Notes under the pieces: generated by a model | Databases searched by the model: none | Told to the model about the DNA's origin: nothing | The model's input: only the letters and a program-made list of their open reading frames with translations | Position numbers and translations under genes: made by a program | IMG/VR virus record: IMGVR_UViG_3300047470_000061 | Coordinates: 1-42,302 of that record | Reading direction: 5' to 3' (one strand) | DNA length: 42,302 nt | DNA from: a virus | In this document: piece after piece, positions 1 through 42,302 of the stretch | How positions within the stretch are numbered: the first letter of the stretch is position 1 | Layout of the letters: every line of letters begins with the position of its first letter

Positions 1-47
1 AGCGAAATATCTCTCCCCGACGTTTTTTCCCAAAGGAGGAACCCCTG
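1..47. other. Left genome end and leader of the terminase operon
   Basis: The window begins with AGCGAA, the inverse of the last six bases of the window (TTCGCT), so circularised ends would read as the 12-bp palindrome TTCGCTAGCGAA. The leader then carries a strong ribosome binding site (AAAGGAGG at 33-40), seven bases before the ATG of the first gene. A cos terminus is inferred from the gene order (HNH at one end, terminase at the other). The cut position and overhang cannot be read from the sequence. Confidence 0.5.
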
Positions 48-347
48 ATGGCTGCACGTAAACCACAGTTGCGGGCTGTTTCGCCGGGTGAGAAGCCGGT
101 TAGGGCTAGGCCGAAGACTGTTTCTGAGGCTGCGGACACTGGCTCAACTCGGGATCTGCTGGTGGCGATGCGTACTCGTATTGCCAGGGCTGTCGAGGAC
201 CCGGATACGCCGGCCCGCGATCTTGCTGCTTTGACTAAGCGGCTGGTTGAGGTCGTGCGGGATATCGAGGCGATTGATTCCAGGGAAGATGAGGCCGAGT
301 CTAGTGGCGAGCTCCCAGACGAAGACTTCGACGCCGCGGCTATCTGA
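48..347 (+). CDS. Terminase small subunit
   Basis: A 99-residue protein with a basic, proline-rich N-terminus, a helical middle and an acidic C-terminus (residues 79-95 nearly all E/D/S). It immediately precedes the large terminase and is the first gene of the genome, the usual place for the DNA-recognition subunit that binds near cos and recruits the large subunit. The ATG at 48 has a very good Shine-Dalgarno. No diagnostic motif is visible, so the call rests mainly on position, size and charge pattern. It overlaps the start of the large subunit by about 44 bases. Confidence 0.7.
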   Translation: MAARKPQLRAVSPGEKPVRARPKTVSEAADTGSTRDLLVAMRTRIARAVEDPDTPARDLAALTKRLVEVVRDIEAIDSREDEAESSGELPDEDFDAAAI

Positions 348-1785
348 TCTTGCGCGCCATGTGGTCATCCCGGCGGGCATTAAGACTACTGCGTGGCCGC
401 GGGTTCAGGCTCAGTGCGCGGAGATGGGCGTCACCTTCGATCTGTGGCAGCACGGCGTCGGGAAGATCGCACTAGGTAAGCGTGCCGATGGTAAGTATGC
501 GGCCACTGTTGGTGGGATTGTGCTTTCGATTCCGCGGCAGGTGGGTAAGACGTTTCTGGTTGGCATGATCGTCATTGCCCTGTGCGTCTTGAATCCTGGG
601 CTAACTGTGATCTGGACGGCGCACCGGACGCGCACAACGACTAACACGTTCCGATCTTTGCAGGGGATGGTGCGGAAGAAGAAGGTTGCCCGCCACGTGG
701 CGCCTAACGGGATCCGCACGGCCAATGGCGAGCAGGAAATCAAGTTCACTAATGGCTCGATGATCATGTTTGGCGCTCGCGAGCAGGGCTTTGGTCGCGG
801 CTTCGATGAGGTTGATATTGAAGTCTTCGATGAGGCGCAGATCCTCACGTCTAAGGCTCTTGAGGACATGGTTGCCGCGACTAACCAGTCGCGCCAGCCG
901 TCCGGCGCCCTGCTGTTTTTCATGGGCACGCCACCGCGGCCTGTTGATCCCGGCGAGGAGTTCACGAACCGCCGCACGAAGGCGCTCTCGGGCCGGGCAG
1001 ATCAGATGGCTTACATCGAGTTCTCGGCTGACCCTGATGCTGAGTTGGACGACAAGGCGCAATGGGAGAAGGCTAACCCATCATTCCCGGAACGCACTCC
1101 ACTGGAATCCATGGAGCGCATGCGCGAACAGTTGACGGACGATGATTCTTTCCGCCGCGAGGCGCTGGGGATTTGGGACGATGACGGGCGCAGTTCGGCC
1201 ATTCCTGCCGGCGCATGGGGCGAATTGGCCGTAAAGATTGTGCCTGACGAGTGGCCTCTCGCTGCTATTGGCCTAGACATGAACCCTGAACGCACGAAGG
1301 TGAGTATCGCCGTCGCAGCCTTCGCCCCCGAACATGTGCATATGGAGTTGGCTCAAGACGAGGACTTCGCCGCGGCTGGTTCTAAGGCTTTGGTCGATTG
1401 GATCGTCGTGCGGGCTAAGAGGCGGATCCCGGTTGTGATTGACGCATACTCCCCGGCCCGATCCCTTGAGCCCGAGCTGAGGAAGCGCGGCTGCCTCGTC
1501 CGGGTCATGGGCGCCGCTGAATTATCCCAAGCTTGCGGCGGGCTTTATGACGCCGTGACGCAGGACAAGACGATAAGCCACTATGACCAGCCGGAACTAA
1601 ATCAGTCCTTGGCTGGCGCGACGAAGGAAAACTTCGGGCCTGCCGGCGCTTGGAAGTGGAACCGAAAGTCTCTCGATGTTGATTTGTCTCCTTTGATGGC
1701 CGCGACTGCTGCCCATTTCGGCGCTGTGAAGTTCGCTAAGCCTCCCCGTGATCCCGAGAAGTCGGGTCGCGTCCTTGTTATGTAG
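304..1785 (+). CDS. terL: Terminase large subunit
   Basis: The packaging motor ATPase and nuclease, which threads DNA through the portal and cuts it at cos. From the GTG start at 304 it is 493 residues. A Walker A-type motif (PRQVGKT) is at residues 77-83, followed by the TAHR segment. Walker B with catalytic acid (VDIEVFDEA) is at 170-178, and the motif after it (FMGTPP) fits the coupling motif. The C-terminal half has acidic positions of an RNase H-like nuclease (GLDMNPE; VVIDAYSP). The start is uncertain: GTG 304 has GAGG nine bases upstream, while ATG 289 and TTG 247 are in the same frame but have worse spacing. It overlaps the small subunit, implying coupling. Confidence 0.93.
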   Translation: MASSQTKTSTPRLSDLARHVVIPAGIKTTAWPRVQAQCAEMGVTFDLWQHGVGKIALGKRADGKYAATVGGIVLSIPRQVGKTFLVGMIVIALCVLNPGLTVIWTAHRTRTTTNTFRSLQGMVRKKKVARHVAPNGIRTANGEQEIKFTNGSMIMFGAREQGFGRGFDEVDIEVFDEAQILTSKALEDMVAATNQSRQPSGALLFFMGTPPRPVDPGEEFTNRRTKALSGRADQMAYIEFSADPDAELDDKAQWEKANPSFPERTPLESMERMREQLTDDDSFRREALGIWDDDGRSSAIPAGAWGELAVKIVPDEWPLAAIGLDMNPERTKVSIAVAAFAPEHVHMELAQDEDFAAAGSKALVDWIVVRAKRRIPVVIDAYSPARSLEPELRKRGCLVRVMGAAELSQACGGLYDAVTQDKTISHYDQPELNQSLAGATKENFGPAGAWKWNRKSLDVDLSPLMAATAAHFGAVKFAKPPRDPEKSGRVLVM

Positions 1786-1793
1786 AAAGTGGG

Positions 1794-3221
1794 TTGTCCG
1801 TGATTGACACTCTTGTTGTTCCGGGCCTCTCCGTTGACGATAACCGGGTTCTGAATTTGTGCCTGACGCAGTTGCGGGCGGTTGAGGGTATTAACGCGAC
1901 CCGCAGGCGCTATTTTGAGTGCAAGCAGCTTGTGCGGCATTTGGGTATCGCGATTCCGCCGCAGTTGCAGTCGTTTGAGACTGTGATCGGCTGGCCTTAT
2001 AAGGCGGTCAAGTCTTTGGCGTCTCGGATCAAGCTTGGCGGCTATGCAGTGCCTGGCGCTGATGTTGCTGACTTCGACATCGACCGGATTTGGGCTGATA
2101 ACCGTCTCGGCATTGAGGCGCATCACGCGCACATGTCGGCGCTGACTTATGGCGTGGGGTTTGTGGCTGTCATGGCTGGCGGTCCGGGTGAGCCTGCGGC
2201 CGTTATCCGTGCGTTGTCTCCGACGACTTCGACGGCTCTTTGGGATCCGATTAAGCGCCGCGTCTGGGCTGCCTTGACGGTCATTGAGGCCGAGTTGGGC
2301 ACGCCGAAAGAGTTCATCCTTTTCCTTGACGACAAGGTTGTGACGGGCAAGTTCGATTTGGGCCGCTGGGTGCTTGAAGAAACCCCTAACCCTGTTGGCC
2401 GCTGCACCGTTGTGATGCTCGCCTACGATTCCTCCCCGGAGTACCCGTTTGGGCGTTCGCGGATCAGCCAGGGCGTCATGAAGATCACTGATGAGGCGAT
2501 CCGCACGGCGCTCCGCATGGAGGTCACGGCGGAGTTCTACAGTGCCCCGCAGCGCTACATTCTGGGCGCTGATGAGGCCGCGTTTGTGGGTCCGAATGGT
2601 GAGAAGAAGACGGCCCTTGAGGCGATCACGGGTCGGATTCTTGGACTGTCGAAGGATGAGGACGGCGACGTTCCTACGGTTGGTCAGTTCCAGCAGGCGT
2701 CGATGTCTCCGCATACGGAGATGTTGCGGACGATTGCGGCGAAGTTCGCTGGTGAAACGTCTATCCCGGTAAACGCGCTCGGGATCATCCATGACAACCC
2801 GGCTTCCGATGCTGCGATGCACACGGCCTACCTCGATCTGAACTCGGATGCCGAGTCCGCGCACGAACCGTTCGGCGCGGCGTGGATTGACGCTATGCGG
2901 ATGGCTGTGGAGATTGCTACGGGCTCCGCTGATGGCCTCGAACTGCTGTCTACGAAGTGGCGCAACCCGGCTACACCTACGCTCGCCTCTCAGGCTGACG
3001 CGGCCTCGAAGCTTGTTGCTGCCGGCGTGCTGCCGGCTGATTCTGCGGTGACTTTGGAACTTATGGGCTTCGATCAGACGACCATTGACCGGATTGCGGC
3101 GGATCGTCGCAGATCCAGCGCGGGTAGCCGCCTAGATGCTCTGGCCGCAGCCGTGAAGACGCCGACGCAGGGGGTTGTTGATGTCAATGCAACTGCTGAC
3201 GCAGTTCGAGCAGGCCAATAA
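1794..3221 (+). CDS. Portal protein (SPP1 gp6-like)
   Basis: A 475-residue protein forming the dodecameric ring at the capsid vertex through which DNA passes, and the docking site for terminase and connector proteins. It follows TerL directly. Its N-terminus is of the actinophage SPP1-gp6-like type, with the segment FETVIGWPYKAVKSLASRI and a clip/stem-like central region ending in EMLRTIAAKFAGETSIPVNA. The TTG at 1794 lies 8 bases after the TerL stop; GTG 1800 is an alternative. The 3' end overlaps the MuF gene by about 40 bases. Confidence 0.9.
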   Translation: MSVIDTLVVPGLSVDDNRVLNLCLTQLRAVEGINATRRRYFECKQLVRHLGIAIPPQLQSFETVIGWPYKAVKSLASRIKLGGYAVPGADVADFDIDRIWADNRLGIEAHHAHMSALTYGVGFVAVMAGGPGEPAAVIRALSPTTSTALWDPIKRRVWAALTVIEAELGTPKEFILFLDDKVVTGKFDLGRWVLEETPNPVGRCTVVMLAYDSSPEYPFGRSRISQGVMKITDEAIRTALRMEVTAEFYSAPQRYILGADEAAFVGPNGEKKTALEAITGRILGLSKDEDGDVPTVGQFQQASMSPHTEMLRTIAAKFAGETSIPVNALGIIHDNPASDAAMHTAYLDLNSDAESAHEPFGAAWIDAMRMAVEIATGSADGLELLSTKWRNPATPTLASQADAASKLVAAGVLPADSAVTLELMGFDQTTIDRIAADRRRSSAGSRLDALAAAVKTPTQGVVDVNATADAVRAGQ

Positions 3222-3834
3222 CGGCATTGCCGACCTTGTCGAGACGGATCTAACCGACTTCCTTGGGGCTCTGAACTTCGAGAGCCCAGCAGCGGTGCAA
3301 GCCGCCTTGTTCGAGTACGTGCCAACGCTTGTTTCGGAGTATGGGGATGTTGCGGCGTCGGTCGCGGCTGACTGGTACGACGAGTTGCGGGCTTCGGAGG
3401 GAGTGCCGGGGAGCTTCAGGGCTCCACTGGCCCCCTCCGTGCCTGCCGCACAGGTTTCCGACCGCCTTGGTTATGCGACTCGCGCTAGCGGCCCTCTGTG
3501 GCTCGGTGATAGCGCCACGGTGACTAACTTCCTGTCCCTAATGACGAACGAGTACGTGTTGCAGCCGGGCCGCGACACCGTCATGCAGGCCGCGCACAAG
3601 GACAAGGCCGCTTATGCCCGGATCCCGGAGCCTGGCGCTTGCAAATTCTGCCTGATGCTCGCCTCTCGCGGGTTCGTCTACTCGAAATCTACCGCCGGCA
3701 GCACGAAGAAGTTCCACGGCCACTGTCGCTGTAACGCGATGCCGGTTTGGGACGAGACGCGCGCCCGCGTTGAGTTCGGCTACGACCCCGATGCGCTCTA
3801 TGACCTGTACGCCAAGGCCAGAGACGCCAAATAA
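3181..3834 (+). CDS. MuF-like minor capsid protein
   Basis: A 217-residue head morphogenesis protein. The C-terminal third has the MuF signature: EPGACKFCLMLASRGFVY, then FHGHCRCNAMPVW, with paired cysteines and histidines at about residues 151-186 that could bind zinc. MuF-domain proteins are minor capsid components made next to the portal and often ejected with DNA; in actinophages this slot is sometimes annotated as capsid maturation protease. I see no protease motif. The start could be TTG 3175, ATG 3181 or ATG 3187. It overlaps the portal gene, so translation is probably coupled. Confidence 0.82.
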   Translation: MSMQLLTQFEQANNGIADLVETDLTDFLGALNFESPAAVQAALFEYVPTLVSEYGDVAASVAADWYDELRASEGVPGSFRAPLAPSVPAAQVSDRLGYATRASGPLWLGDSATVTNFLSLMTNEYVLQPGRDTVMQAAHKDKAAYARIPEPGACKFCLMLASRGFVYSKSTAGSTKKFHGHCRCNAMPVWDETRARVEFGYDPDALYDLYAKARDAK

Positions 3835-3921
3835 CTTCCACGGTCTCCCGTGAAGCGGTTACGCACGCCGTAAGTGTGGCCTATCAAACAGCCGACAGGC
3901 TCTAAACGGATGGAATCACCT

Positions 3922-4416
3922 ATGTCTGATGACATTACCGCTGACGCGGGAGAACACACCGACGAGTCCACCGAGGAATCGTTCAAGGCGCCTGCAACGC
4001 AGGAAGAACTTGACCGGATCATTCAGGGGCGGCTCGACCGGGAGCGCAAGCGCTTCTCCGACTACGACGACATCAAGGCTAAGGCCGCGAAGTACGCCGA
4101 ACTCGAGGAAGCCAACAAGACCGAGGCGCAGAAGACTGCCGACCGCCTGGCTGCCGCTGAGAAGCGCGCGTCCGAGCTTGAGGCTAAGGCTCTCCGCGCC
4201 GAGGTCGCCGCCGCTAAGGGCGTCCCTTCCGCACTGCTAACGGGCAGTACGCAGGAGGAACTTGAGGCTGCGGCTGATGCGCTTATTGCTTTCCGGGGCG
4301 AGCAGAAACCTGCCGGCCCGTCTTCGAGCTCCCTGAACCGGGTCAACTCGAACACCGTGAAGGGCTCCACTGGCGACCAGTTCGCCGACTTCTTCACGTC
4401 CAAACTTTCCTCATAA
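3922..4416 (+). CDS. Capsid scaffolding protein
   Basis: A 164-residue protein that is acidic at its N-terminus (many D/E and T in residues 1-25) and then highly charged, alanine-rich and predicted to form a long coiled coil (about 30-115). This composition and the place just before the major capsid gene are typical of internal scaffolds that template capsid assembly. The ATG at 3922 is preferred (MSDDITADAG); the ribosome binding site is weak, and ATG 3910 in the same frame is possible. The 87 bases before it hold a small hairpin (CACGG-tctc-CCGTG at 3838) and no gene. Confidence 0.8.
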   Translation: MSDDITADAGEHTDESTEESFKAPATQEELDRIIQGRLDRERKRFSDYDDIKAKAAKYAELEEANKTEAQKTADRLAAAEKRASELEAKALRAEVAAAKGVPSALLTGSTQEELEAAADALIAFRGEQKPAGPSSSSLNRVNSNTVKGSTGDQFADFFTSKLSS

Positions 4417-4429
4417 GGAGTAGGCCAAC

Positions 4430-5335
4430 ATGGCTGGTATTGATCTGAACCGGACTAGCTCCGGCGTTTCCGCCCTTCTGCCCAAGGAAATCTCTTCCGA
4501 GATTTGGGCCAATGCTGTGCAGGACTCTGTCATCATGCAGGCGTCCCGCCAGATCACCCTTCCGGGTTCGGGTGTCACTATCCCGATGATCACCGGTGAC
4601 GCTTCGGCTAACTGGGTGAACGAGACGGACGAGAAGCCCGTCTCTGACGCCACGGTTTCGTCCAAGTCCATCACCCCGTACAAGCTGGCTGTCATCGAGG
4701 TGTTCTCTGACGAGTTCCGCCGCGACCTGCCCGCCCTGTACGCGGAACTCGCCCGCCGACTCCCGACCGCGCTGGGGCGAAAGTTTGACTCCACGATCCT
4801 GCACGGTACGGCTCCGGGCTCGAACTTCGACGTTCTGTCCGGCTCGACCGCCGTGACCGTTGACGGCACGGACACCCTGGGCGACCTTGTCACCGCGCTG
4901 ACGACCGTTGGCGCTGCCGGCGGCGACCTGTCGCACTGGCTGATTAGCCCGCAGGCTGAGGGTACCCTGATGACCGCCAAGGATGGCGTCGGCAATTACG
5001 CGTTCCTGCGTGACGCCCGCACCGATTCTGGTTCCATCGGTTCCGTGTTCGGTCGCGATGTGCTGCGTTCTGCCGCGGTTTACAACAACCCGACCGACCC
5101 GACCAAGGACACCATTGGCTTCGCCGGCGACTTCGCCCGCTCCGCCGTGTGGGGCTCCGTCGAGGGTATCCAGATCAGCGTCTCTGATCAGGCGACCGTC
5201 AACAAGGGCGGCACTCAGCTGAACCTGTGGCAGCGCAACATGTTCGCGATCCGCGCCGAGGTTGAGGTTGGCTTCGCCGTCCGCAACGGCGCCCACTTCG
5301 TGAAGCTCCTCAGCGCTACGGCTACCGCCCCGTAA
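4430..5335 (+). CDS. Major capsid protein (HK97 fold)
   Basis: A 301-residue protein preceded by an excellent ribosome binding site (AAGGAG, 8-9 bases before ATG). It starts with an N-arm (MAGIDLNRTSSG) and then has the conserved actinophage capsid pattern LPKEISSEIWANAVQDSVIM, a typical ITGDASANWVNE segment and SDEFRRDLPALYAELARRLP. There is no long N-terminal delta domain in the protein, in keeping with a separate scaffold gene upstream. It assembles the icosahedral head. The next gene starts on the stop codon (TAATG). Confidence 0.93.
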   Translation: MAGIDLNRTSSGVSALLPKEISSEIWANAVQDSVIMQASRQITLPGSGVTIPMITGDASANWVNETDEKPVSDATVSSKSITPYKLAVIEVFSDEFRRDLPALYAELARRLPTALGRKFDSTILHGTAPGSNFDVLSGSTAVTVDGTDTLGDLVTALTTVGAAGGDLSHWLISPQAEGTLMTAKDGVGNYAFLRDARTDSGSIGSVFGRDVLRSAAVYNNPTDPTKDTIGFAGDFARSAVWGSVEGIQISVSDQATVNKGGTQLNLWQRNMFAIRAEVEVGFAVRNGAHFVKLLSATATAP

Positions 5336-5496
5336 TGATCCTGGTAAACCCTCACACGGGGAAGCTGGTTGACGTTGCTGAGGCATTCGTTGACCAGCTT
5401 TCCCGTGCTGGTTTCAAGAAGCAGGAACCGGAAGCCGTGGAGCCTGAGAAGGTTTCCGCGCCGGTCGCCCGGCGACCACGTAAACCCCGTAACTAG
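5335..5496 (+). CDS. Small capsid-adjacent protein, unknown function
   Basis: A 53-residue ORF whose ATG overlaps the capsid stop (TAATG), so it is translationally coupled. The N-terminus reads MILVNPHTGKLVDVAEAFVD, followed by QLSRAGFKKQEP, then a basic tail rich in R, K and P. Short proteins with a similar P-x-T-G...V-x-V...L...G-F pattern occur after the capsid gene in many actinophages and are uncharacterised. It could be a head-completion factor; that is only a guess from its position. Confidence 0.72.
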   Translation: MILVNPHTGKLVDVAEAFVDQLSRAGFKKQEPEAVEPEKVSAPVARRPRKPRN

Positions 5497-5507
5497 CAGG
5501 AGGCGTC

Positions 5508-5951
5508 ATGGCTAATTGGACTACTGCTGCTGAGGTGGTGGATGCGTGGATTGGTGATGACGCGCCTGCGGATTTGGTGAAGGTTGATTTGTGGGTTGGG
5601 CGTGCTGAACGCCTGCTGCGTTCGAAGGTGCCCGGGCTCGCAGCCCGCGTGTCTGCGGATCCGCTTGTTGAGCTTGATTTGGTGGATAACGTCAAGGACG
5701 TTGTTACGTCGATGGTTCAAAGGGTGTTCCGTAATCCGGAGGGTGTGCGTACCCGCCAGGAGACTACTGGGCCGTTTAGCGGTTCGGTGACTCTTGGCGG
5801 GGATCAGCCTGGCGAGTTGTGGGTCACTGATGATGAGTTGGCGCGGCTTTCGTTGGCTGGTTCTAACCGTGGCGCGTTCACTATTGACACGATCCCGGTT
5901 ACGTCGCCGTTCAGCCCGTACTATGTGCCGCCGATTGGTGGTTGGTTATGA
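5508..5951 (+). CDS. Head-tail adaptor (Gp19/Gp15-like)
   Basis: A 147-residue protein with the ribosome binding site AGGAGG seven bases before ATG. The helical pattern (VVDAWIGDD...LVKVDLWVGRAERLLRSKVP, then VVTSMVQRVFRNPEGVRTRQETTGPFS) matches the phage Gp19/Gp15/Gp42 adaptor family, which forms the first ring under the portal. It is the first of four overlapping connector genes leading to the tail. Confidence 0.8.
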   Translation: MANWTTAAEVVDAWIGDDAPADLVKVDLWVGRAERLLRSKVPGLAARVSADPLVELDLVDNVKDVVTSMVQRVFRNPEGVRTRQETTGPFSGSVTLGGDQPGELWVTDDELARLSLAGSNRGAFTIDTIPVTSPFSPYYVPPIGGWL

Positions 5952-6298
5952 GTCGCCACCCGTTCGGCGTCCCTGTTGGCGTCCTTGCTCATGTTCCTGG
6001 CGCTGTTGTTGACGGCTATCAGGAAGCGGATTCGTGGGGCGCGCCGGTCGTGTATGCGGGGTGTGCTGTTGCGCCGGGTGCGGTTGCGGAGGTTTTCGAG
6101 CCTAACCGTGACGGCGCTGGGGTTGAGTTCACCGTGTATTTCCCTCCGGGCGCTGTCGTTGGTTTGCGTGACCGGGTGAGTTTGCCGGGTCATGCGGCTC
6201 CTTTCGACGTGACTGGCACGCCGCGGCCTTGGGGTCGCAACCCGTTCACTGGTGGACCGTCTGGCGTTGTTGTGGAGGTGGGGAGGTTCGATGGCTGA
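5948..6298 (+). CDS. Head closure / stopper protein
   Basis: A 116-residue beta-rich protein overlapping the adaptor gene by ATGA. Lengths of small hydrophobic strands with little helix, a PFGVPVGVLAHVPG start and position between the adaptor and the gp10-like protein fit the stopper (SPP1 gp16-like) that closes the filled head and joins it to the tail. No catalytic motif is seen. The assignment comes mostly from synteny. Confidence 0.65.
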   Translation: MSRHPFGVPVGVLAHVPGAVVDGYQEADSWGAPVVYAGCAVAPGAVAEVFEPNRDGAGVEFTVYFPPGAVVGLRDRVSLPGHAAPFDVTGTPRPWGRNPFTGGPSGVVVEVGRFDG

Positions 6299-6530
6299 TG
6301 GTTTGAAGCTTTCCCGCAAAGTTGTCCGCGACATGCTGAAGGATCCCGCGCTCGAGAAGCATCTACTGGCTGAGGCGGAGAAGATCGCAGCCCGCGCCGG
6401 CGAAGGGCACAAGGCGTCTTCGATGATTGGTCGGCACCGTGCCCGCGCGTCTGTGATTACTGAGTCATTCAGTGCGATGTATCACGAGGCGAAGGACGGG
6501 ACACTTTCTAAGGCGGCTGGCCTTGGCTGA
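6291..6530 (+). CDS. HK97 gp10-like tail connector, short form
   Basis: A 79-residue protein; the ATG at 6291 follows GGGGAGG. The sequence is helical (LSRKVVRDMLKDPALEKHLL) followed by a R-A-R-A-S-V-I-T strand motif typical of HK97-gp10-like neck proteins that sit between head closure and tail terminator. At 79 residues it is shorter than the usual 100-130. It overlaps both neighbours by a few bases, implying strict coupling. Confidence 0.65.
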   Translation: MADGLKLSRKVVRDMLKDPALEKHLLAEAEKIAARAGEGHKASSMIGRHRARASVITESFSAMYHEAKDGTLSKAAGLG

Positions 6531-6921
6531 GTATCTGACGTTCCCTAACCCGGCTGTTTGGTTGATCCGCTACCTAGATGAGCGCTCTGACGATCCGGTG
6601 GTTGGCGAGGTGCCTGCCACGCGTCCACCTGCTTTCGTACTGGTCGAGAACGCGGGTGGCGGGCTTGTCACGAAAGTTACTGATGGCGGGCAACTGCTGG
6701 TCGGTTCCTGGGATACGACGAATCCGAAAGCCGAGCAGAGGGCCGCGAAGGTCCGGGCCCTTGTGAACGCAGCGGCGGGCGTGACCGTCCAAGGCGTGTA
6801 CTGCAAGGCCGTGGAAGAAGTCGGCAGGCCCGTCTACATCCCGGACCCCGACGCCCGCGTACCCCGCTACCGGCAAACCTTTGTACTGCACTTCCGGGGT
6901 ATCGCCTCGGACACGATTTAG
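6523..6921 (+). CDS. Tail terminator protein
   Basis: A 132-residue protein starting from TTG 6523, which overlaps the previous stop. The sequence begins MAEYLTFPNPAVWLIRYLDE and contains two strands around a helix (RAAKVRALVNAA), resembling tail terminator/completion proteins that cap the tail tube. Position directly before the major tail protein supports this. The start is uncertain because TTG is preceded only by AAGG; no ATG gives an overlap-free alternative. Confidence 0.65.
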   Translation: MAEYLTFPNPAVWLIRYLDERSDDPVVGEVPATRPPAFVLVENAGGGLVTKVTDGGQLLVGSWDTTNPKAEQRAAKVRALVNAAAGVTVQGVYCKAVEEVGRPVYIPDPDARVPRYRQTFVLHFRGIASDTI

Positions 6922-6929
6922 GAGCCCAA

Positions 6930-7130
6930 GTGAAGATCACTTTTGCGAATGACTACACGACCAGCGGGGGCCGCGCATACAAGGGCGGCAGCACTCACGA
7001 CGTGAATGACGCCGATGCGCGTTCCCTGATTGTCCGCGGCAAGGCCCGACCTGCCGCGGAGACCGCCGAGGCACCCGCCGCGGCTGTTCCCTCGGCCCCG
7101 GCTGAGACCGAAGCTAAGAAAGGACTCTAG
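6930..7130 (+). CDS. Small protein between tail terminator and tail tube genes
   Basis: A 66-residue ORF with a GTG start 8 bases after the terminator stop and GGAG just upstream. The N-terminal half (MKITFANDYTTSGGRAYKGG) is followed by HDVNDADARSLIVRGKAR and then a low-complexity A/P/E tail. Similar short proteins with a F-x-x-x-Y-x-G-G-x-x-y-K-G-x-x-x-x-V-x-x-x-x-A pattern are common near actinophage tail genes and have no assigned function. Confidence 0.7.
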   Translation: MKITFANDYTTSGGRAYKGGSTHDVNDADARSLIVRGKARPAAETAEAPAAAVPSAPAETEAKKGL

Positions 7131-7132
7131 CC

Positions 7133-7702
7133 GTGGCTGAGACCAAGAATTACGACAACATCCGGGCGTATGGCGACCTTGACTCTGAGGTTTTCTTCGC
7201 CCCGCTCGGCACTACGCTGCCTACCACTGTTGCGGCTGATCCGATTGCGCCGTTCGCGGCTGTCGGCTGGCTGTCTGAGGACGGCGTTTCCCTGGCCCTC
7301 TCGACTGATGTTGAGAAGTTCAAGGGCTGGCAGGGCGGGACCACGCTGAAGACGAAGGTCACGGGCACTGAGAAGACCATCAGCATTCAGTGTCTTGAGG
7401 AAACCCCGGGCGTGACGGCGCTGTATTACGGCCACGGCGCCCCGACCGTTACTGGCACTGCGCCCAATAAGGTCGCGAAGATCGACTTGCCCGAGGGCAT
7501 CGGCACCATTGCCCGGGCTGCCGTGTTCAAGTTCGTTGACGGCGGCGTGACCAAGTACCTGTGTTGCGAGCGCGTTGAGGTCACTGAGCGTGAAGACCTT
7601 TCGCACCAGAACTCGTCCCTGACCATGTACGGCCTGACCCTGGAAATCCTGGGTGATTCGTACATTCTGACCAACGCGCCGGCGTTCACCGCTGGCCCGT
7701 AG
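7133..7702 (+). CDS. Major tail tube protein
   Basis: A 189-residue beta-rich protein; GTG start with GAAAGGA upstream. Features that fit the tube fold are an N-terminal strand (NIRAYGDLDSEVFFAPLG), a central KGWQGGTTLKTKVTG hairpin and a C-terminal strand set (LTMYGLTLEILGDS). The protein polymerises around the tape measure to form the tail tube. It is placed between the terminator and the frameshifting chaperone genes, the standard order in siphoviruses. Confidence 0.88.
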   Translation: MAETKNYDNIRAYGDLDSEVFFAPLGTTLPTTVAADPIAPFAAVGWLSEDGVSLALSTDVEKFKGWQGGTTLKTKVTGTEKTISIQCLEETPGVTALYYGHGAPTVTGTAPNKVAKIDLPEGIGTIARAAVFKFVDGGVTKYLCCERVEVTEREDLSHQNSSLTMYGLTLEILGDSYILTNAPAFTAGP

Positions 7703-7710
7703 CTAGACGG

Positions 7711-7750
7711 GTGGGCGGGGTGTTTTTCCGTGGTGGTTTCCCCCGCCCAC
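7711..7750 (+). terminator. Strong hairpin after the major tail gene
   Basis: A perfect 10-bp inverted repeat: GTGGGCGGGG at 7711-7720 and CCCCGCCCAC at 7741-7750, with a 20-base loop that includes TTTTT. It lies in the 88-base gap before the chaperone genes. No U-run follows the stem, so partial termination, mRNA stabilisation or 3'-end processing is as likely as full termination. It would let the very abundant tail tube message be set apart from the downstream tail genes. Confidence 0.6.
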
Positions 7751-7790
7751 CTCATCACCTGACAACCACCACTAAGTAGGAGAAACCACC

Positions 7791-8105
7791 ATGGCAGATG
7801 CAAAGATTCCCGCCGGCGCTAAGCGTCCGGCTGACCGTCAGACCGCTAAGGCTGACGTTGTTACGAGCAAGTCCGCGTTCAACTGGCGCGGCACGGACTA
7901 CGTTGTGGACCCGGACCTGATTGACGACCTCGAGTTCTTCGAGGCGCTGGAGGGCAACCAGTTCGCAACGGCTGTTCGGAAGATGCTGGGCGACCAGTAC
8001 GACAAGTTCAAGGACCAGGTCCGTGAGGCTGAGGGCCGCGTGTCCCTCGCCACTACGCAGGCGTTCCTTGAGGAGTACATGACCGAGGCGCAGCGGGGAA
8101 AATAA
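7791..8105 (+). CDS. Tail assembly chaperone G
   Basis: A 104-residue protein, ATG with TAGGAG upstream. It has a disordered, lysine-rich start, then an acidic helical region (DPDLIDDLEFFEALEGNQF) common to gpG-type chaperones. The unshifted product ends QRGK at TAA 8103-8105. Such chaperones bind the tape measure and recruit tail tube subunits; they are absent from the finished virion. Confidence 0.88.
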   Translation: MADAKIPAGAKRPADRQTAKADVVTSKSAFNWRGTDYVVDPDLIDDLEFFEALEGNQFATAVRKMLGDQYDKFKDQVREAEGRVSLATTQAFLEEYMTEAQRGK

Positions 8106-8479
8106 CCGCGCTTCTCTGGTTGCTCCAAAACCACGGGGAAGCTCTCGAGGCTGACCTGCAACGGTACTACCAGCTAGACCTGGCGGACATGTACCGAGGC
8201 CGGGTGAGTGTCCGCAAAGTCTCGGTGCTGGCGTCGAACCTGCCGCGTGGCGGTGCTGTTGGTGTGCGTCTTGGCGGCCCGGCTGCGGTCACGGCTGAGG
8301 TTGAGGCGTCGTGGATGGTTGAGAACACGCTAACCAGGATCGCGCACGCGCAGGCCGGCGGCAAGGGCAAGGCGCCCGAGATGCGGGATTACCCGCTCGG
8401 GGTTTTGGAGCAGGCCGAGAAGGTCGAGTATGCGGTGTCTCGTGCTGAGGCTTTCCGGCGGAAGCACGCAAACAACTAA
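7791..8479 (+). CDS. Tail assembly chaperone G-T fusion (programmed -1 frameshift)
   Basis: The second ORF (to 8479) is in the -1 frame relative to G and has no good start of its own: the first possible initiator is a TTG at 8120 with no ribosome binding site. The frame is open back to the slippery site GGGAAAA at 8096-8102, read G-GGA-AAA in the G frame. A -1 slip there continues with ATA ACC GCG and gives a fusion of about 229 residues (104 + 125). The T part is helical (LEADLQRYYQLDLADMYRG). This matches the lambda G/GT scheme conserved in siphoviruses. Confidence 0.88.
8096..8102 (+). other. Slippery heptamer for the chaperone frameshift
   Basis: GGGAAAA matches the X-XXY-YYZ rule in the G reading frame and is followed immediately by the zero-frame TAA, so ribosomes must shift to read on. 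The downstream sequence is GC-rich, but I see no compelling pseudoknot. Confidence 0.85.
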
Positions 8480-8484
8480 ATCAT

Positions 8485-8500
8485 GGGGCCACGAGGCCCC
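8485..8500 (+). terminator. GC-rich hairpin before the tape measure gene
   Basis: GGGGCC-acga-GGCCCC is a perfect 6-bp stem with a tetraloop, in the 44-base gap between the chaperone stop and the tape measure GTG. A short T-containing stretch follows (CTTGTCATTT). It could act as a weak terminator or attenuator lowering tape measure expression. A second small inverted repeat (GGGGTGCCCC at 8514-8523) covers the ribosome binding site of the tape measure gene. Confidence 0.45.
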
Positions 8501-8523
8501 CTTGTCATTTAAAGGGGTGCCCC

Positions 8524-11340
8524 GTGGCGTCAGAACTCGCTGCTTATTACGTCTCGATTGTTCCCAGCGCCAAGGGCTTGACGCAGAAGATTTCTCAGCA
8601 GTTCTCCGGGATTGACAAGGAGGCCGCGAAGTCTGGCAAGTCTTCGGGCGGGGCGTTCTCGTCCGCGTTCAAGGGTGCCATGACGGGCGTTGCGGCGGCG
8701 TTTTCCGTCGGCGCTATCACTGACTTTGTTAGCTCGGCTGTTGATGGGGCAGGAAAAGCAGAGCAGAGCATGGGCGCGCTGGACTCTGTATTCAAGGGCT
8801 CTGCCGGGAAGATGAAGGACTGGTCTAAGGACGCGGCTAAGAACGTTGGCCTGACTGGCAACGAATTTGCGGACCTTAGCGTTCTCATCGGTAGCCAGTT
8901 GAAAAACGGCGGCGTGGCGATGGACAAGCTTGCGCCGAAAACGAATGAGCTTATCGGCATGGGCGCCGACCTGTCCTCAATGTTTGGCGGGTCCGCGTCG
9001 GACGCGGTCGCGGCCCTCAGTTCGGCACTCAAGGGTGAACGTGACCCTATTGAGAAGTACGGCGTTTCGCTGAATCAGGCGAAGATCGACGCCGAGGCCG
9101 CGGCGCTCGGGTTTAAGAAAGTCGGCGGTTCCTACGATAGTCAGGCAACCCAGGCCGCTACCCTCTCGTTGATCACGAAACAGACCGCGGACGCCCAAGG
9201 GAACTTCGCTAAAGAGTCTGACACGTTCGCCCATAAGCAGCAGGTTATGTCTGCGGGCTGGGAGGACCTGAAGGTTAAGATCGGCGAGCAGTTTTTGCCG
9301 GTTCTGAGCAACGTGTTCGCGTTCATCACTGACACGGCACTACCGGCTGTGGGTAACTTCCGTGACGGGCTCGCCGATGTTGGTCAATGGGTGAAGGATA
9401 ACGCTGCTTGGCTGATACCGCTCACTGCGGCTATCGCTGGGTATGTCGCGGTCATGGGGACCATGGCGATTATCAAGACCGTGCGCGGCTGGCTGACCGC
9501 TGCCGCGGCGGCTCAGTGGGGCATGAACGCGGCGATGACCGCGAATCCGATTGGGCTAATCGTCGCAGCGATTGTGGGCCTTGTCGCCGGACTCATCTGG
9601 TTCTTCACCCAAACGGAGCTTGGTAAGCAGATCGTCGCTAACGTCTGGGGCTTCATCCAGGCCGCGGTGAAAGGCGTTGTTGACTGGTTCACCGGAACCG
9701 CGCTGCCGGTCATCCAAGGCGTGTTCAACGCGGTCGGCGTCGTGTTCACTTGGCTGTACGAGAACATCATTAAGCCCGTGTGGGACGGCATCATGGTTGT
9801 GGTCAATGCGGCGTGGCTGGTCATCCGGGGCATCTTCCAGGTAATCCAATCGGTCATCCAGACCATCGTCGTCCCAGCCTTCCTAGGCATCTTGAACACC
9901 GTTCAGCAGGTTTTCCGCGACGTGCAGAACGCAATCATGCGCTTCTGGTACACGAACGTAAAGCCGATCTTTGATGCGGTCGTGGGCTTCCTTCAGCGCA
10001 CATTCGGGCCCGCGTTCGACTACATAGGCAAGTTCGTCGCGTCCGTTTGGTATGGCCTGCAAGAGACGGTCTATAAGTTCTGGTACCAGAACGTAAAGCC
10101 TATCTTTGACAAGATCTCCAACGCGGTGAAGGACGCTCTGCCCAAGGCTTTCGAAGCTGGCGTCGGGTTCATTAAAACGGCTTGGAACAAGCTGATCGAG
10201 ATCGCCAAGATGCCAATCCGCTTCGTGATTGACACGGTCATCAACGACGGCCTTATCGGCGCGTTCAACACTGTGGCAGGGTTCCTGCCGGGTGTTGACA
10301 AGCTGCCCCGGGTGGCTCTGCCGCAGGGGTTCGCTAACGGTGGCTACACGGGCAACGGTGGGAAGTATCAGCCGGCGGGCATCGTCCACGCTGGCGAGTA
10401 CGTGTTCACGAAGGAACAGACCCGCAAAGCTGGCGTCGGGAACCTCGCCGCGATGGCGCAGTCCCTGAACGGCTATGCGGGCGGCGGGATCGTGAACCCG
10501 CTCAAGCAGATGGCGCTGACTCAGGGTTACAACCGGGTCCACAAGGGTATTGACCTTGCGGCGGGTGTGGGCACTCCGGTGTTCGCAACGCAGGCCGGCA
10601 CTGTGAACTGGGCTGGTCCTGGCGCACGCGCTCCTGGCGTGTGGGGCGGCAACGAGATCCACGTCGGCAGCGGCGGCATCGAGACGTGGTTTGCGCACCT
10701 TTCCCGGATCATGGTCGGCGTTGGTCAGCAGGTCCGGGCGGGTCAGCAGATCGCGCTCTCGGGCAACACAGGCATCACGTCTGGCCCTCACCTGCACTTC
10801 GGCACGTTCGCCGGCGGTTGGCCTAACGACGTGAACCCGCTCTCCTACCTTGGCGGTGCGGGTATCCCGTCCGGCGGTGGGTCTAACCCGATTTCCGGGA
10901 TTATTGACGGGCTCATGGGCAAGTTCAAAGAGGCTTTCCCTGGCGGCGGGATGCTCGTTGACCTTGTCGGCGGCGTTGGCAAGAAGCTCCTGTCCGGCGC
11001 TGAGGACTTCGTCAACAACATCTTCAATAGCTCCAACGACGGCTCAGCAACGGGCGGCGGCGTCAGGCCCACCGTTTATGACGGTGGCGGCTGGTTGGCG
11101 AACACTGGCGGGGCTCAGATTGTGCAGCACAACAAGACCAAGCCTGACGCGGTCCTGTCGTCTTCGCAGTGGGCGACCATGTCGAGGATTGCGGAGAACA
11201 GTTCCGTGTCCGCCGCTCCGGTCTATGTTCAGAGCCCGTTTACAGGCGAGTACCTGCTCGCGCAGGTCGGGTCGGTCGCTGATCGCCGCATCTCTGCGAC
11301 TGACAGTCAGTCTGCTTATATCCGTCCTGGGAGGCGCTGA
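8524..11340 (+). CDS. Tape measure protein with M23 (LytM) peptidase domain
   Basis: A 938-residue protein, the longest in the genome, which sets tail length. It starts with GTG (MASELAAYYVSIVPS) and has a long helical N-terminal region, hydrophobic segments at about 294-317 and 342-360, and two copies of an F-W-Y-x-N-V-K-P-I-F-D motif at about 474 and 519. Residues about 665-780 form a peptidase M23 domain: H673-K-G-I-D677, H725 and H756-L-H758, the full zinc-ligand and catalytic set. The domain probably opens peptidoglycan for DNA entry. It is coupled to the next gene by ATGA. Confidence 0.95.
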   Translation: MASELAAYYVSIVPSAKGLTQKISQQFSGIDKEAAKSGKSSGGAFSSAFKGAMTGVAAAFSVGAITDFVSSAVDGAGKAEQSMGALDSVFKGSAGKMKDWSKDAAKNVGLTGNEFADLSVLIGSQLKNGGVAMDKLAPKTNELIGMGADLSSMFGGSASDAVAALSSALKGERDPIEKYGVSLNQAKIDAEAAALGFKKVGGSYDSQATQAATLSLITKQTADAQGNFAKESDTFAHKQQVMSAGWEDLKVKIGEQFLPVLSNVFAFITDTALPAVGNFRDGLADVGQWVKDNAAWLIPLTAAIAGYVAVMGTMAIIKTVRGWLTAAAAAQWGMNAAMTANPIGLIVAAIVGLVAGLIWFFTQTELGKQIVANVWGFIQAAVKGVVDWFTGTALPVIQGVFNAVGVVFTWLYENIIKPVWDGIMVVVNAAWLVIRGIFQVIQSVIQTIVVPAFLGILNTVQQVFRDVQNAIMRFWYTNVKPIFDAVVGFLQRTFGPAFDYIGKFVASVWYGLQETVYKFWYQNVKPIFDKISNAVKDALPKAFEAGVGFIKTAWNKLIEIAKMPIRFVIDTVINDGLIGAFNTVAGFLPGVDKLPRVALPQGFANGGYTGNGGKYQPAGIVHAGEYVFTKEQTRKAGVGNLAAMAQSLNGYAGGGIVNPLKQMALTQGYNRVHKGIDLAAGVGTPVFATQAGTVNWAGPGARAPGVWGGNEIHVGSGGIETWFAHLSRIMVGVGQQVRAGQQIALSGNTGITSGPHLHFGTFAGGWPNDVNPLSYLGGAGIPSGGGSNPISGIIDGLMGKFKEAFPGGGMLVDLVGGVGKKLLSGAEDFVNNIFNSSNDGSATGGGVRPTVYDGGGWLANTGGAQIVQHNKTKPDAVLSSSQWATMSRIAENSSVSAAPVYVQSPFTGEYLLAQVGSVADRRISATDSQSAYIRPGRR

Positions 11341-12170
11341 TGGTTGCTGTAACGGTTGAGGCTTTGGTTGATGCGCCGTGCCCTCGGGTTGGCGTGACGA
11401 TCACGGGCCTTGGTGTTGGTGATTCGGTGGTGTCGGTGTGGCGTTCCGCGGATGGGCTCAGGGAGCCTGTCCGCGGGGCCCGCCGGGTGTCGCTCGTTGA
11501 TTCGACGTACCTCATTGATTATGACGCCCCGCTTGGCAGGCCTATCACGTATGAGGTTGAGGTGATTAGCGGCCCGACTGGATCTGACCGCGTCACCTCA
11601 TCTTCGGTGACGGTCAACTCGGATACGGGGTGGATCATGGATCCGCTTATCCCGCAGTCAGCCGTGCCGATCAGTGGTAAGAAGCTGCCTACGGGTGAGC
11701 CGATGTTCGCCGCGGCGGCGATGCAGAAACTTGATTATGCGATGGATTCGCAGGTGTTCAAGATCCTTGGCAGTGATAGGCCGATGGCGTTGTTTGGTCA
11801 GCGTGCGGCTGCGGCTGGCGTTGACCTGTCGATGATCACGGACGCGGCGGAACAGAACACCCGGCTCCGGTCTTTGTTCGCGTCGTCTGGCGTCCTCCTG
11901 GTGCGCCTGCCCGCGTCGTGGGCTGACTTTATTCCTGGCGCGTGGTTCGCTCTGGTCGCTTCTGTTTCGGAGCAGCCTGCGGGCGCCCCGAACGGTGATC
12001 CGTTGACGGCGTGGAGCCTGTCAGGCGACACGGTAGCCGCCCCCACCCTGAAGGTCCTCACGGCGACGTTCACTTATGGCGACGTGGCTCTACTTTTCGC
12101 AACGTATCAGCAGAAGCAGGACGCGGCTACGGGCACCTATTTGGATGATTTGAAACACCCGCTCGGTTAG
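11340..12170 (+). CDS. Minor tail protein (distal-tail-like)
   Basis: A 276-residue protein directly after the tape measure, overlapping by ATGA. The N-terminal half (residues 1-90) looks like a fibronectin/Ig-type beta domain (VTITGLGVGDSVVSVWRS, ITYEVEVISGPTG). The C-terminal half is mixed. The position is that of Dit-type proteins, which form the ring connecting tube to tip. There is no recognisable enzyme motif. Confidence 0.75.
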   Translation: MVAVTVEALVDAPCPRVGVTITGLGVGDSVVSVWRSADGLREPVRGARRVSLVDSTYLIDYDAPLGRPITYEVEVISGPTGSDRVTSSSVTVNSDTGWIMDPLIPQSAVPISGKKLPTGEPMFAAAAMQKLDYAMDSQVFKILGSDRPMALFGQRAAAAGVDLSMITDAAEQNTRLRSLFASSGVLLVRLPASWADFIPGAWFALVASVSEQPAGAPNGDPLTAWSLSGDTVAAPTLKVLTATFTYGDVALLFATYQQKQDAATGTYLDDLKHPLG

Positions 12171-12179
12171 GAGCCTCCC

Positions 12180-13487
12180 TTGTTGCCGATTGATGATGTG
12201 TCGCGTGCGGCGTTGGATGGTTCGAGGCCTGCTGATGAGCTGGTGGTGTGGGCTTGGTATGACGGGGACCTTGCGTGGCCTGATCCGTTGGGTGTTGTGT
12301 CGTGGTCGTTGAGTGGTTCGTCTGATGCGTCTACGAAGGTGCAGCGGCAGCTGAGCTTGAAGGTTGCGGACGCGGACGGTTCGTTGTCGCCGTGGCTGTT
12401 TGATGACCCGCTCGGTGTTGGCGGCGTGGTGTTGCAGGTCGTTTATCGTGTCGGCGGCGCTGGTGCGGTGAATGTTGGCTGGTTCCGGGTTGAGGGTAAC
12501 TCGCCTGATGGTTCGGTGAACGGTTACACGGTCCGGGAGTACGGCTATTTGGAACCGGATTCGCCCGCCGCACCGCACGAGCGGCGCACGTTCGCGTTCA
12601 CCGGGGCTGTCGTTGACGTTGACGCGGTGGACCTAACAGCGGACGTTGACCGGGACAAGTTCCTGGCACCACAGTCACCGGCTGGGACTACGCCGACCGT
12701 GCTGGGTGAAGTGACGCGCCTAGTCCAACGGCATTTCCCCATGGTCGTTGATATTGGTGTGACGGATGCTTCGGTGTCGCGGAAGCTCGTCTATGACCGG
12801 GAACGCCTCGAGGCCGTTCAGGATTTGTTGGCGAACATTAACGCCCGGTTCCGTATGGGCGGCGACGGGGAGATGCGCGTCTACCCGATCACCGGTACGG
12901 ATCCCGTGTGGCGGGTTGAGCCCGGACAGGGCCTGGTCAGTGTCCACCGGAAGCAAACCATTGATGGCCTGTTCAACTGCTGGGTCGTTGAGGGTAAAGA
13001 GGGCGCGAACGGTAAGCCGGTCACTGGTACCGCGTACCTGCGAACCGGGCCCCTTAGGTGGGATGGCCCGCATGGGCGCGTCCCCTACTTCTACTCCTCG
13101 GAAATGATCACGACATGGTCGCAGGCTGTCGCGTATGCGGAGACGCTGCGGGACAGGCAGGCCGCGTCCTACGCGGTCGAGCTTGAGGTCGAGACGGTCC
13201 CCCGCCCTGAGATTCAGGCTGGCGACCGCATCGAGGTTGGTTGCCCCATGCCTGCCGGGCACGTCGTGTACCTGCCGGGCGAAGTCGTCTCGGTTTCTGC
13301 CGGCGGCTCCCCCGTCCCGGGTCCGACAAAGTTCACCGTGTCATGCGCCTATCAGGACGTGGCGGCGGCGATTGGCCGCACACCGTTCGGCGACCACCTC
13401 ACCAGCACGAAGCCCGCCCTCACCTGGGACCGGATGCCCTCCTCTTGGGGCACACTACCCGCCCTCACATGGAACAACCTGCCCTAG
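12180..13487 (+). CDS. Minor tail protein, baseplate hub-like
   Basis: A 435-residue protein starting at TTG 12180 with AGGAGCC upstream (a second TTG codon follows). It has beta-rich segments near 40-140, an R-L-V-Q-R helix around 180, a segment L-E-A-V-Q-D-L-L-A-N-I at about 215, and a C-terminal domain with E-I-Q-A-G-D-R-I-E-V. This pattern is characteristic of the hub/tail-associated proteins that follow Dit in actinophages. The last 30 residues contain a repeated P-A-L-T-W motif. Confidence 0.75.
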   Translation: MLPIDDVSRAALDGSRPADELVVWAWYDGDLAWPDPLGVVSWSLSGSSDASTKVQRQLSLKVADADGSLSPWLFDDPLGVGGVVLQVVYRVGGAGAVNVGWFRVEGNSPDGSVNGYTVREYGYLEPDSPAAPHERRTFAFTGAVVDVDAVDLTADVDRDKFLAPQSPAGTTPTVLGEVTRLVQRHFPMVVDIGVTDASVSRKLVYDRERLEAVQDLLANINARFRMGGDGEMRVYPITGTDPVWRVEPGQGLVSVHRKQTIDGLFNCWVVEGKEGANGKPVTGTAYLRTGPLRWDGPHGRVPYFYSSEMITTWSQAVAYAETLRDRQAASYAVELEVETVPRPEIQAGDRIEVGCPMPAGHVVYLPGEVVSVSAGGSPVPGPTKFTVSCAYQDVAAAIGRTPFGDHLTSTKPALTWDRMPSSWGTLPALTWNNLP

Positions 13488-13496
13488 GAGGCGCCG

Positions 13497-14444
13497 ATGG
13501 CTGCTTTGAAGAAAACCCTTGCGGCCATCCCAGCAGGCGGCACACGCCGCGTCTACGGGACCGCCTACTTTGACGGGTCCCGATGGTGGGCGAACCTAAA
13601 CGGAAACCTTCTGGACGCGTACTGGGCGAACTCGGTAAGCCCACAACAGGACGGTCCAATCGCGGTCGAACTAACGGAGCAGGGCAACGGGCAATCATCG
13701 GCACTCGTCACGGACGGGTACTCTGACCAGCCCCGCCCCGCGACAGGGACCGTCCTAAGCGTCGGCATCACACAAATCGTAATGACCGGCGCGGACGGGA
13801 TCACCTACACGACAGGCAGGTTCTCCGGGACCTACTCGGTTGGCGATCCGGTCTATGTGGCATGGGATTCTTCCACCCCGATCATCCTCGGCAAGCTCCC
13901 ATCGATCACCCCAACACCGCCCACGGAAACCCCCATAGCGGCGTCCCCGATCATCCCGACTGGTACGGCGAAGGCCGCGGCTGGGAAGACGAACACTTGG
14001 TGGGGTCCAGGCGGTTGGGGGTCTTGGGCTGAGTCGAAACAGGGCGGCGAACAGGTCTACTCCGGCACATGGGCTGGGAACACGGTCACGGGTTCCTGGT
14101 TCTACGGGGCTAAGTTCACAAACCTTGGCGGCAAAACGATCACTGAGGTGAGGTTCCGCCTCCCGAAGCGCCTGAACATCGGCAGCTCGGGTTCGGCGAC
14201 CGTGCACCTTTACGCGCACACGTCGAAGTACCAGCCCGGCGGGGACGTAAACCGCACCGTCGGACCGTTCGACGTGACCGTGTCACAGTCTCAGGGCGCG
14301 CACTGGATCACCCTGCCCCTCAGCTTCGCCCCGGTCCTCACGGCTGGCGGCGGCATCAGCATCACCGGAGACCCCTATGTCGGGTTCGACGGACGACTCA
14401 AAGACCCCCAGTCAGGGCGTATCGAAATGGATTGGACAGCCTAA
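13497..14444 (+). CDS. Minor tail protein with two beta domains
   Basis: A 315-residue protein with a good ribosome binding site (TAGGAGG). Residues 1-130 look like an OB-like beta domain (RRVYGTAYFDGSRWWANLNG) separated by a proline/threonine linker (about 138-158) from a C-terminal carbohydrate-binding-like beta-sandwich (W-W-G-P-G-G-W-G-S-W, then FRLPKRLNIGSSG). A role in host surface contact is inferred from position in the tail-tip cluster. It ends with TAATG overlap to the next gene. Confidence 0.72.
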   Translation: MAALKKTLAAIPAGGTRRVYGTAYFDGSRWWANLNGNLLDAYWANSVSPQQDGPIAVELTEQGNGQSSALVTDGYSDQPRPATGTVLSVGITQIVMTGADGITYTTGRFSGTYSVGDPVYVAWDSSTPIILGKLPSITPTPPTETPIAASPIIPTGTAKAAAGKTNTWWGPGGWGSWAESKQGGEQVYSGTWAGNTVTGSWFYGAKFTNLGGKTITEVRFRLPKRLNIGSSGSATVHLYAHTSKYQPGGDVNRTVGPFDVTVSQSQGAHWITLPLSFAPVLTAGGGISITGDPYVGFDGRLKDPQSGRIEMDWTA

Positions 14445-15022
14445 TGCCACAGACACGAGATAACGGGATGGTTGTCCCGGTCAACTCTGACGCGTACAAC
14501 CTGACAACCGACCTAGCGACGATGGCGGACTCCGCCGACGTTGTGACGGTCGTGTCGGGCTCGACCGCACGGAACGCGCTCACAAAGTATGAGGGGCGCC
14601 TCGTCTACCGGACGGACAAGTCGCAGATTGAGTCCGTCGTTGGCGGTGCGTGGCGTGACGGCACCCGCGACTACTCGCCGCTGTCCCCCACGGGCTGGTC
14701 ATCGACCGGGACAATCACAGTCACACCCGAGGGGCCGAAACTCAAAGTCATCGCAGACCTTGTCATCACCCGGACCGGCGGCGACTTCGTCCTCGGCACA
14801 AGTTCATGGAACGTCCTAGGAACAGACGACTATGTTCTGCCCTCGGCGACCCGTGGCAGCGCACCCGTCAAGTACCTGTCCGTCCCAGTTGTTGGGACCG
14901 CCACGAACTACAACGCGAACGTGGCCTATAACCCGACCGGGAAAATTTCGATTCGTTCCGTCAATTCGTTCACGCTCCAGACTGACATGTTCTTCACCGT
15001 CAACGTCGTCTACTACATCTAA
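14444..15022 (+). CDS. Minor tail protein
   Basis: A 192-residue protein whose ATG overlaps the previous stop (TAATG). The first 60 residues carry a motif common in tail proteins (SGSTARNALTKYEGRLVYRT). The rest is beta-rich (S/T/V-dense, ending VVYYI). It is probably a tail-tip or fibre component and the last gene of the first tail cluster; a hairpin follows. Confidence 0.72.
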   Translation: MPQTRDNGMVVPVNSDAYNLTTDLATMADSADVVTVVSGSTARNALTKYEGRLVYRTDKSQIESVVGGAWRDGTRDYSPLSPTGWSSTGTITVTPEGPKLKVIADLVITRTGGDFVLGTSSWNVLGTDDYVLPSATRGSAPVKYLSVPVVGTATNYNANVAYNPTGKISIRSVNSFTLQTDMFFTVNVVYYI

Positions 15023-15027
15023 CAAAC

Positions 15028-15060
15028 GTGTGGCCCCGGACTTGCGCTCCAGGGCCACAC
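15028..15060 (+). terminator. Hairpin between tail and lysis genes
   Basis: GTGTGGCCC at 15028-15036 pairs perfectly with GGGCCACAC at 15052-15060 across a 15-base loop. No T-run follows, so it may be a weak or factor-dependent terminator, or an RNA processing site. Confidence 0.5.
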
Positions 15061-15096
15061 CCCACCCGAACCAGCCTAAATAGGAGGCCCGCCCGA

Positions 15097-15150
15097 ATGG
15101 GTAAACCAAAACTATCACCCAACTGGGGGGACCTCCGATGCCAAACCTGA
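15097..15150 (+). CDS. Possible 17-residue leader peptide upstream of the lysis genes
   Basis: The ORF MGKPKLSPNWGDLRCQT follows a full AGGAGG (15082-15087) at suitable distance and overlaps the start of the next gene (15138), whose own ribosome binding site (GGGGGGACC) lies inside it. It may be a translated leader that couples or tunes expression of the lysis membrane protein. Alternatively AGGAGG may be incidental. The support is only the strong site and overlap. Confidence 0.35.
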   Translation: MGKPKLSPNWGDLRCQT

Positions 15151-15584
15151 AACCACACCGCCGTGTCGTCATTGGCCGGAACATCACCCTCACCGCCGCC
15201 GCGTTCCTCGCAGTCACCCGCGGGCTCACGTACGCGACCATTGACCCGGCGAGCATGAACCCCGGACAAAGGCTCGTCACATTTGACGGGCAGATCCTCG
15301 GGCTCTGGGCCGGGATTTGGCTCGCCGCCGCCGTGCTCTGCATCGCGGACATGGTCAACAAGCACACACGGTACGGGCTATCCCTCGTCGTGGGCGCAGC
15401 GTTCGCGTGGGCTATCGGCTACCTGATCGCATGGGCGTCCACAGGGTTCACGAACCCGGAACTCGTCACCTCAGCAATGGGCTGGATCACCCCCGCCGGG
15501 CTCGTCTTCGGATTCCTGATCAAAGTCAGCGCACTACAGGACATGCTCAGGCAGCAAGAACCACCCGGCGGCGCGGATGAGTGA
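15138..15584 (+). CDS. Multi-spanning membrane protein of the lysis cassette
   Basis: A 148-residue protein with four hydrophobic segments (about 15-32, 55-72, 80-100 and 113-132), a basic N-terminus and a hydrophilic C-tail. It lies at the head of the lysis block. It could be a holin-like or lysis-regulating protein acting in the cytoplasmic membrane; a separate r1t-type holin is encoded downstream, so this one may be an antiholin or accessory. The next gene starts within its last eight bases. Confidence 0.72.
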   Translation: MPNLKPHRRVVIGRNITLTAAAFLAVTRGLTYATIDPASMNPGQRLVTFDGQILGLWAGIWLAAAVLCIADMVNKHTRYGLSLVVGAAFAWAIGYLIAWASTGFTNPELVTSAMGWITPAGLVFGFLIKVSALQDMLRQQEPPGGADE

Positions 15585-15867
15585 ATGGACAATCGTCGGA
15601 TCCGTTGCTGTAGCCGCCATCACCGTTTGTGGTACGTGGCTGGCAACGAAGGTCCAACACAAGGGCAAACCCGAGAACGCGCTCATTGACCAGCTCCAAG
15701 AGGAGATGGGCGCGATGCGGCTTGATATTACGGACCTCAAATCGGAGCAGCAGAAGTCCAAGCGCCGCGAACGGATCCGGGACGACTACATCAACAAACT
15801 CCGCCGCCACATCGAAGACGGCAACCCGCCCCCGGCGCCCGACTGGCCCGAAGGCCTCTACGACTAG
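15577..15867 (+). CDS. Single-pass membrane protein with coiled coil
   Basis: A 96-residue protein. Residues about 5-23 form one transmembrane segment (TIVGSVAVAAITVCGTWLA). This is followed by a charged coiled coil (about 35-80: IDQLQEEMGAMRLDITDLKS) and a proline-rich tail. The arrangement recalls small lysis-cassette proteins of actinophages, such as those with a DUF2746-like layout, though I cannot assign the family. The start ATG lies inside the preceding gene. Confidence 0.7.
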   Translation: MSEWTIVGSVAVAAITVCGTWLATKVQHKGKPENALIDQLQEEMGAMRLDITDLKSEQQKSKRRERIRDDYINKLRRHIEDGNPPPAPDWPEGLYD

Positions 15868-15875
15868 GAGCCAGC

Positions 15876-16592
15876 ATGACAACCATTAACGAATCGCAGA
15901 CAGCGAAGGGCTACACGCCCGCCGCCAGAGTCCCGGCAACGTTCGGACGCAAGCGCACCATCGACGGCATTGTGATACACCACTGGGGGAGCCTCGGGCA
16001 GCGTCACGACGATGTTGTGAAGTTCTTCGTCAGCGGACCCGGCACGACCTCGGCGCACTTTGTTGTCAGCGCTGGCCGCATCGACTGCCTCGTGAGCCCA
16101 CTGGACGCAGCCTGGCACTCCGGGAACGCGGTGGGCAACGCAACCACCATCGGCATCGAATGCCACCCCGAAGCGACGGATGAGGACTACGCAACCGTAG
16201 CCGAACTCGTCAGCTTCCTCCGCGGCGAGTACGGGCCACTACCCCTCAGCCCCCACAGGCAATGGAACGCGACCGCATGCCCCGGCATCTGGGACCTGCC
16301 CCGCATCGACCGGCTCGCAGGCTCCGCAGCAATCGCACCGCAAAGCTCATCGACAGAAGAGGACCCTTTCATGGCCTACAACGACAAAGAACGCGCCGAA
16401 ATTCTCGCCGCCGCCCGCCTCATCAACCGCTACCTCGACGCGCCCACCGGCTCCATCCCCGCCAAGGTCGCCAAGGCAATCCTCGAAGCGCCCGTCACCC
16501 GCAAGGGCGGCACCCGCACCGGAGACACCACACTGGGCAACACCATCGCCTACCTCGACTCCAACCTCGACGCCGTGAAGGTGAAGCCGTAA
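15876..16592 (+). CDS. Endolysin, N-acetylmuramoyl-L-alanine amidase
   Basis: A 238-residue protein with GGAGCC before ATG. Residues 25-155 are an Amidase_2/PGRP domain: IVIHHWG with zinc ligand H36 (or H35), H81 in AWHSG, and the last two ligands H127 and C135 in PHRQWNATACPG. It cleaves the amide bond between muramic acid and L-alanine in host peptidoglycan. After a linker, residues 166-238 form a small C-terminal domain (MAYNDKERAEILAAARLINR) that probably binds the wall. An in-frame ATG at 16371 with its own ribosome binding site could make this domain separately. Confidence 0.93.
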   Translation: MTTINESQTAKGYTPAARVPATFGRKRTIDGIVIHHWGSLGQRHDDVVKFFVSGPGTTSAHFVVSAGRIDCLVSPLDAAWHSGNAVGNATTIGIECHPEATDEDYATVAELVSFLRGEYGPLPLSPHRQWNATACPGIWDLPRIDRLAGSAAIAPQSSSTEEDPFMAYNDKERAEILAAARLINRYLDAPTGSIPAKVAKAILEAPVTRKGGTRTGDTTLGNTIAYLDSNLDAVKVKP

Positions 16593-16780
16593 TGAACATC
16601 AACCCGAAAGTCACCGCCGCGACCGTAGCCGGCGCCGTGACCACCATCATTGTTTGGCTGCTGACCTTTGCGGGCATCGACATGCCCGTAGTTGTGCAGG
16701 GCGCCATCACGTCCATCCTCGTCTTCACGGCAGGCTACCTCACCCCGGCAAGCAACGAGTCCGGCGCCCACGAAGCCTAG
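16592..16780 (+). CDS. Holin, phage r1t type
   Basis: A 62-residue protein starting on the endolysin stop (TAATG). It contains MNINPKVTAATVAGAVTTII, a first transmembrane segment at about 8-28, a short loop (GIDMP) and a second at about 33-52 ending G-Y-L-T-P, then a polar tail. This is the r1t-holin pattern (N-P-K-V at the start, G-Y-L-T-P at the end). It forms membrane lesions that release the endolysin. Confidence 0.87.
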   Translation: MNINPKVTAATVAGAVTTIIVWLLTFAGIDMPVVVQGAITSILVFTAGYLTPASNESGAHEA

Positions 16781-16810
16781 GCTTGTTGGTTTTAAGTCAC
16801 GTCCCCCATT

Positions 16811-16840
16811 ACACTGTGAATCACTGCCTATCGGCAGTGA
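16811..16840 (+). promoter_or_regulatory. Repeated operator site 1 (TCACTG family)
   Basis: ACACTG-tgaa-TCACTG-cctatcgg-CAGTGA. The second and third elements form a perfect 20-bp inverted repeat. It lies in the 85-base gap between holin and the SGNH tail gene. A possible promoter (TTGGTT-N18-TACACT) overlaps the first element. Confidence 0.65.
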
Positions 16841-16865
16841 GTCCGGCGATCTGTTAGGAGCCGCT

Positions 16866-18719
16866 ATGGCTATTGAAATAACCCCGCTAGGGTTCCAGAA
16901 GCCGGACGGAAACGAAGCCGTACGCAACGGCGACAACGTCATAGCTGCAAACGCGCAGAGGGCCGAAGACGAACACCAGACCTCGCGCGGCAGACTCGGC
17001 GACATCGAGGTAAAGAACAACGAGCAGGACGGTCGCCTCAACGGCATCGATGCGAAGAACATCAGCCAGGACGGCACCCTCTCCACCCACGAGGCGCGAC
17101 TCGCGAACCTTGACAACGCCGCAGGGTTCACTGGGGATCCGCTCGCACTGAACGACGCAGCCTTCGCCGAAACGCTGACGAACGGCACCGCCACATCAGC
17201 GGCCCTCGACGTCCGCCTGACCGCACGGGTTCCGCCCATCGTCGCGGCCGCCATCGCCTCAGACCCGACCGTCGCCAGTTCCGCCGCCACGATGGCGCAG
17301 AACACGGCAGGCCTCGTTCCTGCATGGAAGGCCACGACCGCGTATGTTGCGGGCCAGCGGGTCATTGCCCCGAACGGTGACGTTGTCGCCGCAAAGGTCA
17401 ACTTCACATCCGGCGCCTCCTACTCGGCGACGAACTGGAACGCGTCCACCCAAGACGGGCGGATCGGCGCCAACGAACTGAGCATAACCGCACTGGATAC
17501 GAAGAAGGTTGACGACTCCGACCCCAGACTCTCCCGCAAGGTCCAGTTCGGCGACTATGCCCAACCGTTCGCGGACAAGGATGGGTATGTATCCGGTGGC
17601 GTACAGTTAGACGGCGTGTGGAATTTCGAAAAGTCGCCGCGGGTCAAAGGCCAGTCGGATACCACCTTGCGCCCCCTCAACACTACCGGCTACACGCACG
17701 CCCTCACCGACAAGGACGGCTACGTTGCCCTCGGTGTACGGCTCGACGGCTCGGTAGTGGCGCCGAAGCTCGTCCTCCCGCCCGGCGCCATTTCGGATCC
17801 ACTCGCTGACGCTAACCTCATGGCCGGCTACACCAAGTCAAGCCGCTACCGCGTCGCCGCGATTGGTGACTCCCTCACGGACGGCTACTTCGGCGGCGTA
17901 GGTAACCAGGACGCCGACGCATATCCTGCGAAGCTTCAGGCTCTCATGCCTGCCGGCGTGACAGTCTTCAACCTCGGAAACTCCGGTTACACCACGGACG
18001 AGGAGGCGGTCCGCATCGGCGCGCTCCCCGTGCCGCTTACCGTCACGGGTGGCAGCATCCCAGCTTCCGGGCCCGTGGACGTTACCACGACCGCTGTTAT
18101 CGGCTGGCGGCCATCTGGCACCACGCGGACAATTCCAGGCACTCTCGCGGGCGTTGCTGGCACCCTGACCCGTTCCAGCAGTGACACCGTGTTCACGTTC
18201 ACGCGGACGACCACGGGAACCGCTGTTGCGGTGACCGCTGGCACCTTGTTCGTCCCAGACTTCGCAGGCCACGAAGGCGACACCGCCATCATCCTCCTCG
18301 GACGCAACAACGTGTCCTTCTCGGTGCAGGGTGCAGACACAAGCATTGCCGAACACGTCGAAAAGGGCATTGCTAGGATCGTGAACTGGCTGACCCCGCA
18401 GATCAAACACGTCCTCGTAGTCTCCGCGACCACGACCACGTCGGAAACCTCCGGCACTGGTGGTTACGCCATCGTCGCGGACATCAACGCCCGTCTCGCG
18501 GCAGCCTACCCGTCCCGATTCCTCGACCTGCGGACCTACCTCGCACACCAAGCCATCTACGACCTCGGGCTCACCCCCACCACCGCGGACAACACCGCAA
18601 TGACCGGCGACACGCTACCCCCGTCGATCATGGACGACAACACCCACTGGTCAAAAGCCACCGCCACACTCGTTGCCGCCCAGATCAACAACTACCTAAC
18701 CACGAGAGGATGGGTCTAA
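16866..18719 (+). CDS. Tail protein with SGNH/GDSL hydrolase domain
   Basis: A 617-residue protein with TTAGGAG before ATG. The N-terminal third contains heptad-like repeats (GDIEVKNNEQDGRLNGIDAK) suggesting a trimeric fibre, followed by tail-fibre-like D-K-D-G-Y-V repeats at about 240 and 285. The C-terminal part is an SGNH hydrolase: block I GDSLTDGY with nucleophile S336, a later N-L-G-N-S-G, and D591-N-T-H594 as the catalytic D-x-x-H. It probably deacylates or trims host cell-surface polysaccharide during adsorption. It has its own operator site upstream, outside the main tail cluster. Confidence 0.88.
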   Translation: MAIEITPLGFQKPDGNEAVRNGDNVIAANAQRAEDEHQTSRGRLGDIEVKNNEQDGRLNGIDAKNISQDGTLSTHEARLANLDNAAGFTGDPLALNDAAFAETLTNGTATSAALDVRLTARVPPIVAAAIASDPTVASSAATMAQNTAGLVPAWKATTAYVAGQRVIAPNGDVVAAKVNFTSGASYSATNWNASTQDGRIGANELSITALDTKKVDDSDPRLSRKVQFGDYAQPFADKDGYVSGGVQLDGVWNFEKSPRVKGQSDTTLRPLNTTGYTHALTDKDGYVALGVRLDGSVVAPKLVLPPGAISDPLADANLMAGYTKSSRYRVAAIGDSLTDGYFGGVGNQDADAYPAKLQALMPAGVTVFNLGNSGYTTDEEAVRIGALPVPLTVTGGSIPASGPVDVTTTAVIGWRPSGTTRTIPGTLAGVAGTLTRSSSDTVFTFTRTTTGTAVAVTAGTLFVPDFAGHEGDTAIILLGRNNVSFSVQGADTSIAEHVEKGIARIVNWLTPQIKHVLVVSATTTTSETSGTGGYAIVADINARLAAAYPSRFLDLRTYLAHQAIYDLGLTPTTADNTAMTGDTLPPSIMDDNTHWSKATATLVAAQINNYLTTRGWV

Positions 18720-18722
18720 CCC

Positions 18723-19418
18723 ATGCCCGGACGCGCCATAGTCGCCCCAGTCAGCTTCGGAGACACAACCCTCCCCAAGATCGACATCACCTACATCGCC
18801 CCGCTCATCGGCGCCACCTACGACTTCGCCGTAGACCAGCTCCCCCTCGGGCCGCTCGCCTCCTGGCCCAGCCTGATCGACGCCACAACCATGCCCGCAG
18901 ACGGCGCAACCGCACCAACCGTCATAACAGACGGCGCATCCAAGACGGTCCGATTCAACGGCACCATCGACCGGATGAAACTCACGGCGAGCATGAACAC
19001 CGCACACAGTGTTGTTGTTGTTGCCAAGCTCCGGGCGCCCGTCGCCAACGATCAAATCTTCTTCGGCCTCGGCGGCAACACCGAAGGCGCTATCGGCGTC
19101 AACAGTGCTGCCACCGGCTACACCGGCTACGGCGGCGGCAACAGTGTCGCCACCAGCCCCGCGGTCGTCCCTGATACCGGCTGGCACGTCTTCATCCTCA
19201 CCCACGCCGGGACGTCATCCGCGGTCCGGATCGACAGCGCCGAAACCACGGGCACCCTCACCGTCGCGCAACGGAACGGCATCACCCTCGGATTCAGCAG
19301 CGCAGCAGGCAACCGGGCCGCCATCGACTACAAGCGTTTGGCGGTCATCCCAGGCACCATGACAACGGCCCAGCGCACCGCCATTGTTGCCCAGCTCAAA
19401 GCCCAGTACGGCATCTAA
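18723..19418 (+). CDS. Tail protein with LamG/concanavalin-like fold
   Basis: A 231-residue protein starting 3 bases after the preceding gene. The pattern (L-I-D-A-T-T-M...V-R-F-N-G-T...H-S-V-V-V-V-A-K-L...W-H-V-F-I-L-T-H-A-G) is that of LamG-like jelly-roll lectin domains, and the C-terminus (MTTAQRTAIVAQLKAQYGI) is typical of phage tail proteins of this type. It probably binds host glycans and works with the SGNH protein. The reading frame is followed by a terminator. Confidence 0.75.
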   Translation: MPGRAIVAPVSFGDTTLPKIDITYIAPLIGATYDFAVDQLPLGPLASWPSLIDATTMPADGATAPTVITDGASKTVRFNGTIDRMKLTASMNTAHSVVVVAKLRAPVANDQIFFGLGGNTEGAIGVNSAATGYTGYGGGNSVATSPAVVPDTGWHVFILTHAGTSSAVRIDSAETTGTLTVAQRNGITLGFSSAAGNRAAIDYKRLAVIPGTMTTAQRTAIVAQLKAQYGI

Positions 19419-19419
19419 C

Positions 19420-19440
19420 CGGCGCGTCAACACCGCGCCG
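19420..19440 (+). repeat. Short inverted repeat after the LamG-like tail gene
   Basis: CGGCGCG-tcaacac-CGCGCCG, a perfect 7-bp stem directly behind the stop codon, with no T-run. The rest of the 138-base gap up to 19515 shows no gene. Confidence 0.4.
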
Positions 19441-19515
19441 AACAGCGCAACCGTGTAATATCGATGCCGTGCGTCAGGGAACCCAACGCCCCAGACGCGC
19501 CGCGCGCGCACAACA

Positions 19516-19554
19516 AAGCCCCCACTGTCCTAACGGATAGTGGGGGCTTCTTTG
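19516..19554. terminator. Bidirectional terminator between tail genes and integrase
   Basis: AAGCCCCCACT (19516-19526) pairs perfectly with AGTGGGGGCTT (19539-19549) over a 12-base loop. It is flanked by T-rich sequence on the plus strand (CTTCTTTG) and, read from the other side, by TTTGTTG. It separates converging transcripts: the late tail genes from the left and the integrase operon from the right. Confidence 0.9.
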
Positions 19555-19556
19555 CG

Positions 19557-20708
19557 TTAAGAGGCTAGCTCTGGGACCTCGGGCAGTTCGCCCAACGCCT
19601 TGGCTGCGTGTTCGGCCCCGCGGAAGTGAGCATCGGGGACCAGGTGCGCATAGAGGTCGGCGGTAATCTGGATCGAGTTGTGCCCCATGCGCGTTGACAG
19701 TTCGTAGAGGCTCATCCCCGCGTGGAGCATGATGGCGGCGTGAAGGTGCCTGAGCGAGTGAACCACAACGTGCTTCTCATCGCCGATCCCAAGCCCAGCC
19801 TTCTTCCTGGCAGGCTGCCACGCCCTGTTGTAGAAGGCTTGGGCCGTAAACTCGCCCTCCTCCTTCATGCGGAACACGCGGCCCTTATCCTTCATGGCCT
19901 GCTCAACTAGTGGGCGCACGGCGTAGACGGTTGACGGTGCGAGGCTTACCTTGCGCCGGCTCTTAGCTGACTTCGGCTCACCAACATACCGGGCTTCACC
20001 TTCACCGCCGAGCTTGTGAGCTTTGGTGATGAACACTAGCGGCGGCTGATTGTCTAGCTTGAAGTCTTTCCCAACCAAAGCCGTCGCCTCACTGAACCGG
20101 CAACCGGTCCCGACAAGGAACTCAAGGAACGGTCGGAAGTGCGGGTCTATGCGGTCACGTATGGCCTTGTAGTCGTCTAGGTCGATGTCGTCCCCATCGT
20201 CGCCCACGCGCACCTTTTTAGGCAGCCGCACGCCCTTACACGGGTTCCTGTCGATGACCCCGTAACGGACTTGAGTCTCAAACGTCGCCGACAGTAGCCC
20301 ATGCTTGTCGCTGATCGTCTTCGGCCCCAACCCGCGCCCCTGCATCCACTTGATCCAGGCAATGATGGAGTCGTACGTCACGGCCTTGACTTTCATCTGA
20401 CCCAACGGCCCGTCGAAGTGCAGCCGGATCGCGTCACGGTAACGCTTCAACGTGTACGGCGTCGTCCCAACAAGCTGGTCAACGTGGGCGGTCATCGCCT
20501 CAGCAACGGTCGGCCCGTCGTGCTGTGAGTCCTCGTACACCTTCGTGGCGGCGCCGAGCGAGTTTCCGTTTGCGTCAAGGAGCCGTTTCCACATCTCAGC
20601 TTCGGGCCGGTCGTCAAAGGTGATCGAATCACCCTTGCCATTCTCACGCCACATCACCTGATGCGCTTCGGACCCGTCAGCGCGGGTCCGGGTACGGATA
20701 CTAGCCAC
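19557..20708 (-). CDS. int: Tyrosine integrase
   Basis: A 383-residue site-specific recombinase. An N-terminal arm-binding region is followed by a core-binding SAM-like domain (about 65-150, HVDQLVGTTPYTLKRYRDAI) and a catalytic domain with Arg in GTGCRFSEA, H-S-L-R-H, G-H-N-S and the nucleophile Tyr in ITADLYAHL. It inserts phage DNA at attB using the attP proposed at 21268-21478. The start is GTG 20708 (MASIRTRTRADG) with a poor ribosome binding site, 15 bases after the previous gene, suggesting readthrough translation from upstream. Confidence 0.95.
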   Translation of the reverse strand: MASIRTRTRADGSEAHQVMWRENGKGDSITFDDRPEAEMWKRLLDANGNSLGAATKVYEDSQHDGPTVAEAMTAHVDQLVGTTPYTLKRYRDAIRLHFDGPLGQMKVKAVTYDSIIAWIKWMQGRGLGPKTISDKHGLLSATFETQVRYGVIDRNPCKGVRLPKKVRVGDDGDDIDLDDYKAIRDRIDPHFRPFLEFLVGTGCRFSEATALVGKDFKLDNQPPLVFITKAHKLGGEGEARYVGEPKSAKSRRKVSLAPSTVYAVRPLVEQAMKDKGRVFRMKEEGEFTAQAFYNRAWQPARKKAGLGIGDEKHVVVHSLRHLHAAIMLHAGMSLYELSTRMGHNSIQITADLYAHLVPDAHFRGAEHAAKALGELPEVPELAS

Positions 20709-20723
20709 GGGTGGCGCCCGGGA

Positions 20724-21002
20724 TCACTTGCTGGTCCATAGCCCGGGCATTGGGCGGCTGACGACTTCATACCATTCCGGGTGTGCGTCCGCAGTCGCTC
20801 GCGCGCTCTCCTCGGAAGGGTGCCCAGCAATGGTCAGCGAATGCAGGTCGCGGACGCCCCACTGACACTCGCGCATATGCGGCGCCGCGGCTTCGAGTGC
20901 GGCGCGGGCGACCTTCTTGTACGCGGTCCACGCATCCGCGCCGTTGTGATCTCGTAATGCCATCGCCTTAGCCGCCGCCTCTACCGCAGCCTCTGGGATC
21001 AC
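20724..21002 (-). CDS. Small protein of the AAVEAA/ALEAAAPHM type
   Basis: A 92-residue protein; the GTG start overlaps the stop of the upstream minus-strand gene by one base, with GAGGTGG as ribosome binding site. It begins MIPEAAVEAAAKAMA and contains ARAALEAAAPHM, a pattern also found in the plus-strand gene at 22996-23217. It lies between integrase and attP, where it might be a recombination accessory, but no function is visible. Confidence 0.75.
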   Translation of the reverse strand: MIPEAAVEAAAKAMALRDHNGADAWTAYKKVARAALEAAAPHMRECQWGVRDLHSLTIAGHPSEESARATADAHPEWYEVVSRPMPGLWTSK

Positions 21003-21211
21003 TACACCACCTCGCCTTCGATGGTCGCGGTATCGCGATATCGGATGCGTAGGGCGTCGCCGCTGAAGCCGTCCACGGTTGAGATTTGGATGTCAGGCTT
21101 CATCTCCGCGATGCGTCGCATGTCGGCTTCGGTCAGAGCGATGGTTCCGCCGGCCCGATCAATCAACACGGCCAATATCTGCGGAAGGAACTCGGTGATT
21201 GTTGCCGTCAT
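21002..21211 (-). CDS. Small hypothetical protein at the start of the integrase operon
   Basis: A 69-residue protein from ATG 21211 (MTATITEFLPQILAVLIDRA) with a moderate ribosome binding site (AAGACAGG). It is an alpha/beta-looking protein with no recognised motif. It is the first gene of the integrase operon, just outside the attP region. A single TCACTG lies in its leader at 21223-21228. Confidence 0.7.
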   Translation of the reverse strand: MTATITEFLPQILAVLIDRAGGTIALTEADMRRIAEMKPDIQISTVDGFSGDALRIRYRDTATIEGEVV

Positions 21212-21267
21212 GCGCCTGTCTTTCACTGGAGTGGTAGTAGTGCATCACTCTAAGTTTAACAGAGGCT

Positions 21268-21478
21268 TGGCAACACTTCTAGGCTTCCTGTCAACATCGG
21301 CTAAAAGTTCCTTGAATTCTAGGGCCTAAATCTGTGGAGCTAAGGAGATTCGAACTCCTGTGAATACCCCGGAATGTAGCGGGTTTACCCCTAGAACATA
21401 GGGAAGTTTGCCGCTGTTTGTATCATTCTGTCGCATCTATTCCATCCTGTTGTTGCCCTTGGCAACGCCATGTCAACA
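21268..21478. other. Candidate attP: tRNA 3'-end core with phased arm sites
   Basis: On the minus strand 21335-21359 reads as the 3' part of a tRNA: T-stem AGGAG, T-loop TTCGAAT, T-stem CTCCT, acceptor strand TAGCTCC, discriminator A. No matching 5' half is present, so it is a fragment, as expected for an integration core. T70 in the acceptor strand would allow a G3-U70 pair, compatible with tRNA-Ala. Flanking repeats TGKCAACR occur at 21268 and 21289 (21 bp apart) and at 21460 and 21471 (11 bp apart), plus an inverted GGCAACA at 21451-21457. The gap 21227-21535 has no gene. Confidence 0.7.
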
Positions 21479-21486
21479 GGAAACTG

Positions 21487-21529
21487 TCACTGTAATTCAC
21501 TGCCAACGCGCCGTGATTCACGGTACAAT
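21487..21529 (+). promoter_or_regulatory. Repeated operator site 2 and promoter of the methylase gene
   Basis: TCACTG (21487-21492)-taat-TCACTG (21497-21502)-ccaacgcg-CCGTGA, within a 13-bp palindrome CCGTGATTCACGG (21510-21522). A good -10 box TACAAT (21524-21529) follows. Transcription starting 7 bases after the -10 would begin at the ATG of the methylase gene (21536), i.e. a leaderless mRNA; there is no ribosome binding site. Confidence 0.65.
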
Positions 21530-21535
21530 TGACTT

Positions 21536-22999
21536 ATGACCCCTCCCCGTATAGTGCATGGCGACTGCCTCGAAGTAATGAAGATGCTCCCGAACGATTC
21601 GGTTGACAGCATCGTGACGGATCCGCCTTACGGGCTCGGCTTCATGGGGAAGGCGTGGGATGCGTTGCCGCCGGGTCAGGACTGGGCCGAGGAATGTCTG
21701 CGGGTGTTGAAGCCGGGCGGTCACCTTCTCGCATTTGGTGGGACTAGGACGTGGCACCGTTTAGCCGTTTCGGTGGAAGATGCCGGCTTCGAGATTAGGG
21801 ACAACATCGCATGGCTCTACGGCTCAGGGTTCCCGAAATCCCTCGACGTGTCCAAGGCCATCGATAAAGCCGCGCCCCGCGCGGGCATGTTCAACGACTT
21901 TGCGGATCACTTCAAGGAGCGCCGCGAGTCATCCGGCCTAACGCAGAAGGCTGTTGCTCAGCACTTCCCCAGCAGAACCGGTGGCATTACCGGGTGCGTC
22001 TGGAACTGGGAGCACGGGGCGAATGTGCCCACTCTCAACCAGTGGCAAATTCTTGCGCCCATGCTCGGACTGTCCGATGAGTGGCGCCCGCTGATCGAGC
22101 GCGTGGAGACCGAGCGGGAGGTTACCGGTACCGGCACGAGTGGCAAGACTTACGGCATGGGCGGCTTGCGTGGCATCGAAACATCCTCCGGCGAGTTCGA
22201 CATAACCGCCCCTTCGACGCCCGCAGCGCAGAAGTGGCAGGGTTGGGGGACGGCGTTGAAGCCCGCGTTTGAACCCATCGTCATGGCCCGCAAACCGTTG
22301 GGTGAGAAGACGGTCGCGGCGAACGTCCAAACCCACGGCACTGGGGCGCTTGATATTGACGGATGCAGGATCGGGACAGCCGAGAGCATGAGTCGCCCGC
22401 GCGGTACGTTCCCGCATAGTGACGACGCATGGGGCAATGGTAGGCCCGGCGAAGTCAGCGAGTCCCACCCCGCCGGTCGTTGGCCCGCTAACGTGGTCCT
22501 CGATGAGCACATGGCCGGGGTGCTTGATGCGCAGAGTGGGAACAGGCCCGGCGCTGTGAGCAACGGGAGCAAGACGGACAAGGGACTTTCCGGTTCTGAC
22601 ACATTCAAGATCCGCGAACGGGAACAGAAGCCCGGCTATGGCGATCAGGGCGGCGCGTCTCGGTTCTTCAAGGTTGTCGGATCTGATGAGCATGGCGCCA
22701 TCTCAGACATCTTCCCCCGCGAGTTCGACGCGCCATTCAGCTACTCCCCGAAGGCCCCAAGGAAGGAGCGGCCAACGGTTGACGGCGTCGCGCACCCGAC
22801 CGTGAAGCCGCTCGCACTGATGCGCTGGCTCGTCCGACTCGTCACTCCCGAGGGCGGGACCGTCCTGGAACCGTTCGCCGGATCCGGCGCAACCGTTGAG
22901 GCGTGCATCCTCGAAGGCTTCCACTGCATCGCCATCGAACGCGAAGCCGAATATTTGCCACTCATCCAAGCCCGAATCGACCGACAGGACGCAGCATGA
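21536..22999 (+). CDS. DNA methyltransferase, beta class, with internal HTH segment
   Basis: A 487-residue amino-methyltransferase (N6-adenine or N4-cytosine). Motif IV TDPPYG lies at about residues 25-30, and the AdoMet-binding FAGSG is near the C-terminus (about 460), the beta-class order. Between them, at about 118-190, is a helix-turn-helix-like segment (FKERRESSGLTQKAVAQHFP...W-N-W-E-H-G) resembling an XRE repressor domain, followed by a long variable region that should hold target recognition. The gene sits in plus orientation inside the minus-strand lysogeny block, with its own promoter and terminator, like a prophage-expressed moron. Confidence 0.9.
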   Translation: MTPPRIVHGDCLEVMKMLPNDSVDSIVTDPPYGLGFMGKAWDALPPGQDWAEECLRVLKPGGHLLAFGGTRTWHRLAVSVEDAGFEIRDNIAWLYGSGFPKSLDVSKAIDKAAPRAGMFNDFADHFKERRESSGLTQKAVAQHFPSRTGGITGCVWNWEHGANVPTLNQWQILAPMLGLSDEWRPLIERVETEREVTGTGTSGKTYGMGGLRGIETSSGEFDITAPSTPAAQKWQGWGTALKPAFEPIVMARKPLGEKTVAANVQTHGTGALDIDGCRIGTAESMSRPRGTFPHSDDAWGNGRPGEVSESHPAGRWPANVVLDEHMAGVLDAQSGNRPGAVSNGSKTDKGLSGSDTFKIREREQKPGYGDQGGASRFFKVVGSDEHGAISDIFPREFDAPFSYSPKAPRKERPTVDGVAHPTVKPLALMRWLVRLVTPEGGTVLEPFAGSGATVEACILEGFHCIAIEREAEYLPLIQARIDRQDAA

Positions 23000-23217
23000 G
23001 CGAATCAAAAGTAGTGATCCCGGATGCGGCGGTTGAAGCGGCATTGAATGCGTTCTATCGAGGATCGGCACCGGTCCATCCACACGACATTGCATCCATG
23101 CGCGCCGCCCTCGAAGCCGCAGCCCCGCACATGATGGAACAAGCGTGGGATGAGGGCTACTTCGCTGCAGTCCTGCAAGCGAAGATCGGGCGCCCCGCTC
23201 GCAACCCCTACCGGTAG
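22996..23217 (+). CDS. Small protein, paralogue-like of the gene at 20724
   Basis: A 73-residue protein whose ATG overlaps the methylase stop (ATGA). It contains VVIPDAAVEAALNAF and MRAALEAAAPHM, the same two motifs as the minus-strand gene at 20724-21002. The C-terminus (WDEGYFAAVLQAKIGR) is different. Function unknown. It is the last gene of the two-gene methylase cassette. Confidence 0.75.
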   Translation: MSESKVVIPDAAVEAALNAFYRGSAPVHPHDIASMRAALEAAAPHMMEQAWDEGYFAAVLQAKIGRPARNPYR

Positions 23218-23226
23218 CCCACAAAT

Positions 23227-23262
23227 AAGCGCCCTCACTCTTCATCGAGTGGGGGCGCTTTT
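23227..23262. terminator. Bidirectional terminator between methylase cassette and immA
   Basis: AAGCGCCCTCACTC (23227-23240) pairs with GAGTGGGGGCGCTT (23247-23260) with a single G-U pair and a 6-base loop, followed by TTTTGTTG. On the opposite strand the stem is followed by ATTTGT. It isolates two converging genes. Confidence 0.9.
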
Positions 23263-23268
23263 GTTGTG

Positions 23269-23670
23269 CTATGCGGCAACCATCCTTTGAGCCCGCATCG
23301 CAATCGCCGGGCATTTTTGACAGTCCCAACAGCCGGCCCTGCTCGCGTCGGCATCGGTCAACGTCGCGGCCCGGTCCATGAGCACCCGCTTAGTCACCCC
23401 GAGCCCCTTAGCAATCTCCGACAGCGGCCCGGTCTTATTGCACGACCCGATCCGCTCCAGGGGCAGAAGTCGCTCTGCCGTCTCGTAACGCACGGACATC
23501 TCCACGGACTCGAGCTGCCGCGTCGTATGCCCACGCTCAACGTGAATCATCTCGTGGGTCAACGTGCACAACAACTGAACCGCCGACAACCGGTCATCAA
23601 TATAAATCTTCGAACCGTCCGTGTAACCGTGAACACCTTCAGGCAAACGACCAAACACAACAGCAACCAC
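23269..23670 (-). CDS. ImmA/IrrE-family metallopeptidase
   Basis: A 133-residue protein with THEMIHVERGH at about residues 38-48, the H-E-x-x-H zinc motif of ImmA/IrrE peptidases. The C-terminal part carries a small cysteine cluster (C-W-D-C-Q-K-C). Relatives cleave or antagonise HTH repressors to trigger prophage induction. It lies downstream of the repressor on the same strand, 207 bases away. The start is probably GTG 23670; GTG 23658 is also possible. Confidence 0.85.
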   Translation of the reverse strand: MVAVVFGRLPEGVHGYTDGSKIYIDDRLSAVQLLCTLTHEMIHVERGHTTRQLESVEMSVRYETAERLLPLERIGSCNKTGPLSEIAKGLGVTKRVLMDRAATLTDADASRAGCWDCQKCPAIAMRAQRMVAA

Positions 23671-23877
23671 AACAACCCCAACTGTCCCCTCAAGGCCCCA
23701 ACGGCACTTGATGGGTCAACTGTAAGGACGCTGACCGACACTTCTGACCAAAAACCTGATAACAGGTGTCACAAATTCATTAACGATATGTGAGGTCTCG
23801 GTAACACGGACGTAACGGTGCAGGTCAGGGCCGAAAGACCCTAGTTAGGCAACAACTGTTGCCGTGTTTCGCGTCAC
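23671..23877. other. 207-base gap between repressor and immA
   Basis: No plausible gene. It holds a perfect inverted repeat ACCTG-ataa-CAGGT (23754-23767) and an AT-rich patch (TTCATTAACGATATG, about 23777). These could be a separate promoter and operator for immA. The gap is unusual because repressor and immA are commonly overlapping or adjacent. Confidence 0.4.
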
Positions 23878-24351
23878 CTAGTCGCGGTCGTCTTCGCCCT
23901 CAACGTGATCATCCGAGGCGGCAAGGTCGAAATGGTGCTGCTCCGTGGATGCCCCTAGGCCGGCCTGCAATGCTTCCATGCGACTGGCGACCTCACGCAT
24001 CAGTTCAGCCGTGGAGAACGCGGACAGGGGGCGCGGGGCAGGTACCTCGGCGGGCTTGTCTAGGTCAGCGAACGTCACAGACGACGCGGCCCGGTTCGGA
24101 TCCTCCGTCAGGGCGTCAATGACCTGGTTGCGCCACCCAAGAGCGACCTCGAGCTTGCGGAGGGTCTGAGGGCGCGGCCACCGCTGGGCAAACTCAAACT
24201 GCTGGACCGTGCTGTCAGATCCAAGGCCCGCCAGCTCTGCGAAGGCGACCCTTCCTAGGCCCATCTCCTCGCGCCGCTGCTTGGCCAGAAGACCAAGCCG
24301 CCGCATCATCGCATCCTGGCCGTAATCACGTTCGCTCTGTACTGCACTCAT
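23878..24351 (-). CDS. Immunity repressor candidate (HTH protein)
   Basis: A 157-residue protein; ATG at 24351 has AGAGG five bases upstream. The N-terminal 75 residues look like an XRE-type helix-turn-helix (LGLLAKQRREEMGLGRVAFA, then S-D-S-T-V-Q-Q-F-E-F-A-Q-R-W-P-R-P-Q-T-L-R-K-L-E). Residues 100-135 look like a coiled coil (FSTAELMREVASRMEALQAG), and the C-terminus is acidic. It is divergent from the Cro-like gene at 24657 and placed next to an ImmA peptidase, the classical repressor position. No LexA-type self-cleavage domain is visible. Confidence 0.8.
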   Translation of the reverse strand: MSAVQSERDYGQDAMMRRLGLLAKQRREEMGLGRVAFAELAGLGSDSTVQQFEFAQRWPRPQTLRKLEVALGWRNQVIDALTEDPNRAASSVTFADLDKPAEVPAPRPLSAFSTAELMREVASRMEALQAGLGASTEQHHFDLAASDDHVEGEDDRD

Positions 24352-24391
24352 CAAAACCTCTGTTCCGCCGCCGGCTCAATGGCGACTCTTG

Positions 24392-24679
24392 TTACTGCTG
24401 GTGGGACTGGCTCTGGACTTAGATGCCTGCCGAGACCCTGCTCATGTCGAAACTCAAACACGCCGCCCCCAGTAGCAGCAAAAGATTTTTAATTGATACT
24501 ACTGCAAGAAACTCGGTAGCACAGGCTTTTTGCAGTCGAATTCATGTTCGAACGATGGGCGATCTGACCGCGGAATCACGCGGAATTAGGGCAAGTTACT
24601 GGAAGCTACTGCGTTGCGACTTGACGGTTTACTCCGTGCTACTGCATACTGAACGCATGAATACAGTGAAAGCCAGTAA
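24392..24679. promoter_or_regulatory. Immunity control region with multiple YYACTG half-sites
   Basis: This 305-base gap (24352-24656) between divergent repressor and Cro-like genes holds TTACTG (24392), CAGTAG (24470), CTACTG (24499), TTACTG-gaag-CTACTG (24596-24611), CTACTG (24639) and ATACTG (24646). Just inside the next gene is the opposed pair CAGTGA-aagc-CAGTAA (24664-24679). The two pairs use the same 4-base spacing as the eight genome-wide TCACTG sites. It is read as the primary operator cluster of the lysis-lysogeny switch. An AT-rich stretch at 24482-24497 may hold the repressor promoter. Confidence 0.65.
24621..24650 (+). promoter_or_regulatory. Early rightward promoter
   Basis: TTGACG (24621-24626), an 18-base spacer and CATACT (24645-24650). 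Six bases separate the -10 from the ATG at 24657, so the transcript should start at or next to the initiation codon (leaderless). The -35 follows the TTACTG-N4-CTACTG pair by nine bases and CTACTG/ATACTG overlap the -10, so a protein bound there would block RNA polymerase. Confidence 0.65.
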
Positions 24680-24926
24680 GGCTCCCAAAGACCCCGAGAT
24701 GGTCCGGATTGGTCGGACTCTCTTCACCCTCCGCGAACGCTACGGATACACGCAGAAGGAGCTGGCAGACGCGGTAGAAATCTCCCGCGCTTACATCAGC
24801 CTCATCGAGTCCGGCGCCAAGCCCCTCCAAGACCGGCTCCTCGCAAAGGTCGCCGACGCCCTCGAAATCACCCCACTCGCAATCAAGCGCTTCGACCACG
24901 AGGCAGAACTCGCGTTCGCAGCGTGA
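24657..24926 (+). CDS. Cro-like XRE-family HTH regulator
   Basis: An 89-residue protein with a clear HTH at about residues 17-70: GRTLFTLRERYGYTQKELAD, then I-S-R-A-Y-I-S-L-I-E-S-G and a final helix. The ATG is immediately downstream of a good promoter with no ribosome binding site; codons 3-8 include the opposed operator pair. A longer upstream extension in the same frame exists but would swallow the promoter, so it is rejected. It is the first gene of the lytic early operon and probably represses the divergent repressor gene. Confidence 0.82.
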   Translation: MNTVKASKAPKDPEMVRIGRTLFTLRERYGYTQKELADAVEISRAYISLIESGAKPLQDRLLAKVADALEITPLAIKRFDHEAELAFAA

Positions 24927-25159
24927 CCGTTTTTGATGAGCGGTTCATGACGGTGCAGGAGTTGGCCGGGTTCCTGGGGATCAGCCCGACGAGCGTTTAC
25001 AACCGGCTCCACGAATGGCCGCACATGAGAACGACTGCCGGCGGGATCATCCGGTTCCGCGAAGCACACGTTGAACAAATCCTCGAAGCCATGACCAAGA
25101 AACCCGCACCACCAGTCGTTCGCCCGAATGTGGGCACGAGAGCCAGGAGAAACCGATGA
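24923..25159 (+). CDS. xis: Excisionase-like MerR/HTH_17 protein
   Basis: A 78-residue protein; the GTG start overlaps the previous stop (GTGA). Residues 8-50 (FMTVQELAGFLGISPTSVYN, then W-P-H-M-R-T-T-A-G-G-I-I-R-F-R) form the winged HTH of the excisionase/HTH_17 family. The basic, proline-rich tail ends R-A-R-R-N-R. Together with the integrase it probably directs excision; a role as a second regulator is possible. Its place next to the Cro-like gene suits early expression during induction. Confidence 0.75.
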   Translation: MTVFDERFMTVQELAGFLGISPTSVYNRLHEWPHMRTTAGGIIRFREAHVEQILEAMTKKPAPPVVRPNVGTRARRNR

Positions 25160-25314
25160 ACAGCACCAAGCTCGCAGCACTCCACCAGGAGGCATACGAC
25201 GCCGGCAAGGCACACGCCACGACCGGCATCAAGGATCCACTCCCCTACTCCACCAACTGGTCCATCCAGCACGAGTACGAGAACGGCTTCCATGGCCGTC
25301 CGTACTGGTACTAG
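25156..25314 (+). CDS. Small hypothetical early protein
   Basis: A 52-residue ORF overlapping the previous gene by ATGA, with CAGGAGA before the ATG. It starts MNSTKLAALHQEAYDAGKAH and ends with an aromatic stretch (G-R-P-Y-W-Y). The A-Y-D-A-G-x-A-x-A pattern is common in small actinophage proteins. Function unknown. Confidence 0.7.
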   Translation: MNSTKLAALHQEAYDAGKAHATTGIKDPLPYSTNWSIQHEYENGFHGRPYWY

Positions 25315-25323
25315 GAGGAACCG

Positions 25324-25449
25324 ATGAACGACGAAGAAGCACTCCAGCAGATCAACGAGGCACTTAGCGCCTGGTTCGACGGCAAGCAGGGCCCGATTGA
25401 AACCCTGAACCGCATCGCCCAGATCACCGGCGAAAACTCAGCCGCGTGA
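25324..25449 (+). CDS. Small hypothetical early protein
   Basis: A 41-residue ORF with AGGAGGAACC directly before its ATG. MNDEEALQQINEALSAWFDG suggests an amphipathic helix; the remainder (ETLNRIAQITGENSAA) is also helical. Nothing is recognised. Confidence 0.65.
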   Translation: MNDEEALQQINEALSAWFDGKQGPIETLNRIAQITGENSAA

Positions 25450-25607
25450 TGGGGATGAGTACCACGGTCAGATCCACGACAGGTACAGCGCCCCTCATCA
25501 TCACCCGAATCAGCCCCGACAAAGTATTCATCCAAACCGAAGACGGCGCGGCACAAGAGTACTGGGTAACAGACATCCGAGCAGCACTAGAAGGAGAAAC
25601 GAAATGA
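25449..25607 (+). CDS. Small hypothetical early protein
   Basis: A 52-residue ORF whose ATG overlaps the previous stop (TGATG). ATG 25455 is an alternative start two codons later. The middle reads ITRISPDKVFIQTEDGAAQE, a beta-strand pattern like a small barrel, then YWVTDIRAAL. Function unknown. Confidence 0.6.
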   Translation: MGMSTTVRSTTGTAPLIITRISPDKVFIQTEDGAAQEYWVTDIRAALEGETK

Positions 25608-25726
25608 CCACCACCGCTAAGCACCGCAGCACCTGGACCGCCGAACGGTTCAGCGAAGACATCCGCCAGCTCGGCGCCGTCGCAACCGGCAAGCGCGTAG
25701 ACCTCACCAAGGGATACCGCAAGTGA
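25604..25726 (+). CDS. Small basic early protein
   Basis: A 40-residue ORF, ATG overlapping the previous stop with AAGGAGAAACGAA upstream. It is basic and helical (STWTAERFSEDIRQLGAVAT) with a C-terminus GKRVDLTKGYRK. No family is recognised. Confidence 0.65.
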   Translation: MTTTAKHRSTWTAERFSEDIRQLGAVATGKRVDLTKGYRK

Positions 25727-25938
25727 GCGCGCGCACGATTACCACCTCCGAAGAACTCCATGCACTGCCGGCTGGGACTGTCCTGCGGGATGACAACGGA
25801 CGCCTCTGGGAGTGGGAGGAGATCGGCTACGGCGGCATTGAGAAGGCGCTATCGGCAATGGGTATCGGCTCCATGCTCGCGCTGTCCAGCTTCCGGAGCT
25901 TCCCGGCAACGGTCCTCTATGAAGGAGAGTCCAAGTGA
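25723..25938 (+). CDS. Small hypothetical protein
   Basis: A 71-residue ORF, GTG start overlapping the previous stop. The sequence contains LPAGTVLRDDNGRLWEWEEI, a beta-hairpin pattern frequent in small phage proteins (V-L-x-D-x-x-G-x-x-W), and ends S-S-F-R-S-F-P-A-T-V-L-Y-E. Function unknown. Confidence 0.7.
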   Translation: MSARTITTSEELHALPAGTVLRDDNGRLWEWEEIGYGGIEKALSAMGIGSMLALSSFRSFPATVLYEGESK

Positions 25939-26306
25939 TCCCCGCAAGCAACATGCACGCCCGCTGGCTGGTCCGGCATTACGCCAAGCAGCACGTCACG
26001 GAAACCGAGTGGAACGAGTCGTCCTATTCCTGGATCGCACGGGCACGCCGCACACAGGCTGCGATGAACGCGGCTATCGGGGCGCGCATCAACGGCGCCG
26101 ACCTCAACCAGCTCATCACTGATTTCGAGGAACTCGAGTCCGTCGAGTGCGGCACCCACCCCGACCTCGTCGTCAACAACGCTGGCACCGTTGACAACAC
26201 CCTCGAACTCACCGAGCGCGTCACCAAACAAATCAACGACAGCATCACCGAACTATTGGCCTGCGCCGAACCGTTCGCCCGAGCAGAAGAAAAGGTAAGC
26301 GCATGA
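25935..26306 (+). CDS. Hypothetical helical early protein
   Basis: A 123-residue ORF starting with GTG in a GTGA overlap. It is mostly helical; residues 80-123 (LELTERVTKQINDSITELLA) look like a coiled coil. The N-terminal part contains W-N-E-S-S-Y-S-W-I-A-R-A-R-R-T-Q. No domain is recognised. It is one of the larger proteins in this string of short coupled genes. Confidence 0.72.
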   Translation: MIPASNMHARWLVRHYAKQHVTETEWNESSYSWIARARRTQAAMNAAIGARINGADLNQLITDFEELESVECGTHPDLVVNNAGTVDNTLELTERVTKQINDSITELLACAEPFARAEEKVSA

Positions 26307-26488
26307 ACTGCAATCACGCAAAGCAAATCGGTTACGTCTGTAATCAGGACGGCTCCGACCGGACAAGGAACCATGCATCGATGACGACCTGCGAACGGGA
26401 TGCGTGCATTGACGCTGCTAAGGCTTGGGTCTTCAAGAAGACCAATGAAGCCGGAACATTCCACCCGTTCAATCGAGGCGCATCATGA
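26303..26488 (+). CDS. Small Cys/His protein, possible zinc binder
   Basis: A 61-residue ORF overlapping its neighbour by ATGA. Cysteines at 3, 13, 30 and 35 with H5 (M-N-C-N-H...Y-V-C-N...T-T-C-E-R-D-A-C) suggest a small zinc site. It could bind nucleic acid or a host protein; no family is recognised. Confidence 0.65.
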   Translation: MNCNHAKQIGYVCNQDGSDRTRNHASMTTCERDACIDAAKAWVFKKTNEAGTFHPFNRGAS

Positions 26489-26571
26489 CCGCCCTCCTTG
26501 TCTGCGCCGTCATCTTCACGGGCATCCAGTCGGCCCGCCTCATCACCCAACCAGCCAGGAGGAACAAGTGA
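26485..26571 (+). CDS. 28-residue membrane microprotein
   Basis: MTALLVCAVIFTGIQSARLI followed by TQPARRNK: one hydrophobic segment with a basic C-terminus. The ATG overlaps the previous stop and the gene overlaps the next start (GTGA), so it belongs to the coupled chain. Such short single-span peptides may modulate a host membrane protein. Confidence 0.55.
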   Translation: MTALLVCAVIFTGIQSARLITQPARRNK

Positions 26572-26786
26572 GCAACACCCACCTTGACCAAAGCACAAGC
26601 CGATTGCGTAATGGCACCATCAACGAAGTAGCCCGAGCTGGCGTAGAAGCAACCCTCGCCCTCGCCTATGAACAGCGCACCGCAAACCTGATCGCGTTTT
26701 ACGGTGACGGGCCGAAGGTTGACGCTGGCGATCCAGCCTATGCCGAACTGAACAGGCAGATCGTAGAACGGCTGGGCCTCTTATGA
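26568..26786 (+). CDS. Small hypothetical protein
   Basis: A 72-residue ORF from GTG 26568, with AGGAGGAAC just upstream. It contains RLRNGTINEVARAGVEATLA, a helical region, and ends YAELNRQIVERLGLL. Function unknown. Confidence 0.68.
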   Translation: MSNTHLDQSTSRLRNGTINEVARAGVEATLALAYEQRTANLIAFYGDGPKVDAGDPAYAELNRQIVERLGLL

Positions 26787-26911
26787 GTCATTTGCCAACC
26801 TGCCGCATCCGCAAGGAACGGTTCGGCCTGATCTGGGTCGAGTACTCCGAGCCTGACCAGAACTGCCAAGACGCATCACACGCCGCAAGCTACACCGAGG
26901 AGACAAAATGA
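26783..26911 (+). CDS. Small hypothetical protein
   Basis: A 42-residue ORF in an ATGA overlap. MSHLPTCRIRKERFGLIWVE carries a beta pattern; two cysteines (7 and 30) are present. There is no recognised family. Confidence 0.58.
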   Translation: MSHLPTCRIRKERFGLIWVEYSEPDQNCQDASHAASYTEETK

Positions 26912-27078
26912 ACGCCCAGCACCCCCAGAACAGCAACGTCCAGCAGGTCCGCACCTTCACCAAGCAGGCCGTCCTCAATCACGTGCCGCGGAACCTGGAG
27001 GAGGAACGGCTGGCGCTTACCTACATGGATAAGCATGCCCCGGACCTTATCGGCATGGTACTTGGCGGCGCGCTGTGA
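26908..27078 (+). CDS. Small hypothetical protein
   Basis: A 56-residue ORF overlapping by ATGA. It starts with an N/Q-rich segment (MNAQHPQNSNVQQVRTF), followed by a helix with PRNLEEERLALTYMDKHA and a hydrophobic end (LIGMVLGGAL). Nothing more is recognised. Confidence 0.6.
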   Translation: MNAQHPQNSNVQQVRTFTKQAVLNHVPRNLEEERLALTYMDKHAPDLIGMVLGGAL

Positions 27079-27236
27079 CCCCGGACCCGAACGACCCGAC
27101 CGAGCAGGCCGCGTTCCGGGAAGCTGACCACCTCGCCCGCATCCAAGACCTCGCCCGCCGAGGATGCGCCTGCAACTGCCTCTGTAGGCAAGACGACGCC
27201 ATGACCACCCCCCTCGACCTGAACGACATCGAATAA
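27075..27236 (+). CDS. Small protein with a Cys-x-Cys-x-Cys-x-Cys motif
   Basis: A 53-residue ORF, GTG start in a GTGA overlap. An acidic N-terminus precedes a G-C-A-C-N-C-L-C-R cluster (cysteines 31, 33, 35, 37) that could bind metal. It is the last gene of the first early operon; the next operator site follows 14 bases later. Confidence 0.6.
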   Translation: MTPDPNDPTEQAAFREADHLARIQDLARRGCACNCLCRQDDAMTTPLDLNDIE

Positions 27237-27250
27237 CATTGCCCACCGAC

Positions 27251-27293
27251 TCACTGCGAATCACTGCAAAAAGTCAGTGAAACAGGATAGAAT
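27251..27293 (+). promoter_or_regulatory. Repeated operator site 3 with -10 box
   Basis: TCACTG (27251-27256)-cgaa-TCACTG (27261-27266)-caaaaagt-CAGTGA (27275-27280). A good -10 (TAGAAT, 27288-27293) lies 21 bases after the second TCACTG, the same distance as at site 2. It precedes the recombination and replication operon; the ribosome binding site GAAAGAAGG follows for the gene at 27317. Confidence 0.72.
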
Positions 27294-27316
27294 CAGAACC
27301 TACGAAAGAAGGCATT

Positions 27317-28135
27317 ATGAAGCCTGGCATCTACTCCGGCATCTCGAACGCCGACTACCACCGCGACCCGGCACTCGGCAGCACGTCGTTGAAGACCCTC
27401 GCCACCCGCACTCCGGCGCACTACCAGCACGACAAGGCGCACCCGAAGTTCTCCGACGCCTTCACCCTCGGGACGGCGGCGCACTCGCTGATCCTTGAGG
27501 AATACACGGAAGACATCGTGATTGTGGACGCCGACAACTGGATGGGCAAAGCAGCCAAAGAAGCAAAGGCATACGCACTCGCGGAGGGCAAGCAGCCACT
27601 CCTTATGAAGGAATGGACACAGGTGCAGGCAATGCGTGACGCCGTCATGGCCCACCCGATTGCCCGCGACTTGCTCACCGACCACAAGGCCGAGGAGTCC
27701 GTCTTCTGGGATGAGGATGGCCTGACCCTGAAGTGTCGCCCGGACGCATGGCACCCCGGCTTGCTCGTTGATCTGAAAACAACCCTCAACGCCGACCCCA
27801 ACGAGTTCGGCAAGACCGCGCACAACTTCGGCTACCACCAATCAGCGGCTCACTACATCGACGGCGTCAAAGCAGCGACCGGCGAAAAGTTGCCGTTCCA
27901 ATTCGTACTAGTCGAGAAGACCGCGCCCTACCTTGTGTCCGTGGTCGAACTCGACATCGAAGCCATCAACATCGGCAGGCAGCTCAACGACCGCGCGAAA
28001 CGCATCTACCGGGAATGCGTCGAAACCAACACCTGGCCCGGCTACCCCAACGCCGACCTCATCAGCCTGCCCATGTGGGCCATCTACCAAGCCGAAGAAC
28101 TGCTCGGCATCAACCTGGAACCGGAGTTCTCCTAA
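27317..28135 (+). CDS. RecE-like exonuclease (PD-(D/E)XK)
   Basis: A 272-residue protein. MKPGIYSGISNADYHRDPAL starts the typical DUF3799/RecE C-terminal-like family. Visible nuclease features are the helix with H in TLGTAAHSLILEE (about 51-63), an acid in KCRPDAWH (about 140), the D-x-K core in LLVDLKTT (about 153) and a Q-S-A-A-H-Y segment. It degrades dsDNA ends to start homologous recombination, partnered by an annealing protein; the next gene may fill that role. Confidence 0.87.
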   Translation: MKPGIYSGISNADYHRDPALGSTSLKTLATRTPAHYQHDKAHPKFSDAFTLGTAAHSLILEEYTEDIVIVDADNWMGKAAKEAKAYALAEGKQPLLMKEWTQVQAMRDAVMAHPIARDLLTDHKAEESVFWDEDGLTLKCRPDAWHPGLLVDLKTTLNADPNEFGKTAHNFGYHQSAAHYIDGVKAATGEKLPFQFVLVEKTAPYLVSVVELDIEAINIGRQLNDRAKRIYRECVETNTWPGYPNADLISLPMWAIYQAEELLGINLEPEFS

Positions 28136-28680
28136 TGGACATCAGCGAAACACTCGCACCCCGCAGTGACCAGCAAAACTTTGATGACTACCTTGCTGGG
28201 CCGAAGATCCTTACCGTCACGGCTGGCGCACTGACTGGCAACGCTGAGCAGCCACTCAGCATCGAGGTTGCCGAATACCCGGGACGGCCATACAAGCCTT
28301 CCAAGAGCATGAGACGCGTCATCGCCGCAGCGTGGGGCACCGAGACGGATAACTACATCGGGCGGCGGCTCAAGCTCGTCGGCAACCCGAACATCCGATA
28401 CGGCGGCAAGGCGGTCGGCGGCATCGAAGTTGAAGCCGTATCGCACATCGACAACCCGGTCACACTTGCGCTCACCGAGACGCGAGGCAAGAAGCGCCCG
28501 TACACCGTCCAGCCCCTCCCGGACGCGCCACCTGCCCGCGACTTCCTGGCCGAAGCGAACGCGGCAGGCGACGACATCGAACTCCTCCGCGCCGTCTACA
28601 CGGAGGCAGCTATGGCGCGCGCCGACACTGACACCCTCAACGCCATCAAAGCCCTCGCAACACCAACCGAAGGATCGTAA
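28135..28680 (+). CDS. Recombination-linked protein of unknown function
   Basis: A 181-residue protein starting on the exonuclease stop (TAATG). The pattern LAPRSDQQNFDDYLAGPKIL, E-Q-P-L-S-I-E-V, R-P-Y-K-P-S-K-S-M-R-R-V, W-G-T-E-T-D-N-Y-I-G-R-R and G-G-x-x-V-G-G-I-E-V occurs widely in actinophages and prophages, often near recombination genes. It may act with the exonuclease as an annealing or DNA-binding partner. That role is inference; no known annealase motif is visible. Confidence 0.75.
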   Translation: MDISETLAPRSDQQNFDDYLAGPKILTVTAGALTGNAEQPLSIEVAEYPGRPYKPSKSMRRVIAAAWGTETDNYIGRRLKLVGNPNIRYGGKAVGGIEVEAVSHIDNPVTLALTETRGKKRPYTVQPLPDAPPARDFLAEANAAGDDIELLRAVYTEAAMARADTDTLNAIKALATPTEGS

Positions 28681-28947
28681 GTGCCCCGCATCGTCACCGT
28701 CTACACGAAGAACCAATGCGTTCAGTGTGACCGAACCAAGAAGTGGCTCGACAAGAACGACGTTGCTTACACGACGATCAACATGGACGAGTCACCCGCG
28801 GACCTGGAAGCAGTGAAAGAACTCGGCTTCCTCACCGCCCCAGTCGTCATCGTCTCCACCGGGGATCCTGAAACCGACCTCATGTGGGGCGGATTCATCC
28901 CCGACAACCTGAAGAAGTACACACACTCAACGAAAGAAGCAGCATAA
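28681..28947 (+). CDS. nrdH: NrdH-like glutaredoxin
   Basis: An 88-residue protein with GTG start directly after the previous stop. VTVYTKNQCVQCDRTKKWLD holds the C-x-x-C active site (C14-V-Q-C17) in a thioredoxin fold, with the cis-proline region F-L-T-A-P-V-V. It would supply electrons to class Ib ribonucleotide reductase. No reductase subunit is encoded in the window, so it probably serves the host enzyme during phage DNA synthesis. Confidence 0.88.
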   Translation: MPRIVTVYTKNQCVQCDRTKKWLDKNDVAYTTINMDESPADLEAVKELGFLTAPVVIVSTGDPETDLMWGGFIPDNLKKYTHSTKEAA

Positions 28948-28949
28948 CA

Positions 28950-29393
28950 ATGAGCACCATCACTTTCACCGGCAACATCGGCAAGTCTCAGGGCCTGAAG
29001 TTCAGCAACGACGGCAAGCCCCGCCTGTCGTTCTCCGCGGCTGAAACGGCGCGCGTCAAGGATCAGTCCGGGCAGTACGTGGACGGAGGCACAACCTGGT
29101 TCAACGTGACCCTGTTCGGCTACACCGCGGAGGCTTTGGACGCGCAGATCGCGGCTCAGGGCGGCAAGGGCAAGGTCATCGTCACGGGCCGCATGAGCAC
29201 CCGCGAATACGAGCACAACGGCGAGAAGCGCGAATCGTTGGACGTGGTCGCAGACTCGGTCGGACTCGTACCCCGCGGCCAGCAGCAGGGGCAGGGCCAG
29301 CAGCCCGCACAGCAGCAGCCGTGGGGCGGCAACCAGCCCGCCCAGAACCCCGGCGGCTGGGGCAACGGCAACCAGGCAGAAGCGCCCTTTTAG
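28950..29393 (+). CDS. ssb: Single-stranded DNA-binding protein
   Basis: A 147-residue protein with an OB fold (MSTITFTGNIGKSQGLKFSN, W-F-N-V-T-L-F-G, G-K-V-I-V-T-G-R-M-S-T-R-E-Y). It has a glutamine/glycine-rich linker (about 108-138) and the tail A-E-A-P-F, a variant of the usual acidic D-x-P-F tip that recruits replication partners. It is part of the recombination/replication operon. An upstream extension in the same frame overlaps the redoxin gene and is rejected. Confidence 0.92.
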   Translation: MSTITFTGNIGKSQGLKFSNDGKPRLSFSAAETARVKDQSGQYVDGGTTWFNVTLFGYTAEALDAQIAAQGGKGKVIVTGRMSTREYEHNGEKRESLDVVADSVGLVPRGQQQGQGQQPAQQQPWGGNQPAQNPGGWGNGNQAEAPF

Positions 29394-29406
29394 CATCAGT
29401 ACCAAG

Positions 29407-29436
29407 TCACTGCATTTCACTGTATCAACCCAGTAG
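29407..29436 (+). promoter_or_regulatory. Repeated operator site 4
   Basis: TCACTG (29407-29412)-catt-TCACTG (29417-29422)-tatcaacc-CAGTAG (29431-29436). No convincing -10 box was seen; the hairpin at 29436 begins immediately after. Confidence 0.62.
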
Positions 29437-29456
29437 GCGCCCCCGAAAGGGGGGCC
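29436..29456 (+). terminator. GC hairpin in the leader of the 5-cytosine methylase
   Basis: GGCGCCCCC-gaaa-GGGGGGCC: five G-C pairs next to a GAAA tetraloop, a bulged G and three further pairs. There is no T-run. It could be an mRNA-stabilising leader hairpin or attenuator between SSB and methylase. Confidence 0.5.
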
Positions 29457-29476
29457 TGGACCCCCAAGGAGTCACC

Positions 29477-30148
29477 TTGAAATTGCTGGACCTATTCGCT
29501 GGTGCTGGAGGCGCCGGCAAGGGCTACATGGAAGCCGGATTCGACGTCACCGGCGTTGACATCGCCGCCCAGCCCGACTACCCCGGAACGTTCATTCAGG
29601 GGGACGCACTCGCCTACCTCGCAGCCCACGGCCACGAATACGACGCCATCCACGCGAGCCCGCCTTGCCAGGCATCCTCAGCACTGAGCAAGGGAACCAA
29701 CAAGGGCCGCGAATACCTAAACCTCATCCCCGCAACACGCGCACTCCTCGCGCTCCATGACAAGCCCACGGTCATTGAGAACGTCCAAGGCTCCGACCTC
29801 CGACGCGACCTCACCCTATGCGGCGAAATGTTCGGGCTCGGCGTCATCCGCCACCGCTACTTCGAAGTGTCCGGGTTCGCGGCACTGCCTATTGAGCACA
29901 AGGCGCACCGCGGAAGGGTTGCCGGCTGGCGTCACGGCGAATGGTTCGACGGCCCTTACTTCGCTGTCTACGGCGACGGCGGGGGAAAGGGCACCGTAGC
30001 CCAGTGGCAGGAAGCGATGGGAATGCACTGGACCGACAACCGCAAGAGCATCGCAGAAGCCATCCCCCCGGCATACACCCGCTTCATTGGCGGGCAGATC
30101 ATGGGACGACTCAAATCCAACGTAGCTATTAAGGAGCTGGCAGCATGA
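29477..30148 (+). CDS. DNA cytosine-5 methyltransferase
   Basis: A 223-residue protein from TTG 29477 with AAGGAG upstream. Motif I is MKLLDLFAGAGGAGKGYMEA, the catalytic motif IV is S-P-P-C-Q (C about residue 64) and motif VI is V-I-E-N-V. It is shorter than typical Dcm enzymes (about 330-400) but similar to compact phage versions; the C-terminal part includes P-P-A-Y-T-R-F-I-G. It is likely to protect phage DNA from host restriction. The next gene overlaps by ATGA. Confidence 0.9.
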   Translation: MKLLDLFAGAGGAGKGYMEAGFDVTGVDIAAQPDYPGTFIQGDALAYLAAHGHEYDAIHASPPCQASSALSKGTNKGREYLNLIPATRALLALHDKPTVIENVQGSDLRRDLTLCGEMFGLGVIRHRYFEVSGFAALPIEHKAHRGRVAGWRHGEWFDGPYFAVYGDGGGKGTVAQWQEAMGMHWTDNRKSIAEAIPPAYTRFIGGQIMGRLKSNVAIKELAA

Positions 30149-30336
30149 ACACTCGCAAGGGATATGCGCTTACGGATGGCCAGGTGGCCCGACGGCGGGC
30201 CCTCACCTCTTATCTTCAGCCGGGCCCCGGATATAACCGGCGCGTGCGTGACAGCCTCGCCTTCATGGAGTGGGCCGAAGACTCGGAGCAAGTTGACAAC
30301 TGGTTGGCCGAGGCTGAGTCGGGTGTGCGGCCATGA
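30145..30336 (+). CDS. Small hypothetical protein
   Basis: A 63-residue ORF overlapping the methylase stop. MNTRKGYALTDGQVARRRAL followed by a helical region (RVRDSLAFMEWAEDSEQVDN). Function unknown. Confidence 0.65.
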   Translation: MNTRKGYALTDGQVARRRALTSYLQPGPGYNRRVRDSLAFMEWAEDSEQVDNWLAEAESGVRP

Positions 30337-30479
30337 GCAAGTTTCATCTCACGGTCGCTGACAACATGGCCGCACTCGCAAAATGGCACACCGTCGAGCA
30401 CCCGCTCACATCGTGGGCCGCCTGCCCGCACTCCCCGTGCGACCACATGGACACCGAATTCCGGCGGTGCTGGAAGTGA
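30333..30479 (+). CDS. Small Cys/His protein
   Basis: A 48-residue ORF in an ATGA overlap. The C-terminal half has C-P-H-S-P-C-D-H-M-D plus a further cysteine near the end, a possible zinc knuckle. Not recognised. Confidence 0.58.
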   Translation: MSKFHLTVADNMAALAKWHTVEHPLTSWAACPHSPCDHMDTEFRRCWK

Positions 30480-30796
30480 GCTACCAGTACAAGGGCGCGC
30501 TGACCATTGAGCAGGAGCTGGCAGCAGCGGAAGAAGCGAAAGAGGCGGCGCGCGAGCGGATCCAGGAGCGCCGCGCCCAGTTGCGCCGGCTCCGCAACGA
30601 CCGTAAGCAACTCCAGGAACTCGCCGAGTACGAGAACCACCTCGAGGCTGAGATTCATTCGCTGACCGTCGCCGCGCCACCACTGCCCGAACCGGTCCAC
30701 GGCGGGCGTAGAGGGCTTGAGGCAGCCGCTGAGGAGATGCGCCGGTTCAACCGGACGCGCGACTCCCGCCAACGCATGCCGGCGGTGGCCGCATGA
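30476..30796 (+). CDS. Coiled-coil protein
   Basis: A 106-residue ORF from GTG 30476 (GTGA overlap). Residues 10-60 form a highly charged coiled coil (EQELAAAEEAKEAARERIQE, then R-R-A-Q-L-R-R-L-R-N-D-R-K-Q-L-Q-E-L). The tail is basic. No family can be named; it may be a structural or DNA-associated accessory of replication. Confidence 0.68.
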   Translation: MSYQYKGALTIEQELAAAEEAKEAARERIQERRAQLRRLRNDRKQLQELAEYENHLEAEIHSLTVAAPPLPEPVHGGRRGLEAAAEEMRRFNRTRDSRQRMPAVAA

Positions 30797-31041
30797 TGCC
30801 CCTGCAAATCTTCGAGAGGCACCCCGAAGCGGACGCATACCGCGTCGGCGGCTTCTACTCCCCCTACGCGCTCGTCAGCCAGGACAAGAGGTTCAGCGAT
30901 GCGGAACTCGCCGCCGAATACTGGTCCGCCCATGCCATCCACGAAAGGGCAGCACGCGGCCAGTCATGCATTGAGTACATAGCCAAGGCTGAGGCCGAGG
31001 TCTGGACCCGCTTCGCCAAGCTCCCCCACTTCGACGCATGA
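30793..31041 (+). CDS. Small hypothetical protein
   Basis: An 82-residue ORF overlapping by ATGA. It contains FERHPEADAYRVGGFYSPYA, an aromatic N-terminal region, then a helix (ARGQSCIEYIAKAEAEVWTR). Function unknown. Confidence 0.66.
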   Translation: MMPLQIFERHPEADAYRVGGFYSPYALVSQDKRFSDAELAAEYWSAHAIHERAARGQSCIEYIAKAEAEVWTRFAKLPHFDA

Positions 31042-31130
31042 GCGCGGCCACGGAGGAACGCAAAGCCCAACGCCGGCAAGCAGACAAGGCCCGCAAAGAA
31101 GCGCACAAGAACCAAAGGATGAGCAAATGA
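31038..31130 (+). CDS. 30-residue highly basic peptide
   Basis: The ORF is MSAATEERKAQRRQADKARK then EAHKNQRMSK, nearly all K/R/E/Q/A, predicted as one helix. It overlaps both neighbours (ATGA each side). It could be a nucleic-acid-binding micropeptide or simply a coupling ORF. Confidence 0.5.
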   Translation: MSAATEERKAQRRQADKARKEAHKNQRMSK

Positions 31131-31459
31131 AGAACCCCACTGTTTACCGCGACATTTGCGGCACCGTCCCCGGCTACCGGGCGCACACCAAACGTGTAGA
31201 GGAAAGGTGCCAGCCCTGCAAAGAAGCTTGGACAATCCGCTGTCGCAAATACACCAAGCCCACACCCACCCTGCCAACAGCCGCCGAGGTCATCGCTGAG
31301 ATCGAGTGGATGCTCAGCCTCAACCAGGGCACCGGCTACATCCTGAAGGCTATCGGCTACGCGGGGCGCGAGGACTCACTCCGTTCACGCCTCCAGAAAT
31401 GGGGGCGCCTCGACGTGTACCACCGCCTCATCGGCGAAGAATATTGGGTGGCGGCGTGA
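31127..31459 (+). CDS. Zinc-finger-like protein (C-H-C-C)
   Basis: A 110-residue protein in an ATGA overlap. Residues 11-31 read CGTVPGYRAHTKRVEERCQP then C, giving C11, H20, C28 and C31 in an arrangement frequent in small actinophage proteins (C-G-T-x-x-G-Y-x-x-H...C-x-x-C). The C-terminal half (residues 52-110) is helical, with GTGYILKAIGYAGREDSLRS resembling an HTH. It probably binds DNA. Confidence 0.7.
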   Translation: MKNPTVYRDICGTVPGYRAHTKRVEERCQPCKEAWTIRCRKYTKPTPTLPTAAEVIAEIEWMLSLNQGTGYILKAIGYAGREDSLRSRLQKWGRLDVYHRLIGEEYWVAA

Positions 31460-31794
31460 GGTGGTTTGGCCGCAATGACGGCTACTACGTGTACTGGCTC
31501 TGCGACGAGTACGGCGTGATCTACGTGGGCTACACGGAGAACCCTGGTCGGCGAATCAACGAGCACCGCATAGACAAGGCGTGGTTCAAGGATGTAACGA
31601 AGATTGACATCAGCCGCTACGCCACGAAGGAAGAAGCCCTGAAGGAAGAGGCGATGTCGATCTTGTTCGGCGAGGATCTGCACAACATCCAGCTTCATAG
31701 CCGCATTGCCAAGGCGGCGTTCGCCGACGCGTCGGATGGTGTGCGATACGACGCACTAGAGCGCTACGAAAACGTCCCAGTTGGGAGATTCTGA
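31456..31794 (+). CDS. GIY-YIG nuclease
   Basis: A 112-residue protein from GTG 31456. The nuclease core is YYVYWLCDEYGVIYVGYTEN at residues 9-28, in which Y-V-Y...Y-V-G is the GIY-YIG pair, followed by P-G-R-R-I-N-E-H-R with the catalytic Arg and a later Glu. It is a single-domain form without a visible DNA-binding module, so it could be a homing nuclease remnant or a repair/recombination enzyme. It sits directly before the replication initiator. Confidence 0.82.
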   Translation: MRWFGRNDGYYVYWLCDEYGVIYVGYTENPGRRINEHRIDKAWFKDVTKIDISRYATKEEALKEEAMSILFGEDLHNIQLHSRIAKAAFADASDGVRYDALERYENVPVGRF

Positions 31795-32744
31795 TGGCGC
31801 GAGAACATGCCAGGATCCAGACTGCGATCTGGCTTGACGATGACTTCCTAGACCTCACCCCGGAGGCTCAGCACCTCTACCTTGTGGTGACTACGCAGAT
31901 GTCACTGAACTTCTGCGGCGTCACGGCATGGCATGCCGGCAGGGTGTCACAGCTCGCCCACGGCTGGACCGTGGCGCGGGTAGAAGCTGCCGCAGCGGAA
32001 CTATCGGCAGGCCTATACCTGGTCATTGACGAGACGACAGGCGAAGTGCTGGTGCGGTCATTCATCCGCAACGATGGGCTGCTGTCATCCCCCAATATCG
32101 CCAAGGCCATGTACCGGAAGTTCTCGGAGATCGGCTCACGGGCGATCCGCGGCGTTGTCGTTCACGAGTTGAACCGCCTGCACGATGAGGAGCCGCTACT
32201 GAAGGGCTGGGAAGCGTGCCGGGAACTGCTCAGCAAGCGGGCGACGGACCCCCGCGAACTGCCATTGTTCAACCCTTCCGCACCCGCTTTTGAAACCCTT
32301 CCCGAAACCCTTCCGCAAACCCTTTCCGAACCGGCGCGGAACCCTTCCGATGCTCCCTACTCCCTTCTCCCTACTCCTAACTCCCTAACTCCTCACTCCC
32401 CGCCAAAAAGCGGTTACCCCGCCGACTTCGAGAAGTTGTGGAATCTCTACCCGGCAAAGCGTGACAAGAAGGCCGCATACAAGGCCTACCAAAAAGCAGC
32501 CAAGGAAGCCGACTACGAAACCCTCGCCGCTGGTGTTGTCCGCTACAGGGACGACCCGAACCGGGAGCCCCAGTTCACCAAGCACTTCGGCACATGGCTG
32601 AATGCGGGCTCCTGGGATGACGAGCCACTGCCAGCCCGTGGTGGCAGGGCAATGGATCACAGTTCCCGCGGACTCGCAAAGGGCATGGCGATGCTCCAGG
32701 CTTACGACGCACAACAGTCATCATTCCCAGAGATTGAAGGATAG
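31794..32744 (+). CDS. Replication initiator-like HTH protein
   Basis: A 316-residue protein. The N-terminal 100 residues look like a winged HTH (TAIWLDDDFLDLTPEAQHLY...W-H-A-G-R-V-S-Q-L-A-H-G-W-T-V). A disordered linker (about 158-205, rich in P, T, L, N, S) follows. The C-terminal domain has FEKLWNLYPAKRDKKAAYKA and H-F-G-T-W-L-N-A-G-S-W-D-D-E, typical of phage initiator and helicase-loading proteins. The linker DNA is made of repeats that probably form the origin, as in the lambda O gene. Confidence 0.8.
   Translation: MAREHARIQTAIWLDDDFLDLTPEAQHLYLVVTTQMSLNFCGVTAWHAGRVSQLAHGWTVARVEAAAAELSAGLYLVIDETTGEVLVRSFIRNDGLLSSPNIAKAMYRKFSEIGSRAIRGVVVHELNRLHDEEPLLKGWEACRELLSKRATDPRELPLFNPSAPAFETLPETLPQTLSEPARNPSDAPYSLLPTPNSLTPHSPPKSGYPADFEKLWNLYPAKRDKKAAYKAYQKAAKEADYETLAAGVVRYRDDPNREPQFTKHFGTWLNAGSWDDEPLPARGGRAMDHSSRGLAKGMAMLQAYDAQQSSFPEIEG
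32271..32391 (+). repeat. Candidate replication origin: iterons plus 14-bp tandem repeats
   Basis: Five copies of AACCCTTYCG-type iterons begin at 32271, 32294, 32306, 32318 and 32340 (spacing 23, 12, 12, 22). The copies at 32271 and 32340 encode N-P-S, while the middle three are read in another frame as T-L-P or T-L-S. Directly after come three tandem copies of CTCCCTACTCC or a close variant at 32353, 32367 and 32381 (14-bp period, not a multiple of three), all pyrimidine. Repeats that ignore reading frame argue for DNA function. Position inside the initiator gene matches lambdoid origins. Confidence 0.68.
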
Positions 32745-32746
32745 CC

Positions 32747-33124
32747 ATGGACCACAAGCAGACAATCGCGATGCTGACCTGGGTGAACCAGGTTGACCCG
32801 CGCGTGATGTTGAACGAGGCGAACGTCGAAGTGTGGGCGTATGCGATGCGGAACACGCCGGCGGATGTTGCCAAGCAGGCCGTGTTGGAGCATTACAAGG
32901 CGAACGAGAGTATCGCCGCCAGTCCGGGTGCGATCAGCAAGCGGTCGGCGAACATTCGGACGAGCCGTGAAGCCGGGGAGCGGGCGATTGCGTTGGAGCC
33001 TGCAAAGCCGGTTGCGCATCCGATGTCGTGGCGGGCGAGGAACCCGGAGGAGTGGGATCGGCTGCAAGAGGTGGGGCGGCAGGAGCGGCAAAGGGACCTG
33101 GCAAGCCGTGGGCGTGCCCTGTGA
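32747..33124 (+). CDS. Helicase-loader-like or replication accessory protein
   Basis: A 125-residue protein right after the initiator. MLTWVNQVDPRVMLNEANVE, then V-W-A-Y-A-M...A-D-V-A-K-Q-A-V-L-E-H-Y...S-P-G-A-I-S-K resembles the N-terminal domain of phage helicase loaders (G39P-like: W, A-L-x-x-H-Y, P-x-x-I). The C-terminus is basic. The loader role is inferred from context and weak pattern similarity; it could be an uncharacterised replication protein. Confidence 0.6.
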   Translation: MDHKQTIAMLTWVNQVDPRVMLNEANVEVWAYAMRNTPADVAKQAVLEHYKANESIAASPGAISKRSANIRTSREAGERAIALEPAKPVAHPMSWRARNPEEWDRLQEVGRQERQRDLASRGRAL

Positions 33125-33534
33125 GTCACTGTAAGTCACTGTGTGGGAGTGAGTGCCGGGCAGTAGATTCTGAGCCGCCCACGAGCCTCCTGTCGCTTTT
33201 CGTCCCAAAGCCCACCGGCTGGCTCAACAGCAACATGAGGATCCACCGCATGGTCAAAGCCGATCGCGTGAAGGCGTGGCGTGCCGCAGCAGCCGAAGCG
33301 GTCCCGCCAGGATGGTCCTTCGATCACCCCGTAAGGATTGTGGCGCACGTCTGGAAGGATCGCGCCGGCAGGTACGACCCGAACAACCTGAACACCACCA
33401 CGAAAGCGTGTGTTGACGGGTTCGTTGACGCCGGCCTACTTGTCGATGACGACTGGAAGCACGTCCACGGACCCGATCATCGTCACGGCGGAAAAGGTGA
33501 ACCCGGCATTATTTTTAGTTTTGAATCACTGTGA
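33121..33534 (+). CDS. rusA: RusA-like Holliday junction resolvase
   Basis: From GTG 33121 (overlapping the previous stop) it is 137 residues. RusA hallmarks are LFVPKPTGWLNSNMRIHRMV at the N-terminal strand, the acidic pair around D86 in R-Y-D-P-N-N-L and D109-D111 in L-L-V-D-D-D-W. It cuts recombination junctions before packaging. The true start is uncertain: GTG 33121 would make operator site 5 coding; ATG 33235 (99 residues) would remove a conserved strand; CTG 33190 would give 114 residues, close to E. coli RusA (120). Confidence 0.85.
   Translation: MSHCKSLCGSECRAVDSEPPTSLLSLFVPKPTGWLNSNMRIHRMVKADRVKAWRAAAAEAVPPGWSFDHPVRIVAHVWKDRAGRYDPNNLNTTTKACVDGFVDAGLLVDDDWKHVHGPDHRHGGKGEPGIIFSFESL
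33126..33169 (+). promoter_or_regulatory. Repeated operator site 5
   Basis: TCACTG (33126-33131)-taag-TCACTG (33136-33141), then 19 bases and CAGTAG (33161-33166). The last spacer is 11 bases longer than in the other sites, about one helical turn, so phase is kept. A -10-like TAGATT overlaps CAGTAG. The site lies inside the first codons of the long RusA reading frame. Confidence 0.6.
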
Positions 33535-33558
33535 TTCACTGGAAAATGCGTGTAGACT
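33526..33558 (+). promoter_or_regulatory. Repeated operator site 6
   Basis: TCACTG (33526-33531)-tgat-TCACTG (33536-33541)-gaaaatgc-GTGTAG (33550-33555). The rusA stop codon lies in the 4-base spacer. A -10-like TAGACT (33553-33558) overlaps the third element, as at site 7. It precedes the HNH-AP2 gene. Confidence 0.6.
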
Positions 33559-33598
33559 TAAGTAAGTTACTACGGTTTCGACTGACGGGGATAATCGC

Positions 33599-34078
33599 AT
33601 GGCAGTAATAGAACTGATCGAAAGCCAACTAGCGAACTTTTGGGCGAAGGTTGATAAGACGGAGACGTGCTGGAACTGGACCGCCGGAACAAGCCGCGGG
33701 TACGGCGTATTCCATGTAGGGCGGAAGGCTCGGGCCGCGCATCGCGTTTCGTATGAACTGCACGTCGGCGCCATCCCGGAAGGTCGCCAACTAGACCACA
33801 CCTGCCACAACCGAGCTTGCGTAAACCCGGGCCACTTGCGCCCCGTGACGGCCAAGCAGAACTGCGAAAACGCTGGCGGCGCCCAAAAGAATAGCAAAAG
33901 CGGCGTCCGGGGCGTCACCTGGGATAACGGCAGACTTCTCTGGCGAGCCTCCATCTGCCACAACTGGAAGCGAATGTACCTCGGCTGCTACAAGACCATC
34001 GAGGAAGCCGAAAGGGTAGTAGTCGCTAAGCGTCTCGAACTTTTCACGCACAGCGACATGGACAAGAGGGCGGCATGA
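33599..34078 (+). CDS. HNH homing endonuclease with AP2 domain
   Basis: A 159-residue protein. Residues 20-95 form an HNH_3-type nuclease (C-W-N-W-T-A-G-T-S-R-G-Y-G, H-R-V-S-Y-E-L, L-D-H-T-C-H-N-R-A-C-V-N-P-G-H-L). Residues about 103-150 match an AP2/ERF DNA-binding domain (S-G-V-R-G-V-T-W, W-R-A-S-I, L-G-C-Y-K-T-I-E-E-A). HNH-AP2 pairs are free-standing homing endonucleases of phages. It has its own operator site and ribosome binding site (ACGGGGAT), consistent with an inserted unit. Confidence 0.88.
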   Translation: MAVIELIESQLANFWAKVDKTETCWNWTAGTSRGYGVFHVGRKARAAHRVSYELHVGAIPEGRQLDHTCHNRACVNPGHLRPVTAKQNCENAGGAQKNSKSGVRGVTWDNGRLLWRASICHNWKRMYLGCYKTIEEAERVVVAKRLELFTHSDMDKRAA

Positions 34079-34242
34079 TGAATCAGACTGAAGCAATCCG
34101 GGAGGTCATCGCCATGCACGCCGAAGACTTTTTCCGTGGGCACCTCAGTAATGGCTGCGTAATCTGCGGCCCGGACCGGGATAGCACTTACCCGTGCCGC
34201 ACGGTACGCACGCTAGAGCGAGTTGTTGGGGACATCGAATGA
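34075..34242 (+). CDS. Small Cys protein between HNH and methylase
   Basis: A 55-residue ORF with two adjacent start codons (ATGATG at 34075); the first overlaps the HNH stop. It has G-C-V-I-C-G-P-D and a third cysteine further on (Y-P-C-R-T-V-R-T-L), a pattern that also occurs in small actinophage proteins with C-x-x-C...Y-P-C. Probably a small zinc-binding protein; function unknown. Confidence 0.62.
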   Translation: MMNQTEAIREVIAMHAEDFFRGHLSNGCVICGPDRDSTYPCRTVRTLERVVGDIE

Positions 34243-34925
34243 GCCTCTACTATTCGGATGACTTCGTAACCCTCTACCACGGAGACTGCTTGACCGATCA
34301 TCGCGAATGGCTAGATGCTGATGTGCTGGTGACAGACCCTCCGTACGGCATGAGCATCGATCAGCGCGCCATGCGCCATAGCAACGGCAAGATGGACAAC
34401 TCGCTAAGGGTGTCGAACGCGGTGGCGGGCGATCAGGACGCGACAGCCCGAGACGACGCGCTCAAAGCATGGGGTAAGCGCCCGGCCATCATGTTCGGGA
34501 CATGGCGCGTGTCGCGCCCCAAGGGGACTAAGCAGCGACTGATCTGGCACAAGGCGAACACGCACCCGAACCTCACTCGCGCACCCTGGTACGCGACGGA
34601 GGAAGAAATCTACATCATCGGGGCGGGATTCGGGGGCGAGCCTGAGAGGAACGTCTACATCACGCACGAGCTTAGGAGTGGCAAGGACGGGCTAGCCGCA
34701 ATGACGGGACACCCAACACCTAAGCCCATCGGCCTCATGGAGGGCTTGATTAGGAAATGCCCAGACGGCGTAATTGCGGATCCATTTGCCGGATCGGGCG
34801 CAACGCTGATGGCCGCCAAGAACCTGCGCCGCCAAGTCGTCGGGGTCGAACTTGAGGAACGCTACTGCGAGATCATCGCCAAGCGTTGCGCGCAAGAAGT
34901 TTTTGATTTCGGACTTTCAGCATAA
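34239..34925 (+). CDS. DNA methyltransferase, beta class
   Basis: A 228-residue enzyme starting on the previous stop (ATGA). Motif IV TDPPYG is at about residue 31, and motif I (I-A-D-P-F-A-G-S-G-A-T-L) is at about 183, with H-P-T-P-K-P just before it. This order marks an N6-adenine or N4-cytosine methylase of the beta group. It is shorter than the lysogeny-block methylase and lacks its HTH segment. Function: probable protection against restriction. Confidence 0.9.
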   Translation: MSLYYSDDFVTLYHGDCLTDHREWLDADVLVTDPPYGMSIDQRAMRHSNGKMDNSLRVSNAVAGDQDATARDDALKAWGKRPAIMFGTWRVSRPKGTKQRLIWHKANTHPNLTRAPWYATEEEIYIIGAGFGGEPERNVYITHELRSGKDGLAAMTGHPTPKPIGLMEGLIRKCPDGVIADPFAGSGATLMAAKNLRRQVVGVELEERYCEIIAKRCAQEVFDFGLSA

Positions 34926-34933
34926 CTACTAAA

Positions 34934-34966
34934 TCACTGTGTTTCACTGCCTCGATGCAGTAGACT
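34934..34966 (+). promoter_or_regulatory. Repeated operator site 7
   Basis: TCACTG (34934-34939)-tgtt-TCACTG (34944-34949)-cctcgatg-CAGTAG (34958-34963), with a -10-like TAGACT at 34961-34966. It lies between the methylase and the next operon of small genes. Confidence 0.65.
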
Positions 34967-34976
34967 AAGCACCAGC

Positions 34977-34995
34977 CCCACCCTTGCGCGGTGGG
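34977..34995 (+). terminator. Leader hairpin after operator site 7
   Basis: CCCACC (34977-34982) pairs with GGTGGG (34990-34995) over a 7-base loop, between the operator and the gene at 35017. No T-run. Similar hairpins follow sites 4 and 8, so it may be a leader element. Confidence 0.4.
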
Positions 34996-35016
34996 CACGA
35001 AATGGAGATGAGCACC

Positions 35017-35322
35017 ATGAAGCGAGACACCAGAACGGCGTACCGGGCTAGAGCAGCCGCCACGGAACGCAGCATAGACGCGGCCCTTGCTGAAGCTAAA
35101 GCGGAATGGGAGGCCACGACCGCAGCGAACCAGGCCGAGTACCGGGTAAAGTTCGCGCCCGTCCCGTACACCACGGAAGAACTCGGGGCGGCCAGAGTCG
35201 TCCGCACCGACGTCGGGTGGCACAAAGTAGTCCGCGTCAACGCCAAATCAGTCACAGTCGAAAGCGGCTACGCATGGAATGACCGCTACACCCTCGACAA
35301 AGTTCTGGAGGTCAGAGCATGA
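35017..35322 (+). CDS. Hypothetical protein with N-terminal coiled coil
   Basis: A 101-residue protein; ATG 35017 is chosen because GGAG lies nine bases upstream (ATGs at 35002 and 35008 are too close to it). Residues 5-45 are helical (YRARAAATERSIDAALAEAK). The C-terminal half is a small beta domain (A-R-V-V-R-T-D-V-G-W-H-K-V-V-R-V-N-A-K-S-V-T-V). The pattern W-H-K-V-V-R-V-N-x-K-S-V-x-V is common in actinophage hypothetical proteins. Confidence 0.7.
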   Translation: MKRDTRTAYRARAAATERSIDAALAEAKAEWEATTAANQAEYRVKFAPVPYTTEELGAARVVRTDVGWHKVVRVNAKSVTVESGYAWNDRYTLDKVLEVRA

Positions 35323-35453
35323 GGCTTCATACGCTCCAGAACTGCATCAGCCTGGCCGAGGGGATCCCGAGGGATGGCGGAAACTTCCGCGTCCTCGATG
35401 AGCTGCTGATTGAGCTGCGCCACCTCGCCAAGGTTGAGGAGGCCGCAAAATGA
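35319..35453 (+). CDS. Small hypothetical protein
   Basis: A 44-residue ORF, ATGA overlap. MRLHTLQNCISLAEGIPRDG is followed by a helix (LDELLIELRHLAKVEEAA). Function unknown. Confidence 0.6.
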   Translation: MRLHTLQNCISLAEGIPRDGGNFRVLDELLIELRHLAKVEEAAK

Positions 35454-35545
35454 GCACCATCCGCACCTGGGTCGAGCGCCACATCATCGCCGACGACCCT
35501 GACCCGCAGTATTCACGCCTCGACCGGATGGACGGACTCAAATGA
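35450..35545 (+). CDS. 31-residue hypothetical peptide
   Basis: MSTIRTWVERHIIADDPDPQ then YSRLDRMDGLK, in ATGA overlap with both neighbours and with AGGAGG upstream. The W-V-E-R-H-I-I-A-D-D-P motif resembles short peptides found in many actinophages. Confidence 0.55.
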   Translation: MSTIRTWVERHIIADDPDPQYSRLDRMDGLK

Positions 35546-35814
35546 GCGACTACAACGAGCACCTGATCAGCATGGCCGGCGGGGACGGGGACGTGGTTGC
35601 GGAGATTGCGGCGCGGATTCCCCAGATTCATGAATCCGAGATGAGCCGCGCAGAAAAGGACCGCGCCGCCCTCCTCGCCATGGTGCGGGAACAGCGGGCC
35701 GTGATTGAACGGGTGGAGGTGCTCGTGGAAATCCTCGGGGCAAGGAAAGGGCACCTGTTGGGGTGGGTTGCGAGTAACCTCCGAGCCGCCCTCGCCACCC
35801 CGGACGCATCATGA
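35542..35814 (+). CDS. Hypothetical coiled-coil protein
   Basis: A 90-residue ORF overlapping by ATGA. The central part (S-E-M-S-R-A-E-K-D-R-A-A-L-L-A-M-V-R-E-Q) is a helix continuing into a hydrophobic segment. Not recognised. Confidence 0.65.
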   Translation: MSDYNEHLISMAGGDGDVVAEIAARIPQIHESEMSRAEKDRAALLAMVREQRAVIERVEVLVEILGARKGHLLGWVASNLRAALATPDAS

Positions 35815-35954
35815 GCGAGGACGTGCGCGCGTACCAGGCCAGCATCCAGCGGGACGGCGCGGCACTGTCAGCGGCGATCATGACCCGCCGGCTACGCAAA
35901 TGCATCGCGGAAGGGTGCCACATTGACGGGGCATGCGGGAGGTGCGGGCTGTGA
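35811..35954 (+). CDS. Small Cys-rich protein
   Basis: A 47-residue ORF, ATGA overlap. The C-terminus has C-I-A-E-G-C-H-I-D-G-A-C-G-R-C-G-L: four cysteines and a histidine that could bind zinc. Function unknown. Confidence 0.6.
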   Translation: MSEDVRAYQASIQRDGAALSAAIMTRRLRKCIAEGCHIDGACGRCGL

Positions 35955-36154
35955 GTGGGGGAATCGGCGACAAGGTTGGCTACAGGCTGCTTCAAGACAT
36001 GGGGGGCCGCTGGGTGGACGTGGACGATTACCAATTCGACACCATAAGCGAGGCGGTTGCGATGCTCACTGACTACCAAGAGGAAGAACCCGGCTCGACG
36101 TTCGCTGTCGCCCGGCTCGAACTCGCCATGATTAGCCGACCGGAGAAGCCATGA
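35951..36154 (+). CDS. Small hypothetical protein
   Basis: A 67-residue ORF, GTG start in a GTGA overlap. It reads as a small alpha/beta protein (YRLLQDMGGRWVDVDDYQFD, then T-I-S-E-A-V-A-M-L-T-D-Y). Function unknown. Confidence 0.64.
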   Translation: MSGGIGDKVGYRLLQDMGGRWVDVDDYQFDTISEAVAMLTDYQEEEPGSTFAVARLELAMISRPEKP

Positions 36155-36306
36155 CCGACCGCACGAACAATTACGACTTACTCCTGGCCCGTGAGTCAGA
36201 ATCCCGCGAACGGATCCAGAAAGCGTTGTTCGAACTGGACATGCAGAAGTCGCGCGATGCCTACAGTCCATCAATCATCCGGCACATCCTCGAAGGGAAG
36301 CCATGA
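36151..36306 (+). CDS. Small hypothetical protein
   Basis: A 51-residue ORF overlapping both neighbours by ATGA. It is charged and helical (LLLARESESRERIQKALFEL). Not recognised. Confidence 0.6.
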   Translation: MTDRTNNYDLLLARESESRERIQKALFELDMQKSRDAYSPSIIRHILEGKP

Positions 36307-37118
36307 ATTGCAAGTGTGGCGCCGAGACGTCCGATGGAATATTCCTCTGCCACGCCTGCTGTGCCCGCCTGGAGCAACTGCTGTGCGAGCTGGACAGCGT
36401 CGTCGGTGACCTTGTAGCCGCGATTCCGCGGGCGTCACTGACGGCCTCGTATGGCGAAAGGGTCAGCGCCTCGGGTAGCCTGCACGCGCCGTTGCCGATC
36501 AACGACACCGCGTTGGATGCGCACATGGCGTTGGACAAGTACCTGCGGGAGATATGCACAAGACTCACAAGATTCACAGGTATTCACACGACCCGGCGCG
36601 ACTCGTCCGGGCTCGCGTCGTACCTGCAGACCCACATCGGGACACTCCGCACGCAGGATTGGGCCGGGGATGTTGAGGGCGAGTTGGGCAAGCTGCTGCG
36701 GGAGTGTGAGGACGTGACCCGCGTGCACGAGCAGAAAGTGTTCGCCGGGACATGCGCTGAGGACGGGTCCGACCTGTACGCGGTCAAAGGTGCGGATACG
36801 GCCCGGTGCAAGACGTGCGGGCTTAGTTACGAGGTGGCCAGGTGGACGGCTTATGCGCAAACCGCCAAGGACTACTACATCGGGACCGCAGCCGACCTGT
36901 CACGGAAACTCTCGGCACCGCAGTACGGGTACCTCATCACCGCCGACCAGATACGGAAGTGGGCGACCAAGCGTGGCGACAAGGATCCGAAGCTTGTCAG
37001 GGCCAACCCGGAGACGGACGAGACAGGTAAGCCGATACCTCCCGCATACCGGCTCGGGGATGTGCTGGACATCAAGAGGGCCAAGGATGAGAAGTGGCCT
37101 ATCAACGGAGCCGCTTAA
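36303..37118 (+). CDS. Zinc-ribbon and HTH-like DNA-binding protein
   Basis: A 271-residue protein starting MNCKCGAETSDGIFLCHACC, a first Cys cluster. A second cluster occurs near residues 150-176 (T-C-A-E-D...A-R-C-K-T-C-G-L). The C-terminal 75 residues resemble a MerR-like HTH (YLITADQIRKWATKRGDKDP, P-P-A-Y-R-L-G-D-V-L). Proteins of this layout recur in actinophages without known function. It ends the fourth early operon; operator site 8 follows. Confidence 0.72.
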   Translation: MNCKCGAETSDGIFLCHACCARLEQLLCELDSVVGDLVAAIPRASLTASYGERVSASGSLHAPLPINDTALDAHMALDKYLREICTRLTRFTGIHTTRRDSSGLASYLQTHIGTLRTQDWAGDVEGELGKLLRECEDVTRVHEQKVFAGTCAEDGSDLYAVKGADTARCKTCGLSYEVARWTAYAQTAKDYYIGTAADLSRKLSAPQYGYLITADQIRKWATKRGDKDPKLVRANPETDETGKPIPPAYRLGDVLDIKRAKDEKWPINGAA

Positions 37119-37126
37119 CATCCAAG

Positions 37127-37172
37127 TCACTGTAAGTCACTGTTGACAGACAGTGATTCTGTCCTGTATCGT
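37127..37172 (+). promoter_or_regulatory. Repeated operator site 8 overlapping a consensus promoter
   Basis: TCACTG (37127-37132)-taag-TCACTG (37137-37142)-ttgacaga-CAGTGA (37151-37156). A consensus -35 TTGACA (37143-37148) lies exactly between the second and third elements. With an 18-base spacer, TATCGT (37167-37172) is the likely -10; TGTATC at 16 bases is an alternative. A protein bound at this site would directly cover the -35. Confidence 0.75.
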
Positions 37173-37189
37173 TTTTATTAGGACGAATA

Positions 37190-37222
37190 GGCATCCGGCA
37201 CACGCCGGGTGCCTTTCCTTTT
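37190..37222 (+). terminator. Intrinsic terminator or attenuator just after the site 8 promoter
   Basis: GGCATCCGGC (37190-37199) and GCCGGGTGCC (37204-37213) pair fully with one G-T pair around ACAC, followed by TTTCCTTTT. Because the promoter starts about 10 bases upstream of the stem, most transcripts could stop at about 40 bases unless antiterminated. Confidence 0.78.
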
Positions 37223-37245
37223 GCCCAATGAGCCGGGGGTACGCG

Positions 37246-37494
37246 ATGAGCGTTCAGGTTGCATCCGATAAGCCACTGTTGACTCACGCCGACCGCTGCG
37301 ACCGTTGCGGCAGTCGCGCGTTCGTGCTCACGATAATCACCTGGTCGCCCACGTTCCGGGGTAATGGTGAGTTGAAGTGGTGCCGGCATCACTGGAACAA
37401 GCACCGCGAAGCACTCACGCCCATGATCGCCGTCTTGATTGACGAGACGCATCAACTCAATAAGCACATCGAAGACGACAAGCACATCAACTGA
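37246..37494 (+). CDS. DUF7455-like small zinc protein
   Basis: An 82-residue protein with GGGGG seven bases before ATG 37246 (ATG 37228 in frame is less well placed). It has L-L-T-H-A-D-R-C-D-R-C-G-S-R-A-F-V and L-K-W-C-R-H-H, the C-x-x-C...C-x-H-H pattern typical of DUF7455 proteins of actinobacteria and their phages. The function is unknown. It is the first gene after the attenuated promoter. Confidence 0.78.
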   Translation: MSVQVASDKPLLTHADRCDRCGSRAFVLTIITWSPTFRGNGELKWCRHHWNKHREALTPMIAVLIDETHQLNKHIEDDKHIN

Positions 37495-37505
37495 ACGGAG
37501 GGGCC

Positions 37506-37691
37506 ATGTACGATCCGAAGAACCGGCCCCGCCATCCGGTGCATGTCGCCGAGCTGAACGACGCCCAAGCCCTCCGCGGTCTAGTCTCCGCGATGGACGA
37601 GAAGCTTGACGAGCTAACCACCGCCGGCTGCCGGTCGGGTGTCATGCACGCCCGGGCCATCCTCATAGGGACGATCAAGGCCACCATCTAA
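37506..37691 (+). CDS. Small hypothetical protein
   Basis: A 61-residue ORF with ACGGAGGGG before ATG. It is helical (ALRGLVSAMDEKLDELTTAG) and has one cysteine. Function unknown. It ends directly before the structured RNA region. Confidence 0.66.
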   Translation: MYDPKNRPRHPVHVAELNDAQALRGLVSAMDEKLDELTTAGCRSGVMHARAILIGTIKATI

Positions 37692-37695
37692 GTTT

Positions 37696-37793
37696 CCTCT
37701 CGCGTGGTCAAGCGTTTAAGCCGTGATGTGGCTTAGCCTTTCCACGCCTCGCAAGCCGCGGCCTGCTCAGCCATAGAGCTGCCACGCGAGAGG
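37696..37793 (+). ncRNA. Structured RNA closed by a perfect 12-bp stem
   Basis: CCTCTCGCGTGG (37696-37707) pairs perfectly with CCACGCGAGAGG (37782-37793) over 74 bases. Inside, TTAAGCC (37716-37722) pairs with GGCTTAG (37730-37736), and CAGC (37768-37771) with GCTG (37778-37781), directly next to the closing stem. The result is a multi-branched fold of about 98 bases without an ORF. No known RNA family is recognised. Confidence 0.5.
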
Positions 37794-37836
37794 GATTAAT
37801 GTCCGCGACCATGCGCGGCTCAACAAGTACATGGAC

Positions 37837-37941
37837 GGGCAGGAAAGATATGCCGCAGGGGGACCTAGCGAAACCCTGAGGACAGCGGGTGCAAATCCCG
37901 CACTGCCCACTGACGGCGAACACCCCCGAAGACTTAGCGCC
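37837..37941 (+). ncRNA. Cobalamin-riboswitch-like RNA upstream of the phosphoesterase gene
   Basis: The segment GCGGG-TGCAAAT-CCCGC (37885-37901), then ACTGCCCACTGACGG and, ten bases on, CCCCCGAAGAC (37923-37933), follows the order of conserved parts of cobalamin riboswitches: GGTGnAAnTCC hairpin, C-T-G-n-C-C, C-A-C-T-G-A, CGG, and a C-C-G-A-A-G-A box. Upstream CAGGG (37856-37860) pairs with CCCTG (37874-37878). The layout is closest to compact cobalamin-II types. The identification is from memory of the consensus and is not verified. A tRNA-like acceptor pairing (GGGCAG/CTGCCC) also exists. Confidence 0.4.
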
Positions 37942-38004
37942 ACGAGCGCCAAAAGCGGGCAGAGCCAGTAGTCGTCTATTTCATCCCCTGAGCAAGGAGT
38001 CCTA

Positions 38005-39246
38005 ATGCTGTGCAAGTACGGAGCCGCGTGGACGCCGAACACTGAGGCGATGACTTCCAGGCAGGCCGCGAAGTTCACCGGGATCAGCAAATCGGCTATC
38101 AATGACCACCGGGCCGGGAAATGCGCTTGCGACAAAGCCAAGGGCATTCCTGCCGGCGAGTCTGAGACGCACAACCCGGACGGGTCAAGCTCCTACTCAC
38201 GGTTCAGCGAAGCGCCGTGGGGTCATGACGACTACCGGGCGTTCATCGCTTCCAAGGGTCAGGACCCGGACAAGGTCACCTTCACTTGGGGCTGGACCTC
38301 GAACCCTGGTGGCGGCTTCTGGAATAAGCTAAATAACGTCCGGCCTATTGCTGGTTCTGATGACAAGTCTGAACAAGTGGACCTTCCTGCACTCTACGCC
38401 GCTGCTAAGCACGCCACCCCGACGCCCAAGCCTCCCTACGAGGAACGCGCAACGGTCATCGTCTGGGCGGATCCTCAGATTGGCAAGACCGGCTCCCGCG
38501 GCGGCACTGCCGATCTGATCGAACGCTCAACGGTCATCCGTAAGAAGTTGGACGAGCTGCTTGCTGAGCGCAACCCGTCGCAGATCCTTATCGCTGATGC
38601 TGGCGACGGGATTGAGGGTTTCGAGTCTGGTGGCAACCCCATGTTTACGAACGACCTCAGCCTGTCGGGCCAGCTCGACACGTACGGCACTGAGCTGTTC
38701 GAGTACATCAACCTGGCGCACGCTTACGCGCCTGTCACGGTTGCTGGCATTCCCTCGAATCACGCTGCTTGGCGTTGTGGCAAGCAGAACCTTGGGCGTC
38801 CGAGCGACGACCTTGGGCTGTTCATGCACAAGCAGGTTGAGAAGGTCACCGACGCATCCGGGATGAACGTCTCATGGGTCAAGCCTGCCGAGTACGACGA
38901 GAGCGTGTCCGTGGACTTCTACGGCACGAAGATCGGCGTGGTGCACGGCAATCAGTTCGGACCCGGACAAGCCGTCACCTGGTGGCAGAAGCAGGCTTTT
39001 GGTGCACAAGCTGCTGCTGCTGCCGACGTTCTCGTTCACGGTCACTACCACTCGTTCTCCGCCTCGGTTGCTGGACGTAACCCCGCCAGCGGGCGCCAAC
39101 GCTACTGCCTCGGCGCACCCACACTCGACAACGGATCCGACTGGTTCCGGCAAACACAAGGCCGCGACTCCGATCCCGGCTTGATGGTCTTCGACGTTAC
39201 TGGCAACGGGTTCGACCTTTCGTCGCTGACCATCCTCACCGCATGA
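38005..39246 (+). CDS. Metallophosphoesterase with N-terminal HTH
   Basis: A 413-residue calcineurin-like phosphoesterase. The ATG at 38005 has CAAGGAG upstream. Residues 16-40 look like an HTH (MTSRQAAKFTGISKSAINDH). Metal-site motifs are in order: D156-P-Q, G-D201, N252-H253, H314 and G-H347-x-H349. Phage relatives sit near DNA metabolism or late genes and may be DNA nucleases or phosphatases; the substrate is unknown. It is first in its operon, downstream of the structured RNA region, so RNA-level control of its expression is plausible. Confidence 0.85.
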   Translation: MLCKYGAAWTPNTEAMTSRQAAKFTGISKSAINDHRAGKCACDKAKGIPAGESETHNPDGSSSYSRFSEAPWGHDDYRAFIASKGQDPDKVTFTWGWTSNPGGGFWNKLNNVRPIAGSDDKSEQVDLPALYAAAKHATPTPKPPYEERATVIVWADPQIGKTGSRGGTADLIERSTVIRKKLDELLAERNPSQILIADAGDGIEGFESGGNPMFTNDLSLSGQLDTYGTELFEYINLAHAYAPVTVAGIPSNHAAWRCGKQNLGRPSDDLGLFMHKQVEKVTDASGMNVSWVKPAEYDESVSVDFYGTKIGVVHGNQFGPGQAVTWWQKQAFGAQAAAAADVLVHGHYHSFSASVAGRNPASGRQRYCLGAPTLDNGSDWFRQTQGRDSDPGLMVFDVTGNGFDLSSLTILTA

Positions 39247-39302
39247 CCTACCTGCTCCTGTTCTGCTGGTTCCTGTTTTGCCTAGGCTGCCTCAAGGAGT
39301 GA
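39243..39302 (+). CDS. 19-residue hydrophobic microprotein
   Basis: MTYLLLFCWFLFCLGCLKE: a single membrane-spanning segment with three cysteines. The ATG overlaps the phosphoesterase stop (ATGA). The ribosome binding site of the next gene (AAGGAG) lies inside its last codons, so it may also serve as a coupling ORF. Confidence 0.5.
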   Translation: MTYLLLFCWFLFCLGCLKE

Positions 39303-39304
39303 GA

Positions 39305-39472
39305 ATGCGCCTATACAACGCGCTCGTTGAAATGATCGAGGCCCGCGCCGAACACATCCGCGAAGTCACCGCCACCGTAGCCCTCGGCAAATACGCCGAA
39401 GGCTACAAAGACGCGCTTGAAGACTCCAACGACTTCGAGGTCGTCTACATAGACGAAACCGAAGAAGACTGA
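39305..39472 (+). CDS. Small acidic protein
   Basis: A 55-residue ORF with AAGGAG before ATG 39305. MRLYNALVEMIEARAEHIRE is helical and the C-terminus is acidic (E-T-E-E-D). Function unknown. Confidence 0.66.
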   Translation: MRLYNALVEMIEARAEHIREVTATVALGKYAEGYKDALEDSNDFEVVYIDETEED

Positions 39473-39640
39473 TTAAACAACATCAGTCACTAATGACTGA
39501 CCGAATAGGCGCCGCTACCGCCTGGATGGTTGGAACAAAGAATAGGAACGACTCGTAGGAGGCGTCATCTCCCGCGCAGGGTTACAGCGCAGGCCGCTCG
39601 TCGCGATGACGCCGGCACACTAACTTACTAAGGAGATCGC
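39473..39640 (+). other. 168-base leader region of the right-end tail operon
   Basis: No gene is supported. It contains a CAGTCA-ctaa-TGACTG hairpin (39483-39498) and an 8-bp inverted repeat GGCGTCAT (39561-39568) / ATGACGCC (39606-39613) enclosing GCGC-agggttaca-GCGC. The first stem could be a terminator-like or operator element, the second a leader RNA structure. AAGGAG near 39630 serves the next gene. A late promoter would be expected here but no clear -35/-10 pair was found. Confidence 0.4.
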
Positions 39641-39985
39641 ATGGCTGTTCAGACAGTGGGCGAGAGGAACAGCCTCGCCACGAAGTACGGTACCGACGCC
39701 CCATACGCCGCGCTCTACACGACCGCACCCGGCGCGACCGCCGGCACTGAGGTGACAGGCGGCACGCCCGCCTACGCACGCAAAGCCGTCGCTTGGGGTG
39801 CTGCTTCCAACGGCGCCATCACAGCTACCGCAACGTTCGACGTACCGGCAGGCGTGACCATCGTCGGCGCTGGCCTTCACAGTGCAGCGACCGCCGGGAC
39901 ATACCTTGACGGCGCAGCGGTCACCTCGCAGGCGTTCGCCTCCCAGGGCACGTACACGATCACCTTCACATACACGCAGTCATAA
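39641..39985 (+). CDS. Tail fibre-associated protein
   Basis: A 114-residue beta-rich protein with AAGGAGATCGC before ATG. MAVQTVGERNSLATKYGTDA, Y-A-A-L-Y-T-T-A-P-G, G-G-T-P-A-Y-A-R-K and a final Y-T-I-T-F-T-Y are characteristic of a small tail protein family often encoded beside fibre genes. It may be a fibre adaptor or decoration. Confidence 0.75.
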   Translation: MAVQTVGERNSLATKYGTDAPYAALYTTAPGATAGTEVTGGTPAYARKAVAWGAASNGAITATATFDVPAGVTIVGAGLHSAATAGTYLDGAAVTSQAFASQGTYTITFTYTQS

Positions 39986-39996
39986 GGGGGTAGTCC

Positions 39997-41712
39997 GTGG
40001 CCGTTACAGCACTGTTCGGCCCGGGCAACTCCACCACAGCATCCTCCGCCGCCGCATCCACCCTCAGTGTCGCGAAGCCCGCGAACGTTGCTGACGGCGA
40101 CCTGCTCGTGGCGGTGGCGTTCTCACAGTTCGCCACAGGGACAGTCACCTCCGCCCCAGCGGGCTGGACCCTGATCGCAGGGACCACGTTCACCGCCAAG
40201 TCCGGCGGCGTCTATTACAAGGCGATCCCGTCCGCTGCGGCTGAGGCTCCGACCACGTACTCGTGGACGTTCTCAGGGTCCGGCAGGATCGCGCTAGACG
40301 TGTTCCGTGTTACTGGGGCGTCCCAGTCGAACCCGGTTGATGCTGTGGGAACGATGGCGGTTCAGGGCGTCGGGAACACCACCATCCCGTCCGTGACCGC
40401 CGTCGCCGCTAACGCACTACTCGTCGGTGTGGCGTACTGGAACAACTCGAACACGACCGTCTCGATTGTGACGCCCGGTGCGGGCATGACGGACGGCGAG
40501 CAGGTCGCATCCCCCACGACCGGCTCCACGTCCGGTATTGACGTCGCCTACCAGCAGCTCAACACCTCAGGCGCCACGGGTACACGGCTGTTCACCTTCA
40601 ACCCGGCGGCGGCTACAAGCGCGGGCATCATGTTTACCCTCGCCCCGCAACCGGTCGCCAACTTCACCGGCTCCGGCACCCTAACCGTAACGGGCAAGGC
40701 GAACACGTCCGGGTCAGTAGCGTTCACCGGCACCGGCACCCTTAGCATCACCGCCGGCCTGTCCTACAACAGCCCGGCAAACCTGACAGGCTCCGGGGCG
40801 CTCACCACCAGCGCAACAGCCAGCGTAAACGGTACAGCCACACTCGCCGGCTCAGGTTCCCTCACCGCACGTAAGCCCGGCCCGCTCGACACCTGGCTCC
40901 AACAGCCCACACTCTACGTCGCGCACCGCGGCGGCTCAGCGGACTGGCCCGAAGAAACGCTTTATGCGTACACGCAGGCAGCAGCATGGGCCAACGCCGC
41001 AACGCTCGCCCTCGAATGCTCCGTGTGGATGTCCTCGGATGGCGTGTTCGTCGCCTCCCACGACCAAACCACAGGCCGGATCTTCAACGGCACGTCCTAC
41101 GACATCAACGTCACACCGTGGGCGACACTCTCCACCCTCACCACCAAAGTCGGCGGCTACCCCATTGCCCGCCTCGACAACCTGCTCCCCGCATTCCCCG
41201 ACCGTGCATGGTTCGTGGAAAACAAGGGATCCTCGGGTATCACGGCGTTCTTCAACCTCCTCGACGCTAACGGCGGACCAGCCAGGATCGTGTCGAAGCA
41301 GCCAGCCAACAACATCACCGTCAACGCTGAAGCCCGCAATCGCGGGTACAAGACGTGGGGCTACTACTTCGACGCAGACACGCCCACCATCGCGGCCACA
41401 CAGTCGCGTTGGGACATGCTCGGTGAAGACTATGCGGCATCTGCGGCGTCATGGGCTGAGGTCAAGTCCTACGGCAAGCCCGTACTCGCCCACATTGTAG
41501 ACACCGCGCCGCACAAGACCTTGGCAGCGTCCTACAGTCCGGCAGGTTACATGGCGTCCGGGGTGCAAGAAGTCGTGCCGCAAACACCGGCAACGGCAGG
41601 GCTCGCAGGGTCAGGAGCACTGACGGCAGCGGGCACAATGTACGTCGCACCATCCGTCGACATCACCGTGACAGCCACACTAGAACCGCGCAGATGGGCA
41701 GGAACGCTATGA
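39997..41712 (+). CDS. Tail fibre with GDPD-like phosphodiesterase domain
   Basis: A 571-residue protein with GTG start. Residues 1-220 are a beta domain of fibre type. Residues 220-300 contain repeated G-S-G-x-L-T strands. Residues about 305-525 are a glycerophosphodiester phosphodiesterase-like TIM barrel: A-H310-R-G-G, P-E-E-T, E340-C-S, S-H355-D. It probably attacks teichoic-acid-like host polymers. In GDPD enzymes the third motif is usually E-x-D; here it is E-C-S, and E-N-T is E-E-T, so activity or metal use may be altered. A further G-S-G-A-L-T repeat ends the protein. Confidence 0.83.
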   Translation: MAVTALFGPGNSTTASSAAASTLSVAKPANVADGDLLVAVAFSQFATGTVTSAPAGWTLIAGTTFTAKSGGVYYKAIPSAAAEAPTTYSWTFSGSGRIALDVFRVTGASQSNPVDAVGTMAVQGVGNTTIPSVTAVAANALLVGVAYWNNSNTTVSIVTPGAGMTDGEQVASPTTGSTSGIDVAYQQLNTSGATGTRLFTFNPAAATSAGIMFTLAPQPVANFTGSGTLTVTGKANTSGSVAFTGTGTLSITAGLSYNSPANLTGSGALTTSATASVNGTATLAGSGSLTARKPGPLDTWLQQPTLYVAHRGGSADWPEETLYAYTQAAAWANAATLALECSVWMSSDGVFVASHDQTTGRIFNGTSYDINVTPWATLSTLTTKVGGYPIARLDNLLPAFPDRAWFVENKGSSGITAFFNLLDANGGPARIVSKQPANNITVNAEARNRGYKTWGYYFDADTPTIAATQSRWDMLGEDYAASAASWAEVKSYGKPVLAHIVDTAPHKTLAASYSPAGYMASGVQEVVPQTPATAGLAGSGALTAAGTMYVAPSVDITVTATLEPRRWAGTL

Positions 41713-41966
41713 GATACGAACGCGAATCCATAGAGTTCCAACCCATCACAGTCACAGTGGATGGGGCCGTGGTTACGACCGGGGTTACGTTCGCCATAAC
41801 ACCGAATGGTACCCGCCCCCTCGCTTACTCCACCCCCACCATGCTAGGTGGCAAGGCGGGGGTCATGGTGCAAGGCCTACAGCCGGGCGTCTACAACGTA
41901 TGGGCCAAGGTTGCCAGCACGCCCGAGACTGTGGTCGTCAACTGCGGGCCCATCGTTGTCACCTAA
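41709..41966 (+). CDS. Small beta-rich protein after the fibre gene
   Basis: An 85-residue protein, ATGA overlap with the fibre gene. It contains TVDGAVVTTGVTFAITPNGT, G-K-A-G-V-M-V-Q-G-L-Q-P-G-V-Y-N-V-W-A-K, an Ig-like beta-sandwich pattern. It is likely to be a fibre or head decoration protein; the exact role is unknown. Confidence 0.72.
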   Translation: MRYERESIEFQPITVTVDGAVVTTGVTFAITPNGTRPLAYSTPTMLGGKAGVMVQGLQPGVYNVWAKVASTPETVVVNCGPIVVT

Positions 41967-42265
41967 TGACAACATCGCGCACAGGAACGTCCACATGGAA
42001 GCGTGTACGTGAGCAAGCGTTACGGCGCGACAAACGCAACGGCGTCACTCACTGCCGACACTGCAAGGTGTTGCTCGACTACGTCAACGGTCGAACACCA
42101 TCAAGCGCCGAACCCGATCACCTCATCCCATGGTCAATGGGCGGCAAAGACCATGCGGACAACCTCGAAACGATTTGCAGGCAATGCAACCAGTCCAAAG
42201 GGCATCGAAACGCTCCGAAACCAAAAACGGTTGCAAAACCCGTCAAGACCAGCCGGAAATGGTGA
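41966..42265 (+). CDS. HNH endonuclease at the cos end
   Basis: A 99-residue protein starting on the previous stop (TAATGA). It has paired cysteines C-R-H-C and C-R-Q-C and the HNH core E-P-D-H-L-I-P-W-S-M-G-G-K-D-H-A-D-N-L. HNH proteins of this type encoded beside terminase genes (as in HK97) stimulate cos cleavage by TerL. After circularisation this gene lies directly upstream of the small terminase, matching that arrangement. Confidence 0.9.
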   Translation: MTTSRTGTSTWKRVREQALRRDKRNGVTHCRHCKVLLDYVNGRTPSSAEPDHLIPWSMGGKDHADNLETICRQCNQSKGHRNAPKPKTVAKPVKTSRKW

Positions 42266-42302
42266 CCGGGGCACCACCCCCTCCCCCCACCCCGTCTTCG
42301 CT
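42266..42302. other. Right genome end, pyrimidine-rich, candidate cos
   Basis: After the HNH stop comes a C-rich stretch (CACCCCCTCCCCCCACCCC) and then GTCTTCGCT, whose last six bases mirror the first six of the window. A packaging end is inferred. No direct terminal repeat is seen. Confidence 0.5.

Follow-up and report, generated by a model that had tools for sequence, protein, structure and literature searches.

Phage-wide repeated sites at the heads of operons are known from several groups of actinobacterial phages. The stretch of DNA analysed here (the window, 42,302 nt, from a phage described as temperate and Arthrobacter-type) contains a family of this kind, which raises the question of what the sites are and which protein they serve. 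Sites of the same kind occur in the cro promoter as well as at attP, and replacements of the repressor and Cro that arose naturally in relatives separate the candidate binders, leading to a specific protein to test.

The core of the sites is a 10-bp tandem half-site, TCACTG-N4-TCACTG, present in seven exact copies in the window, seven on the plus strand and none on the minus strand, against a chance expectation of about 0.02 (mean 0.017 in third-order Markov simulations). In a scan of the window no other hexamer exceeds a count of three at any spacing of 7–40 bp, and exact TCACTG pairs occur at the 10-bp spacing only in the window and nearly only in the relatives. All eight coordinates given by an earlier, sequence-only reading (16811, 21487, 27251, 29407, 33126, 33526, 34934 and 37127) are correct; it described two TCACTG copies at each, which holds for seven exact pairs, while 16811 is a one-mismatch variant with ACACTG as its first copy. 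According to an approximate gene map, seven of the eight sites are entirely intergenic and site 33526 overlaps the final 9 bases of the upstream gene. The plus orientation claimed for all sites is found in the window but not throughout the relatives, where the copies at G002 4149, G004 1300 and G008 37806 are inverted.

Table. Coordinates of the sites, the putative attP and the candidate regulators in the window.
Feature	Position	Strand	Elements and surroundings
Site 1	16811..16840	+	ACACTG TGAA TCACTG, N8, CAGTGA; intergenic, in the gap before the tail-fibre gene (ATG 16866); usual offsets lack a -10-like hexamer; no counterpart upstream of tail-fibre homologues in relatives
Tyrosine integrase	19557..20708	-	PHROG 1
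Putative attP	21330..21480		Inferred from sequence and comparison with relatives; tRNA 3'-end-like core (about 21335-21360), no whole tRNA found by ARAGORN; GTTGCC/GTCAAC arm-type repeats adjoining site 2
Site 2	21487..21529	+	TCACTG TAAT TCACTG, N8, CCGTGA, -10-like TACAAT (21524-21529); adjoins attP arm-type sites, upstream of DNA methyltransferase gene
Metallo-protease (ImmA-type)	23269..23670	-	PHROG 87; adjoins repressor
Immunity repressor-like HTH_3 protein	23878..24351	-	Rival candidate binder
cro promoter operators (putative)	24596..24679	+	Degenerate pairs around -35/-10: TTACTG-N4-CTACTG (24596), -35 TTGACG (24621-24626), TTACTC-N4-CTACTG (24629), -10 CATACT (24645-24650), inverted pair CAGTGA-N4-CAGTAA (24664-24679); N19 between arms
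Cro-like HTH_3 protein	24657..24926	+	Rival candidate binder
Xis/Cox-like winged-helix (HTH_17) protein	24923..25159	+	78 aa; PHROG 66 "excisionase and transcriptional regulator"; Pfam HTH_17
Site 3	27251..27293	+	TCACTG CGAA TCACTG, N8, CAGTGA, -10-like TAGAAT (27288-27293); upstream of RecE-type exonuclease (ATG 27317); orthologous site in 11 phages
Site 4	29407..29436	+	TCACTG CATT TCACTG, N8, CAGTAG, then a conserved GC-rich hairpin; 3' of SSB gene; orthologous site in 11 phages
Site 5	33126..33169	+	TCACTG TAAG TCACTG, N19, CAGTAG overlapping -10-like TAGATT (33164-33169); upstream of RusA
Site 6	33526..33568	+	TCACTG TGAT TCACTG, N8, GTGTAG; -10-like options TAGACT (33553-33558) or TAAGTT (33563-33568); upstream of HNH endonuclease
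Site 7	34934..34966	+	TCACTG TGTT TCACTG, N8, CAGTAG overlapping -10-like TAGACT (34961-34966); hairpin downstream, conserved in relatives
Site 8	37127..37172	+	TCACTG TAAG TCACTG, TTGACA (-35) within N8, CAGTGA, -10-like TATCGT (37167-37172); upstream of DUF7455 gene

A third element follows the pair after 8 bases in seven sites and is displaced by 11 bases at 33126, as the sequence-only reading had described. In the light of the relatives it is part of a degenerate inverted second arm. Relatives contain the full two-arm dyad, TCACTG N4 TCACTG N8 CAGTGA N4 CAGTAG, and an inverted second arm is present at N8/N9 or N18/N19 in nearly all of the 21 sequence groups compared. The purely asymmetric three-element architecture proposed earlier is thus rejected in favor of a degenerate two-arm dyad, complete in relatives. 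The -10-like hexamers reported after 21487 (TACAAT, +21), 27251 (TAGAAT, +21) and 33126 (TAGATT, +22) were borne out, as was the TTGACA -35 box in the N8 of 37127. In the window and relatives such hexamers lie 11 or 21–24 bp past the core, with 13 of 17 TANNNT hexamers within 60 bp at +11 or +21–23; not every site is followed by one, and 29407 has a hairpin downstream instead. The inverted arm in relatives, together with -10-like hexamers at fixed offsets, makes the sites look like promoter-embedded operators.

The comparison covered 12 related phage contigs (denoted by G-numbers), all of which carry the same pair; a contig has as many as seven exact copies, and these are largely found at homologous genes. 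Between G002 and G008, none of the 48 core bases in four orthologous sites differs, although the blastn-aligned genome parts are mostly 82–92% identical. In Arthrobacter sp. ES3-54 all seven exact pairs fall within one 28-kb stretch matching its prophage contig, with none in the remainder of the 4.8 Mb genome, and the composite site occurs in one of 395 family genomes, so that a host regulon is rejected. No comparable 10-bp family was found in G395, G204 and G031, Micrococcaceae genomes with remote Xis-like homologues, or in the stretches read of Arthrobacter phages ArV2, 1191A and TripleJ, which have related early genes. Single matches in G006, G009 and G016–G020 look like chance or local tandem repeats. 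Protein searches of a phage collection with the repressor and the Xis/Cox-like protein, and of a plasmid collection with the latter, gave no matches, and searches for relatives with the G008 Cro and the G419 Xis-like protein gave no new immunity combinations. In the literature TCACTG was not found named as a phage site.

The sites being intergenic and strand-biased in a motif scan for genic and other-strand copies, and the same blocks being present in related phages, there is good support for the earlier proposal of a phage-wide regulon whose direct-repeat geometry is unusual and phased with the helix. Its observation is confirmed overall and its interpretation partly supported. Its list of sites was incomplete, as it overlooked the degenerate related pairs in the cro promoter (24596, 24629 and 24664). 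Related pairs of this composite geometry are found in the cro promoters of the window, G003, G004, G007, G012 and G014. In attP regions, which were assigned by sequence alone, the pair also lies next to integrase arm-type sites in seven of the eight checked (the window, G003, G007, G008, G014, G012 and G002); the attP region of G010 is without it. At the attP of G008 and G014 the pair is followed by a terminator-like hairpin and not by a promoter. The same site at early operons, the integration site and the lysis-lysogeny switch suggests that one phage regulator, perhaps the excisionase-like protein, controls all three.

From the observed sites, their conservation and phage specificity, and their positions relative to promoter-like elements and attP, we infer protein binding, a binder and a sign of regulation. 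The sites would be promoter-embedded operators of one phage-encoded regulator, most likely the Xis/Cox-like protein, a tentative reading whose prospects are close to even. Each site would consist of a perfect left arm, in which two 6-bp elements are set one turn of the helix from each other, and an inverted right arm that is weaker. Together the arms would span the -35/-10 region in most promoters of early operons; the composite recurs in the cro promoter and next to the integrase arm sites at attP. If it behaves like 186 Apl, P2 Cox and BldC, the small winged-helix protein, whose gene directly follows cro, would bind in head-to-tail fashion along the direct repeats. Promoter occlusion would be its main mode of action throughout the phage, and excision at attP would be coupled to control of cro and other operons. 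A broader proposal, possible but doubtful, makes a BldC-like excisionase-type winged-helix protein the master regulator linking excision, the cro switch and most early operons through one composite site class, the site sequence co-changing with the regulator between lineages.

The Xis/Cox-like protein is favored by natural replacements. In G008 and G002 the repressor and Cro are about 52% identical, their recognition helices have changed and the cro operator is a different one (CTACTTGTTTCCACTT). The exact TCACTG sites are nevertheless kept, and the Xis/Cox-like protein is 91–92% identical with an unchanged recognition helix. Six of the six loci retrieved with this protein come from site-bearing phages. 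The nearest structures to its model are BldC-DNA complexes, followed by Tn916 Xis, Pukovnik Xis, RdfS and a P2 DNA-binding protein. Against this assignment, the model is of modest confidence (pLDDT 73.5) and no structural match falls below E = 0.001. G003 keeps TCACTG sites though its Xis/Cox-like recognition helix is altered (SPTSVYNRLHEW to TPTVIYNRLYEW), and G418 has its own 10-bp tandem family (TTACAG) with no Xis/Cox homologue detected. Known excisionases, Apl among them, show little sequence specificity in their binding (PMC7498355), while the core here is nearly invariant, and the inverted arm is unexplained by head-to-tail binders.

A serious rival, with a fair case yet somewhat improbable, is that the immunity repressor and/or Cro binds, the sites silencing early operons in the lysogen as a direct-repeat analogue of L5 operators and stoperators. 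The shared geometry in the cro promoters suits the repressor or Cro at least as well as the Xis/Cox-like protein, and the inverted arm suits a dimeric HTH protein. There is a precedent in ArdK, an HTH repressor whose direct-repeat operator adjoins the -35 of five plasmid promoters (PMC9723621). The phage-wide sites of G419 (CTACTA) and its cro operator (CTACTACTAGTTACTA) have changed in concert; this phage is not discriminating, since its repressor, Cro and Xis/Cox-like protein all diverged along with the motif. The binder is less clearly the repressor or Cro given that, in G008 and G002, both were replaced while the phage-wide sites stayed unchanged and apparently constrained, and that sites also lie at attP, a role not expected of a repressor. 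The TTACAG family of G418 is moreover missing from its own repressor-cro region. A structure model of the repressor was too poor for use (pLDDT 44.9).

It is unlikely that the sites are activator sites that switch operons on, with a CII-like arrangement of direct repeats spaced by one turn and close to the -35. Their binder could be any phage regulator, including the HTH-annotated family of 36303-37118, whose homologues in phages TripleJ and Pitbull are annotated as HTH DNA-binding proteins. The core would be centered near -42 or -32 relative to the inferred start, two locations separated by one turn of the helix, and several promoters are without a good -35. However, 37127 has its own perfect -35, the inverted arm overlaps or adjoins the -10, suiting occlusion, and no promoter-like element follows 29407 or the sites of the G003 36114 group. 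Across phages whose sites are identical, the 36303 protein ranges from 54 to 88%, and it is still present in G417 and G418, both without the sites. Chance, or a repeat of no regulatory function (e.g. mobile or replication-related), is exceedingly improbable, given that the sites are enriched, biased to one strand, placed between genes, in phase with -10 hexamers and maintained in their core among diverged relatives; it is already contradicted by the conservation data.

The closest precedents are the 186 Apl/P2 Cox sites, the cluster K ESAS and the L5 stoperators. The stoperators and the sites described here are both numerous, genome-wide and biased to one orientation relative to transcription. 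The earlier comparison with stoperators holds for this distribution but not for site structure or position: a cluster A stoperator is one asymmetric 13-bp site at which a monomeric two-domain repressor binds and elongation is stopped (PMC9283540), whereas here tandem pairs with an inverted arm lie mostly at promoter-like elements. The unchanged sites of G008 and G002, with their different repressor, point indirectly away from stoperator-type binding by the immunity repressor.

The ESAS are likewise phage-wide, intergenic, mainly in one orientation and promoter-embedded, with inverted arms (near 17 bp) of which the left is better kept and a consensus that shifts between subclusters, as it does here between phage lineages (PMC3203893, PMC11373665). 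The ESAS regulator was argued to be other than the immunity repressor (PMC11373665). The Adephagia ESAS arms (TTGACATGCATACAG) are without a 10-bp direct repeat and enclose the -35 and -10, with the -35 inside an arm, while the left arm here consists of two 10-bp units that lie over the -35 or upstream of it. The Adephagia repressor region is without ESAS, unlike the cro promoter here with its related sites, and by eye no common sequence like the 13-bp SAS is seen at the start codons of the listed sites.

ArdK of R388 and BldC of Streptomyces are also small HTH or winged-helix proteins that act on several promoters through direct repeats, which BldC binds head to tail (PMC5859096) and which for ArdK adjoin the -35. 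Neither is tied to an attachment site, and sequences and protein families differ; BldC is probably a structural relative only.

The Apl sites are 6-bp direct repeats 10–11 bp apart at attP and pR-pL (PMC7498355). They and the P2 Cox sites resemble the present family in repeat size and spacing, in lying at attP and the lytic/lysogenic promoter region, and in a regulator, here a putative one of the winged-helix type, encoded at the head of the early operon (PMC7498355). Apl sites are runs of five to seven head-to-tail repeats in two places only; the window instead has pairs with an inverted second arm, spread over eight places. Should the excisionase-like protein prove to be the binder, the Apl/Cox idea would be extended from one switch to a whole regulon.

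A search of both strands of the whole window finds seven exact TCACTG-N4-TCACTG pairs, all on the plus strand, against a mean of 0.017 expected in Markov simulations. The eight sites of the sequence-only reading comprise these and a one-mismatch pair, and its coordinates, third elements and remarks on -10 and -35 boxes proved correct when the sequence was re-read. On an approximate gene map all eight lie in intergenic gaps, though one also covers the final 9 bases of the preceding gene; because only a fraction of 0.11 of 16-mers qualify as intergenic, this placement has p ~2e-8. The plus orientation and intergenic placement which that reading claimed both hold in the window, and the pairs are not equally frequent in genes or on the other strand.

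Relatives were found by a composite scan of viral contigs, followed by a count of the pairs in each record. Each of the 12 related records read (G001-G005, G007, G008, G010-G014), several of them fragments, contains 1 to 7 exact pairs, and there are some pairs with one mismatch as well. Most sites lie at homologous genes: with the window counted, 11 phages have the exonuclease site and 11 the SSB site. The 37127 position carries an inverted site in three relatives. When all hexamers that recur at a 10-bp spacing are tallied without bias, TCACTG ranks top in every family record, a rank that it shares with single-copy hexamers in two of them, G014 and G010. In the six longest records exact copies up to 60 bp apart are almost always spaced by 10 bp. 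G003 is a prophage contig of Arthrobacter sp. ES3-54, in whose genome all seven exact pairs fall within 61.9-89.8 kb and none in the rest of the 4.8 Mb; among 395 genomes of the bacterial family, the composite was found in this one alone. Judged by sequence comparison, the site family is real and conserved. The local repeat in Arthrobacter sp. 131MFCol6.1 is probably unrelated to it.

Across 21 sequence groups the pair is the invariant part, its first copy usually having A two bases before and always Y after. The inverted element follows at N8 (11 groups), N9 (4), N18 (1) or N19 (4). Since relatives show a fuller four-element form, the three-element form is a degenerate two-arm dyad. The elements described in the window stand, as do conserved, phage-specific sites for the proposed phage-wide regulon, while the asymmetry claimed for them does not.

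TANNNT hexamers within 60 bases after the core lie at +11 (4), +21 (5), +22 (2), +23 (2), +24 (1) and elsewhere (3), in offset classes picked after inspection of the data, which makes the p value calculated for this clustering optimistic. Where the inverted element reads CAGTAG, it overlaps the -10. Exceptions to this phasing are 29407, which precedes a hairpin, and a G003 group. The hairpins beside sites 29407 and 34934 are kept in relatives and may act as terminators or leader structures.

Site 21487 adjoins putative integrase arm-like repeats, close to a tRNA 3'-end-like sequence. A pair likewise stands beside putative arm-type repeats in G003, G007, G008, G014, G012 and G002, followed in G008 and G014 by a terminator-like hairpin; among the attP regions compared, G010 does not have this arrangement. 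The cro promoter of the window and several relatives carries degenerate pairs (TTACTG, CTACTG) and an inverted pair, whose spacing is N19 except in G007, where it is N9.

Coordinates of the sites and associated features
Record	Position	Feature
Window	16811	pair, one mismatch
Window	21487	attP-side site
Window	27251	exonuclease site
Window	29407	SSB site
Window	33126, 33526, 34934, 37127	exact pairs
Window	29436-29465; 34967-34995	GC-rich hairpins directly 3' of 29407 and 34934
Window	24470-24540	further CAGTAG/CTACTG elements toward repressor side of immunity region; kept in G003, G004
G013; G001; G003	185; 2011; 17544	four-element form
G003	36114	group directly upstream of start codon, outside -10 phasing
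G008; G002	~8358+; ~15386+	repressor open frame, apparent extra N-terminal HTH compared with the window repressor
G419 (L142)	5901, 12900, 14755	CTACTA-N4-CTACTA-N8-GGGTAG family
G419 (L142)	3286, 3319	same family, cro region
G418 (L140)	25832, 22461, 36069, 38918	TTACAG-N4-TTACAG-like family; two exact, two with two mismatches
131MFCol6.1	G022:C1:1205674-1205699	10-bp tandem repeat TCACTGCCTG

A phage-encoded regulator with promoter-embedded sites very likely underlies this pattern. Three proteins were weighed as its binder: the repressor, Cro and a protein resembling Xis/Cox. This Xis/Cox-like protein is the leading, tentative candidate, at nearly even probability. Its predicted fold, of modest confidence, most resembles BldC; Tn916 Xis, Pukovnik Xis, RdfS and a P2 DNA-binding protein rank lower. 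In G008 and G002 it is 91-92% identical to that of the window and exact TCACTG pairs are retained, although repressor and Cro are only ~52% identical and both recognition helices and the cro operator differ; this comparison, of two phages and one replacement, speaks against binding by the repressor or Cro. Between G002 and G008, 48/48 core bases match over four orthologous sites, while blastn-aligned segments show 74-98% identity, mostly 82-92%. Against the Xis/Cox-like protein count G003, where its recognition helix is changed and the sites are not, and the relative G418, where it was not detected, yet a separate tandem family exists. Binding by the repressor or Cro is a serious, somewhat less probable alternative to the Xis/Cox-like protein. 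In G419, a diverged phage, the sites have changed, and with them the cro operator and all three proteins. The G419 family lies upstream of the same exonuclease gene as well as in the cro region; that of G418 was not found in its repressor-cro region.

Among known systems, 186 Apl is both an excisionase and a transcription regulator, and binds 6-bp direct repeats spaced by 10-11 bp at attP and pR-pL (PMC7498355). RdfS binds at attP and also at promoters. BldC binds direct repeats head-to-tail (PMC5859096), and ArdK represses five promoters via direct repeats adjoining the -35 (PMC9723621). The ESAS of cluster K are inverted repeats that lie within promoters across the phage (PMC3203893, PMC11373665), and their regulator, unknown in the literature, has been described as probably not the immunity repressor (PMC11373665); unlike the TCACTG sites, the ESAS arms of Adephagia are without a 10-bp direct repeat. 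The L5 stoperators are single asymmetric sites (PMC9283540), whereas those described here are tandem pairs with an inverted arm.

Follow-up and report, generated by a model that had tools for sequence, protein, structure and literature searches.

The AACCCTT repeats in the centre of a phage replication initiator gene are real, and comparison with relatives showed that they are selected as DNA rather than as peptide and tolerate both inversion and loss of coding. They are best explained as a replication origin of the iteron type, nested in the gene for the initiator that would bind it. We regard this as likely; protein binding, strand opening, helicase loading and the start of replication are inferred. 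The window analysed here is the whole of an IMG/VR virus record of 42302 bases. A preliminary description of its sequence had proposed origin-like iterons inside the initiator, and our analysis supported this proposal, with origin activity itself remaining an inference.

The initiator gene and its internal repeats

The initiator consists of an N-terminal DNA-binding-type domain, a repeat-bearing linker and a C-terminal domain. The repeats and the tract behind them sit between the two domain matches, i.e. in the centre of the gene. The features are as follows.

31794..32744, + strand: replication initiator gene, 316 aa (PHROG 3171 and phrog_270 profile matches)
31794..32264, + strand: N-terminal domain, the most conserved part of the family and the inferred iteron binder (DNA binding is inferred)
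32271..32280, + strand: iteron 1, AACCCTTCCG, read N-P-S; kept in L024, the closest relative found
32294..32303, + strand: iteron 2, AACCCTTCCC, read T-L-P; kept in L024
32306..32315, + strand: iteron 3, AACCCTTCCG, read T-L-P; inverted in place in L024 (AAGGGTT, R-V)
32318..32327, + strand: iteron 4, AACCCTTTCC, read T-L-S; kept as AACCCTTCCA in L024
32340..32349, + strand: iteron 5, AACCCTTCCG, read N-P-S; kept in L024
32353..32399, + strand: G-free tract of ~7-bp repeats, inferred from its sequence as an unwinding or loading element; repeats cleaner in L024
32410..32422, no strand assigned: small weak palindrome GCGG-TTACC-CCGC after the tract (DNA fold -4.1 kcal/mol, z -2.2)
32415..32700, + strand: C-terminal domain, exchangeable between initiators (phrog_270 and phrog_9327 'primosomal protein' matches)
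32747..33124, + strand: small downstream gene, possibly a helicase-loader-type partner on weak evidence (phrog_2289, phrog_8924)

The PHROG 3171 'replication initiation protein' profile matched initiator residues 1-208 (E 1.2e-63), which places the protein in that PHROG, and phrog_270 matched residues 191-289 (E 8.9e-22). No Pfam family was matched at E <= 0.1, so by Pfam the protein belongs to neither Phage_rep_O nor RepA_N, and NCBIfam gave no match. Relatives of the initiator were present in ~390 sequenced phages, mostly of Gordonia, Mycobacterium and Arthrobacter; single-protein scans with the initiator returned one relative among viral contigs and none among genome contigs. A search of solved structures with three initiator alignments gave nothing credible and no structure related by sequence. 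The circumsporozoite protein, a structural match of alignment A2, was rejected because only low-complexity NPN-type similarity was involved. The small gene downstream matched phrog_2289 'helicase loader' at E 0.019 and phrog_8924 at E 6e-9, and a 'helicase loader' is annotated at the same place in relatives, e.g. Thimann gp70. Directly upstream of the initiator lies a GIY-YIG endonuclease-like ORF (31306-31794), and several relatives have an HNH endonuclease there.

The five AACCCTT sites are spaced 23-12-12-22. Three are exact AACCCTTCCG and two carry one mismatch to AACCCTTYCG. Iterons 1 and 5 are read in frame 0, and iterons 2-4 in frame 2. At 12-bp spacing iterons 2-4 are in step with the codons (12 = 4 codons); only iterons 1 and 5 and the tract are out of step. 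When one mismatch was allowed, the whole 42 kb contained 13 iteron sites against 4.9 expected, five of them within 79 bp. Scored by repeated 6-, 7- and 8-mers on both strands, the iteron block was the top-scoring 120- and 160-nt segment of the record. Synonymous resampling with the phage codon usage never reached the observed repeat score (0/20000 trials), and permuting codons inside the linker alone reached it in 4-5 of 20000.

The tract (32353-32399) reads CTCCCTA CTCCCTT CTCCCTA CTCCTAA CTCCCTAA CTCCTCA CTCC. It is G-free, with 84% C+T in its best 45 nt, and at 53% G+C it is not AT-rich. The preliminary description was thus right about the number and spacing of the iterons, about their reading as N-P-S (copies 1 and 5) or T-L-P/T-L-S (copies 2-4) in two frames, and about the tract being out of step with codons. 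It was wrong in giving the tract as three tandem 14-bp repeats, which is instead a degenerate ~7-bp repeat, and in calling it all-pyrimidine.

No DnaA box (TTNTCCACA) was found on either strand of the window. A G-quadruplex on the complementary strand was considered and dropped: the GGG runs occur in the window and L024 and are absent from most relatives. GC skew, proposed earlier as a check, gave weak support in the window, where a local cumulative minimum lies at 32588 with an unexceptional step (one as strong or stronger occurs at 7-19% of positions). It gave no support in the three relatives Bran, Mufasa8 and Mbo4, which lack a step of the window's sign.

Two other kinds of repeats were noticed in the record. 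Two 33-nt tandem repeats (29280-29345, CAGCAG-rich), at the end of the ORF before a methyltransferase-like gene, form its second-best repeat block at k = 6 and probably encode a Gln-rich protein tail. Five near-identical + strand sites of the form TCACTG-N4-TCACTG (21487, 27251, 33126, 33526 and 37127; e.g. TCACTGTAAGTCACTG, TCACTGTGATTCACTG) are scattered over the record and resemble dispersed operator or regulatory sites.

The repeats are conserved as DNA

The N-domain of L024 is 81% identical to that of the window. Sites 1, 2, 4 and 5 are in place in L024, and site 3 is inverted in place: the window has GAAACCCTTCC (T-L-P) where L024 has GAAAGGGTTCC (R-V-P), and the AAGGGTT of the latter is the exact reverse complement of AACCCTT. 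The L024 tract consists of cleaner CTCCCTA repeats, which are read in all three frames. Amino-acid identity between window and L024 fell from 0.80 in the N-domain to 0.59 in the iterons and was 0.82 in the tract. At identical residues, the codon differed in 57/120 cases in the N-domain and 31/76 in the C-domain. The two flanking domains together thus had 88/196 such synonymous differences and iterons plus tract only 6/30, a lower share (Fisher p = 0.01). Since the peptide repeats change in L024 while the DNA sites stay, selection acts on the DNA rather than on the peptide, as had been claimed earlier. The pattern named as refuting that claim, a kept peptide with synonymous drift of the DNA, is the opposite of what L024 shows.

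Arthrobacter phage Mufasa8 provided a further comparison. Its initiator ORF is truncated and ends after the N-domain. Directly past the stop there are many copies of AACCCTTC and GAAGGGTTC in both orientations, followed by ACTCCTTA repeats; a short ORF annotated over part of this array (gp50) is in a frame different from that of the initiator. L040, L043 and L160 resemble Mufasa8, with array and tract partly persisting beyond the initiator stop. ORFs that hold only the N-domain and have the array downstream (Mufasa8, L043) fit a linker that is dispensable for the protein, and the activity of these ORFs is unknown. The comparison with related phages suggested in the preliminary description gave sites conserved as DNA, with a changed peptide in L024 and outside the initiator frame in Mufasa8.

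Site grid, tract and protein type across the family

In 62 non-redundant relatives, the density of the ACCC core was 42.7/kb in the linker versus 9.6/kb in the N-domain, and the linker was higher in 59 of the 62 loci. Of 650 same-orientation ACCC pairs, 437 had a distance of 12, 24 or 36 bp (56 expected); of 405 opposite-orientation pairs, measured between site centres, 179 fell on the same grid (35 expected). These counts are inflated by kinship of the sequences. Despite this inflation, the comparison showed that peptide repeats do not explain the opposite-orientation peak. Synonymous resampling with each gene's own usage gave repeats at p < 0.05 in 36 of 52 genes, without multiple-test correction.

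A simple-repeat tract follows the array in most relatives, and strong hairpins come after it in L058, L101 and L097. Some N-domain relatives have few or no ACCC sites, e.g. L093, L095-L097 and L098; in L093 and L095-L097 the array is missing, whereas the tract is retained and has hairpins and the DnaA box TTATCCACA behind it. A perfect box of this sequence lies 26-74 nt past the tract in L057, L087, L093, L095, L096 and L097, all relatives without the ACCC array, with one or two hairpins between tract and box. The motif GTTACGTAAGTA is conserved just after the tract in L010, L012, L017, L041, L043 and others, also where this stretch is non-coding (L043).

In 29 of 70 loci, A or T recurred at every third tract base more strongly than in 95% of background windows. 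In the actinophage set, third-base T in NCN codons was found in 319/597 cases in the tract versus 188/1903 in the N-domain, and in loci of the proteobacterial type it is A, on the other strand, that shows the third-base periodicity. The tract of relatives resembles the strand opposite the DnaA-trios of B. subtilis and lies on the same side of the binding sites; that B. subtilis strand also holds TnnT motifs bound by DnaD (PMC10201434, PMC8287927). The tract of the window has a periodicity of 7 bp, not 3 bp (T every third base: longest run 3). In the trio test (a significant run of >=3 consecutive NAN) it gave a run of 3, which 77% of background windows reach, and a DnaA-trio reading of the window's own tract was rejected on this ground. 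Because of this failure and the 7-bp period, a trio-like mechanism is at most a hypothesis at the level of the family, which we keep only as a possibility.

The sites follow the N-domain, as comparison of initiators showed; binding by this domain is inferred. Coral, KHumphrey and Galaxy (Arthrobacter; L005, L020 and L023) have another N-domain with a similar C-domain, and their internal repeats, located roughly between nt 280 and 440 of the gene, are different (GGGGTGAA and AACCGTCC). Initiators with the same C-domain and another N-domain thus carry other repeats, which suggested a division of labour between the two domains. The GGGGTGAA/AACCGTCC repeats could perhaps be a second type of internal origin. 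Initiators with the C-domain only had been considered as a repeat-free control, and this was abandoned because Coral, Galaxy, KHumphrey and Goib have internal repeats of their own, with other sequence.

IMG/VR was also scanned by DNA pattern alone, as three AACCCTT at 11-13 bp pitch without any protein information. This yielded at least 119 stretches, of which 80 were turned into loci. A PHROG 3171-type N-domain lay within ~370 nt of the array in 31 of the 80. When a diverged group (phrog_1701 'DnaD-like helicase loader', phrog_6251) was added, 44 loci were assigned by profile, and a few more (the 'MAKRFTD...' type), assigned by eye from position and layout, brought the number to ~50. The ~19 loci beyond the 31 carry diverged initiators with an unchanged layout; proteobacterial types are among them, and the G+C content of their genomes is 31-61%. 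Their arrays begin ~355-493 nt into the ORF, and the tract behind them is (CAGGAA)n, (CAGTAA)n, (AAGGAT)n or (CTACCT)n. Comparison of N-domain profiles between the PHROG 3171 type and these array-bearing initiators gave probability 97.9 and E 4e-13. Among named phages, two AAGGGTT sites at a distance of 12 bp precede a CAGGAN tract in Klebsiella phage ST13-OXA48phi12.4, a variant (CCCCTT) occurs in Acinetobacter phage A3926.3, and Citrobacter phage Chris1, when checked, had no clear array.

No recognised initiator was found at ~30 of the 80 loci, and some of these are likely to be chance. Six loci (L116, L127, L131, L143, L154 and L178) belong to a recurring virus group with AACCCTT arrays in which the initiator was not identified; about 1.1 kb separates their arrays from the beginning of an ORF of 366-373 aa whose function is unknown. 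The RA3 plasmid was discarded as a carrier of the motif, because it occurs there in primer sequences only, a coincidence.

A bolder reading is that one ancient superfamily of phage initiators (PHROG 3171, 1701, 6251 and relatives), spread over phages of Actinobacteria, Proteobacteria and probably further groups, shares a single origin design in its linkers: AACCCTT sites arrayed on a 12-bp grid, with a simple-repeat tract of 6-bp or 3-bp units behind them. The binding site would be kept while the protein linker is free to follow. We consider this reading as likely to be wrong as right. As the hosts of IMG/VR records are unknown, its cross-phylum part is based on the type of protein, the base composition and a small number of named records.

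The origin model, its alternatives and known systems

In the proposed mechanism, the N-terminal domain would bind AACCCTT sites on a ~12-bp grid in either orientation, and the bound initiator molecules would assemble rightwards, the complex spreading towards the tract. The adjacent G-free simple-repeat tract would then open or present a specific single strand, and the C-terminal domain, together with the small downstream gene as putative loader, would bring in the helicase. The model is supported by the identity of the initiator, the rank of the iteron block as top repeat block, the inversion in L024, the fewer synonymous differences and the persistence of the repeats in Mufasa8, as well as by the family grid in both orientations, the retrieval of initiators by the pattern scan and the linkage of repeats to the N-domain. 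Against it, there are no binding, replication or marker-frequency data, and the evidence is comparative only. The GC skew is weak, the tract is not AT-rich and the window has no DnaA box; some N-domain relatives lack ACCC sites, and the initiator-less pattern loci count against it as well.

The repeats might instead be initiator-binding sites for autoregulation of transcription or for titration, with the origin elsewhere. The comparative data show an element of the protein-binding kind (binding itself being inferred) and cannot separate a control site from an origin, and the GC skew does not consistently mark the site as an origin. However, the array lies mid-gene, and a search of 31700-32800, limited to the sigma-70 consensus, found no promoter-like site. 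The tract is kept immediately 3' of the array and is joined in some relatives by hairpins or DnaA boxes; this is the layout of an origin, and the record has no higher-scoring repeat block. We therefore hold this alternative to be unlikely. It is also improbable that host DnaA, rather than the phage initiator, opens the tract by using it as a DnaA-trio element. In favour of this, the tracts of L103 (CTACTACTACTACTACTTCTACTACTA) and L097 (CTACTACATCTACATCTACA) read like 5'-CTACTATTACTTCTACTA-3', the strand opposite the B. subtilis trios (PMC10201434), and the six relatives named above have TTATCCACA boxes past the tract. Against it stand the absence of a DnaA box from the window, the 7-bp period of its tract with a 3-base run not above background, and the third-base A on the other strand in proteobacterial-type loci.

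Least likely of all is that the repeats serve the protein as a flexible, repetitive Pro-rich linker, the DNA repeats being a by-product of codon repetition or recent duplication. Three copies at 12-bp spacing are indeed in codon phase, and the repeat region is a low-complexity linker. This reading is contradicted by the observations: the in-place inversion in L024 alters the peptide, the same DNA occurs in two reading frames, the repeats persist outside the frame in Mufasa8, synonymous shuffles fail to reproduce them, and NCN codons of the tract show the third-base T bias.

The origins of most actinobacteriophages have yet to be mapped, and annotation calls their initiators no more than 'hypothetical protein' or 'RepA-like'. 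If the origin model is true, the sequence alone would reveal the origins of hundreds of phages, and laboratory vectors could be built on minimal replicons of ~150 bp. The inversions and truncations found in nature would then serve as test cases for the way in which sites are read by an initiator. A core shared by the initiators of distant phages would make initiator-origin co-evolution directly testable. We found no description of AACCCTT iterons in this initiator family in the open-access literature searched.

Origins inside initiator genes are established in lambdoid phages (PMC7466680), in SPP1, whose oriL lies in gene 38 (PMC6316719), and in pSK41 rep (PMC5703833). The parallel with the lambda origin in gene O, drawn in the preliminary description, held in part: the layout agrees, with tandem iterons mid-gene and then an unwinding region (a role only inferred for the window), but sequence membership does not. 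The window initiator has no Phage_rep_O Pfam match, its tract is G-free at 53% G+C whereas lambda has four iterons of other sequence and an AT-rich region, and sites of the window family may be inverted in place. The closer parallels are pSK41 rep and SPP1 gene 38. SPP1 oriL likewise has direct repeats in the initiator gene, an adjacent unwinding element and a dedicated helicase loader, the last two being inferred for the window; unlike the window, SPP1 has a second origin, oriR, and AT-rich unwinding elements, and homology of gp38 to the window family is untested. In many relatives, binding sites followed by a trinucleotide-periodic element on the same side recall the bacterial basal unwinding system (PMC8287927, PMC10201434). 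In contrast to that system, the initiator sites are not DnaA boxes, and the window has neither a DnaA box nor 3-bp periodicity.

For mycobacteriophage prophages (Miko and others), Wetzel et al. found no repeats outside repA and inferred an origin in or next to it (PMC7157519). The Miko origin depends on RepA, a RepA-like initiator, in which it is like the window. However, the N-domain profile did not pick up Miko RepA, and its gene lacks a repeat block of this kind; as a different family, it was rejected as a characterised member. In pSK41 rep, a RepA_N protein, the N-terminal domain binds Rep boxes in the centre of rep, the central domain is an origin-encoded linker and the C-terminal domain is separate; in the natural RepA_N-type chimera pPR9, N-domain and origin were exchanged together (PMC5703833). 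The origin candidate of the window is likewise central in its gene and encodes the linker between two domains, and the repeats of its family change with the N-domain as in pPR9. It differs from pSK41 in the missing RepA_N Pfam match, in the AACCCTT core, the 12-bp grid with inversions and the G-free tract, and in belonging to a phage of a G+C-rich lineage. By analogy, with origin function inferred, the AACCCTT-iteron case would work like the known initiator-nested origins, yet by Pfam it stands outside both Phage_rep_O and RepA_N.
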